From positions 1 through 36,447 of IMG/VR virus record IMGVR_UViG_3300047550_004145: 36,447 bases of DNA; one strand, written 5' to 3'. Within the stretch, counting starts at the first letter, position 1. Each line of letters starts with the position of its first letter. The translations under genes were made by a program, and so were the position numbers. Origin of the DNA: a virus. Below the pieces are notes generated by a model, which was not told the origin of the DNA, ran no database searches, and worked only from the letters and a program-made list of their open reading frames with translations. Shown here in pieces: positions 1-36,447 of this stretch.

Positions 1-452
1 AATAAAGTTTCTGAATTTTGAAATATTTTAGTTGTAAAATCTTCCCCACCACTTTCAAGATACTTTAAATACAAAGTATAATTTCCTCTTTCAGAATCAG
101 TATTCTTTAATAGATAAACAACCTCAGCAGAAACTCCACTTGCTGACCCTCTAAGTTTTTTACCTAAAATTTGATCAAAGTATAAAGATATTGGAGCACC
201 ATTAAAAGAAGAATCAATCTCTACTGCATAAAGTGGATTTTCATATCTTAATTGCCCAGGAATTACTACCGATCCTTCTTTGAAAATATGTTTCCCATAC
301 TGTTCAATTTGATTTTGAAGAATTGACTGTAAGGTTGTCAATTCTCTTGCTTGTATTGGATATCCAGGTTTAAATAAAACCTTATAGTAATCTTTGTTTA
401 CATCAAAATCATCAAAATATGGAGAGACGTTAAGATTAGTTTCCTGTGGCAT
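1..452 (-). CDS. DUF4815-type virion structural protein, N-terminal part
   Basis: Open at the window edge: only the first 150 codons are visible. It begins MPQETNLNVSPYFDDFD and continues with YYKVLFKPGYPIQARELTTL, the signature start of the DUF4815 proteins found as large structural subunits in cyanophage baseplates and tail fibres (family knowledge). No stop occurs before base 1. The ATG lies 5 bp after the gp8 stop, so it is probably cotranscribed with the baseplate genes. The position after gp8 is where T4 has gp9/gp10, so a role in fibre attachment is possible but inferred. Confidence 0.85.
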   Translation of the reverse strand, partial: MPQETNLNVSPYFDDFDVNKDYYKVLFKPGYPIQARELTTLQSILQNQIEQYGKHIFKEGSVVIPGQLRYENPLYAVEIDSSFNGAPISLYFDQILGKKLRGSASGVSAEVVYLLKNTDSERGNYTLYLKYLESGGEDFTTKIFQNSETL

Positions 453-457
453 AATTT

Positions 458-2002
458 TTAAAATTGCAAAATAACTTTGATATCTTCTTTTTGATTTGGA
501 GACCTAGTAATAGATGGTCTATTATCAACGTAAATAATATTTCCTGAGTATTTTTTAACCTCTGGATTTGCTACACCTTTAATGAAAGATTGTCCAAGGT
601 TATATGTTCTATTATTTAGTGTAGTAGAGATGCCAGTAAAGTCAGAATCAATATAAAGATTCGTTCCTGATATAATCGTAGTTCCTCCCGAACCAACAGT
701 AGAAGTAAATCTATTTAAATTTATTCCGTAAGTCGGTGAAGAATTCTGTGATCCATCAGAATTAAATCCAACAAGACTTTTATCTTGCCAATATTTCAAA
801 ATACCAGTTTTTTGATCATAAGAAATTACTCTACCAACAGCAGTTGTGCCGGTGCTTATTGTTTGAGTAAACTTAGAATTAGGTGAAAAATTGAAAGTAT
901 CATACCCAGACCCTTTAAGTTTTAATGCATATGTAGCACTTGCCTTTTCAATATCCAATAAAGATGATGAATTATAGGATTGTGGATTTTCTACAATACC
1001 AATTCTTGCAATTTTATTTCCTGTTATAAAATCTGGATTTTCTAAATCATTTTCAATTCTGGAAAAAATTAAAACATTATATGCACCAAGTTCCCTATAA
1101 ATATCATATCCATGTCCACCTTTTGGTGGAATAATGACATCAAATGTTGGAGTAATATTTCCCGTAGGAACATTTCCACCAACTAAATCTACAGTTCCAT
1201 ATGTATATCCAGATCCTCCTGAAGATATTGTAATAGATTCAACTTCAGAATCATTATTAACTATGATTGTTGCTTTTGCGCCACTACCATCACCTTTAAT
1301 TGGAACATTAGTATAAACACCTTCGGTTAATCCTTCACCTCTATTTGTAATAGTAACTATTTTTAATTGATTATTTGGCGAAGATGCGTTTGTTCGTATT
1401 GGAGAATTTTCTATACTAGAATCCCAATTTTTGGGAACCGGAATAAAATTAACAGTATCAAATTTTATAACTTCGCTTGGTTTAATAGTGTACAAATATT
1501 TCCAAACATATCCGTCTCCACTATCTCCTGCTGCCTTTGGTTCCAAATCTGTAAAATTTGGTTCATCTAATGAGGACCTTCCATTTGGATTTTCTGGATT
1601 TGTTCCATTTTGAAGACAAATATAAACTCTATAATCACTATTAATCACATAATAATTTGATGAATATAAACTGGTTGCCCCAGATGATTTAGAAATATTA
1701 GTTCTACTAATATCATGTCTATACATATCATAAATTGTCCCCTGAGACCAAGTTATTTTCCTAATAACTTGATTTACATCACTTGATTTAATTTTTTTTA
1801 AAGCAACCATCGTATCCCAATAATCATTTTCCTGCTCAAAACTATCTTTAGGTGATGGTGGATTTATGTCCCAGGATAGAGAATAATCGGTTGCATTAGT
1901 TAAACCAACAAAAGAATAATATGAATTAGATGACGAAGTTGCCATAGAGACAAAATTCTTCGCGTTTAAAATTCTTAGTTGATCAGTTATAATTGCAGAC
2001 AT
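458..2002 (-). CDS. 8: Baseplate wedge subunit gp8
   Basis: 514 residues, against 334 in T4 gp8. Two regions match T4 gp8 as I know it: GDGYVWKYLYTIKP (residues 163-176; T4 has GDGYVWEYLFEIPP) and the C-terminus with IIYVDNRPSITRSPNQKEDI (T4 has MIYMENRPPIIMAMDQTEEI). gp8 is a wedge subunit that contacts gp6, gp7 and gp10. The extra length is mostly a central insert (about 205-485) containing DGSGAKATIIV and SSGGSGYTYGTVDL, the same beta motif that fills the giant neighbour. The start MSAIITDQLR sits 19 bp below the upstream stop. A CATAAATA motif precedes it. Confidence 0.9.
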   Translation of the reverse strand: MSAIITDQLRILNAKNFVSMATSSSNSYYSFVGLTNATDYSLSWDINPPSPKDSFEQENDYWDTMVALKKIKSSDVNQVIRKITWSQGTIYDMYRHDISRTNISKSSGATSLYSSNYYVINSDYRVYICLQNGTNPENPNGRSSLDEPNFTDLEPKAAGDSGDGYVWKYLYTIKPSEVIKFDTVNFIPVPKNWDSSIENSPIRTNASSPNNQLKIVTITNRGEGLTEGVYTNVPIKGDGSGAKATIIVNNDSEVESITISSGGSGYTYGTVDLVGGNVPTGNITPTFDVIIPPKGGHGYDIYRELGAYNVLIFSRIENDLENPDFITGNKIARIGIVENPQSYNSSSLLDIEKASATYALKLKGSGYDTFNFSPNSKFTQTISTGTTAVGRVISYDQKTGILKYWQDKSLVGFNSDGSQNSSPTYGINLNRFTSTVGSGGTTIISGTNLYIDSDFTGISTTLNNRTYNLGQSFIKGVANPEVKKYSGNIIYVDNRPSITRSPNQKEDIKVILQF

Positions 2003-2018
2003 TTTATGGTTTTTTATC

Positions 2019-2026
2019 TATTTATG
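2019..2026 (-). promoter_or_regulatory. T4-like late promoter motif (CATAAATA)
   Basis: The minus strand reads CATAAATA, one match to the NATAAATA late-promoter pattern of T4-like phages, 16 bp before the gp8 ATG. It overlaps the stop codon of the preceding gene and would leave a leader of only a few bases, so it may be chance in this AT-rich sequence. Confidence 0.35.
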
Positions 2027-5000
2027 TATTATAATTTGAATACTTCAATCGATTATATCTTTGAATAATAGGTGAAGATGATATTCCTCCAACATTAGCA
2101 TAACTGTTAAATTGTTTTGGATTATTTCTAGTTGGAGTAGAAATTTTACCCCAACTATATTCTCCATAAAACCCACTAAATCCAATTCCAGTTAATCCAT
2201 TATAATTAGATACTTTAACAGTCACTTTAGCAACGTTAGTAATTCCTATACCAGGAACTGCAGTTTGTCCTATAGAAACTGAGGCAACTTGATAAACATT
2301 ATCAATAAAAACTGTTCCTATACCAACAATTTGATTATCTATACCTAAAGAAGTAATACCATAACCAATGTTAGAATTTTTTATAACAAAATAATATCCA
2401 GTTTGAATTCCACTGATTCCTGTAGTAGCAATGCCAACTTTTACAATGCTAGTATCTCTAAGAATTGAATTTTTTGGAATGAAGAAATCAAAAATAAGTC
2501 CTGTAGATCCTACACCCACAGAAGTCGTTCTAATGCCTGTAATTACACCAAAATCGCCTTCATAAGAAATTGAATCTATAATTTCATACTTTGATACTGG
2601 AGGTTCAATCAAGACGGTTGGTGGTTGAATTTGAGAATAACCAGATCCACCAAAAGTTACTGAAATCCCTGTAACTGAACTATTAAAAATCACTGAATTT
2701 GCTAATGCAGTATTTTGCAATGTAGTTGTTCCAAATCCTACTGGTCCAGAAATAGAAATAATTGGATTGGTTGAATATCCAACACCACTTTCGGAAAGAA
2801 TAATAGATGAAATAGTTCCTGAAGTAGAAACTATAGCAGTAGCAGATGCAGAAACTAAAGAATCTTGAGATACTATTATAATTTTATTTTGAGGTTTTTC
2901 TACTGTTCCATCATGTATGTACTCTTTTTCACTATCAAAAAATGCCTTAACACTTTCTACAAAAATACTAGTTGTGTTAATACCAATATTTTGAATAATA
3001 TTTGTAGATGGTTGAACATATGGTTCATAATATATTCTATCTTTAGAAATTTCTTGTCCATCTATAAACAAATCCTCAGTTTGTTTGCACCAAATTAAAG
3101 GTCTAGATAGTTCCTCATTTTCTGTTATACCGGGACCTGAGTATAAATTTGTTTCGATGACATCAGAAGAAACTATTTGATAAACTAACCTACTATTTTC
3201 AGTGAGATTAATATTATCATCAGTCAAAGTTACGGTATCACCAATTTTAACAGTTTCTAAAATGTCTACATTTTGTGTGTCTACACCTCCAGTTCCTTGG
3301 TAGAATAATATTTTACATCTATCACCTTCTTTTGGTGCTTCAGTAAATCTTATAAAACTACCCCCATTAAACGTATATGCTTTACCTGGGACTTGAAGAA
3401 TATCATTTACAAAAACTAATAAAGTTGCTTGTACATCAATATTTGACCCTTCTTTAGATCTTATTGTAGTTTGGTTTCCATTAATTTTAATCGGAAATGA
3501 TTTTTTATTACCATCAAATAAAAGATTTATTGAGTCAATCACTTGAAAACTTCCTAAAGTCCATGAAGCAAAACTATCTGAATAGATACTATCTACAAAA
3601 ATTTGAAATTCAGAAAAACTTATTCCAGTGCTTGTTGGTATTCCAGTAGATCCACCTTTGGGTATTGTTAAAATTTCACCTCTTTCATATCCATATCCAA
3701 AATTTTTCATCTCAAAAGAAACTACACTAGATCCCTGACCAACAACAATATCAACTGTTGCTCCTGTTCCTATACCAGCAGGTGACTGTGAACTATAAAT
3801 TAAAGGAATATTTGAATATGACAAAGGACTGTCAAAAATTACTGTTGGGGGATTTGATGAAGTATATCCTAGTCCGGGATTGGTAATAGCAATACTTACC
3901 ACATTGCCATTACTTATTGTTGCTGTACCTATAAATTTTATATTAGTTAAATCTGAACTTGAAGTTAATACACCAACATTAACTATGGATTGTACTCCAG
4001 ATCTATATCCAGAACCACTACTTCCAATACTTATAGATTGAATTGTTCCCGCAGAAGAAACTATAGCTGTTCCTCCTGCCGAAATTAAAGGTTGATATCC
4101 TAATCCTTGACTAGATCCAACAGAAAGAATAATACCACCTCTTGGAATACTTGCAGTGTTTATATCATAATTAGTAGAAGTTGCTGTTCCAGTAAAAGTT
4201 ATGCTAGTAATTCCTAAACTTTCACTCAAATCATAATCATTAATTTCAGAATACGCAGTTGGACCTTGAAATACATTGTTAATCAATACAATGGCATTAT
4301 TTGATGATATTCCAGAAATATTAGAACCATTTGATTTTAATGTAAATGTTTTATTAATTCCATTAAAATTGTGAGAAATATCATCAAAAATATAATTATT
4401 TGAATATGATTCATTACTTGTATTATTGATTCCAGATTTTAAAAATACTCTGCCACTAAATGATGAACCAGTTGCAATGCCAATATAATCTTGCTCATCA
4501 AATCTATTTGATAAATTTACAATAGGGACTTTTCCAAATGGTGGATCCGAGAAGCAAATTTTATTTTCTTTTATATTATAATTTCCATAAACTTTAGTAA
4601 CTAAACTAGAGGATGAATGTGAAGATATTCCTGTTCCTATCCAAGGTCTAATAACAGAGACCACATTGGTACTTCCAACACCAACAGAAGTAACTTTCAT
4701 AATTTCATCATCAATTTTAATCAAGTCTCCACTATAGATTAAATTAGAATCGGAGACATAAATCACATTATCAAAGAATGTTATATTTTTTGATAATCTT
4801 GTTGTAGTTGATGTTGAAACTACAGGAGATTGAATTACATTATCAATTCCAATAATTACTTTTTTATTTTGATTTTTTGATGTAAATGTATGTAATTTAC
4901 CAACACCAATAGAATTTAAGTCTAAAGTGTTTGGTATTGTTTTGAGTGCATCAGATGCTGAAGCAGAAACTCTTACGTTTTTTTCATCCAATTTTACAAT

Positions 5001-8000
5001 GTATAATTTTGTTGGAAGTTTATTAGTAACTCCAATTCCGGGAATGGTAGTTGTTGCAATGCCTATTGCTGATGTTTGAATTTCAGGGCAAGAATATACT
5101 ATTTCTTCTCCAGTTACAAAGAAATTATTTGGAATATTAATAATATTGTTATTAATATCAACAATACTTGGATCGCTTCCATCAAAATGTCTTTGGAATA
5201 TTGGCAATCCCTGATGAGTTAAATTAAATTCTTTTTTAATATCGTTATTAGTGCCAGTGTAATTTCCATAGTCATATTCTATAGATCCATTTGATAAAGA
5301 AATTGAATCTAATGATTCACTCAATCCCAATTTAATACTAAAGATTTTAACATCAACATCAATATTTTCGATAGGTGTAAAGTATATTTCTGTATTTTGT
5401 CCGGAGATTACTGATGTAGTTATTCCAAGAGAAGAATTTGTTTGTATGACTCCAAATTCTGTGATATAAGATTGATTTTCCTCCAAATTAGTTATAACTA
5501 TTGCTTCAGAAACTTGATATTGTTGATTCGTTTTGTCTTCAACACTAATAATACAATATAAACTATTATAAGTTACATTTGAATAACTTAATAAAAGATT
5601 TGCTGTTGGGGAACCACTAGATGCAATTCCTACTGAAGTAGAAGATAAAGAACTTCCACCTAACAATTCATCGCCAACATTATATGCATTAGTATTTCCT
5701 AAAGAAATATTGCATGTATTTACGATATAATCAACTGTAGTTGATGTATTTGGAATTAAATCAATTTTAATTATCGATCCAGACAAGTAAGCATCATAAG
5801 TTCCAATTCCAGGTGAAGATTCCTGTTCAAAAGTATCAGTAGTTATTTGTCCATAATCTAGTATATGAACATCATTGTTATCAAAAAGAACAGTGAGTTC
5901 ATTAGATTGAAAATATGAAGAATCTGTTGCTCCAATTTGAACTAATATTTTTGATGATCTATATGTAGAAGCAATACCGACAATAGTAGTTGGGTTATTA
6001 GTTCCTTGAGGAATTAACGTACTAGTCGAATCAATTTTTACTACATCACCTAAATTTACTGTAGTTATTCCACTCAAATTATCATTAAGAGAGAATGAAA
6101 CTATTTGTAAATTATAGTCGTTAAATTTAAACTTCAACGGATAAAACAAAAGATTTCCGGAATTTCCAAAAATACTAAAGTCAAAAAATCCTAATGTAGA
6201 ATTTTCTAATGTATTTGAACCATATTGATTTAAAAATCCAGAATTATTATTATGGAGTAATGATACTATACTAAATTCCTTTTCATTTAAGAACAATTTA
6301 TCTTGAACCAAGATAAAATATTTTTTAAATCTAATATCATCTAATAAGAATGTTTCTACGGTACTGAAAACTGTTGATCTAGGATTACTGTTAAAATCTT
6401 TTGATATGTCATCAATTTCTAAAACTCTATTACCAATAGATTCAATATAATCTTGAATTATTTTAGAATTAAATATGATTTCATTAGATTTTAATTCATT
6501 TCCAATCAAAAAATTATTTTCCGTTACTAAATCAAAATCATAAAAACAATTTAATCCAACAACTTCTGATATATTAACAATACTAGAAAAATCACCTAGA
6601 TTTTGATTAGTTGCAAATCCCACATTATTCAAATCTGATTCAATAATTAAATTTGAAAATTTCTTAAATCCTACGGTATGATTTAAAGAACTTACTGGAT
6701 TATTCCATCTATCTAAGTCTATTTTAGATTTAATCGCGTATGAAAAATACTGATAATAATCACTATCATGCATTCTTTGAAAATCGTTATTTAAAAATCC
6801 CGTTTCACTATTCCACCCTTTTTTCACTATTGAAGATGAATTAATTTTATAATCAGATTCAGAGTTTAATATATCTTTCACTATACCAATAGATGAAGAT
6901 GTCTCGCCTAATACAGTGTCTCCTAATATAAAATCTCCAATCGTAGAAACTTTAAGATACTGATTATCTGCATCCCATGATTGAACACTACCCATTGAAG
7001 ATGAAGAGTACAGAGTTTCTCCTGTGTAAAAATTATTTCTTTTTAAAACAGGATTAAAAGTTGGAAAATATGACTCTGGAATAATTCTTCCGGATGAAAA
7101 AACTGAATTAAATGTTCCTGGAACTTCTCCATTTTCTAAGTATTCCGACAAGACGTAAGTTACTCCAGCACCCACTCCTCCTAATGCACTATTTACTTCA
7201 GTAAGAGTAAATAGTGCATAATTATAATCTGATGAATTATACCCTCTTCCATCAGTATTGACACCTACACTAACACCTTCGATTAAAACTTTACTACCAA
7301 CTTCAAATGGAAAATCATCAGGATCGTTGAAACTTGAACCTAAAGATACTGTTACTTTTTTAGTTGAATTGTTAAATGAAATATTACTTATTTTAATTCC
7401 ATTTGAGTTATTAGTAGGTATTATTTTTGGTATTACATTACTAATTGAATAGTTATTTTTCTTTATAGTAACAAGTGAATCTCCAAGATTGTATGAAATT
7501 TCAATATCTTCTATCACTTGATTTGTTATACTATCAATAACAATGAGTGATGGAGCAAAGCTATAATTTTTTCCTATTGATGTAATTCCAATGTAATCAA
7601 ATGAAGAAAGAGATTCTAACTTCAAAATAGTTGGAAATTTAACAGTAGGTCTAACACTATAATCTGCAGGAAAATCAAATCCAATATCTTGAATTTCTAT
7701 GGATGTTATTTTTCCAATTTGATCAGAATGTGGTTTTAATATAGCATTAGACCCAAATTCTGTTTCTACAGATGTAATGCTAGGTAGTGAAGAATAATTT
7801 TTACCTTTGTTTAATAATTTAACCGAACTAATCTCTCCTTTTGCGGAATCAGATTTATTAATATAATACTCAATGCTTTGATCATAAAAAGATTTTTCTG
7901 GAACTTCTAAAATATTGTAACTAAAAGATAGTGAAGAAATTCCTGTTATCGAATAAGTTCCATTATACTTACTTTCAACTAAAGATATTTTATTAAATCC

Positions 8001-11000
8001 CAAAACCTCAGTATCAGTTATAATATCTGTTTTTAATTGAGAATTGATATTAAGATTTATTGGTATTAAACTATAGTATAGATTGTCGGGAATATTATCA
8101 TTTAATGTAATTGAAATTTTTGCTAATGTATTAATACCCACCTCTCCACTTTTTTCAACTTCAAATATTGGAGATGATTTCGTTGAGATAAATTCATCTA
8201 TAAATTCTTTATCACTATAAAACCTAAGATCAAATGCAGAATATTTAATTGAGTTCCTGCTGAAAGAAAGTGAAGAATCTGAAAGATCAAAAACTATTTT
8301 TTGATTTTTTACAAAATTTATAGGAGGATTTATTGGTGATATTGTTCCAGGATATGATGTAGATATATTGATAGTTTCTGGATTTAATTTTGTTGCTTGA
8401 TAGTAACTATTGGATAATTTTATATTATTTTGATCTACCACAACAACATAATAAATCTGATTATTACTTAATCCCCCCGAAGATATTGTTGCATTGTATA
8501 TTACTTTTTGTCCATTATAATAATTATGATTATCAATTCTAATCATATCATTAACAGTGTCGATAGAAGAAAAAGATCTAGGATTTATTACTAATCTTCT
8601 ATTATAATCATTGTACTTAATTATAAATGTAGTACTAATTCCTGGTGTTACCTTAATATCAACAAGATCAAATAATGATAACTCGTGATTTTCTGCAGTA
8701 GAAACTGTTGCTAAATTTTTAGTAATGCTTCCAGATAAAATATTATTATTAGATTTAAAACTATGGTTGTTCCCAGTTCCTAAAGAAGTAAAATATAAAA
8801 TACTACTTTGAATAGTTGATCCTACTGATACTAATGATCCAGTTGATCCTATGCCAACTTTTATCGTGGAGATTCCAATCAAATCATTGGAAATTTTTGT
8901 GGCATAAACTATTGATTTATCATTGAGTGTAAATGAAGAGATTCCATTAGTAGATACTGAAATTGGAGAACCACCATTTGTAGAATAAATCAAAGAATCA
9001 CCTGTAGTTAAATTGTGATCCTTTATATAAATCGATCTAGGAATAATTGTAACTTGCGTAACACCTACACCAGGATTTGAAAAATAAAGAGTACTAACAA
9101 TTCCTACACCTGAAGTAGTTCCTAAACCAATGGATTCTTTAGGATTAAAGTAAAATTCTCTATTAACATTAAAATTATATGAAGTAGAAATTCCAAATGA
9201 AAGTGTAAATTTCCTTGGATTTTCAGTTAAAATACTTCCTGCAGTATATGAAGTTAATCCAACAGTCCCGTTTTGATTACGAAGAACTCTTATTCTGGAT
9301 GATTGGGAATCAATATTTAATACTTTAACCTGCTCATTATTAATTTGATAAATGTCATTTTCCCTGATTATAGGATAATTTAAATTACCAGAAACGTTAA
9401 AATAAGTTATAATTCCTGTATATTGAGCAGAACCTACCCCCGTAGTTAAAGTTAAATTATTTACAACAACTGAAATATTACCTGATTTTTTATATTCATT
9501 TTTACCAGTAAATGTAACTAAATCATTGTTAGAATAATTGTGAGGTCTTGTTGAAAATCCAATAAATTCTTGATTTTGTGGATAAAATTCAACATCATTA
9601 ATAATTGATGAAGCAACACTTATATTTGATACTCTCTTACCCTTAATAGATGAAATCTCTGCTTTAGCACCATACCCTGTTTTATTATTGAAGTTTATTT
9701 TTTCTTTTAGTTTATAATTATTACCACCATTTTCTATTTCTATTCTATCAAGACTTCCAATTAAAGTATTTTTTACTACAGAATTTTGTAGTTTGACTTG
9801 ATTTGGATTAAACAAATATTCATAAGAAGAAATACTATATGGGGCAGTATTTCTTTTCCAATTAGTCTCATTTATATTAACATAATCTTGATTTGAGTTT
9901 TTATCAAAATTAAATTCAATTGGTGTTGACTTATACGAATCCCCTATCGCATAAGGAAAAATAGGTCTTCTGTAATTTCTAAAAGGAATGTTTGTTTCGG
10001 TGGATTGACTATTAATTGTAGTGAAATAAGCATAAATTCCGTTGGGATATTCTGGAGTTATACCAAATCTTCCATTATGTTCATCCAAATCTCCATTACC
10101 ATCAAAAACATAATCTTCAATAAAAAATCCACTAGGATAATCTGGCCTCTGTTTCAATTGAACTAAATTACTCAAATCTGTCCTTAAATTATATCCAGGT
10201 CTTAAACATCTGACACTTCCGCCATTTTGTGATGAGTATCCATATGGACCATAAATTGGATTTCCATCATAAGCCCATCCAATAATTGGAGAATGAGCAT
10301 TTGATAATAGTTCTATACCATCAGAATTTTTTTGTAAATCTGGAACATATTTTATAACTCCATCATCAAAAGTAGTTGCCTGGATCAATGATCTTAAACT
10401 TCTTGGTGCATATGAATGTGTATATTGAAGTCCATATTCACTATTCAATCCTTTAAATAAAATTCCATCATCTTCAAATATTTGTGGATTGTTTAAATAT
10501 TTTGAACTTTCAATAAGTCTTTCTACTAAATTAATTTTCCAAGATTTAACATTGACTTCTAATTTTGCACCAGATCCAGGTGAAGTTACTGAAATTGTAG
10601 TATCTTCTTGCTTATATCCAATTCCTCCATATATAACTTTAACCTCTGATATACTTCCGTTTGATATAATTGGTGTTAGTATTGCACCAATTCCACTACC
10701 ATCAACTTTAAGATTTGGTGGAGAGTTATATCCAGTTCCAGGACTTTTAATTAAAACATCAACAATCTGTCCATTAGAAACAACAGGAATCAATTCAATT
10801 CCCGATCCAGAATTTAATTGTAACGATGGTTGTCTATTATAATTAAGAATATCGCCAGATCCATAGTTATTTCCACCGGAGCTAACAAATATTGATTGCA
10901 ACTCTCCTCTGAAAATTGGTTGAATGGATGCTCCGAAATCTTTTCCAGTAAGAGTAGAAATACCCAATCTACCTTTGATTGATACTACAATTTCTGGGTA

Positions 11001-14000
11001 ATTGAATTTATGAATACCACTGCCAATAGAGGATAATTTAACATATTGATTTGTATCATAATAAAATGATGAAGTGATTCCTAATGTAGAAATTCCTACT
11101 TGGGATAATCTAAATTCATTGTCATTAATTTTTGTGACATAGTAAGATCTTGATGATGTTAATCCACCAACTGGAGTTCCTGTAGATTCATAAACTACAA
11201 TTTCTCCAGTTTTATATCCATGATTATTAACTTTAATTGTACTAGATGATGTATTAATTCCTATTGATTCTACTGTAATTAGTTTATTTTGGTAATTTGA
11301 TCCTCTATTTTCTACAAAAATAGAACCAATTTTTTTCTTCTTATTTTTTGATTTGAATGAATGATTACCTATACCAAAAGATTGTAATTTTATAGTATTA
11401 ATCCCAGAAACTGCATCTGAGAGTGATTTGTGAAGTTGTATGTTATATCCATCCTTGACTGAAACGAAATATGATGAATTAGTTGATAATCCACCTACAG
11501 ATGTTTGTGTATTCGTTTGATATATAACTTCTTCAGCATCTCTAAATTTGTGATAGTCTAAAAATTCAATCTGGTTTATTGGATCTAATTTTATTAACCC
11601 CGAAGAACTTTCAGAATTAAAAGACTCTATATGTTCAAAAGATATTAAATTTACTTTCGCTGAGGCATCAAATCCATTACCACCTCTAATTTCAATAACT
11701 GGTTCTTCAATATAATCAAATCCCGGATCTAAAATATCAATTCTTTCTAATCCACCAATTATTGAGCAATATCCACTTGCTCCAGAACCTAATGTATTTC
11801 CTTCATAATCAACATCTACAATAGATAAAATTGGCGGATTAATTATATCATATCCTGATCCAGGTGATGTAGGGAAAATACTTTCAATTGGACCATAGTA
11901 GATATTATCTCTTGATTTATAATTGAGAAGTTCTACACCATTAATAAAAATTCCAGTCAATCCTGGAGTAGTTTTATAAATTTTACTATCAGTTTTTGGT
12001 TCTGAAATTTTTCTAATTAATTTTTGAGAATCTAGGGTTTGTGTTTCTAAATTATCGTAGGTAAAATCTAATAATTCAAACTTTGCATTTTCAACAGAAC
12101 CACTTACAGTTATAAAATTTTCATTAAAAATATTATTCTTACTTTTAGATAATTTTACTTCAGTGTCACTTTCTCTTTTTATGAAATAAATTCCAGTTGA
12201 AATTCCCAAAGAATTATTTTCTAATGGTTTATATACGATTGCATCTCCTGTATAAAAACCATGATTACCTATATTTAAAGTAGTTCCGTTAAAATTTCCA
12301 CTAAAAGATACGGAACGATCATTTACCTGCAGAGATTCTTTAGAATAAGATGGTAATGATGAGGATGCAATATAAATGTCCCCATTTTCATCTACATATA
12401 CATTCTGTACATTTGAAGTATATTGATTTACTGATGGATAATTTTTTGAATTAACTTTAGATACATTTTTTCTCACTTCATAAGTTTGGGTTGTATCTAG
12501 AAGTGGTTTTTGAGAACCAAATTGAACAGTGAAGGACGTTTCATTATTAAATGAAACTACGTTTCCAGATTGGTTTACTCCATTAGAAGATATTACTGAT
12601 ACATTATCTCCAACTTTAATTGTATGGATACTCTGCAAATTTATAATATAAGAACGATCAGAAGTATCTACTAGTTGAACAGAAAGTACCTCATATTTTA
12701 TTGGAAGATTGAAAAACCAATTGTTAGATTTAATATCTTTTAAATCTGCACCTAAAGTTTTTATTTTAATTAAATCTCCATTTGAATAGTAACGAGTATT
12801 ATCTGGCACTTTTAGTTCTGATAATACACCAAAAATTCTAACTTTTACCTTTTCATTATCATAATTTCCGTAAGTAAGATAATCAAATTTAACTTCTGTG
12901 GAAGAAGAAATATCTTGAGAAACGCCACTGCAACCCAAAAATTGGTTTAAAGTTTTTGAAGTATATTGAATTTTTATTGATGTTTCATTTTCAAAATTAA
13001 CAATTAAATCGCCAGAACTTGGAAAACCAACAGTAGAATCTACTTCTAATGTAGTTGACCCCGAAGACGCATTTGATACAACTTGAGTTTTGGGATGAAT
13101 TTTAAATTCTCCGTAAACAGTTCCTACTGGTTGTATATCTTTATTATAATCAAAATCTAAACTTATAATATAATAATCTTTAGTTCCTCTTTTAATCTTT
13201 TCAACCTTAGTTATTGTTCCCTGAGCAAATCTTACTTCCTCAGAATCATCTTGGAATTGATATAGAGTTCCATTAACCAAATTTTCAGGGTTTCCTTCAA
13301 TAGACTCTACAACTAAATCTGAAGTAATTCTATACTGAGCATCAGACGGTTGAATTAAATAATCTCTTGGTTTAATTATTTCAACGTCTTCACCATACAA
13401 TGCACCAAATAAAATTTTGAAAGAGTTATCCGTTCCCTTGGATGAATAAAAATCAATAGATTGTTTTACAAAAATATTTTCATTTAAACCTAAATACAAC
13501 TCTCTTTCTTCAAATCCGGGAGTAAATTGTTTTTTAATTTTCTTAAAAAATTCTTTAAGAAACAAAATACTTAAATTAGTGACAACTGATGAAGAAAAGT
13601 GTTCTTCTGATTGAGTTTCACTAAAACTTAATTCATCCTTTTTATCATGTGAAGTAATACCATTAAATCCTCTCACACAACCTTCAAAAGATGTAGAAGT
13701 TTTTGATGTGTATGTGATGATTTCGGAATCAATTAAAAGAAGTCCATAAGAATCTGGAAATCCAGCAGTCCCATAAAAACCATTTTCTGGTTCAAGTTTA
13801 ACGTTTATTGTTGTATCAAAAAAAGTTACATCTGAAGATAATTCAACAGACTCAACTAGATTTGTCAAATTGTCAAGTTTGATATACTGGTCAATATTTT
13901 GCAATAAATCACTTACATTACCTTGATTTTCTAATGAAATATAATATTGAGTTAAAAAATCAGAAACAAGTGGAAATTCCTCTATAACAAATTGTGGGAG

Positions 14001-14045
14001 TTGATTTTTGATTATGGAGCTGATTTTAATTCTAGTTTCTTTCAT
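2022..14045 (-). CDS. Giant baseplate-associated virion protein at the gp7 position, YHYH motif
   Basis: 4007 residues, uninterrupted. The order gp6 - this - gp8 equals T4 6-7-8, so it probably replaces or extends gp7 (about 1030 residues in T4), but I see no direct gp7 sequence match. The N-terminus MKETRIKISSIIKNQLPQF leads into a helical start, then thousands of residues of beta repeats of two kinds: GxGYxxPPxVxI units (GTGYNSPPNLKVDGSG, GLGYTSSNPPTVIFDSP, GSGYSQIQPPTVLIEPP) and xYYVxxxdxnxxkLS units (GGLTSSRSYYVTKINDNEFR, GGLSNNQIYYVVVVDQNNIK). Around residues 1250-1270 IIGWAYDGNPIYGPYGY is a YHYH-type motif. Probably a large outer baseplate or fibre-like component. No frameshift is seen. 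Confidence 0.8.
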   Translation of the reverse strand: MKETRIKISSIIKNQLPQFVIEEFPLVSDFLTQYYISLENQGNVSDLLQNIDQYIKLDNLTNLVESVELSSDVTFFDTTINVKLEPENGFYGTAGFPDSYGLLLIDSEIITYTSKTSTSFEGCVRGFNGITSHDKKDELSFSETQSEEHFSSSVVTNLSILFLKEFFKKIKKQFTPGFEERELYLGLNENIFVKQSIDFYSSKGTDNSFKILFGALYGEDVEIIKPRDYLIQPSDAQYRITSDLVVESIEGNPENLVNGTLYQFQDDSEEVRFAQGTITKVEKIKRGTKDYYIISLDFDYNKDIQPVGTVYGEFKIHPKTQVVSNASSGSTTLEVDSTVGFPSSGDLIVNFENETSIKIQYTSKTLNQFLGCSGVSQDISSSTEVKFDYLTYGNYDNEKVKVRIFGVLSELKVPDNTRYYSNGDLIKIKTLGADLKDIKSNNWFFNLPIKYEVLSVQLVDTSDRSYIINLQSIHTIKVGDNVSVISSNGVNQSGNVVSFNNETSFTVQFGSQKPLLDTTQTYEVRKNVSKVNSKNYPSVNQYTSNVQNVYVDENGDIYIASSSLPSYSKESLQVNDRSVSFSGNFNGTTLNIGNHGFYTGDAIVYKPLENNSLGISTGIYFIKRESDTEVKLSKSKNNIFNENFITVSGSVENAKFELLDFTYDNLETQTLDSQKLIRKISEPKTDSKIYKTTPGLTGIFINGVELLNYKSRDNIYYGPIESIFPTSPGSGYDIINPPILSIVDVDYEGNTLGSGASGYCSIIGGLERIDILDPGFDYIEEPVIEIRGGNGFDASAKVNLISFEHIESFNSESSSGLIKLDPINQIEFLDYHKFRDAEEVIYQTNTQTSVGGLSTNSSYFVSVKDGYNIQLHKSLSDAVSGINTIKLQSFGIGNHSFKSKNKKKKIGSIFVENRGSNYQNKLITVESIGINTSSSTIKVNNHGYKTGEIVVYESTGTPVGGLTSSRSYYVTKINDNEFRLSQVGISTLGITSSFYYDTNQYVKLSSIGSGIHKFNYPEIVVSIKGRLGISTLTGKDFGASIQPIFRGELQSIFVSSGGNNYGSGDILNYNRQPSLQLNSGSGIELIPVVSNGQIVDVLIKSPGTGYNSPPNLKVDGSGIGAILTPIISNGSISEVKVIYGGIGYKQEDTTISVTSPGSGAKLEVNVKSWKINLVERLIESSKYLNNPQIFEDDGILFKGLNSEYGLQYTHSYAPRSLRSLIQATTFDDGVIKYVPDLQKNSDGIELLSNAHSPIIGWAYDGNPIYGPYGYSSQNGGSVRCLRPGYNLRTDLSNLVQLKQRPDYPSGFFIEDYVFDGNGDLDEHNGRFGITPEYPNGIYAYFTTINSQSTETNIPFRNYRRPIFPYAIGDSYKSTPIEFNFDKNSNQDYVNINETNWKRNTAPYSISSYEYLFNPNQVKLQNSVVKNTLIGSLDRIEIENGGNNYKLKEKINFNNKTGYGAKAEISSIKGKRVSNISVASSIINDVEFYPQNQEFIGFSTRPHNYSNNDLVTFTGKNEYKKSGNISVVVNNLTLTTGVGSAQYTGIITYFNVSGNLNYPIIRENDIYQINNEQVKVLNIDSQSSRIRVLRNQNGTVGLTSYTAGSILTENPRKFTLSFGISTSYNFNVNREFYFNPKESIGLGTTSGVGIVSTLYFSNPGVGVTQVTIIPRSIYIKDHNLTTGDSLIYSTNGGSPISVSTNGISSFTLNDKSIVYATKISNDLIGISTIKVGIGSTGSLVSVGSTIQSSILYFTSLGTGNNHSFKSNNNILSGSITKNLATVSTAENHELSLFDLVDIKVTPGISTTFIIKYNDYNRRLVINPRSFSSIDTVNDMIRIDNHNYYNGQKVIYNATISSGGLSNNQIYYVVVVDQNNIKLSNSYYQATKLNPETINISTSYPGTISPINPPINFVKNQKIVFDLSDSSLSFSRNSIKYSAFDLRFYSDKEFIDEFISTKSSPIFEVEKSGEVGINTLAKISITLNDNIPDNLYYSLIPINLNINSQLKTDIITDTEVLGFNKISLVESKYNGTYSITGISSLSFSYNILEVPEKSFYDQSIEYYINKSDSAKGEISSVKLLNKGKNYSSLPSITSVETEFGSNAILKPHSDQIGKITSIEIQDIGFDFPADYSVRPTVKFPTILKLESLSSFDYIGITSIGKNYSFAPSLIVIDSITNQVIEDIEISYNLGDSLVTIKKNNYSISNVIPKIIPTNNSNGIKISNISFNNSTKKVTVSLGSSFNDPDDFPFEVGSKVLIEGVSVGVNTDGRGYNSSDYNYALFTLTEVNSALGGVGAGVTYVLSEYLENGEVPGTFNSVFSSGRIIPESYFPTFNPVLKRNNFYTGETLYSSSSMGSVQSWDADNQYLKVSTIGDFILGDTVLGETSSSIGIVKDILNSESDYKINSSSIVKKGWNSETGFLNNDFQRMHDSDYYQYFSYAIKSKIDLDRWNNPVSSLNHTVGFKKFSNLIIESDLNNVGFATNQNLGDFSSIVNISEVVGLNCFYDFDLVTENNFLIGNELKSNEIIFNSKIIQDYIESIGNRVLEIDDISKDFNSNPRSTVFSTVETFLLDDIRFKKYFILVQDKLFLNEKEFSIVSLLHNNNSGFLNQYGSNTLENSTLGFFDFSIFGNSGNLLFYPLKFKFNDYNLQIVSFSLNDNLSGITTVNLGDVVKIDSTSTLIPQGTNNPTTIVGIASTYRSSKILVQIGATDSSYFQSNELTVLFDNNDVHILDYGQITTDTFEQESSPGIGTYDAYLSGSIIKIDLIPNTSTTVDYIVNTCNISLGNTNAYNVGDELLGGSSLSSTSVGIASSGSPTANLLLSYSNVTYNSLYCIISVEDKTNQQYQVSEAIVITNLEENQSYITEFGVIQTNSSLGITTSVISGQNTEIYFTPIENIDVDVKIFSIKLGLSESLDSISLSNGSIEYDYGNYTGTNNDIKKEFNLTHQGLPIFQRHFDGSDPSIVDINNNIINIPNNFFVTGEEIVYSCPEIQTSAIGIATTTIPGIGVTNKLPTKLYIVKLDEKNVRVSASASDALKTIPNTLDLNSIGVGKLHTFTSKNQNKKVIIGIDNVIQSPVVSTSTTTRLSKNITFFDNVIYVSDSNLIYSGDLIKIDDEIMKVTSVGVGSTNVVSVIRPWIGTGISSHSSSSLVTKVYGNYNIKENKICFSDPPFGKVPIVNLSNRFDEQDYIGIATGSSFSGRVFLKSGINNTSNESYSNNYIFDDISHNFNGINKTFTLKSNGSNISGISSNNAIVLINNVFQGPTAYSEINDYDLSESLGITSITFTGTATSTNYDINTASIPRGGIILSVGSSQGLGYQPLISAGGTAIVSSAGTIQSISIGSSGSGYRSGVQSIVNVGVLTSSSDLTNIKFIGTATISNGNVVSIAITNPGLGYTSSNPPTVIFDSPLSYSNIPLIYSSQSPAGIGTGATVDIVVGQGSSVVSFEMKNFGYGYERGEILTIPKGGSTGIPTSTGISFSEFQIFVDSIYSDSFASWTLGSFQVIDSINLLFDGNKKSFPIKINGNQTTIRSKEGSNIDVQATLLVFVNDILQVPGKAYTFNGGSFIRFTEAPKEGDRCKILFYQGTGGVDTQNVDILETVKIGDTVTLTDDNINLTENSRLVYQIVSSDVIETNLYSGPGITENEELSRPLIWCKQTEDLFIDGQEISKDRIYYEPYVQPSTNIIQNIGINTTSIFVESVKAFFDSEKEYIHDGTVEKPQNKIIIVSQDSLVSASATAIVSTSGTISSIILSESGVGYSTNPIISISGPVGFGTTTLQNTALANSVIFNSSVTGISVTFGGSGYSQIQPPTVLIEPPVSKYEIIDSISYEGDFGVITGIRTTSVGVGSTGLIFDFFIPKNSILRDTSIVKVGIATTGISGIQTGYYFVIKNSNIGYGITSLGIDNQIVGIGTVFIDNVYQVASVSIGQTAVPGIGITNVAKVTVKVSNYNGLTGIGFSGFYGEYSWGKISTPTRNNPKQFNSYANVGGISSSPIIQRYNRLKYSNYNT

Positions 14046-14049
14046 ATTA

Positions 14050-15960
14050 CTATGGTCTTACAAGGTCCCCGTTAGTGTAACTTGATGTAAATTTATAAGA
14101 AGATCCAGATGTATCTGAATTTGAAGAAATTTCATCCAATAACATATTTACAACACTGTTATTAATATCTAGTTGTAAATATAAATCCTGCAATCCAATC
14201 ACATCATTCGATTTTGGGATTGCAGAAATTTCAATAATCGATTGATTGAATGAAGTTTTGGTAGTTGATGATATATTTAATGGATATAATTTAATTTCAC
14301 CTTTAACATAATCTATTGTTCCTACATTTTTTCTTACTACAATTGGTTCACTAGAAGATTGTAATTTGAAAAAGAAAATACTTCCAGTAATACCATCAGA
14401 ATTAGGAGTATCTGACAAATATAAAGTATCATTTATTCCAGAAATAGTGAATCCGGAAGATTTAATGTTATATCCATTTGAATTTTTAATATGAAATTCA
14501 TTCCCATAACAAATTTCATAGTCAGCAAAAGTATTTAATGCAGTTCTCAAATCACGTCTCATTACAACCTTAGTAATATTTGAGGTGATTGCAGCATTTG
14601 AATCATCAATAATTTTTAAATATTTGCTATACTTAAATCTTGCCCCATACTTATTAAGTTCTTTTGAATTAGTATAATTTTTTATGTTAGTTAATATAAT
14701 ATCTTTAAGATAATTTGCATCCGAAGTTAAATTTGAATTGTAATATGCAGTGGTGTCCGTTTCTAAGTATAGGTATTTTAAATCAATGATTTCTGGTACT
14801 ATTCCTGCAACAGAATATTTTCTTAAAGAAGTCTTAATATTATCTTTAACCTGATTAGATACAAATGGACCATTAATCGGTTTAATACTAATAAAAACTC
14901 TTCCATATTTTGGTGGATTTAAATCTTCTCCACCAAAAACACTAATTGATTCCGCCTCTGGATAAATTAAAGGTATAATTGTTTCATAATCAGTTGTGGT
15001 TACTGCACGGTTTTGTGATGCATATCTTTTTGGTGCATATTTTCGAATTGAATCTACTGATTCAATTTCTCTTCCACTCTGAGAAGATGAATTTGCAGTA
15101 ACTAATGAAATTCCTGTAGAAATAACTCTACTATTGTTATCTAAAATTCTTCCATTGAAATTAAATGAAGAAATTCCATTTGCAGATTCTCCATTTGTAA
15201 CATTATAAGAAACTTCTATATAATTCAAATTATCAAGTTTTTTGCCAAAAACACCATCTCCAAAAATTAGTTCATATCTCTGATCTTCTATTTCTTGAAT
15301 GAAAAAAATCTTAGAGTCTGAGTTAATTTCAAAAAGATTTTTTGCTAATTTATAAACATTTCTTACTGTGCTTCCCTGAGTAGTTCTCACAAAAACATTG
15401 ATTGAATCTATGTCAATGTTAGCATTATCTAAAATAAATCTTTGGTTTTGGTTGTTTGCATCTACCGTAAAGTTATTAATGATATAACTGCCTTCATATA
15501 TGGTTATATTTTCGAATAATGCAATTCCATTTACTACTGGAACTGTAATATCTTGAGGAATAATAAAAGAAAAACTTTGATTGCCGAAAGATACATTAGT
15601 CGTACAAACAACACCACTTTTAAGAGTTAGTGTAATTGGATTGGTGGTATATCCAGTTGTATCTACAAAAAATGAAATATTTGCCTTTGAAGCAGAACGA
15701 GAATAAGGCACATATCCAATATTTCTAGCCAATGAAACAACATTTTCCCTAAGCGTTGCACTATCAATAAATACCTCATTACTAATCATATTAGCATTAT
15801 ATGAGGAAATATATGTATTGTATGACAACACATCAATAATTGTTGATAAGTTTGACCCTTCAAAATCATAATCAGTAAAGTTTGAATTCGCTCTTAGGTA
15901 CTCACGAATTGAACTTTTTATTTGATCGAAATCTAAATTTGTAAAATTGACTAATGCCAT
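14050..15960 (-). CDS. 6: Baseplate wedge subunit gp6
   Basis: 636 residues, close to T4 gp6 (660). The N-terminal segment with FDQIKSSIREYLRANSNF, DYDFEGSNLSTIIDVLSYNT and IDSATLRENVVSLARNIGY is the conserved start of gp6/J-like baseplate proteins, in which gp6 forms the ring holding the wedges together. A gp6 assignment fits gp25 immediately upstream: the two are adjacent, the gp25 stop abutting this ATG with no gap. The stop is 4 bp before the giant gene's ATG, so 25-6-giant-8 form one late operon. Confidence 0.92.
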   Translation of the reverse strand: MALVNFTNLDFDQIKSSIREYLRANSNFTDYDFEGSNLSTIIDVLSYNTYISSYNANMISNEVFIDSATLRENVVSLARNIGYVPYSRSASKANISFFVDTTGYTTNPITLTLKSGVVCTTNVSFGNQSFSFIIPQDITVPVVNGIALFENITIYEGSYIINNFTVDANNQNQRFILDNANIDIDSINVFVRTTQGSTVRNVYKLAKNLFEINSDSKIFFIQEIEDQRYELIFGDGVFGKKLDNLNYIEVSYNVTNGESANGISSFNFNGRILDNNSRVISTGISLVTANSSSQSGREIESVDSIRKYAPKRYASQNRAVTTTDYETIIPLIYPEAESISVFGGEDLNPPKYGRVFISIKPINGPFVSNQVKDNIKTSLRKYSVAGIVPEIIDLKYLYLETDTTAYYNSNLTSDANYLKDIILTNIKNYTNSKELNKYGARFKYSKYLKIIDDSNAAITSNITKVVMRRDLRTALNTFADYEICYGNEFHIKNSNGYNIKSSGFTISGINDTLYLSDTPNSDGITGSIFFFKLQSSSEPIVVRKNVGTIDYVKGEIKLYPLNISSTTKTSFNQSIIEISAIPKSNDVIGLQDLYLQLDINNSVVNMLLDEISSNSDTSGSSYKFTSSYTNGDLVRP

Positions 15961-16362
15961 TTATCTTGTTGGCTGAAGTGCGAATGATAATTGCTGAGGT
16001 AGAACATCAATTCCTATAATTCTATAATTTATCGTTACGTTAAACTCATTATTATCATAATTAGGAGATACATCTACGGAAATTAAACTAACTCTTGGTT
16101 CATAATTTCTGATTGTATTCTCAATTTCATCTTTAATAATTGATGCTGAAATGTCATCAATATTTTCAAAAAGAGAACGACTTATTTTTGAACCTAAATT
16201 TTCATTAAAAAATCGTTCTCCAGGATAAGTAAATACTAAATTTCTAATAGAACGAGCAATAGCACTTTCATTTTGAATAGAAATTAGGTCATAATTAATT
16301 GGATTGACCTGAAAGGTCATACTTAGGTCTTTAAACCCTTTACTTACCCGTTCTACAGGCAT
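15961..16362 (-). CDS. 25: Baseplate wedge subunit gp25
   Basis: 133 residues, the normal length for the GPW/gp25 family (T4 gp25 132 residues), a sheath-initiating wedge component. Diagnostic stretches are AIARSIRNLVFTYPGERFF (about 35-53), LGSKISRSLFE (about 56-66) and the C-terminal NVTINYRIIGIDVLPQQLSF. It begins the baseplate operon. There is no clear Shine-Dalgarno; the leader is very AT-rich and contains AATAAATA, a possible late promoter. Confidence 0.93.
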   Translation of the reverse strand: MPVERVSKGFKDLSMTFQVNPINYDLISIQNESAIARSIRNLVFTYPGERFFNENLGSKISRSLFENIDDISASIIKDEIENTIRNYEPRVSLISVDVSPNYDNNEFNVTINYRIIGIDVLPQQLSFALQPTR

Positions 16363-16382
16363 AAAATTTATAAAATCTACAT

Positions 16383-16390
16383 TATTTATT
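16383..16390 (-). promoter_or_regulatory. T4-like late promoter motif (AATAAATA)
   Basis: The minus strand reads AATAAATA, fitting NATAAATA, 20 bp upstream of the gp25 ATG and overlapping the stop of the preceding small gene. Placement ahead of the baseplate operon makes it plausible; AT-richness keeps confidence moderate. Confidence 0.45.
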
Positions 16391-16550
16391 AGGGTTTTTT
16401 GAATTCATATAAAGGTTCTGTTCCATATTCCCAATCATCATAGTCATCATCATTACGAATTTTTGAATGTAGTTCATTTTGAGTCGAGAAATCATGTTTT
16501 TTTGGAGTAAGACTGTCATTTGCAATCTCTCTTAGCATTTTTTGTTCCAT
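16389..16550 (-). CDS. Small conserved-type phage protein, 53 aa
   Basis: Starts MEQKMLREIANDSLTPKKHD and ends DDWEYGTEPLYEFKKP. It is acidic in the middle (IRNDDDYDDWE), soluble, with no membrane segment. The gene fits between the 163-residue gene (12 bp upstream) and gp25 (26 bp downstream) in the same direction. I recognise no domain. A second in-frame ATG lies 4 codons in and could be the true start. Being inside the virion block, it may be expressed late. Confidence 0.65.
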   Translation of the reverse strand: MEQKMLREIANDSLTPKKHDFSTQNELHSKIRNDDDYDDWEYGTEPLYEFKKP

Positions 16551-16561
16551 TTTGCCCCTGA

Positions 16562-17053
16562 TTAGTGAAAATCAGAACTTTTTACGGGGTTGCTATCCCG
16601 TGTTTTTATTATATCATAGTCGTTTTCGAGAATTTCTTTCAAATAATCATCATCCCAAAGATCATAATATTCTGTTTTTGATAAACTCTCTCTAAATTTA
16701 CGTAATTTTTCTGTTGGTTGAGCTAAAATTAAGTTATATTTGCCATTGTTTGTTTTAATTCCTTGAATATAGGTATCGTAAGAACCACAATCTTCAAAAA
16801 ATTTCCAATTTGTATAGTTTTGATTGTAATAATTAACCCAAAATTGGACAGTATCTAAGTCAAAATGGTCTTCTACAATATAAATGATAACTTGATACCC
16901 ATCAATTGGTTGTATTTCTTCCGCAGAACATTCTATTATCTTAAATTTTGAATTAGCAGCAAATGGGCAAATAGCAAATCCATTTAACTCTGGATGAATT
17001 TTAGATACTTCCTTAATCCAATTTAAGATGTAAAGTTCTTTTTGAGAAAACAT
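16562..17053 (-). CDS. Hypothetical protein, 163 aa
   Basis: Begins MFSQKELYILNWIKEVSKIH, then GFAICPFAANSKFKIIEC (about 25-42) and a two-layer-looking alternation of strands and helices with many aromatic residues; C-terminal half DYDIIKTRDSNPVK. The motif CPFA after a helical start resembles DUF1415-like proteins, but I would not assign it. The ATG comes directly after the T-run of a strong hairpin terminator and has no Shine-Dalgarno, so translation of a read-through transcript would start within the terminator's foot. Confidence 0.75.
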   Translation of the reverse strand: MFSQKELYILNWIKEVSKIHPELNGFAICPFAANSKFKIIECSAEEIQPIDGYQVIIYIVEDHFDLDTVQFWVNYYNQNYTNWKFFEDCGSYDTYIQGIKTNNGKYNLILAQPTEKLRKFRESLSKTEYYDLWDDDYLKEILENDYDIIKTRDSNPVKSSDFH

Positions 17054-17086
17054 AAAAAAAGAGTGCTTATTCTATTTAAGCACTCT
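17054..17086 (-). terminator. Intrinsic terminator between the 45-aa and 163-aa genes
   Basis: On the minus strand AGAGTGCTTA, a 7-base loop and TAAGCACTCT form a perfect 10-bp stem followed by TTTTTT. It stands 9 bp after the stop of the 45-aa gene and touches the ATG of the next gene, so it should end or attenuate transcription coming from the glycosyltransferase side. Confidence 0.85.
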
Positions 17087-17094
17087 AAAAAATA

Positions 17095-17232
17095 TTATTT
17101 ACCTTGTCCTCGATATCTTTTCTTACGTCCATTACGAGACGTAGCACTTAATAGAGTACGTGAAGAACGCCCCTGACGAGTTTTCTTCGGCGCTCCAGGT
17201 TCAAACGAGGTCTTGTTTCCACCTTTAGCCAT
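17095..17232 (-). CDS. Small very basic protein, 45 aa
   Basis: Starts MAKGGNKTSFEPGAPKKTRQ and ends RNGRKKRYRGQGK; about a third of the residues are Lys or Arg, with almost no acidic residues, so it is probably nucleic-acid binding or packaged. It looks like a small protein conserved in marine T4-like cyanophages, from memory. A strong GGAGGT Shine-Dalgarno lies 7 bp before the ATG. It follows the glycosyltransferase by 13 bp and is closed by the terminator just downstream. Confidence 0.8.
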   Translation of the reverse strand: MAKGGNKTSFEPGAPKKTRQGRSSRTLLSATSRNGRKKRYRGQGK

Positions 17233-17245
17233 AAATTACCTCCAA

Positions 17246-18013
17246 TCAAATTACACGAGTTTTTTCATGTCCTACGCGAATGCGAGGATCACACCAGATA
17301 TCAAAACCTGCCTCTTTTGCATCAAGGCAGAACGAGACATCTTCACCACACATATCCTGAACTGCTCCAGATTCAAAGACTTGCATCTTTGGAGCAAACC
17401 AAGGATATTCAAGGTTTTCAAAAACACCCTTCTTAATAAGCACCCAACCAAATCCAGTATAATCTACCGTGAATGGTTTACGACGCTTTGAGATTGATTC
17501 TACGGTTTCATGATTCATCACTCCACCATTCTTGCGGAAATCATCTTCCTCCAACCAGTGAGCAACTGAGGTTGTCATGCCATCTTCTGTGGCATACCAA
17601 CCTGCGACTACTTCGCGCTCCTCTCCTTCAGCAGAAAGAGCAAGGTCACAAAGTTGCCAGAACTTTTCTGTGTTAAAGACAATATCCGAATCAATCCAAA
17701 GTTGATAATCATATTCGAGTTTTCCGTCCCAAGGGACTTGTTTTGGTCCACGAAGAACATTTGCCCCAAGACACTTACAACGAGCGAAGTTTACCATTGA
17801 TGAATAATCTTGAGAAATTTGAATGCTCATACCATTCTGTACGAGATCAAAACAGAGTTGTACGAACGCTTTTAAAAAGATAAAAGAACATCCTCTTCCA
17901 GGAAGACAAAAGACAATTGATTTGCCTCTCATTCTTTCTTTAATTGCATCATAGTTCCATCCTTCAGTGGTCTGGACTGGTGCTTTTGCTTTTACTGTAA
18001 ATCCTTTTGCCAT
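17246..18013 (-). CDS. GT-A-type glycosyltransferase
   Basis: 255 residues. The N-terminal strand KSIVFCLPGRGCSF (31-44) and LWIDSDIVF (105-113), carrying the DxD metal/nucleotide-sugar motif at 108-110, indicate a GT-A fold. Further along MCGEDVSFCLDAKEAGFDIW (221-240) resembles the ED acceptor/base region, and RIRVGHEKTRVI closes the protein with the late histidine common in these enzymes. Probably transfers a sugar to a phage or host acceptor; donor and acceptor are unknown. It is preceded by a CTAAATA motif and leads the 45-aa gene. Confidence 0.75.
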   Translation of the reverse strand: MAKGFTVKAKAPVQTTEGWNYDAIKERMRGKSIVFCLPGRGCSFIFLKAFVQLCFDLVQNGMSIQISQDYSSMVNFARCKCLGANVLRGPKQVPWDGKLEYDYQLWIDSDIVFNTEKFWQLCDLALSAEGEEREVVAGWYATEDGMTTSVAHWLEEDDFRKNGGVMNHETVESISKRRKPFTVDYTGFGWVLIKKGVFENLEYPWFAPKMQVFESGAVQDMCGEDVSFCLDAKEAGFDIWCDPRIRVGHEKTRVI

Positions 18014-18048
18014 AAGTTAAATTAACCTTCAGATCAATTTTATCGTTC

Positions 18049-18055
18049 TATTTAG
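18049..18055 (-). promoter_or_regulatory. Late-promoter-like motif CTAAATA
   Basis: The minus strand reads ACTAAATAG 36 bp before the glycosyltransferase ATG, one base off ATAAATA. The same CTAAATA occurs ahead of the 46-aa gene (18458-18464), which supports both. Confidence 0.4.
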
Positions 18056-18061
18056 TATTTG

Positions 18062-18262
18062 TCAATATGAAGAGTTTAAGACTATTTCGGGATTTATTGT
18101 TAATTCCTCATAACTTAAATCTTTCTTTGAAATATTCACATTTAAAAACTCAATCATTGTGTGCAACATCTCCCAGGTTTCAGAAAATTTTTCCTCTGAA
18201 AGATTGTGATATATGCACTTATTTTTTGCGTATATGTGATATATTTTTTTGGTATTTTTCAT
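18062..18262 (-). CDS. Small hypothetical protein, 66 aa
   Basis: Begins MKNTKKIYHIYAKNKCIYHN, followed by LSEEKFSETWEMLHTMIEFL and a tail with DLSYEELTINPEIV. The layout (two beta strands, then an amphipathic helix with a Trp) looks like the short YHIY/ETW proteins I know from marine cyanophages; function unknown. It lies 20 bp after the 46-aa gene and may be cotranscribed with it. The leader is extremely A/T-rich, with only a weak GGA ribosome-binding site. Confidence 0.72.
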   Translation of the reverse strand: MKNTKKIYHIYAKNKCIYHNLSEEKFSETWEMLHTMIEFLNVNISKKDLSYEELTINPEIVLNSSY

Positions 18263-18282
18263 AAAAAATTTTTCCGAATTTT

Positions 18283-18423
18283 TTATTTCGTCACTGCATT
18301 ATATATCATTACTATCAGAATTCCGAGGGGCACTCCAATAATTCGGAACATTTTTCCAGGATATCGTATTAACCATCCCGCGAAGACAACCTTCCAGAAA
18401 TTCCAATAGGGGGTTTTTTTCAC
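18283..18423 (-). CDS. Small membrane protein, 46 aa, GTG start
   Basis: Reads (M)KKTPYWNFWKVVFAGWLIRY then PGKMFRIIGVPLGILIVMIY and ends NAVTK. An aromatic first segment (WKVVFAGW) and a strongly hydrophobic second one (IIGVPLGILIVMIY) suggest one or two membrane passes. GTG is the only usable start and has CGGAG 9 bp before it. A CTAAATA motif lies 34 bp upstream. It is missed by an ATG-only search. Function unknown. Confidence 0.7.
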   Translation of the reverse strand: MKKTPYWNFWKVVFAGWLIRYPGKMFRIIGVPLGILIVMIYNAVTK

Positions 18424-18457
18424 TTCTTTCTACTCCGGAAAAATTTTATGAGAATGA

Positions 18458-18464
18458 TATTTAG
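18458..18464 (-). promoter_or_regulatory. Late-promoter-like motif CTAAATA
   Basis: The minus strand reads CTAAATAT 34 bp upstream of the GTG of the 46-aa membrane protein, directly below a 6-bp hairpin (AGAGGT/ACCTCT, 18463-18483). It is the same motif as before the glycosyltransferase. Confidence 0.4.
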
Positions 18465-18670
18465 AGGTCGATTTGTCACCTCTGTAGGTTAGGGTAGTTT
18501 GGAATTTTATAAACGCGGGGCGGCAACGCCCGATATAAACAATAACAAACAACATAAAATAACTGCTATAACGAATAAAGAACTGATGACGAATAACTAT
18601 TATTATTCGTCATTCTTTATATTAACTGCCCCGCAAGACGCTGCCTATTAGTATAAAATAACACGAAGAT

Positions 18671-18709
18671 TATATCAACTACCAAAAGTTCGTTAAGTAT
18701 AATTATATC
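18671..18709. repeat. 39-bp direct repeat, copy 1
   Basis: Runs from TATATCAACTACC to AATTATATC and is identical to copy 2 at 18724-18762; the period is 53 bp. Each copy ends with TATATC, and the minus strand shows GATATAAT at both ends. Confidence 0.85.
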
Positions 18710-18723
18710 GAAGACCAGTTCTT

Positions 18724-18762
18724 TATATCAACTACCAAAAGTTCGTTAAGTATAATTATATC
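18724..18762. repeat. 39-bp direct repeat, copy 2
   Basis: Perfect second copy of 18671-18709. It stands 2 bp before the CGTCCTGATA/TATCAGGACG hairpin. Confidence 0.85.
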
Positions 18763-18764
18763 AA

Positions 18765-18792
18765 CGTCCTGATATTTACATTTATCAGGACG
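18765..18792. repeat. Perfect 10-bp inverted repeat
   Basis: CGTCCTGATA, an 8-base loop, then TATCAGGACG. There is no T-run on either side, so it is not a classical terminator; it could be RNA structure or a protein site. Confidence 0.7.
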
Positions 18793-18837
18793 ACGACATC
18801 ATAAAAGTGACGCAATTCACGACGAATTAACTATAAA

Positions 18838-18879
18838 AATCACACTGTTTTATTGTTATACACAACGAACAGTGTGATT
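18838..18879 (-). terminator. Terminator of the 54-aa gene
   Basis: AATCACACTGTT and AACAGTGTGATT form a perfect 12-bp stem around an 18-base loop. On the minus strand the stem is followed by TTTTATAG. It begins 30 bp after the stop at 18910. Confidence 0.75.
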
Positions 18880-18909
18880 CTTATTAACAACACGAATGAT
18901 ATAAAGAAA

Positions 18910-19074
18910 TCACCAATGAACGGAGAGATCTTCTACATAACTCTCCACTGATTCATTCGGTTCTAACTCAAAGAGTTTCTTCCAGTTAATCTGATGAGGA
19001 TTAAAATCACTCATCACATCAAGTTCCAAAGTAATACGATAACGCTGCTTTTGTGCTGACAGATAAGAATTCAT
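18910..19074 (-). CDS. Small hypothetical protein, 54 aa
   Basis: Starts MNSYLSAQKQRYRITLELDV and continues MSDFNPHQINWKKLFELEPN; acidic C-terminus ESVESYVEDLSVHW. It looks like a single beta strand plus helix protein of a type seen in cyanophage accessory regions; function unknown. It is the one clear gene in this otherwise gene-free zone, with two consensus-like sigma70 promoters upstream (19108-19136, 19212-19240) and a strong terminator downstream, so it forms its own early unit. No good Shine-Dalgarno; ATG chosen as the only Met. Confidence 0.72.
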   Translation of the reverse strand: MNSYLSAQKQRYRITLELDVMSDFNPHQINWKKLFELEPNESVESYVEDLSVHW

Positions 19075-19107
19075 AGGACTGTGGAGGAATTAGAACGAAC
19101 TAGATTG

Positions 19108-19136
19108 ATTCTAACACTTATGACGCCATCTGTCAA
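19108..19136 (-). promoter_or_regulatory. Sigma70 promoter TTGACA-17-TAGAAT
   Basis: On the minus strand TTGACA (19136-19131), a 17-bp spacer and TAGAAT (19113-19108) form a near-consensus promoter 34 bp before the 54-aa gene. It has no palindromic operator upstream, unlike the sixteen cassettes to the right. Confidence 0.8.
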
Positions 19137-19177
19137 GAACACACATCACGAAAGATAAACACTATAAAACAACCCCT

Positions 19178-19194
19178 GATAAAAAGATTTTATC
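19178..19194. repeat. Short hairpin between tandem promoters
   Basis: GATAAAA-AGA-TTTTATC, 7-bp stem, in the leader of the distal promoter at 19212-19240. It could attenuate that transcript before the proximal promoter. Confidence 0.45.
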
Positions 19195-19211
19195 AAGAGC
19201 AAACACAAACT

Positions 19212-19240
19212 ATTATACACGAATAACTTATAACTATCAA
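19212..19240 (-). promoter_or_regulatory. Sigma70 promoter TTGATA-17-TATAAT
   Basis: On the minus strand TTGATA (19240-19235), 17 bp, TATAAT (19217-19212): a consensus -10 with optimal spacing. It points into the same unit as the promoter at 19108-19136, giving the 54-aa gene tandem promoters. Confidence 0.75.
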
Positions 19241-19272
19241 CTACTGTTTCGGTCAGAGTGTAAGAATCTGAA

Positions 19273-19310
19273 CGAAGACTTATTAATCACGAATGAAATT
19301 GACATTCTTA
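19273..19310. repeat. 38-bp direct repeat, copy 1
   Basis: From CGAAGACTTATTAATCACG to GACATTCTTA. Identical to copy 2 at 19345-19382. Its end forms the left arm of a perfect 10-bp hairpin, TTCTTATTAT (19305-19314) with ATAATAAGAA (19326-19335). Confidence 0.88.
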
Positions 19311-19344
19311 TTATTCAGTGATATGATAATAAGAACTTCTCATA

Positions 19345-19382
19345 CGAAGACTTATTAATCACGAATGAAATTGACATTCTTA
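19345..19382. repeat. 38-bp direct repeat, copy 2
   Basis: Perfect copy of 19273-19310, 72 bp away. Confidence 0.88.
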
Positions 19383-19414
19383 TAATATGAAATGCTGTAT
19401 TATAAATTGGCATA

Positions 19415-19465
19415 CGAAACTTATCTAATCACGAATGAATTTCGAATTAGATTGTATAAGTTAAT
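19415..19465. repeat. Degenerate third copy of the 38-bp repeat, folded as a hairpin
   Basis: CGAAACTTATCTAATCACG and the following GAATGAA resemble the two upstream copies (70 bp spacing). Here AACTTAT pairs with ATAAGTT and CTAAT with ATTAG, so this copy also sits in a stem-loop. Confidence 0.6.
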
Positions 19466-19680
19466 GCTAATTCAAAGATGCTACGAATAGCTATTAATGA
19501 CGAATCACTTTTATTGTTTCTGAGTGGGGTGCTCAACGATTTTATTGCGCCGGAGACCGCGTACTAACTCCCTCTTTTTATGATATTCAGTTGATTATAA
19601 CCATTTTCTTCTGTCAGATTGTTACCTTATGGTCCCGTAGGATAAGTTCAAGAGCTGCTCTTTGAATCAAATAGTTAAGG
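19466..19680. other. Unassigned, compositionally distinct stretch
   Basis: I find no intact gene. The part around 19540-19570 (GCGCCGGAGACCGCG) is much richer in G+C than its surroundings. On the minus strand two protein-like fragments occur in different frames, one with IQRAALELILRDHKVTI (ending near 19617) and one with KKRELVRGLRRNKIVEHP (ending near 19515). Either a decayed gene or a structured RNA downstream of the TATAAATA motif. Confidence 0.4.
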
Positions 19681-19681
19681 T

Positions 19682-19689
19682 TATTTATA
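19682..19689 (-). promoter_or_regulatory. Perfect T4-like late promoter motif (TATAAATA)
   Basis: The minus strand reads TATAAATA, directed into the unassigned stretch 19466-19680 where no intact ORF starts. It overlaps the stop codon of the doubtful gene at 19685-19867. Confidence 0.5.
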
Positions 19690-19867
19690 CATCTTTTTTC
19701 GCATTTTGAATTGCTGTTATAAAACTCTCACAAAACATAAAATTCATGCTATCAGGTACTCTGACCCCTACAAGTGATTTCAATACCCTTACAGAGGCAT
19801 ATAAGTATCTCTCACAGTGCTTGGGAATTCTTATTGTTTTGGTGTGAGTACATCTTCCCTCCCTCAC
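19685..19867 (-). CDS. Possible small protein, 60 aa, GTG start
   Basis: Only a GTG start is available: (M)REGRCTHTKTIRIPKHCERY, ending FITAIQNAKKDV. TKTIRIPKHCERYL recalls the strand of ribbon-helix-helix regulators, but this is weak. It follows operator/promoter copy P, whose -10 (19879-19884) lies only about 12 bp before the GTG, leaving almost no leader; the true start may be internal. Reported because each of the other fifteen cassettes has a gene below it. Confidence 0.42.
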   Translation of the reverse strand: MREGRCTHTKTIRIPKHCERYLYASVRVLKSLVGVRVPDSMNFMFCESFITAIQNAKKDV

Positions 19868-19878
19868 ACCGCCCTATA

Positions 19879-19936
19879 AGTCTACACCCGATTCTGTGAG
19901 ACTCACAAGACAATGTGCCAGTTTCTGAAGTGTCTA
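19879..19936 (-). promoter_or_regulatory. Palindrome promoter cassette, copy P
   Basis: Dyad GTGCCAG-N8-GTGTCTA at 19915-19936 (distal half-site diverged), 30-bp gap, -10 TAGACT (19884-19879 on the minus strand). The dyad lies inside the loop of a perfect 13-bp outer stem (AGACTCACAAGAC 19899-19911, GTCTTGTGAGTCT 19938-19950), unique to this copy. Would drive 19867 downward. Confidence 0.65.
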
Positions 19937-19968
19937 AGTCTTGTGAGTCTTATGTATGAGTATAAAGA

Positions 19969-19998
19969 AATAGCACAGAATTGGCGTTCTGTGCTATT
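19969..19998. terminator. Perfect 12-bp hairpin, possible terminator
   Basis: AATAGCACAGAA-TTGGCG-TTCTGTGCTATT. On the minus strand it is followed by TCTTTATAC, a weak U-tract. It could end the transcript of the 20268-20850 operon. Confidence 0.55.
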
Positions 19999-20018
19999 CT
20001 GATGCGTTTTTGCTGTTT

Positions 20019-20052
20019 TATAACAATATCACAGAAGTGTTATATTGTTATA
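20019..20052. terminator. Perfect 11-bp hairpin, possible terminator
   Basis: TATAACAATAT and ATATTGTTATA flank CACAGAAGTGTT, which itself can pair CAC/GTG. A GGCGGTTTTTT run follows on the plus strand 5 bp later. With 19969-19998 it forms a double hairpin between converging or diverging units. Confidence 0.45.
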
Positions 20053-20083
20053 CTGTGGCGGTTTTTTGAGTGTCCTGGGGGTA

Positions 20084-20112
20084 TTGACAAATGCGCGGAG
20101 ATGTGATAGACT
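20084..20112 (+). promoter_or_regulatory. Plus-strand sigma70 promoter TTGACA-17-TAGACT
   Basis: TTGACA (20084-20089), exactly 17 bp, TAGACT (20107-20112): the only strong promoter I see pointing right. No ORF follows before the convergent minus-strand gene at 20268, so its product would be a non-coding or antisense RNA. TTTATAAGT (20142-20150) and ACTTATAAA (20172-20180) form a perfect 9-bp stem in that transcript. Confidence 0.55.
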
Positions 20113-20267
20113 GCGGGCCAAGATCACAAGGTCCTGACACATTTATAAGTACATTTACAAATACAAAAAAGACTTATAAACACCTTATTGAACATCAAAT
20201 TGTCAGCAAATCAAAACACTCATATATGTTTTTTTAACCATTTTTTAATATAACGTTATCATTATAC
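20113..20267. other. Non-coding stretch, possible plus-strand small RNA
   Basis: No ORF on either strand. Contains the 9-bp stem 20142-20180, several A-runs and, near 20250-20261, the palindrome ATAACGTTAT. It lies downstream of the plus-strand promoter and beyond the end of the 20268-20850 operon. Confidence 0.4.
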
Positions 20268-20402
20268 TTACATAAACTCTTGAATAAGATAATCAACAGT
20301 AATCTCTAGTTCTGCTGCTTTTTGTTCCATCTCCATTGCATGTTCGTCAGCAAACTCATCGTTCTCGTGCTGACAGAAAAGATCAAGTGTTGACTCGTTC
20401 AT
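20268..20402 (-). CDS. Small acidic protein, 44 aa
   Basis: Starts MNESTLDLFCQHENDEFADE, then HAMEMEQKAAELEITVDYLI; a single helix-rich acidic protein. The ATG overlaps the preceding stop as ATGA, a sign of coupled translation. It is the last gene of a four-gene unit driven by cassette A. No domain recognised. Confidence 0.7.
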   Translation of the reverse strand: MNESTLDLFCQHENDEFADEHAMEMEQKAAELEITVDYLIQEFM

Positions 20403-20491
20403 TTGATTTGATAAATTGCTTGAAGAATAATCATCAGTTCATTACCATCTTGTGCTTTAGACAATAGATGGTAGATTTCCTTTCTTTTCAT
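20399..20491 (-). CDS. Very small protein, 30 aa
   Basis: MKRKEIYHLLSKAQDGNELM followed by IILQAIYQIK. Both ends overlap its neighbours by ATGA (20399-20402 and 20488-20491), which is the main evidence that it is translated. It would form one or two amphipathic helices. Function unknown. Confidence 0.6.
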   Translation of the reverse strand: MKRKEIYHLLSKAQDGNELMIILQAIYQIK

Positions 20492-20649
20492 TTAGAGAAG
20501 AGTTGTTGTACTTGATCGAAGTCTTTACATTGTGCTGCTTGAATTGCTTTTGTCATTGAATAAGTTACATAACCACAACGATGTTGAGCATTACAAATTG
20601 CATAAGCAGGTTGTTTAGTATGAATGTCGAATGTGGTTTTAATCAGCAT
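20488..20649 (-). CDS. Small hypothetical protein, 53 aa
   Basis: MLIKTTFDIHTKQPAYAICN then AQHRCGYVTYSMTKAIQAAQ and CKDFDQVQQLFSK. Three Cys and one His are present but not in a clear zinc pattern. The stop overlaps the next ATG. It lies 27 bp below the 57-aa gene. Function unknown. Confidence 0.7.
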   Translation of the reverse strand: MLIKTTFDIHTKQPAYAICNAQHRCGYVTYSMTKAIQAAQCKDFDQVQQLFSK

Positions 20650-20676
20650 TTTGTTTGTTTGTTGGGGAGTTAAGAA

Positions 20677-20850
20677 TCAGACTTGAGAAAGTGCATCTTT
20701 CTTCTGTCGGGGATTTTGCACTCGCTTTACCCAGGAAGATTTGCGATTGCGAACTTGAGAAGGAAGTTTAGTCTTGCTGCTCTGAACTTCATTCACAAGT
20801 TCAATGAAAGAAATAAAGAACTGGCGCTCCATGCGTTGGGCAGTGGTCAT
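20677..20850 (-). CDS. Small basic protein, 57 aa
   Basis: MTTAQRMERQFFISFIELVN, then EVQSSKTKLPSQVRNRKSSW and a Lys/Arg-rich tail VKRVQNPRQKKDALSQV. An internal ATG at residue 7 is an alternative start. The start is 3 bp below the stop of the 62-aa gene and about 22 bp below the -10 of cassette A, so it is the first gene of that unit. The basic tail suggests nucleic-acid contact; no domain recognised. Confidence 0.68.
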   Translation of the reverse strand: MTTAQRMERQFFISFIELVNEVQSSKTKLPSQVRNRKSSWVKRVQNPRQKKDALSQV

Positions 20851-20853
20851 CTC

Positions 20854-21042
20854 TCATCCCTGAACTTCGTTCATCATACCACGGCAGAGGGCGCTGTGCT
20901 CTTTTAGTGTGCCAGTGCTACAAGTGGCACAAGGGGTATGCGACTCGACGTGGGACAGATGCAGAAACCTGCGAAACAGTTGAGATTCATTTTCCAACTC
21001 ATCATCGGATAATGTACTCATGAAACTCAAAACTTCAGTCAT
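20854..21042 (-). CDS. 62-aa protein whose C-terminal third is encoded by promoter cassette A
   Basis: The N-terminal MTEVLSFMSTLSDDELENES and QLFRRFLHLSHVE look like an ordinary small acidic helix protein; the ATG follows the upstream stop by 1 bp. From about residue 35 the frame runs through the cassette dyad (20909-20930) and -10 (20873-20878), giving HTPCATCSTGTLKEHSALCR before stopping at 20854. Either the cassette landed in the 3' end of this gene and supplied a new tail, or the frame is open by chance. Confidence 0.55.
   Translation of the reverse strand: MTEVLSFMSTLSDDELENESQLFRRFLHLSHVESHTPCATCSTGTLKEHSALCRGMMNEVQG
20873..20930 (-). promoter_or_regulatory. Palindrome promoter cassette, copy A
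   Basis: Dyad GTGCCAG-N8-GTGGCAC at 20909-20930, 30-bp gap, extended -10 TGG-TATGAT (hexamer 20878-20873). Drives 20850-20268. It lies wholly inside the reading frame of the 62-aa gene. Confidence 0.8.
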
Positions 21043-21043
21043 T

Positions 21044-21388
21044 TCACTTCACTCCAAGCAGTTCTTTCTCTTCATCAGTCAAACGAGCAATCAGTTCTTT
21101 ACGCTTTTGTGCTTTGATTTTCTTCTGTTCTTCTACTTCAAGTTTTTCATCTAAGATTCTATTCATCGCATCAAAATCATAAAATTGCGTCCCTTTGATT
21201 ACACTATCCCACGAAGATTCACCTACATTGCTGATGAAAACACCCTGATCGTGCCAGTCATTATCATCATACCAATCATGACGCATGATGATTGCATAAC
21301 CTTCATCAGTTTGACGGAAGGTTACATCAATAATACCAAGTTTCTGTGCTTTGGTGAGAAAATCAAGCAGGTCAGTTGCAGTAATCAT
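21044..21388 (-). CDS. Hypothetical protein, 114 aa
   Basis: Starts MITATDLLDFLTKAQKLGII; middle HDWYDDNDWHDQGVFISNVG; C-terminus is a charged coiled helix with EVEEQKKIKAQKRKELIARL followed by TDEEKELLGVK. I chose the ATG overlapping the upstream stop (ATGA, 21385-21388), with GGAG 8 bp before, over an ATG five codons earlier. Part of the cassette-B operon. Function unknown. Confidence 0.78.
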   Translation of the reverse strand: MITATDLLDFLTKAQKLGIIDVTFRQTDEGYAIIMRHDWYDDNDWHDQGVFISNVGESSWDSVIKGTQFYDFDAMNRILDEKLEVEEQKKIKAQKRKELIARLTDEEKELLGVK

Positions 21389-21525
21389 TTCACTTCTCCA
21401 CAAACTTCAGGATTTGCATTACAAATCTTATCTGCTCTTTGTTCTTGATATTCATTCACAGTTGCAAGTGCGTTCATACCAAGATGAAGTGAAATGAAAA
21501 TAACAAAAAGAGAAAGAAATCGCAT
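21385..21525 (-). CDS. Small secreted or membrane-anchored protein, 46 aa
   Basis: MRFLSLFVIFISLHLGMNAL is a signal-peptide-like segment (positive n-region, hydrophobic core, small residues near 19-22), followed by a short mature part with two Cys, DKICNANPEVCGEVK. The frame is open further upstream but this start removes overlap with the next gene. An export or envelope function is inferred only from the signal. Confidence 0.65.
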   Translation of the reverse strand: MRFLSLFVIFISLHLGMNALATVNEYQEQRADKICNANPEVCGEVK

Positions 21526-21536
21526 TGTAGAAAAAA

Positions 21537-21785
21537 TCAGAGTTGAGACAGTACCCACATCATCGCAGACACTTCCTGTTTCGTATTCCATCCACTTACA
21601 TCATCAGTCATATGATTATTCGGTCGAATGATTGCAACCTCATATGTTTCATTTGCAAGATTACCATACAATCCACATCCTGCAGGTCCAGAAACTACAG
21701 AAATCTCCCAACCATTACTGAACTTATATGTACCATGAACCGCACCAGGAAGATTGTGCGCTTGAAAAATAAGTTGATCGAACAT
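21537..21785 (-). CDS. Small protein related to the 130-aa gene at 22522
   Basis: 82 residues from MFDQLIFQAHNLPGAVHGTY. The stretch FSNGWEISVVSGP (about 22-34) and GLYGNLANETYEVAIIRP line up with [13 protein letters not shown] and [13 protein letters not shown] in the 130-aa protein two genes upstream, so the two look like paralogues. The C-terminus KQEVSAMMWVLSQL likewise mirrors its [12 protein letters not shown]. Function unknown. Confidence 0.75.
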   Translation of the reverse strand: MFDQLIFQAHNLPGAVHGTYKFSNGWEISVVSGPAGCGLYGNLANETYEVAIIRPNNHMTDDVSGWNTKQEVSAMMWVLSQL

Positions 21786-21814
21786 TGTTTCAGTTGGTAA
21801 AGGAAATAAAGAAC

Positions 21815-22396
21815 TCAACCCAGACGTTTGGCACAAATAGGACCAATTCCCATCTGAACAGAAAGAGGATCACTCAACTTGCGAGCACAAATCGAACAAG
21901 ACCCAGTTTCATGACCATAAATCTTTGCAAGTTGCAGAAGATTATCATTGGCATCTTCCAGAAGATTCATTACATCTTCCGAAGCATTACCAATCAGATC
22001 ACCAGTGGAAGTGATTTTAGCAACATATTGGTTGTTTTCATAAACATAAACACAACCAAAGTTTTGTCCTTTGTTCACTGTGGAAAGAGTGATTCCAGGC
22101 AGTCGAACTTGAAACTTCGTTGCGCGATAAGCACCTGCATCATACATCTTGTTCACCAGTTGCTTGTAAGGACCAAATACAACAGGAGTTTCAGAATCAA
22201 TCAGATCCTGAGTGGCAAGATAATGAATCCAGGATTCTTGCGAAACAGTCAGTTTCTTCTTCGACAGAAGATCATCCACAAAAGTATTGAACTTCACATT
22301 CATAGAGAGATATGATTTCGCATCGGAGAGAGTATCAAACTTGCTCTCAAAGTTGATTTCTTGACCTTTCTTGGTGATGGTGAAAGTCTGAGTCAT
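21815..22396 (-). CDS. DUF6011-type zinc-motif protein
   Basis: 193 residues from MTQTFTITKKGQEINFESKF. The C-terminus SCSICARKLSDPLSVQMGIG followed by PICAKRLG is the DUF6011 signature: CxxC, then a later Cys in GPxC, probably binding zinc (Cys about 167, 170, 188). Such modules occur in phage proteins; their role is unknown. The middle VVFGPYKQLVNKMYDAGAYR is uncharacterised. First gene below cassette B; the longer open frame upstream is rejected because it would begin inside the promoter leader. Confidence 0.8.
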   Translation of the reverse strand: MTQTFTITKKGQEINFESKFDTLSDAKSYLSMNVKFNTFVDDLLSKKKLTVSQESWIHYLATQDLIDSETPVVFGPYKQLVNKMYDAGAYRATKFQVRLPGITLSTVNKGQNFGCVYVYENNQYVAKITSTGDLIGNASEDVMNLLEDANDNLLQLAKIYGHETGSCSICARKLSDPLSVQMGIGPICAKRLG

Positions 22397-22450
22397 CTGA
22401 GAAAGAATAAAGAATGGGACTTGCGTGGGACTCGCTCCTCCCACTCTTTA

Positions 22451-22507
22451 ATAATACCACACTTTGGGGTCTGTGCTCATTTAGTGTGCCACCAGTACAA
22501 GTGGCAC
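22451..22507 (-). promoter_or_regulatory. Palindrome promoter cassette, copy B
   Basis: Dyad GTGCCAC-N8-GTGGCAC at 22486-22507, 29-bp gap, extended -10 TGG-TATTAT (22456-22451). Belongs to the TTTAATAATACCACACTTTG subfamily (with D, F and, less closely, J). Drives the DUF6011 operon. Confidence 0.85.
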
Positions 22508-22521
22508 ATGGGGTATGAAAC

Positions 22522-22914
22522 TCAACTTGAGATTCGTTGAATCAAATCTTCAAGTTGTCCTTCATCCTTATACCATTCTTGATCTTGCAATGCACACAAT
22601 CCTTTCCGAATCAGTTGCATATCATCATATGAAAACTGATGCGGGACATATAGGTTTTCAATCTGCACCAGAATGTCAGAAACATCATCCTCAGTCAGAT
22701 GTCCCAATACATCACTGGTGATTGGAGTATCATAAACAATACTCCAACGAGATTCATCACCTTTAATTACCGCAAGTTCATACAATCCATTCTCGTTACC
22801 ATAAGAATGAGAATGTCGCACAACAGATGCACCATAACCATTCGGAAAGAATTGAAGTGCTTGAACTCCGTTAAGGTGGTCAATAGATTGAAAGTTAAGA
22901 TCAGAAAAGTTCAT
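22522..22914 (-). CDS. Hypothetical protein, 130 aa
   Basis: [20 protein letters not shown], then [40 protein letters not shown] and a helical tail [20 protein letters not shown]. Shares its central beta motif with the 82-aa gene at 21537. The ATG is 2 bp below the preceding stop. Third gene of the cassette-C operon; the stop is 14 bp from the dyad of cassette B. Function unknown. Confidence 0.78.
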
Positions 22915-22916
22915 TT

Positions 22917-23252
22917 TCAGGAGTTGGTGAGTTGAAAATTCAGTGCGTACTTAACCAGTTCTTCGCGGTTATTTTTATATTCCAAAATCAAGTCAATGAT
23001 GTGGTTTGTATCCTCATCATCAACTTCATATTCATTCTCAGATTGTGCGATTACACGGAAGATTTGCACAATCTCAAAATCATTGGGAAACAGAACGTTT
23101 CGGTGATTATCAATTTCAATAAAATCATCCACTACCTCAGCAGAAAGTTTCAGTGGAATATCAGGAGAAAGCATACCCAACGTCGCAAGACGTTCAGCAG
23201 CACCAATAACCCACATCACTTTGCACTCATCAACAGTCAGTTTGCTTTTCAT
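22917..23252 (-). CDS. Hypothetical protein, 111 aa
   Basis: [20 protein letters not shown], then a largely helical, acidic protein with [20 protein letters not shown] and C-terminal [17 protein letters not shown]. No membrane segment or catalytic motif. Between the DUF2786 gene (41 bp upstream) and the 130-aa gene (2 bp downstream), so operonic. Function unknown. Confidence 0.78.
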
Positions 23253-23293
23253 TGTATCAGGAATAAGGGGAAAAAAGAAAAGGAGTGTTTAAC

Positions 23294-23968
23294 TCACACT
23301 CCGCAGAGTTGTTTGGTCACAGAACCAGATGCTTGGCGATTCAGTGAAACACCAGCACCAACATTGGAACCAGCATAAGCACCAGCACCATTCGCGCCAT
23401 TCATTTTCTTAGCGCGACCAAATCGCATTGTGGAGAGTTTCTTATCCACTGCCTCAGCATCATCGTGAACTCGTCCCTCTTCACGCTTCATTTCCTGAAG
23501 TCGCAGAGAAACTTTTTCAGCAAATGCTTTGCGGAAGTTAATCTTGAAACTGCGAGAGACAGTAGCACCAGTCAGAGAAGCAAGAACTTTCTCTGCTTTA
23601 TGTGCAACTTCTGCTTCTTTCTCCATCACCTGCACCAGGTAATCATAATAGAGACGAACTTGGATTTGTTGTCCCTCACTACCAATTACCTGAAGAGATT
23701 TAGTATCACCATTCTTCAGATATGCTTTCGCATCATAGAAGTTTGCAACAGCATTAAGAAGAAGACTCAGAGCAGCATTAACACGCTTGAAAGAAAGGAA
23801 CTCCTCATCAACAACTTGAGTTTCAGTTGCTTCGGTGAGAGTTACATTATACTGCTTGCAAAGTTTATCAATCATTGCAGCAGCAGCAGATGCTTCACCA
23901 TCAAACGTGGTGTTTTCTTGCAGTTTCAGAATGGACTGAATCTTTGCAATAACTTGGGCGCGATCCAT
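23294..23968 (-). CDS. DUF2786 domain protein
   Basis: 224 residues. The N-terminal IAKIQSILKLQENTTFDGEA and SAAAAMIDKLCKQYNVTL (about 8-45) have the DUF2786 pattern, K-I-x-x-L-x-L, E-A-x-x-A, followed by a helical body with EGQQIQVRLYYDYLVQVMEK. The tail is Gly/Ala-rich and low complexity (NGANGAGAYAGSNVGAG). DUF2786 proteins are found in bacteria and phages without known activity. First gene below cassette C, 22 bp from its -10. Confidence 0.8.
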   Translation of the reverse strand: MDRAQVIAKIQSILKLQENTTFDGEASAAAAMIDKLCKQYNVTLTEATETQVVDEEFLSFKRVNAALSLLLNAVANFYDAKAYLKNGDTKSLQVIGSEGQQIQVRLYYDYLVQVMEKEAEVAHKAEKVLASLTGATVSRSFKINFRKAFAEKVSLRLQEMKREEGRVHDDAEAVDKKLSTMRFGRAKKMNGANGAGAYAGSNVGAGVSLNRQASGSVTKQLCGV

Positions 23969-23990
23969 TGCGTTTGTCTGAAGTTCCTTC

Positions 23991-24048
23991 AGTATAGCAG
24001 GGCAGGGGGGCGTTTGGGCGATATAATGGACAGTGCTACAACTGGCAC
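23991..24048 (-). promoter_or_regulatory. Palindrome promoter cassette, copy C
   Basis: 22-bp site at 24027-24048 with one intact half (CTGGCAC) and one diverged half (TGGACAG, as in copy I); 30-bp gap; extended -10 TGC-TATACT (23996-23991). Drives the DUF2786 operon. Confidence 0.7.
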
Positions 24049-24063
24049 AGTCTCACACTGGAC

Positions 24064-24177
24064 TCAGCGATCAGTGGTGATAATATCAGCAACAGCATAA
24101 AGTGTATTTGCAGTTGCAACTCTCACACTTGGAGAGAAAATAAATGCAACTGCAAAGATGAGAACAATAACCTTCAT
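24064..24177 (-). CDS. Small secreted or membrane peptide, 37 aa
   Basis: MKVIVLIFAVAFIFSPSVRV then ATANTLYAVADIITTDR. Residues 2-15 are a hydrophobic signal or anchor; VRVATA resembles a signal-peptidase site. It ends 16 bp from the dyad of cassette C and is the last gene of the cassette-D unit. Function unknown. Confidence 0.65.
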   Translation of the reverse strand: MKVIVLIFAVAFIFSPSVRVATANTLYAVADIITTDR

Positions 24178-24215
24178 TCGATCAGGTTTCTTAAACGAAA
24201 GAGTTTTAGTTCTCA

Positions 24216-24404
24216 TCAAGCAAAAATCACACAGAGTTTCTTAAAGTCATATGAACCATCATTTGCTTCTTGCGCTTCATAAACGAAGACATTTTCACCA
24301 TCAAGAGTGGAACTCCAGTCAAGTGCCTCCTCTTTTGCTTCATCAAGATCATCAAACCATTCTGCATCACAGAGAGGATAAGATGCGGGACAGGTGAGAA
24401 ACAT
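24216..24404 (-). CDS. Small acidic protein, 62 aa
   Basis: From MFLTCPASYPLCDAEWFDDL, then DEAKEEALDWSSTLDGENVF and VYEAQEANDGSYDFKKLCVI. The order WFDDLDEAKEEALDW suggests a beta strand plus helix of the kind used to handle small domains that mimic or bind nucleic acids, but I recognise no family. The longer open frame (eight residues more) is AT-rich leader and was not used. Middle gene of the cassette-D unit. Confidence 0.7.
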   Translation of the reverse strand: MFLTCPASYPLCDAEWFDDLDEAKEEALDWSSTLDGENVFVYEAQEANDGSYDFKKLCVIFA

Positions 24405-24461
24405 TGTGAAAAAGAATAAAGTTACCACAGAGGGGAGAATAAATCTCCCCCCAAATTAAAC

Positions 24462-24668
24462 TCAGACCGCCGCCATGTAAGCAGCGATTTCATCATCATT
24501 CTCAGGGCAATCTGCGATTCCCAGTTGCTCGCAAACATACTCACGAGTGAGTTCAACTTGCTCAGGAACCAGGACATTCAGAATGTCAAGAATCTGAGTA
24601 CCAGTAGCACCTTTGCGGAGCATACCGAACATCACATCCTTGGAGAAATCAACAGCAACAGCAGTCAT
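24462..24668 (-). CDS. Hypothetical protein, 68 aa
   Basis: MTAVAVDFSKDVMFGMLRKG then ATGTQILDILNVLVPEQVEL and EYVCEQLGIADCPENDDEIA. Helical; GATGTQILDIL followed by an acidic end suggests a small helix-turn-helix-like or interaction fold, unproven. First gene below cassette D (leader about 50 bp). Function unknown. Confidence 0.75.
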   Translation of the reverse strand: MTAVAVDFSKDVMFGMLRKGATGTQILDILNVLVPEQVELTREYVCEQLGIADCPENDDEIAAYMAAV

Positions 24669-24723
24669 TTTAATGAAAGTAAGTTGGACGTTTGAGGCGG
24701 GGCGTGACTCCCTCCACCCTTTA

Positions 24724-24780
24724 ATAATACCACACTTTGGGGTCTGTGCTCTTTTAGTGTGCCACTAGAACAAGTGGCAC
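24724..24780 (-). promoter_or_regulatory. Palindrome promoter cassette, copy D
   Basis: Dyad GTGCCAC-N8-GTGGCAC at 24759-24780, 29-bp gap, extended -10 TGG-TATTAT (24729-24724). The 73 bp 24710-24782 are identical to 27084-27156 of copy F. Drives 24668-24064. Confidence 0.88.
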
Positions 24781-24805
24781 ATGGTATCATTGGACTCAGC
24801 GAATC

Positions 24806-25012
24806 TCAGGAGAGAATGTGGCGATAATCAATGGATTTGATACACCAACCTGTAGCAGAAGTAATTTCTTCTACCAGATCATCTTCATCATCTGCCTCCC
24901 AGATTTGACCGATTGTTTCATCAATGATTTTCTCTTGTCGTGAAGGTTGGAGTTCATACTCACCATCATCAGTGGTGAAATCAAACTCAATTTCGGTGAC
25001 TTGAAATTGCAT
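24806..25012 (-). CDS. Small acidic protein, 68 aa
   Basis: MQFQVTEIEFDFTTDDGEYE, then QPSRQEKIIDETIGQIWEAD and DEDDLVEEITSATGWCIKSI. Strongly acidic, with a GWCIKSIDYRHIL strand at the end; it follows the ArdA-like gene by 2 bp and shares its negative charge. The C-terminal pattern (xxATGWCIxSIDY) looks like a small conserved cyanophage fold. Function unknown. Confidence 0.75.
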   Translation of the reverse strand: MQFQVTEIEFDFTTDDGEYELQPSRQEKIIDETIGQIWEADDEDDLVEEITSATGWCIKSIDYRHILS

Positions 25013-25014
25013 AA

Positions 25015-25419
25015 TCAGAAGTTGCGATCAAAAACAAAACCATCGTTAAAGATAAAATCGTGCCGCAGGTTACGTTCCCAAGTCGCTTCCCAGTCAATTA
25101 CAATAAAATCGGGAAGGTTTATATCAAAGCAATCATTCACAAAAGATTCTGCAAAATCTGCTTCAGATTCCCATTGACCGTGGTAAGCATCCTCAAAGTT
25201 TTCAAGACACTCAAAACCAAACTCTTCAACAAAAGCATCTACGGCATCATAAGAATGATCGTCGCCTAGTTGAACATAAGTTTCATAATACTCAACAAGG
25301 TTATCTTCACCGTGATTTTCAATGAACTCATAAATGTCCGCATCGTGGTAGTTATCTTCAATCAAATGAGTAATAAAATCTTCAGTTTCAATTTTCAGAG
25401 TCATTTGAGTTTGAGTCAT
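25015..25419 (-). CDS. ArdA-like acidic protein, possible antirestriction factor
   Basis: 134 residues from MTQTQMTLKIETEDFITHLI. Extremely acidic. The C-terminal half FGFECLENFEDAYHGQWESE and ADFAESFVNDCF, ending near LRHDFIFNDGFVFDRNF, follows the ArdA C-terminal pattern (F-x-dAY-x-G-x-x-x-s-x-x-x-F-A, later D-x-x-F-x-d-G-x-V-F). ArdA proteins mimic bent DNA and block type I restriction enzymes. Shorter than full ArdA (about 165), with a divergent N-terminus. ATG chosen at the third-from-start Met cluster; an ATG eight codons earlier is possible. Confidence 0.6.
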   Translation of the reverse strand: MTQTQMTLKIETEDFITHLIEDNYHDADIYEFIENHGEDNLVEYYETYVQLGDDHSYDAVDAFVEEFGFECLENFEDAYHGQWESEADFAESFVNDCFDINLPDFIVIDWEATWERNLRHDFIFNDGFVFDRNF

Positions 25420-25457
25420 TTTGGGATTAGGTAAAGAAATCATTAAGAATTTAGAGA

Positions 25458-25643
25458 CTAAACTTCCTCATCCAGAAGTTCGGGGTAATACTCACTCACT
25501 TCAGAGATAAGTTCATCATCGCTATAACTGGAAAGGTTTTCTTCCAGTTGGTCGCCAACAATCCGCATCAAATCCTTGGTGCTCATATTATCAAGAATCC
25601 GATCAACGTATTCAGAAATCAGTTGCTCGCGATTAAAAGTCAT
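25458..25643 (-). CDS. Small acidic helical protein, 61 aa
   Basis: MTFNREQLISEYVDRILDNM then STKDLMRIVGDQLEENLSSY and a tail DELISEVSEYYPELLDEEV. The shape (EYVDxILDNMSxxDLMxxVGDxLEENL) is typical of short helical proteins that recur in cyanophage accessory regions. Leader ACAAGAACACAAGCAAAGGA gives a good AAAGGA ribosome-binding site. First gene below cassette E. Confidence 0.78.
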   Translation of the reverse strand: MTFNREQLISEYVDRILDNMSTKDLMRIVGDQLEENLSSYSDDELISEVSEYYPELLDEEV

Positions 25644-25666
25644 CAGTCCTTTGCTTGTGTTCTTGT

Positions 25667-25724
25667 ATTATAGGGCATCTGCCGCCCCTTTGGGGGTTTA
25701 GTGTGCCAGTTCATCATCTGGCAC
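25667..25724 (-). promoter_or_regulatory. Palindrome promoter cassette, copy E
   Basis: Dyad GTGCCAG-N8-CTGGCAC at 25703-25724 (7-bp perfect arms), 30-bp gap, consensus -10 TATAAT (25672-25667). Same subfamily as K and O (GGGCATCTG, CCCCTTTGGGGG). Its dyad is also the last seven codons or so of the gene 25698-25862. Confidence 0.88.
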
Positions 25725-25862
25725 AATCTCTAACCAAGAATGGGGCAACCTCTCCGACCATTCATCAAACTTTGCATCAGCATCTTCATAAGAATCAAAA
25801 GTTTCTACAACCTCTTTATATCCATCCTCATAAGGATGGATATTTACAATGTGATAACTCAC
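25698..25862 (-). CDS. Small hypothetical protein, 54 aa, GTG start, ends in cassette E
   Basis: (M)SYHIVNIHPYEDGYKEVVET then FDSYEDADAKFDEWSERLPH and SWLEIVPDDELAH. The GTG overlaps the preceding stop (GTGA), and the reading frame is clearly protein-like. The last residues VPDDELAH and the stop TAA are encoded by the dyad (GTGCCAG...CTGGCACACTAA), so the operator doubles as the gene's 3' end. The HPYEDGYKEVVETFDSYEDA shape suggests a small beta-alpha fold. Function unknown. Confidence 0.75.
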   Translation of the reverse strand: MSYHIVNIHPYEDGYKEVVETFDSYEDADAKFDEWSERLPHSWLEIVPDDELAH

Positions 25863-26122
25863 CACACACCTCGCTGAATGTGAATCTTGCGGATTTCGTT
25901 GAAAATAAACTCTTTGAGTTTAGAATCAGTTGCATTGTCGTATGCAACATAAAGACGATTCAGATAATCATTCTGAGTCGCACACTTGACCACTTTAACA
26001 CTCGTCACACCAAGTTCTTTGAGGGGAGACCCTGCGGACACCTTGCTTTTGCCAAAGTTTCCAGTTACATTACCTTGAGTGCGAAGTTTGGGTTTAATCT
26101 TGGAAAGGTTGGAGTAAGTCAT
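25859..26122 (-). CDS. Hypothetical protein, 87 aa
   Basis: MTYSNLSKIKPKLRTQGNVT, basic first half with GKSKVSAGSPLKELGVTSVK, then VVKCATQNDYLNRLYVAYDN and a helical end IFNEIRKIHIQRGVW. The ATG overlaps the upstream stop by 4 bp and the stop overlaps the next GTG, so it is translationally coupled on both sides. Function unknown. Confidence 0.78.
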   Translation of the reverse strand: MTYSNLSKIKPKLRTQGNVTGNFGKSKVSAGSPLKELGVTSVKVVKCATQNDYLNRLYVAYDNATDSKLKEFIFNEIRKIHIQRGVW

Positions 26123-26394
26123 TTCGCAGAATCCTGATAGATTTCCATACCCTTACGGAGACGGATTGCATCATCAATCATCTCACCAACCTGTTCATAA
26201 ATGTAGGAAGAACCACCTACATCACAGAGCACATCTTCAGTGAGAACTTTAGAGAAATGCACTTCATTATCATTATCATCAAACTCAAAGACATCCTCTC
26301 CAGTATATACAAAAGCAGCACAACCTGCGTCTTCACCTTGTTGTTCAATCAGTTGGTTGATTGAGTCACGGAGTTGAGAAAGAGTGCGGTACAT
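26119..26394 (-). CDS. Hypothetical protein, 91 aa
   Basis: MYRTLSQLRDSINQLIEQQG then CAAFVYTGEDVFEFDDNDNE and CDVGGSSYIYEQVGEMIDDA. A helix, then strands, then a helix; acidic. I use the ATG inside the upstream stop (TGATG), not the TTG one codon earlier. Fourth in the cassette-F operon. Function unknown. Confidence 0.78.
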   Translation of the reverse strand: MYRTLSQLRDSINQLIEQQGEDAGCAAFVYTGEDVFEFDDNDNEVHFSKVLTEDVLCDVGGSSYIYEQVGEMIDDAIRLRKGMEIYQDSAK

Positions 26395-26579
26395 CAATTG
26401 TCTCCGAAGTTGTTGGTGAGGAAGTCTTCAAGTTCGATGAGTTTGCTGTCACTTAGAGAGACAATGTACTCATCGACAATCATAGCGAGCAGGTCATGAT
26501 CTTCCCTGCATTTTGCATACAAGAAATCAAACAGTTGAATCTTTTTGTAGTAAAGTTTAGTGAGTTCAGTGTCAGTCAT
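26394..26579 (-). CDS. Small hypothetical protein, 61 aa
   Basis: MTDTELTKLYYKKIQLFDFL then YAKCREDHDLLAMIVDEYIV and ELEDFLTNNFGDN. Helical, slightly acidic. It follows the membrane protein gene by 2 bp and overlaps the next by one base (TGATG). Function unknown. Confidence 0.75.
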   Translation of the reverse strand: MTDTELTKLYYKKIQLFDFLYAKCREDHDLLAMIVDEYIVSLSDSKLIELEDFLTNNFGDN

Positions 26580-26581
26580 AA

Positions 26582-26911
26582 TCAAGCAAAAGTGTATTGG
26601 AAGAACAGAGAATCAACTAGGCGGTTGCTATTCAGTTTGACCCAACGATAAACTTTAGGAGTAGCAATCACAACAGCAGCGATAAAGTCAATCACATTCA
26701 CAACAATGCGAATTGTATTGACTTGGACGGTCTCACCATTATCATCCCACCACAGTTGAAATGCAGTCCAAAGATATGAAACAACACCAACCACAACAGC
26801 AGCAATAGTGGCAGAATAGAAAATCACATTATCACCGAACTTCACATAATCAAACTCTTTGACTTTATTGACGAGAGCATCAACAGGAGGGAAAGATTCA
26901 GTCAGTTGCAT
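26582..26911 (-). CDS. Two-pass membrane protein, 109 aa
   Basis: MQLTESFPPVDALVNKVKEF precedes a hydrophobic segment VIFYSATIAAVVVGVVSYLW (about 29-48); after an acidic loop a second segment IRIVVNVIDFIAAVVIA (about 67-83) is followed by a positive region KVYRWVKLNSNR. Probably in the host inner or thylakoid membrane; no holin or transporter motif is clear. First gene below cassette F but with an unusually long leader (about 185 bp). Confidence 0.78.
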   Translation of the reverse strand: MQLTESFPPVDALVNKVKEFDYVKFGDNVIFYSATIAAVVVGVVSYLWTAFQLWWDDNGETVQVNTIRIVVNVIDFIAAVVIATPKVYRWVKLNSNRLVDSLFFQYTFA

Positions 26912-26973
26912 TGTTGTAGAGAATAAAGATTTTGTGTGTGGAGGGGAAAGAGTTGCTGTCTCTTCCCTTTGCC

Positions 26974-27033
26974 TTACCCCAATTCACAACCCGAAGAGAA
27001 CGGGCAAGGGTAATTCCGATTTTTCACAACCAT
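26974..27033 (-). CDS. Possible 19-aa leader peptide
   Basis: ATG opens a 19-codon frame MVVKNRNYPCPFSSGCELG ending in TAA, in the long leader between cassette F and the membrane protein. The same bases form TTACCC/GGGTAA and CCCG/CGGG stems (26974-27014). No Shine-Dalgarno. Either a leader peptide with an attenuator or a chance frame; the unusually long leader makes it worth noting. Confidence 0.3.
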   Translation of the reverse strand: MVVKNRNYPCPFSSGCELG

Positions 27034-27097
27034 AGTTACTAGCTAGGTAACGGAAGTGTTTTTCATATCAGGCAACAACTCTGCCCTCCACCCTTTA

Positions 27098-27154
27098 ATA
27101 ATACCACACTTTGGGGTCTGTGCTCTTTTAGTGTGCCACTAGAACAAGTGGCAC
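27098..27154 (-). promoter_or_regulatory. Palindrome promoter cassette, copy F
   Basis: Dyad GTGCCAC-N8-GTGGCAC at 27133-27154, 29-bp gap, extended -10 TGG-TATTAT (27103-27098). Sequence 27084-27156 repeats 24710-24782 (copy D) without a mismatch. Drives 26911-25698. Confidence 0.88.
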
Positions 27155-27163
27155 ATCGTATAA

Positions 27164-27370
27164 TCAATTCACGGCAAGAACAAGATTGGCAACTCGATTT
27201 TCTGGCACAAACTCCTGCAGTTTATCAAAGATACGCTGAAACTGATTCTGCATATCAAAGTAATACATTGCAAGTTGTGCATTACCTTCATTCTCTGCTT
27301 GAGAAAGTTTAACTTCAAGAGCAGAGATAATGTCTAGCAACTCACCAGACGTAAAAGAAATGGAAGTCAT
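27164..27370 (-). CDS. Small helical protein, 68 aa
   Basis: MTSISFTSGELLDIISALEV then KLSQAENEGNAQLAMYYFDM and QFQRIFDKLQEFVPENRVAN. Two helices with heptad-like hydrophobics, possibly a small coiled-coil partner. The ATG overlaps the upstream stop (27367-27370). Its stop is 10 bp from the dyad of cassette F. Function unknown. Confidence 0.75.
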   Translation of the reverse strand: MTSISFTSGELLDIISALEVKLSQAENEGNAQLAMYYFDMQNQFQRIFDKLQEFVPENRVANLVLAVN

Positions 27371-27552
27371 TGAATGTCAAAAATTTCGAACAGTTCTCGT
27401 TGCGTTTGAGTGAATAACGTATCTTCCGGAGGATAATTGTACTTCTCATTCTCAAACTCCTTGTAGAAGTAGAGAATGTCACGGAGAGCATTAAGTTGCT
27501 TCTCGTTCAGCAATTCTTCAGTCATCAGAACTTTATCAAGCAGGGTTTGCAT
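27367..27552 (-). CDS. Small helical protein, 61 aa
   Basis: MQTLLDKVLMTEELLNEKQL then NALRDILYFYKEFENEKYNY and PPEDTLFTQTQRELFEIFDI. Similar in size and helix content to the next gene. Its ATG overlaps the upstream stop by one base (TGATG). Function unknown. Confidence 0.75.
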   Translation of the reverse strand: MQTLLDKVLMTEELLNEKQLNALRDILYFYKEFENEKYNYPPEDTLFTQTQRELFEIFDIQ

Positions 27553-27716
27553 CAGTAATCACTACCATCATTTTTACAACGCTCAATCCAATAAGCATAA
27601 CATGCAAAAGTGTTCGGATGATCTTTGCATACACGATAGAAGTTGTAGGCATACTTCACCCGATTCTCAGGCACCTTCAGGTGGGGAATGTTAGACTGAT
27701 GTGGAATGTAAGACAT
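27552..27716 (-). CDS. Small hypothetical protein, 54 aa
   Basis: MSYIPHQSNIPHLKVPENRV then KYAYNFYRVCKDHPNTFACY and AYWIERCKNDGSDY. Rich in Tyr, His and Cys (three Cys), basic; the spacing VCKDHPNTFACYAYWIERC is compact but not a standard zinc finger. First gene below cassette G, with a short leader. Function unknown. Confidence 0.7.
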   Translation of the reverse strand: MSYIPHQSNIPHLKVPENRVKYAYNFYRVCKDHPNTFACYAYWIERCKNDGSDY

Positions 27717-27742
27717 CGGGGGACTCCCTCAACCATACAAGT

Positions 27743-27799
27743 ATAATAGCACAGTCAGGGCGCTGTGCTCATTTACTGTGCCACCTCTACAAGTGGCAC
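27743..27799 (-). promoter_or_regulatory. Palindrome promoter cassette, copy G
   Basis: Dyad GTGCCAC-N8-GTGGCAC at 27778-27799, 29-bp gap, extended -10 TGC-TATTAT (27748-27743). Drives 27716-27164. The stop codon of the methyltransferase (27787-27789) lies in the centre of its dyad. Confidence 0.85.
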
Positions 27800-28299
27800 A
27801 CGTATAAAGGACCATACTTTCCAAAAATAGAATTAAACCTTTCAATACGGCTACCCAAATAAACGATTGCAGACTGAAAGGGAGCAGCACCTTTACCTGA
27901 ACCAAACTTCAATCTACGATTCACCGCAATCCAAGGATAAGAACTCACAGAGTTCCACCATTTTGTTGATACATCCAACTTAATCAACAAAATCATTTCT
28001 TTACTATTTCCACATTCATATTGCTTAACTGCATACGGAACCCATTCTTTACTATTACTGTAGGGATGATTCATAAACACAGAATCTGCAATCCAGTCGT
28101 GTGCTAATCCATTTGTTTTTTCAGTATAAATTCTTTTTGCAGGAACATTTGGATTTTCACTATCATTAGAACAAGGGTCCAAATCCAAAGAACCATCAAA
28201 AAAACAAATTACATCAGCAACAAATGAAACTGGAGTATTCCAACAATCAGTTCTATTTCCTGTAGATGCAGTAAGTGCTTTAATTGCAGATGATGCCAT
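27787..28299 (-). CDS. Phage Dam-type DNA N6-adenine methyltransferase
   Basis: 170 residues from MASSAIKALTASTGNRTDCW. WNTP (20-23), LDLDPCSND (38-46) and FMNHPYSNSKEW (75-86) are the ordered motifs of the phage Dam-like family (PF05869): substrate start, SAM-site region and the catalytic [DN]PPY region. Here the last is NHPY, a His replacing the first Pro. It ends inside cassette G (last residues YVCHL, stop TAG in the dyad centre). It overlaps the nuclease gene by 20 bp. Likely protects phage DNA or pairs with the nuclease. Confidence 0.78.
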   Translation of the reverse strand: MASSAIKALTASTGNRTDCWNTPVSFVADVICFFDGSLDLDPCSNDSENPNVPAKRIYTEKTNGLAHDWIADSVFMNHPYSNSKEWVPYAVKQYECGNSKEMILLIKLDVSTKWWNSVSSYPWIAVNRRLKFGSGKGAAPFQSAIVYLGSRIERFNSIFGKYGPLYVCHL

Positions 28300-28726
28300 T
28301 TTGATTACTTTGTAGATATTTTTCGATAAACTGTTCGTGAGAGATAATACTAACATTTGGATAGATTTGTTTCATATCCATCTGAAATTCTTCACTAAGA
28401 TAATATTTTTTCCATTTCCACGCTTTATCTGGACCTGCCAAAACAATAGTGGCAGATTCATACTTATGATCGATTACTGCGTGCTGTAATTTCATCACCT
28501 CAAATGGTATTTTTTCTTCTGCCGTCCCCTGAACTCTTTGATATTTAAGACTCAACAGTTCATTATTATTCAGTAGAATATCAACATAATGCCTTCCACC
28601 ATTACGCTTAAGTCCCACATTAACTTGTGATTGAACTTTATGATTACTAAATTGTTCTAAAAGGTTATGAACTTCTTTTTCATAAGAAGTTCCCGTTGTA
28701 GTATCACGAGAAGCAGTGGTTGACAT
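28280..28726 (-). CDS. PD-(D/E)XK-superfamily nuclease
   Basis: 148 residues. N-terminal helix GTSYEKEVHNLLEQF, then RHYVDILLNN (45-54) with Asp49, LLSLKYQRVQ (57-66) with Lys61 and Gln63, GTAEEKIPFEVMKLQHA (67-83): the order of the catalytic strands in small PD-(D/E)XK phage enzymes having SLKxQ...GTAEEK. Likely a Mg2+-dependent DNA endonuclease. The E of the ExK is replaced by Ser, as in known relatives from memory. The gene leads the methyltransferase under cassette H. Confidence 0.7.
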   Translation of the reverse strand: MSTTASRDTTTGTSYEKEVHNLLEQFSNHKVQSQVNVGLKRNGGRHYVDILLNNNELLSLKYQRVQGTAEEKIPFEVMKLQHAVIDHKYESATIVLAGPDKAWKWKKYYLSEEFQMDMKQIYPNVSIISHEQFIEKYLQSNQNGIICN

Positions 28727-28747
28727 AGTTCAATCAATTACAAGGTA

Positions 28748-28805
28748 ATTGTAGCACAGATTAGATTATATGTGAAGAAGACTGTGCCACTTGTAGAGGT
28801 GGCAC
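28748..28805 (-). promoter_or_regulatory. Palindrome promoter cassette, copy H (dyad centre reversed)
   Basis: Dyad GTGCCAC-N8-GTGGCAC at 28784-28805, 30-bp gap, extended -10 TGC-TACAAT (28753-28748). On the plus strand the centre reads TTGTAGAG, the reverse complement of CTCTACAA in G, K and L, so the dyad is inverted yet its distance to the -10 is kept. A second TATAAT (28765-28770) lies between. Drives the nuclease and methyltransferase. Confidence 0.85.
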
Positions 28806-28820
28806 AGTTTCACACTAGAC

Positions 28821-28985
28821 TCATCTTAGATTGTTTATGTATTTGCGGAGCAAGTGCTTCCCTTTTTCAGTGTCAAACTTTTCATCAAACACTTCCATAA
28901 GTTCTAACACAAGGTCCGCATAAACAACAGGAACTCGTATGTGTTTAGTGTCTCCTGATTGAGGAAACTTCTTTGTGAATGGCAT
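28821..28985 (-). CDS. Small hypothetical protein, 54 aa
   Basis: MPFTKKFPQSGDTKHIRVPV then VYADLVLELMEVFDEKFDTE and KGKHLLRKYINNLR. The form (strand KHIRVPVVYADLV, then a helix) suggests a ribbon-helix-helix-like regulator or antitoxin-type fold: IRVP followed by an amphipathic helix. This is inference only. It is the second gene of the helicase unit and ends 15 bp from cassette H's dyad. Confidence 0.72.
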   Translation of the reverse strand: MPFTKKFPQSGDTKHIRVPVVYADLVLELMEVFDEKFDTEKGKHLLRKYINNLR

Positions 28986-29012
28986 TATTAAGTTATGATT
29001 GATTAGTATGAT

Positions 29013-30248
29013 TTATGCAACAAAATCACCACGCTCAAACACAGCATCCACAACATTCTGAAGTTGCTTAGCAATCTTATCACCGTAGTTGTTATTCACA
29101 GGAATCACAATCTTACCGTAGGATTTCTTATACATCTGATAGCAACCAGCAGGAATCTTACCGTCTTGAATTGCTTTACGATCATCGCGGTGCATACGCA
29201 CAACACGACCAATCGTTTGACACATTTCAATCGCAGGCAGATTACGCAGCATAATGCAATGCGTCAGACCATGTACGTTAATGCCTTCGGAAAGAATGGA
29301 GTAATGAAACACGATCATCTTTTGATCAGGGTCATTTCCATACTCATTGAGAAGATCAAAGAACTTCTCACGCGACACCTTGCGATTATTCACATAAGCA
29401 CCGTGCTTTGCAGTAATATGAAACGTTGCATATCCCATATCCTGCAGTTGATCCAGCAAATCACTCTCAGTAAACATATTCCAGATTACTTTGGTGCTCG
29501 GGGAAGCAACAAGAACCTTTGGTGTGATGTCATCATCAATCTCTTGAAGAATACCAATGATGTTCTCACAATCTACAAAGTGGGCATTTTCCTTAGTACG
29601 AACCGTTTGAGATTCATAAGGAATCACCTGAGGAGGAATGATGCAACCCTCACCAACCAGTTCCTTTGCAGGAATAGAAACAATCTTGTTCCCATACACA
29701 TTGGTGTTATTCATCGACTCAACACCATTACTATACTTTGGGGTTGCAGTGAAGAAATAAGCACTCTCTGCAATCTGAGAAGTGTGTGCGATACCAACAA
29801 AGTTGGACTTCTTCACACAATGATGGGCTTCATCAAAATACACCACATCCAGATTGATTTCTGCTTCATTCACACGACCAATAGAGTTGTAAGTCGTGAA
29901 GATAAAATGATGCTTACCACTTCCGATTGCAGTGTCATTGTACTCTGCAATATCAGCAGGGCGAGTAGAAGAAGGATGATGAGTTTCTCCACTATGAACA
30001 TGAGCATAAGCAATGTTCAGACCCTTCATATATTCCTCAAACTCACTGCAAAGTTGATTCGCAAGAAGAATCTTAGGTGCAACAACAACAAACGTCATCG
30101 GTTCCGTTGCATTGATGACACGTTGCTTTGCATCCTCCATCATCACAACAGTCTTCCCACCACCAGTAGGAATAAAGCAGCAACCTTTGCTATTCTGCTT
30201 GATCGCCTCAAGAGCACGTTGTTGATAAGAGTAGAAGTTCACAGGCAT
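29013..30248 (-). CDS. Superfamily 2 DEAH-box helicase
   Basis: 411 residues from MPVNFYSYQQRALEAIKQNS (Q-motif-like). Walker A PTGGGKT at 27-33, DEAH at 139-142, TATP at 167-170 (motif III), ILSEGIN (about 318-324) and QTIGRVVR at 344-351 (motif VI) are all present and in order, so it should be an active ATP-dependent translocase. Similar to restriction-type and UvsW-like helicases in fold; UvsW itself cannot be claimed. Possible roles are fork remodelling, recombination or dsDNA branch migration. Driven by cassette I. Confidence 0.88.
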   Translation of the reverse strand: MPVNFYSYQQRALEAIKQNSKGCCFIPTGGGKTVVMMEDAKQRVINATEPMTFVVVAPKILLANQLCSEFEEYMKGLNIAYAHVHSGETHHPSSTRPADIAEYNDTAIGSGKHHFIFTTYNSIGRVNEAEINLDVVYFDEAHHCVKKSNFVGIAHTSQIAESAYFFTATPKYSNGVESMNNTNVYGNKIVSIPAKELVGEGCIIPPQVIPYESQTVRTKENAHFVDCENIIGILQEIDDDITPKVLVASPSTKVIWNMFTESDLLDQLQDMGYATFHITAKHGAYVNNRKVSREKFFDLLNEYGNDPDQKMIVFHYSILSEGINVHGLTHCIMLRNLPAIEMCQTIGRVVRMHRDDRKAIQDGKIPAGCYQMYKKSYGKIVIPVNNNYGDKIAKQLQNVVDAVFERGDFVA

Positions 30249-30264
30249 CAGATTCAATACAAGT

Positions 30265-30322
30265 ATTGTAGCACCCCTCCCATGAGTTTGGGAAGGATGC
30301 TGGACGGTTTCACAAGTGGCAC
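30265..30322 (-). promoter_or_regulatory. Palindrome promoter cassette, copy I
   Basis: 22-bp site 30301-30322 with one intact half GTGGCAC and one diverged half TGGACGG (compare C); 30-bp gap; extended -10 TGC-TACAAT (30270-30265), 17 bp above the helicase ATG. Little room remains for a ribosome-binding site. Confidence 0.7.
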
Positions 30323-30334
30323 AAGGACTATATT

Positions 30335-30523
30335 TTAGAACTCAATATCCCAATCTTTATCATTATGAATATTCACCCAAAAATGATACTTACCATTCAT
30401 TGAAGTGGCAAATACTTTATCACCTTTGTTCTGTTCAATAATGACTTCCTCAATGGAGTTCATTACATTACAAAAGCGATTCTTTGCTTTCTTGGACTTG
30501 GGAAAAACAAATGCGGTTTCCAT
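30335..30523 (-). CDS. Small hypothetical protein, 62 aa
   Basis: METAFVFPKSKKAKNRFCNV then NSIEEVIIEQNKGDKVFATS and NGKYHFWVNIHNDKDWDIEF. Helix followed by beta strands; possibly a compact alpha-beta fold. Its ATG overlaps the upstream stop (TGATG) and it is cotranscribed with the 126-aa gene. Stop lies 12 bp from the dyad of copy I. Function unknown. Confidence 0.75.
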   Translation of the reverse strand: METAFVFPKSKKAKNRFCNVMNSIEEVIIEQNKGDKVFATSMNGKYHFWVNIHNDKDWDIEF

Positions 30524-30903
30524 CAGAATACAATCGGGTCAAGGGTAGGTTCAGCAAATCCAAACTCAGTGTTGGAGACTTTCACAAACTCATCAGTGCC
30601 AGAGACTTGCTTATAGCAGGTCAAACTGCCGTTAAGGTTCTTAGAAGTCTCTACACTATTTTCATCAACCTCCACAAAGGTATTATACTCATCTTCAGAT
30701 ACCTTGTCAACCTCATTGAAGATAATGAGATTGACACAAGCATCCTTTGCTTCTTTGAGTGTTTTTGTAACGTGTTGAGGAGTGCATACGACATCATCAA
30801 CAATCCATTTAGATGCTGATGCTTTCCTAATAAATCCAACAGTGTTAGAGTTCTTCTGGACTTCGTAGATACCAGCAGAAACACGAGGAAAAGTGAAAGG
30901 CAT
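30523..30903 (-). CDS. Hypothetical protein, 126 aa
   Basis: From MPFTFPRVSAGIYEVQKNSN; a beta-rich first half with VGFIRKASASKWIVDDVVCT, then a helix THVTK-like KTLKEAKDACVNLIIFNEVD and an acidic, beta-rich tail. The pattern of a beta sheet with one helix (EAKDACVNLI) resembles the small KTLKEAK proteins of phages; no function can be given. The longer upstream frame is rejected since it would start in the promoter leader. Confidence 0.75.
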   Translation of the reverse strand: MPFTFPRVSAGIYEVQKNSNTVGFIRKASASKWIVDDVVCTPQHVTKTLKEAKDACVNLIIFNEVDKVSEDEYNTFVEVDENSVETSKNLNGSLTCYKQVSGTDEFVKVSNTEFGFAEPTLDPIVF

Positions 30904-30951
30904 TAAAGTAAAAGAAAGGAATGTTGTGGGTGGTGCTTCATCCACTCTTTA

Positions 30952-31008
30952 ATAATACCACGTTTGTAGCACCGTGCTCTTTTAGTGTGCCAGTGCTACA
31001 ACTGGCAC
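30952..31008 (-). promoter_or_regulatory. Palindrome promoter cassette, copy J
   Basis: Dyad GTGCCAGT-N6-ACTGGCAC at 30987-31008 (8-bp arms, longest seen), 29-bp gap, extended -10 TGG-TATTAT (30957-30952). Shares the TTTAATAATACCAC block with B, D and F but differs in the interior. Drives 30903-30335. Confidence 0.85.
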
Positions 31009-31019
31009 ACAGAGATAAC

Positions 31020-31430
31020 TTATGCTACCTTATACTTTTCAATTAGATCGGCAATCTCATTGAATGATACTCCATTATCGTTTAGATCTATAAGTTCTAC
31101 TACATCGTTGTCAATGTGAACATGAGGATTCGGATCATTAAGTCCTGCCCACAATTTCACTGTATTGGGAAGAGTTTCCAATTCTCCATCAAAATAAAAC
31201 TCATCAGAAAGGTCAATTTTGGTCACTTCGTTCTCGGGAATGTCATAAGATTCACCAAGATTAGAATTATATCGGTGAACATCCCATTGCTCATTATGTT
31301 CTTGTGCATAGAGATCACAAAGAACACCAAGGCAACAGTAACCTTGAGTTGATCTAAGAGCACCTGTATCTTGTGAGTATTTGCCACTCCGAAGAGCAGC
31401 AACCCATTGTTGTTTAACTTGGGAATTCAT
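31020..31430 (-). CDS. Phage protein with YCCLGVLCDLY motif, 136 aa
   Basis: MNSQVKQQWVAALRSGKYSQ, then RSTQGYCCLGVLCDLYAQEH (27-46) and a C-terminal WAGLNDPNPHVHIDNDVVEL followed by ISFNEIADLIE-like end. The WxxALRSGKYxQ...YCCLGVLCDLY pattern is a widespread, uncharacterised phage/prophage family (from memory). Cys-Cys and Cys at 34-35 and 40, no known zinc fold. Last gene of the cassette-K operon, 11 bp from the dyad of J. Confidence 0.8.
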   Translation of the reverse strand: MNSQVKQQWVAALRSGKYSQDTGALRSTQGYCCLGVLCDLYAQEHNEQWDVHRYNSNLGESYDIPENEVTKIDLSDEFYFDGELETLPNTVKLWAGLNDPNPHVHIDNDVVELIDLNDNGVSFNEIADLIEKYKVA

Positions 31431-31432
31431 AA

Positions 31433-31630
31433 TTAAAAAGAAGAAAGAACTTGAAATTGTGTTTTCATAGTGCTGAGGTCTTTGTAGATAGACTCTGCAC
31501 CTTCAAGAGACATATTAGGACGCAATCCTTCCTTACATTCACTAATCCTTTTATTCCATTTATACATCGCATCTTGAAGTGCCCAATACAGAGTCTCAAA
31601 CTCTTGATTAGTAATTTCGATAGTTTTCAT
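31433..31630 (-). CDS. Small hypothetical protein, 65 aa
   Basis: MKTIEITNQEFETLYWALQD then AMYKWNKRISECKEGLRPNM and ESIYKDLSTMKTQFQVLSSF. A strand then two helices; MKTIEITNQEFETLYWAL is a common start of small regulatory-size phage proteins. The open frame extends 12 codons further, but the ATG chosen is 2 bp below the previous stop. Function unknown. Confidence 0.75.
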   Translation of the reverse strand: MKTIEITNQEFETLYWALQDAMYKWNKRISECKEGLRPNMSLEGAESIYKDLSTMKTQFQVLSSF

Positions 31631-31632
31631 AA

Positions 31633-31794
31633 TCAATAAAGAGGTTGGGATTTGATTTCTTTCCACTCTCGTGGATAGATTTCATTAGCAATCTTGTCGT
31701 TCAGTTTAACACAGTTGAGAGGTTTAATGTTGCTTCTACGTTGAAACTTCTCAACAGTTCCATCCGCAAACTCAACTCTGATGTTGTAGAGCAT
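31633..31794 (-). CDS. Small hypothetical protein, 53 aa
   Basis: MLYNIRVEFADGTVEKFQRR then SNIKPLNCVKLNDKIANEIY and PREWKEIKSQPLY. A beta hairpin (YNIRVEFADGTVEKFQR) with basic residues, slightly reminiscent of a small DNA/RNA-binding strand protein. It sits 2 bp from both neighbours. Function unknown. Confidence 0.72.
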   Translation of the reverse strand: MLYNIRVEFADGTVEKFQRRSNIKPLNCVKLNDKIANEIYPREWKEIKSQPLY

Positions 31795-31796
31795 AA

Positions 31797-31991
31797 TCAA
31801 TTTGCAAAAATGTCAATGTCAGGAATACGGGCAAGAACGTGCCTAAGTTGAAGTCTCAAATCATCAACCGCAGGACTATCAACATCCTGCCAGGCAGAGG
31901 CACTTTGCAGAACACAAAAGAGAGAATGTGCTTGCCTTGAAGTGAGTGAGAAGGAGACAATATCTCCATCAAGTTGAACAGTGTTAGTCAT
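31797..31991 (-). CDS. Small hypothetical protein, 64 aa
   Basis: MTNTVQLDGDIVSFSLTSRQ then AHSLFCVLQSASAWQDVDSP and AVDDLRLQLRHVLARIPDID. Strand followed by two helices; ATG chosen over a TTG two codons earlier because it follows the upstream stop by 2 bp. Function unknown. Confidence 0.74.
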   Translation of the reverse strand: MTNTVQLDGDIVSFSLTSRQAHSLFCVLQSASAWQDVDSPAVDDLRLQLRHVLARIPDIDIFAN

Positions 31992-31993
31992 AA

Positions 31994-32242
31994 TCAAACA
32001 GCAACAGAGAACTCAGGAAGAATACAGAAAGAGTTGCACCAAGTACGAACCCATTGCAAAGTATCTGCGTAGCAACGTGGTTCAGATACTACCATACTCG
32101 CATCCTTACGAGGATTGTAAGCAACAGCAACATATTTGTAGCAATCAGGGGATTCTTCAATCTCTTGAATCCACATTTGATTTACACGACCATCTTGCCA
32201 GTCCCAACGTGAAACCGTGTAGTGGAAGACATCAAGAATCAT
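31994..32242 (-). CDS. Hypothetical protein, 82 aa
   Basis: MILDVFHYTVSRWDWQDGRV then NQMWIQEIEESPDCYKYVAV and DTLQWVRTWCNSFCILPEFS. Rich in Trp and Cys, beta-leaning. A strong AAGGAG Shine-Dalgarno stands 7 bp before the ATG. First gene of a five-gene operon under cassette K. Function unknown. Confidence 0.78.
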   Translation of the reverse strand: MILDVFHYTVSRWDWQDGRVNQMWIQEIEESPDCYKYVAVAYNPRKDASMVVSEPRCYADTLQWVRTWCNSFCILPEFSVAV

Positions 32243-32268
32243 CAGGTCTCCTTTGCTTGTGTCCCTGT

Positions 32269-32326
32269 ATTGTAGGGCATCTGGGGGGTCTGTGGGGGTT
32301 TAGTGTGCCACCTCTACAAGTGGCAC
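32269..32326 (-). promoter_or_regulatory. Palindrome promoter cassette, copy K
   Basis: Dyad GTGCCAC-N8-GTGGCAC at 32305-32326, 30-bp gap, -10 TACAAT (32274-32269). Interior and leader (GGGCATCTG, CCTTTGCTTGTGT) match copies E and O. Drives 32242-31020. Confidence 0.85.
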
Positions 32327-32333
32327 ATGGGTA

Positions 32334-32555
32334 TCATTTATGATAAAGTCCTGTAGTGAAGAAGATTTTATCCATAATGCACATAGAAAGTTCAAAGAGG
32401 ACTTCATCATCAATCTGTCCCATTTTATTCACAACAGCATCAGGGATAATCTCATTCATAAACAAAACATATCTTTCATCACTGTTAATGTAGTCGATTA
32501 CTTCAGGTGCAAGAGCAGATGCAAGTTTGTTGTACGTATTGTTTGAAAGAGTCAT
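32334..32555 (-). CDS. Hypothetical protein, 73 aa
   Basis: MTLSNNTYNKLASALAPEVI then DYINSDERYVLFMNEIIPDA and VVNKMGQIDDEVLFELSMCI. Helical, acidic. GGAGGGG lies 8 bp before the ATG. It is coupled to the upstream membrane protein, whose stop is 1 bp before this ATG. Ends 7 bp from the dyad of copy K. Function unknown. Confidence 0.76.
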   Translation of the reverse strand: MTLSNNTYNKLASALAPEVIDYINSDERYVLFMNEIIPDAVVNKMGQIDDEVLFELSMCIMDKIFFTTGLYHK

Positions 32556-32556
32556 T

Positions 32557-32727
32557 TCATTCACCCCTCCGAATATTATCCCCAACATAATATAACAAGT
32601 CAAGAACAACCGCAATAGGCACACACCACCAGATATTCAATCCTGTGAGGAGATGAACTCCAAACACCAAAACAAACATAAGTGGAAACTGAAACGGAAA
32701 GGCAAATAGAGTATTTTTAAGTCTCAT
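32557..32727 (-). CDS. Small membrane protein, 56 aa
   Basis: MRLKNTLFAFPFQFPLMFVL then VFGVHLLTGLNIWWCVPIAV and VLDLLYYVGDNIRRGE. Two hydrophobic segments (about 7-30 and 33-48) with positive residues at both ends, consistent with two membrane passes and termini inside. No family recognised. First gene below cassette L. Confidence 0.72.
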   Translation of the reverse strand: MRLKNTLFAFPFQFPLMFVLVFGVHLLTGLNIWWCVPIAVVLDLLYYVGDNIRRGE

Positions 32728-32755
32728 TCTAGTTGGTTTGGTTGCTTATGAGAGT

Positions 32756-32813
32756 ATTATAGGGCATCAGGTGTCACTGTACTCTTTTAGTGTGCCACCT
32801 CTACAAGTGACAC
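32756..32813 (-). promoter_or_regulatory. Palindrome promoter cassette, copy L
   Basis: Dyad GTGCCAC-N8-GTGACAC at 32792-32813 (one mismatch), 30-bp gap, consensus -10 TATAAT (32761-32756). Drives 32727-32334. The homing endonuclease gene ends inside it. Confidence 0.85.
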
Positions 32814-33458
32814 ATCGTTTAATTTTATATTTTCTACATTTATGACATTTTTATGTTTTTTTCTATTTTTCTTAGATATTTGTACTATATGAGACCTATT
32901 ATAATTGTTTTCTTTACACCAATTTGCTAACCCACAAAGAATAATTGTTTTACCATCACTAAAAGTGATTTTCCATAATTTAGATTTTCCATTTTTAAAT
33001 CCTTTATTATTCTTATTTTTTTCAGAAATTCTTTTTTTATGCTCTTCAGTAAGAGGTTTTTTGTATTGTGGGTGATTTTTGCCTTTTATTGCCTCACTAA
33101 TATTTTTTCTATGCTCTTCAGTAAATTTTATATTTCTGCGTCTATTACTAATATTTCTTTTTTGTTCTTCACTAAAAAGACGACCACTTGTTCCTTCTCC
33201 ACCATTAGTTCTATTATGGAGAATACCAGTTCCTAAATCTTTTCTTCCAAGCACAGCAATCATATAGATTTCGTGCTTAAATGCTTCTTCTTCGGTTAAG
33301 TTTTGTTTTAAAAATATTATTCTGGTTTTATCGTTTGGTGGATTTGTTGTTTTTCTATTTGTAGAGTAAATCCTATTTTTTTGACCTTTGCCAATATAAT
33401 AAGGAGTTTTATCCTTACGCAAATATGCGTAGGTATAAAATCGGTTAGGATTTACCAT
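32787..33458 (-). CDS. GIY-YIG homing endonuclease with NUMOD3 repeats
   Basis: 223 residues. YTYAYL (8-13) and YYIGKG (20-25) form the GIY-YIG core, followed by a catalytic-type Glu63 in FKHEIYMI and an NRTNGGEGTSG loop (82-92). Three NUMOD3-like units follow (SEEQKRNIS, TEEHRKNISEAIKGKNHPQY, TEEHKKRISEKNKN; about 96-150), then a C-terminal DNA-binding module ITFSDGKTIILCGLANWCKE (164-183). Related to T4 Seg/I-TevI-type mobile endonucleases. A perfect TATAAATA late promoter precedes it. The tail VEVAH and the stop TAA come from cassette L. Confidence 0.9.
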   Translation of the reverse strand: MVNPNRFYTYAYLRKDKTPYYIGKGQKNRIYSTNRKTTNPPNDKTRIIFLKQNLTEEEAFKHEIYMIAVLGRKDLGTGILHNRTNGGEGTSGRLFSEEQKRNISNRRRNIKFTEEHRKNISEAIKGKNHPQYKKPLTEEHKKRISEKNKNNKGFKNGKSKLWKITFSDGKTIILCGLANWCKENNYNRSHIVQISKKNRKKHKNVINVENIKLNDVSLVEVAH

Positions 33459-33485
33459 AACTGCTCTTTAGTTGACTGACTTAAG

Positions 33486-33493
33486 TATTTATA
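33486..33493 (-). promoter_or_regulatory. Perfect late promoter TATAAATA for the homing endonuclease
   Basis: The minus strand reads TATAAATA 27 bp before the ATG at 33458, normal spacing for a T4-type late promoter. T4 homing endonucleases such as I-TevI are also transcribed late. Confidence 0.75.
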
Positions 33494-33504
33494 CAAGAAA
33501 AGGG

Positions 33505-33534
33505 CATCTCTGCCCTCCTCTACCTGTAGAGATG
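33505..33534 (-). terminator. Hairpin terminator above the late promoter
   Basis: CATCTCT (33505-33511) pairs with AGAGATG (33528-33534), with an inner CTCTA/TAGAG pairing. On the minus strand it is followed by CCCTTTTCTTG. It should close the tRNA/small-gene transcript before the homing endonuclease unit. Confidence 0.55.
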
Positions 33535-33558
33535 TCAGTCAACTTCAGGCAGTATTAT

Positions 33559-33675
33559 TTAGAGGTACTTTTTCTTCAAACTTTTTACTCTTTTCTTTGC
33601 TTGCCTAAGTGCTTGAGGTTTTAATTTTCTTTTTTGTTCTTTTTTGCTATGATGTTGCCAATTTGGGGTGTTCAT
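33559..33675 (-). CDS. Small Lys-rich peptide, 38 aa
   Basis: MNTPNWQHHSKKEQKRKLKP then QALRQAKKRVKSLKKKYL. About 40 percent Lys/Arg, likely nucleic-acid binding if made. A longer frame reads upstream through the tRNA gene and is not used. No clear ribosome-binding site. A CTAAATA motif covers its last codons. Confidence 0.45.
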   Translation of the reverse strand: MNTPNWQHHSKKEQKRKLKPQALRQAKKRVKSLKKKYL

Positions 33676-33692
33676 TGTTCTAATGTTTACAG

Positions 33693-33764
33693 TATTCCCA
33701 AGGGGAGTTGAACCCCTGTTTTCTCCGTGAAAGGGAGGTGTCCTAACCACTAGACGATGGGAAC
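33693..33764 (-). tRNA. tRNA-Glu (anticodon TTC)
   Basis: 72 nt on the minus strand, starting GTTCCCATCGTCTAGTGG. Acceptor GTTCCCA/TGGGAAT, D stem GTC/GAC, anticodon loop CTTTCAC with anticodon TTC, T stem AGGGG/CCCCT with loop TTCAACT. CCA is not encoded. The first anticodon-stem pair is C-A instead of a Watson-Crick pair. Phage tRNAs supplement host pools for codons more used by the AT-rich phage; GAA fits that. Confidence 0.9.
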
Positions 33765-33767
33765 AAG

Positions 33768-33786
33768 AAAGGGGCATTACCCCTTT
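33768..33786 (-). terminator. Hairpin between the 67-aa gene and tRNA-Glu
   Basis: AAAGGGG-CATTA-CCCCTTT, a perfect 7-bp stem followed on the minus strand by CTTGTTCCC (the T-run is within the stem arm). It ends 3 bp before the tRNA 5' end, so it may be a weak terminator or a processing signal. Confidence 0.5.
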
Positions 33787-33794
33787 ATATTTAA

Positions 33795-33998
33795 TCAGAC
33801 AGCAACTACATCTTCATCTTCAACCTCAACCACATCCTCATCCGATTGATAGTTCTCAATCACGGTGGCATCATAGTTATCGAGTGCCTCAATCAGTTCA
33901 GCACCAGTTTCCGCATTGGTGATATTCAGAATCAGTTGAGACCCAGCAGGGTTAGTATCAACAATCTCAGCAGCAAGAGCAAGCAGTTTAACAGACAT
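33795..33998 (-). CDS. Small acidic protein, 67 aa
   Basis: MSVKLLALAAEIVDTNPAGS then QLILNITNAETGAELIEALD and a very acidic tail DEDVVEVEDEDVVAV. The tail (11 Asp/Glu in about 17) suggests a DNA-mimic or charged interaction surface; not identified. Start chosen at the Met after the hydrophobic upstream open frame. Function unknown. Confidence 0.68.
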   Translation of the reverse strand: MSVKLLALAAEIVDTNPAGSQLILNITNAETGAELIEALDNYDATVIENYQSDEDVVEVEDEDVVAV

Positions 33999-34063
33999 AA
34001 TGAAAAAGAAAGGAGAATGAATGAAAAAGGAGAACTTTAGGGCAACTACCATTCCCAGATGAG

Positions 34064-34210
34064 TTAATAACTCAAAGAGTAATCAACTTCAAGGTCATAA
34101 TCAGGAACCTCAAAGTCACTCAAGAGTTCCACATAGTCTTCATAATCAACACCAAGATACTTGGCAAAGTCTTCATAATCATCGTGAAGCATTAGATTAT
34201 CAGAAATCAT
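34064..34210 (-). CDS. Small acidic protein, 48 aa
   Basis: MISDNLMLHDDYEDFAKYLG then VDYEDYVELLSDFEVPDYDL and EVDYSLSY. Acidic with repeated DYED motifs. An optimal GGAGG stands 8 bp before the ATG. First gene below cassette M; the 67-aa gene and possibly the tRNA follow in the same unit. Confidence 0.72.
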   Translation of the reverse strand: MISDNLMLHDDYEDFAKYLGVDYEDYVELLSDFEVPDYDLEVDYSLSY

Positions 34211-34236
34211 TGAAACCTCCTTGACTCGATGAATAC

Positions 34237-34294
34237 ATCATAGCACGTCCATGGTGCCGTGGGAAGAGTGATGTGCCAGTTGTTAAAGTGGCAC
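34237..34294 (-). promoter_or_regulatory. Palindrome promoter cassette, copy M
   Basis: Dyad GTGCCAG-N8-GTGGCAC at 34273-34294, 30-bp gap, extended -10 TGC-TATGAT (34242-34237). The gap sequence is unlike the other copies, yet its length is the same. Drives 34210 downward. Confidence 0.82.
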
Positions 34295-34305
34295 AGTCTC
34301 ATCAT

Positions 34306-34488
34306 TCACTCCTCATTCTCAACATAAACTTCAGGACTATCATTCACACTCGAAGTCTTCACCCGAACATTGTAAGGACTGTTGAAGAAACGACGGAAAG
34401 CAGTAACCACAATAACAAGCGTCGAAACAACACCAACAAGACCAATGAAGGTAACAGCATCACCCGAGAAACTGTAAGTATCAACCAT
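34306..34488 (-). CDS. Small membrane protein, 60 aa
   Basis: MVDTYSFSGDAVTFIGLVGV then VSTLVIVVTAFRRFFNSPYN and an acidic tail SPEVYVENEE. One long hydrophobic segment (about 11-30) followed by RR gives a single-pass protein with the C-terminus inside. Sole gene of the cassette-N unit; its stop is 11 bp above copy M's dyad. Function unknown. Confidence 0.74.
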   Translation of the reverse strand: MVDTYSFSGDAVTFIGLVGVVSTLVIVVTAFRRFFNSPYNVRVKTSSVNDSPEVYVENEE

Positions 34489-34524
34489 TAAACCTGAACC
34501 CGTCCTTGACTTAACTACTCTAGT

Positions 34525-34580
34525 AGTATAGCACCGCTGAGGTGCTGGGTGGGGGTGTCTGTGCCAGTTCCAGAAGTGTC
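34525..34580 (-). promoter_or_regulatory. Palindrome promoter cassette, copy N
   Basis: 22-bp site 34561-34582: intact half GTGCCAG, diverged half GTGTCCT (same type as O and P); 30-bp gap; extended -10 TGC-TATACT (34530-34525). Drives the 60-aa membrane protein. Confidence 0.72.
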
Positions 34581-34581
34581 C

Positions 34582-34995
34582 TCAGCGTGACTGTAACTCT
34601 CTCTTAATTTCAGCTTTAAGTTGTTCTTTTTCTTGTCTTTTTTTAAGATTTCTTTTTACTTTTGCTTGATATTCTGCTACCTTTTCTTTATTTGCTTGCA
34701 TTTGAGAAAGTTGTCTTTGGCGTAGTCTCTGTCTTCTTGCTTCAATATCCTCTTTGATTTTTACTGATTTCTTTACAAGTTTCTTTACAGAACCACCACC
34801 ACCAACTCCACCTTGCTTCTTCAATACTTTTTCAACTTTCTTTTCAGAACCAAGAGGTCCAGATGGTCCTTCATATGGTGCAAGAGTATAAGTCTTTACT
34901 CCATATTCATCTACACTATAAGTTCCCGGAACTGCATTTGGCGGAGTAGCAGTTTTCTTCTCACAAATTAACAGAAACTCTTTAAAGGTAATCAT
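34582..34995 (-). CDS. Structural-type protein with MITFKEFLLICE start, 137 aa
   Basis: MITFKEFLLICEKKTATPPN resembles the short MxTFxEFxxxCE leader seen on several cyanophage virion-associated proteins (from memory). The middle is Gly/Pro-rich (GVGGGGSVKKLVKKSVKIKE), then a long basic coiled helix RRQRLRQRQLSQMQANKEKV. The ATG overlaps the previous stop (ATGA). Possibly an internal or packaged protein. Late operon with the 160-aa gene. Confidence 0.68.
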   Translation of the reverse strand: MITFKEFLLICEKKTATPPNAVPGTYSVDEYGVKTYTLAPYEGPSGPLGSEKKVEKVLKKQGGVGGGGSVKKLVKKSVKIKEDIEARRQRLRQRQLSQMQANKEKVAEYQAKVKRNLKKRQEKEQLKAEIKRELQSR

Positions 34996-35474
34996 CTTAC
35001 TCTAGAACTATCAGTTATAATACTCTCTCTCCAATCCTCACTCATATTCACCATAATAACTTCTGCTGCTTCTGGTGTTTCAGCATATCCTTCATCAAGT
35101 AAGTGTGAGAGGATGATGTCGTAGTAATCATAACTTTCTACACTTACACCCCTTTTTCTTTGTCTTTCAAGTTTTTTACCCTTTGGCATTCCACCAGGAC
35201 CTTCGGGTTTATCTGGATTTTCTTCTCTTTCACTATCTCTTCTTATATCCCTAATATCCTGCGTCATTCCAGTCCTCATAGAAGGATGTTGTGTTGGAGG
35301 AGTAGGTCTTTTTCTTGGTCTTTCTTTACCAAATCCAGTTTCCTGATTTGATTGTCTTACAGCAAGACCTGCTTTATATTGCTTTCTTCTTTGTGGTGTT
35401 ATTTCTTCATCAAGTTGATTACTAACAACTTCCATATATGCTTCTTGAAGATTGCGAAGTTCTTGTGCGTCCAT
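34992..35474 (-). CDS. Cyanophage protein with C-terminal LLDEGYAETPEAAEVIM motif, 160 aa
   Basis: MDAQELRNLQEAYMEVVSNQ start, a charged, disordered middle (RKRPTPPTQHPSMRTG, ERQRKRGVS), then the C-terminal YDIILSHLLDEGYAETPEAA with VMVNMSEDWRESI-like end. This end module recurs at the C-terminus of various cyanophage proteins. A TATAAATA late promoter 20 bp before the ATG supports late, virion-related expression. An upstream TTG would add three residues. Confidence 0.75.
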   Translation of the reverse strand: MDAQELRNLQEAYMEVVSNQLDEEITPQRRKQYKAGLAVRQSNQETGFGKERPRKRPTPPTQHPSMRTGMTQDIRDIRRDSEREENPDKPEGPGGMPKGKKLERQRKRGVSVESYDYYDIILSHLLDEGYAETPEAAEVIMVNMSEDWRESIITDSSRVR

Positions 35475-35494
35475 TTTTACCAATACTTTTTAGT

Positions 35495-35502
35495 TATTTA
35501 TA
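35495..35502 (-). promoter_or_regulatory. Perfect late promoter TATAAATA
   Basis: The minus strand reads TATAAATA 20 bp upstream of the ATG at 35474. It separates the late pair 34582-35474 from the cassette-O unit above. Confidence 0.72.
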
Positions 35503-35503
35503 T

Positions 35504-35773
35504 TTACTCATACTCAAAATATTTATTTACTCTTCTGGATGGAGTTTCATATTCAGAAACTGTAGAAGTATTGATAATACACTTTACTGGTTTTGATTCT
35601 GCTGGAATGATATGAGTTCTTACTGCATTAAAAATAATAAAACAGTTAGTAATAAAAATAGACAAAAACATCAAAAGACGAATAAGAGCAATCTTATCGG
35701 CTTCCCTATCATCATTACCCTCTTTACTACCTAGAGATTTTGCAATCAGTCTCCACATAGTCTTAACTTTCAT
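35504..35773 (-). CDS. Single-pass membrane protein, 89 aa
   Basis: MKVKTMWRLIAKSLGSKEGN then DREADKIALIRLLMFLSIFI and TNCFIIFNAVRTHIIP. One membrane segment (about 34-53) between a basic/charged N-terminal region and a soluble C-terminal tail SRRVNKYFEYE. Its start overlaps the preceding stop. Third gene of the cassette-O unit. Function unknown. Confidence 0.74.
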   Translation of the reverse strand: MKVKTMWRLIAKSLGSKEGNDDREADKIALIRLLMFLSIFITNCFIIFNAVRTHIIPAESKPVKCIINTSTVSEYETPSRRVNKYFEYE

Positions 35774-35999
35774 AGACACACGTTCTTGATTTTATGTATG
35801 TTAGTTCTTTCCATTGCTCCTGATAACAAATCACAAGCAATCGTTCATTTCTATGTAGAGAACAGTGTTGATAGTTAATATGGTCTTTGGGGCGAACTAC
35901 AACTTCAATCGTAATGTATTCTTTACACTTGAAATACACCCACCCATTAACGTTTTTCTTCCATTCTACGAAATCGTTGATTTGAGGTTCATAGGACAT
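35763..35999 (-). CDS. Hypothetical protein, 78 aa
   Basis: MSYEPQINDFVEWKKNVNGW then VYFKCKEYITIEVVVRPKDH and RLLVICYQEQWKELTYIKSR. A small all-beta protein (SH3-like pattern: DFVEW..GWVYF..YITIEV) of a kind I recognise in marine cyanophages; function unknown. Overlaps the next gene by 11 bp. Confidence 0.8.
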   Translation of the reverse strand: MSYEPQINDFVEWKKNVNGWVYFKCKEYITIEVVVRPKDHINYQHCSLHRNERLLVICYQEQWKELTYIKSRTCVYES

Positions 36000-36021
36000 A
36001 GAATACTAATCAATTCAATAT

Positions 36022-36189
36022 CTACTTATCAAACTTTTCTAGGAACTCATCAATCTTTCTGATTTTTTCTGTGTAGTCTGCAATCAAGTCTGCATGTGGA
36101 TAGTTATAATATTCTGGACGTTTCATACAATCAAGCAGATGTTGCTTAACTGCTTTCTGAATATCGCATTCAATTTGAATACCACTCAT
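36022..36189 (-). CDS. Small hypothetical protein, 55 aa
   Basis: MSGIQIECDIQKAVKQHLLD then CMKRPEYYNYPHADLIADYT and EKIRKIDEFLEKFDK. Helical. First gene below cassette O, with AGGAAGG-type leader bases 3-10 bp before the ATG. Function unknown. Confidence 0.74.
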   Translation of the reverse strand: MSGIQIECDIQKAVKQHLLDCMKRPEYYNYPHADLIADYTEKIRKIDEFLEKFDK

Positions 36190-36230
36190 TAGGAAGGAAG
36201 AGTCATAGGTGGATTTGCTTGTGTTCTTGT

Positions 36231-36288
36231 ATTATAGGGCATCTGGCGCCCCTTTGGGGGTTTAGGGTGCCAGTTCCTCAAGTGTCCA
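36231..36288 (-). promoter_or_regulatory. Palindrome promoter cassette, copy O
   Basis: 22-bp site 36267-36288: intact half GTGCCAG, diverged half GTGTCCA; 30-bp gap; consensus -10 TATAAT (36236-36231). Gap and leader are nearly identical to copy E. Drives 36189-35504. The pentapeptide gene ends in the site. Confidence 0.8.
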
Positions 36289-36447
36289 GAAGTGCCTTGA
36301 GTGCCTTGAGGGTATCTTTGTATTTCTTCAGTTCTTCCTCAAGTTGTTGAATCTTGAGGTCTTTATCATCTTGAGGTTCTTCTTTCTTCTCAAGAATGGT
36401 TCCTTTTACATTAGCACCCTCAAGGTCAGCACACTGAAGGTCAGCAC
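36278..36447 (-). CDS. Pentapeptide-repeat protein, C-terminal part
   Basis: Open at the window edge; the last 55 codons are visible. ADLQCADLEGANVKGTILEK is a run of A(D/N)LxG pentapeptide repeats, which fold into a right-handed beta helix; it ends in a charged coiled-coil IQQLEEELKKYKDTLKALKA and LLDT. The final residues and stop TGA fall inside the 22-bp site of cassette O. Pentapeptide proteins may mimic DNA; the role here is unknown. Confidence 0.78.
   Translation of the reverse strand, partial: ADLQCADLEGANVKGTILEKKEEPQDDKDLKIQQLEEELKKYKDTLKALKALLDT

Follow-up and report, generated by a model that had tools for sequence, protein, structure and literature searches.

The 36,447-nt stretch of viral DNA analysed here (the window) carries 16 copies of a 22-bp dyad of the type GTGCCA-N10-TGGCAC, each paired on the minus strand with a -10-like hexamer. 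All 16 pairs lie inside 16.6 kb of small genes and none occurs in the other 19.8 kb; the promoter-like unit is intergenic and repeated between small genes. The left ends listed in the preliminary description were correct for every copy. The dyad is perfect in ten copies and has a single mismatch in one, giving 11 sites with at most one mismatch where dinucleotide shuffles predict 0.02. Each of the remaining five (19915, 24027, 30301, 34561 and 36267) has one degenerate half of the GGACA, AGACA or GTCCA type, with 3–4 mismatches, but still fits the half-site of the wider family, G[T/G]G[C/A]CA[C/G]TT. Besides the N10 arm spacing, only N4 was enriched in the window, as a by-product of the same sites. 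The features are as follows.

19915..19936, minus strand: operator dyad copy 1, left half degenerate (TAGACA), profile score 28
19879..19884, minus strand: -10 TAGACT of copy 1, gap 30
20909..20930, minus strand: operator dyad copy 2, perfect
20873..20878, minus strand: -10 TATGAT of copy 2, gap 30, TGn
22486..22507, minus strand: operator dyad copy 3, perfect
22451..22456, minus strand: -10 TATTAT of copy 3, gap 29, TGn
24027..24048, minus strand: operator dyad copy 4, right half TGTCCA
23991..23996, minus strand: -10 TATACT of copy 4, gap 30, TGn
24759..24780, minus strand: operator dyad copy 5, perfect
24724..24729, minus strand: -10 TATTAT of copy 5, gap 29, TGn
25703..25724, minus strand: operator dyad copy 6, perfect
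25667..25672, minus strand: -10 TATAAT of copy 6, gap 30
27133..27154, minus strand: operator dyad copy 7, perfect
27098..27103, minus strand: -10 TATTAT of copy 7, gap 29, TGn
27778..27799, minus strand: operator dyad copy 8, perfect
27743..27748, minus strand: -10 TATTAT of copy 8, gap 29, TGn
28784..28805, minus strand: operator dyad copy 9, perfect, core orientation opposite to copy 8
28748..28753, minus strand: -10 TACAAT of copy 9, gap 30, TGn, TTCACA at 17 bp
30301..30322, minus strand: operator dyad copy 10, right half CGTCCA, 4 mismatches
30265..30270, minus strand: -10 TACAAT of copy 10, gap 30, TGn, hairpin of -20.4 kcal/mol in gap
30987..31008, minus strand: operator dyad copy 11, perfect
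30952..30957, minus strand: -10 TATTAT of copy 11, gap 29, TGn
32305..32326, minus strand: operator dyad copy 12, perfect
32269..32274, minus strand: -10 TACAAT of copy 12, gap 30, AGGAG and ATG ~20 nt below predicted start
32792..32813, minus strand: operator dyad copy 13, 1 mismatch
32756..32761, minus strand: -10 TATAAT of copy 13, gap 30
34273..34294, minus strand: operator dyad copy 14, perfect
34237..34242, minus strand: -10 TATGAT of copy 14, gap 30, TGn, AGGAG and ATG ~20 nt below predicted start
34561..34582, minus strand: operator dyad copy 15, left half AGGACA, adjoins upstream stop codon
34525..34530, minus strand: -10 TATACT of copy 15, gap 30, TGn
36267..36288, minus strand: operator dyad copy 16, left half TGGACA
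36231..36236, minus strand: -10 TATAAT of copy 16, gap 30

As the preliminary description had stated, a TANNNT hexamer follows every dyad after 29 bp (copies at 22486, 24759, 27133, 27778 and 30987) or 30 bp (the other 11), and most copies (11 of 16) have TGn ahead of it. From the local density of TANNNT, the chance of this arrangement in all 16 copies is ~3e-24, a figure that treats as independent several copies that are near-duplicates. The dyad centre falls near -53.5. No TTGACA was found in the 16 window cassettes, the nearest being TTCACA (5/6) at 17 bp in the copy at 28784, and none of the window gaps holds a hairpin followed by a T-run. A search of the window against RNA families matched tRNA as the sole known family.

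The same geometry extends well beyond the window. Among 339 independent dyads in viral contigs, the -10 peaked at 29–31 bp from the dyad, and among 475 oriented dyads from independent contigs, TANNNT stood at gaps of 29, 30 and 31 bp in 37, 162 and 74 cases, compared with ~8–10 at most other gaps. This spacing, for which a wider scan had been proposed as a check, was constant in the independent dyads and also in named phages. With a fixed-spacing profile, each of nine T4-like cyanophages yielded 8–29 cassettes and S-SKS1 yielded 19, whereas shuffle controls, run for the first genome set, gave 0–0.4. Syn9 has nine cassettes, seven of them within 43–53 kb, a region of small genes; its dyads lie at 43114, 44775, 47205, 48559, 49079, 51001, 52997, 127493 and 148743, and the predicted -10 of each starts 29 or 30 bp past the 22-bp dyad. 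Most of the relatives tested, marine and freshwater, carry the unit. S-SM2 and P-TIM68 have just 2–4 weak sites, and no shifted operator turned up when these two phages were searched de novo; the unit is therefore not essential to T4-like cyanophages. There were about no cassettes in the pelagiphage HTVC008M, a SAR11 phage placed in the same family; the strict dyad was not found in T4, nor was the unit found in Ma-LMM01.

Downstream of the -10, the cassettes have the layout of a short leader. Across 365 promoters, ATG peaked 27–32 nt downstream of the -10, counted from its first base: these six offsets held 199, whereas each offset directly flanking the peak held ~3 and each one farther downstream 8. 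The Shine-Dalgarno motifs GGAG, AGGA or GAGG lay 18–23 nt below that base. These distances are, in sequence terms, those of working promoters. The gap upstream of the -10 was described as variable in sequence and fixed in length; the length held, but the gap is more than variable. In the relatives, intrinsic terminators lay within it in 30 of 695 cassettes (1.4 in shuffles), and strong hairpins (dG < -8) were present in 20% of cassettes, compared with 7% in shuffles. At least 4/6 of TTGACA occurred at exactly 17 bp in 120 of the 695, compared with ~7–34 at most other spacings. Since some gaps in relatives contain a -35 at 17 bp or an intrinsic terminator, the claim that the promoters have no -35 box is true mainly of the window phage and does not extend to the family.

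Is the dyad recognized as DNA, or does it act as RNA? PeSL cassettes of T4-type phages (Arbiol 2010; Comeau 2014) reportedly combine a stem-loop with a sigma-70 early promoter. If the cyanophage unit were of this type, the dyad would be an RNA stem-loop at which the upstream transcript is terminated or processed, beside an ordinary early promoter. Where its distance from the upstream stop codon was measurable, the dyad lay 7–25 nt below that codon in most copies; this position agrees with such a role, as do the duplication of cassettes between genes and the real terminators in the gaps of relatives. However, the two arms do not covary: position 4 was symmetric at a frequency of 0.722, compared with 0.719 if the arms were independent, and position 7 was anti-symmetric (0.316 compared with 0.446), with 164 unlike C/G pairs and 90 like pairs. 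Arms without covariation point to a DNA operator, and on this ground we rejected the stem-loop reading of the dyad. Moreover, the five window copies with a broken stem retain the half-site and the spacing, no U-run was found after the dyad in the window, and nothing in termination would call for a constant distance from the -10. A PeSL-type reading of the dyad is very unlikely. The likeness to stem-loop/early-promoter cassettes noted from the window alone is nevertheless apt, in that both are composite intergenic promoter and terminator units that are repeated between small genes and duplicated; but in the cyanophages a DNA operator is added at a fixed distance, and the stem-loop, if there is one, sits inside the operator-to--10 gap. 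Unlike PeSL, the cyanophage unit often lacks a -35, with no consensus sigma-70 -35 in the window copies, and its conserved inverted repeat does not have the properties of an RNA stem-loop or terminator. Only a few PeSL-like elements were found in S-PM2 (PMC4503421).

We propose that each copy is probably a self-contained promoter cassette between small, probably early, genes, with an activator site centred near -53.5. A protein with two-fold symmetry would recognise the 24-bp operator, TGTGMCASTT-N4-AASTGKCACA, in double-stranded DNA; downstream would come a free spacer of 29–31 bp, a -10 (in many cases extended by TGn), and a short leader that includes a Shine-Dalgarno and the ATG. Once bound, this protein would be an activator of the class-I type that keeps the sigma-A RNA polymerase of the host at promoters with a weak or absent -35. 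With no need for a -35, the spacer could take on a further task; in relatives a hairpin often lies there, and some spacers hold the upstream gene's intrinsic terminator. Operator, terminator and -10 would then form a single piece that could be duplicated from one intergenic site to another. This model builds on what can be read directly from sequence, namely the dyad, its spacing, a constraint on DNA rather than RNA, the leader geometry, the terminator and -35 content, and the spread among cyanophages. The operator-like dyad, the often extended -10 and the reuse of the unit fit the DNA-bound activator suggested earlier; activation rather than repression, and replacement of the -35 contact, are inferences, and the early timing, which is probable, is drawn from gene context. 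Activator sites are usually centred at -41.5 (class II) or -61.5 (class I). The cyanophage centre at -53.5 falls between these positions, which counts against the activator reading.

Two other readings of the operator were considered. The dyad might bind a repressor that silences early genes as infection proceeds, since a perfect or near-perfect palindrome suits a dimeric repressor and early genes are usually turned off later. This is unlikely: repressor sites are uncommon near -53.5, upstream of the core promoter, the distance from dyad to -10 varies by ±1 bp at most, and the majority of copies, having no recognisable -35, would need help, not hindrance. The repeats could instead be selfish or mobile recombination or duplication units that merely carry the promoter geometry along. 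Copies 5 and 7 are indeed 98.7% identical across 78 bp, and copies 6 and 16 are 89% identical across 75 bp (the dyad plus the next 53 bp). Yet the cassette geometry is kept across diverged phages with unrelated gaps and flanks, as are the leader and start-codon distances, and this reading is highly improbable.

If the dyad binds an activator, that protein could also be a host transcription factor hijacked by the phage, an alternative that is possible but on balance unlikely. Early promoters depend on what the cell or virion supplies, and in this sample the unit is confined to picocyanobacterial phages, being absent from T4, Ma-LMM01 and the SAR11 phage. Host PhoB is hijacked for some S-PM2d genes (PMC10976474). 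By contrast, a search of 400 Cyanobiaceae genomes with the 26-bit site returned just 14 isolated matches, never several per genome and close to chance (roughly 13 expected in ~0.86 Gb; a backwards control pattern gave 0), with no host regulon matching the dyad site; the strict palindrome was not found in genome contigs of Prochlorococcus or marine Synechococcus; and S-SM2 and P-TIM68 have similar hosts but almost no sites. We slightly favour a phage-encoded activator. Five look-alike matches in Cyanobiaceae genomes, which resemble dispersed repeats and have no promoter geometry, were set aside. Across 84,980 species, the strict palindrome occurred in 44 stretches, mostly scattered or in Nostocales or Acidobacteria repeat families.

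No binding protein emerged from the phage candidates examined. An HTH-like protein of 54–75 aa (phrog_1308/1920), predicted by AlphaFold2 to form three helices (pLDDT 77), had only weak matches, mostly to HTH DNA-binding domains. As a universal binder phrog_1308 was rejected: it is missing from the dyad-bearing P-HM1, P-HM2 and P-SSM4 and present in S-SM2, which has hardly any dyads. Correlating gene content with site number across phages brought out no HTH protein. P2 Ogr/P4 Delta late promoters combine a dyad-like site near -55, a poor -35 and a -10 with a small phage activator that contacts RNA polymerase. The cyanophage promoters are similar in having a dyad near -53.5 without a -35, but the Ogr/Delta site, TGT-N12-ACA, differs in half-site and arm spacing and serves late genes; no match to Ogr/Delta (PF04606) exceeded the cut-off in nine phages, the window genome itself being a 36-kb fragment. 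T4 MotA/AsiA middle promoters are likewise a phage scheme for promoters without a -35, but their MotA box, at -30, is different from a 22-bp dyad; no such box was found at about -30 in the cassettes, where the gap shows no sequence conservation. According to PMC5780444, motA and/or asiA are lacking in marine cyanophages, in agreement with the preliminary description. Host NtcA or PhoB sites also lie upstream of cyanophage genes (PMC3037559; PMC10976474), but NtcA sites are GTA-N8-TAC near -41, unlike GTGMCA-N10-TGKCAC near -53.5, which is not of the NtcA type, and Pho boxes are direct repeats rather than a 24-bp dyad.

T4-like cyanophages are among the most abundant viruses of sunlit waters and lack MotA and AsiA of T4; the element bears on how they seize the host polymerase in early infection. 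A 24-bp operator of exact geometry, present in most cultured relatives tested, offers direct bait for the missing regulator and could be used as it stands to predict such promoters on contigs from uncultured viruses. Its compact design places operator, terminator and -10 within 60 bp. We tentatively suggest that most picocyanobacterial T4-like viruses might share a previously uncharacterised, probably phage-encoded activator system, in which the 30-bp spacer is a slot for the upstream terminator and a module of ~60 bp ends one gene and starts the next. Doron et al. 2016 reportedly described a novel regulatory element that controls early transcription in Synechococcus phage Syn9, and this element may be the dyad cassette; our statistics on spacing, the test for covariation, the terminators found within gaps and the search of host genomes do not depend on that work.

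A symmetric protein would permit a weak second -10 on the other side of the dyad. Such an element (at least 4/6) was present for 37% of dyads, compared with 13% at control offsets. It is weak, is also found between same-direction genes and is not tied to divergent genes, and we rejected a genuine bidirectional promoter role for it.

All 16 dyads of the preliminary description were recovered at the same positions on the minus strand of the window. Ten match GTGCCA-N10-TGGCAC exactly, one has a single mismatch, and in the other five one half is degenerate. At one mismatch or fewer, the window holds 11 dyads, against a mean of 0.02 in its dinucleotide-preserving shuffles; among the other arm spacings, dyads came from N4 alone. 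A TANNNT hexamer lies below every copy, at 29 bp in 5 and 30 bp in 11, and the local density of such hexamers gives a 3% chance per site, a figure that overstates independence because some copies duplicate others (copies 5 and 7 share 98.7% identity across 78 bp, and copies 6 and 16 share 89% across 75 bp). The cross-phage results are independent of such figures. The TGn described ahead of most hexamers is present in 11 of 16 copies. All sites lie within 19.9–36.3 kb, where small genes follow one another on the minus strand, and the first 18 kb, which by eye looks to code for baseplate and tail proteins of T4 type (similar to gp6 and gp25), contains none.

Window features:
19879–19960 (−), longer inverted repeat AGACTCACAAGAC ... 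GTCTTGTGAGTCT, covering the dyad and gap of copy 1
19915–19936 (−), dyad of copy 1
20055–20076 (+), seventeenth, weak dyad with TTGACA 17 bp from TAGACT, directed away from copy 1; the two may form a divergent pair
28784–28805 (−), dyad of copy 9
30301–30322 (−), dyad of copy 10
32787–33458 (−), ORF beginning MVNPNRFYTYAYLRKDKTPYYIGKGQ, by eye resembling a GIY-YIG nuclease; its 3′ end is overlapped by copy 13
32792–32813 (−), dyad of copy 13

Judging from sequence comparison, the cassette is not local to the window: it is common, without being universal, among the T4-like phages that infect picocyanobacteria. Scanning viral contigs for a dyad followed by TATNAT within 15–45 bp, without fixing any single distance, yielded at least 120 stretches (1.03 Mb listed). 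Among the matches listed, 475 oriented dyads had TANNNT at gaps of 29, 30 and 31 bp in 37, 162 and 74 cases, compared with about 8–10 at most other gaps. The weight-matrix scan of related cyanophages and the spacing check proposed in the preliminary description were both carried out, and the spacing peaks at 29–31 bp in viral contigs. An iterated weight matrix with fixed spacing found 0–0.4 cassettes in shuffled genomes of the first set of phages; its training drew partly on the scored genomes, and strict-pattern counts with backwards controls agree.

Cassettes per genome (weight matrix)
Syn9: 9
S-PM2: 21
S-CRM01: 27
S-SRM01: 29
P-SSM2: 20
P-HM2: 14
S-CAM22: 8
S-SKS1: 19
P-SSM4: 14
P-RSM4: 14

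By the same matrix, pelagiphage HTVC008M has one cassette, and P-TIM68 (4) and S-SM2 (2) have weak cassettes only. S-TIM5 carries 11 with a different half-site, TGGCC/GGCCA (163775–170889), which suggests an operator-specificity variant. The strict dyad was not found in T4, Ma-LMM01, Syn5 or P-SSP7.

Across 365 promoters from all sources, selected with no condition on start codon or GGAG/AGGA/GAGG position, ATG peaks 27–32 nt downstream of the −10, counted from its first base (24, 34, 43, 46, 25 and 27 cases versus 1–12 at neighbouring offsets), implying a leader of about 15–20 nt; GGAG, AGGA or GAGG lies at 18–23 nt. In P-SSM2, by our reading, annotated starts fall 15–23 nt past the predicted transcription starts at most plus-strand sites (for example, the helicase PSSM2_039 and PSSM2_042, 067, 072, 079 and 085). 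Since window dyads usually start 7–25 nt past the upstream stop codon, operator, gap, −10 and leader together occupy the intergenic space. On the other side of the dyad, equally far from it, a weaker second −10 (at least 4/6) stands in 37% of cases versus 13% in controls, as a symmetric activator would permit. Genes beside dyads show no preference for divergence, so we claim no bidirectional function.

The absence of a −35 box held in the window, where there is no TTGACA and copy 9 comes closest with TTCACA at 17 bp, but not in relatives, where some cassettes have TTGACA-like sequences at 17 bp. At least four of six letters match at exactly 17 bp in 120 of 695 cassettes of relatives, versus roughly 7–34 at most other distances, so the −35 is optional. 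P-RSM4 (47043–51975) has a lineage-specific conserved CCCATT block near −35 within the gap, unlike TTGACA. Strong gap hairpins (ΔG below −8) occur in 20% of cases versus 7% in shuffles, and a hairpin followed by TTTT in 30 of 695 cassettes versus 1.4. These terminators are exactly the right size for the space that separates the operator from the −10; window gaps contain no hairpin with a T-run in any copy, and copy 10 has an 11-bp hairpin.

Clear gap terminators:
S-CRM01 78829, AGGGGATCCCTAGGGGTCCCCTTTTTGTGT then TAGAAT
S-PM2 195637
P-SSM2 53916
S-SRM01 50174

Arms that pair in RNA would be expected to covary at their variable positions. The comparison used 421 oriented dyads followed by a −10. 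Position 4, either C or A and partly biased by the search pattern, is symmetric in 72.2% versus 71.9% under independence. Position 7, either G or C and free of that bias, is symmetric in 31.6% versus 44.6% expected, so that the arms tend to differ there. In the five degenerate window copies the stem is broken, while the spacing and one intact half are kept. These patterns argue against an RNA stem-loop and support a dyad that is recognised in double-stranded form and has an asymmetric core. The likeness to stem-loop/early-promoter cassettes stands in part. No named architecture comes closer than the PeSL (promoter-early stem-loop) cassettes of T4-type phages (cited in PMC4503421). In PeSL cassettes, however, the stem-loop belongs to the RNA, and the promoter is of the ordinary type. 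MotA boxes, likewise not seen in the preliminary description, are excluded by position. The nearest mechanism is that of P2 Ogr/Delta promoters, with a dyad near −55 and no −35; no Ogr/Delta protein was found in nine phages. We class the cassette as a phage promoter presumed to depend on an activator, merged with a PeSL-like composite unit.

A novel element described by Doron et al. 2016 reportedly controls Syn9 early genes, with middle genes under host-like promoters. That element is probably identical to the one studied here, which narrows our claim to novelty.

The sequences show an operator at a set spacing, a leader, constraint at the level of the duplex, and a terminator and a −35 that are both optional. 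We infer that a dimeric activator would occupy the dyad (centred at −53.5, with its downstream edge at −43) and touch alpha-CTD or sigma region 4, a contact that would substitute for or support the −35. Gene context points to early timing of the cassette genes.

The binder could come from the host or the phage. The number of sites differs sharply among phages of similar hosts, which favours a phage factor; if the cassette genes are truly immediate-early, such a factor would need to come in with the virion. The evidence against a host factor is that 14 single matches to the site, in a 26-bit version, turned up in 400 Cyanobiaceae genomes, close to the chance number and never several in one genome, and that the strict palindrome, searched in 84,980 species, had no match in Prochlorococcus or marine Synechococcus, although a host regulon may be built on much weaker sites. 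Hundreds of viral contigs carry the most attractive phage gene, phrog_1308/phrog_1920. It encodes a highly conserved HTH-like protein of 54–75 aa that has no assigned function and matches no Pfam family; its presence does not follow the dyads, and we rejected it as the common binder.

phrog_1308/phrog_1920 HTH-like protein:
Syn9 57929–58093
S-PM2 93932–94144
S-SKS1 84397–84627

Another small protein, perhaps LSm-like by eye (P-HM2 136465–136704; P-RSM4 144225–144470), occurs in 9–10 of 10 dyad-rich and 0 of 4 dyad-poor phages.

The strict-palindrome search also matched bacterial genomes. Ten cyanophage-type dyads on contigs C26, C52 and C54 of the marine MAG Flavobacteriales TMED113 (stretch L228, genome G003) are probably misbinned phage DNA. 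Nostocales stretches L207, L214, L225 and L226 share a GTGACA-N10-TGTCAC palindrome adjoining GTGGGAA/TTTCCCAC repeats, which looks like an unrelated dispersed element. One Pyrinomonadaceae MAG (SSF56; stretches L187, L194, L198, L204, L216 and L219) has at least six strict palindromes of the dyad kind; they may represent a regulon, or a repeat, unrelated to the cassette.
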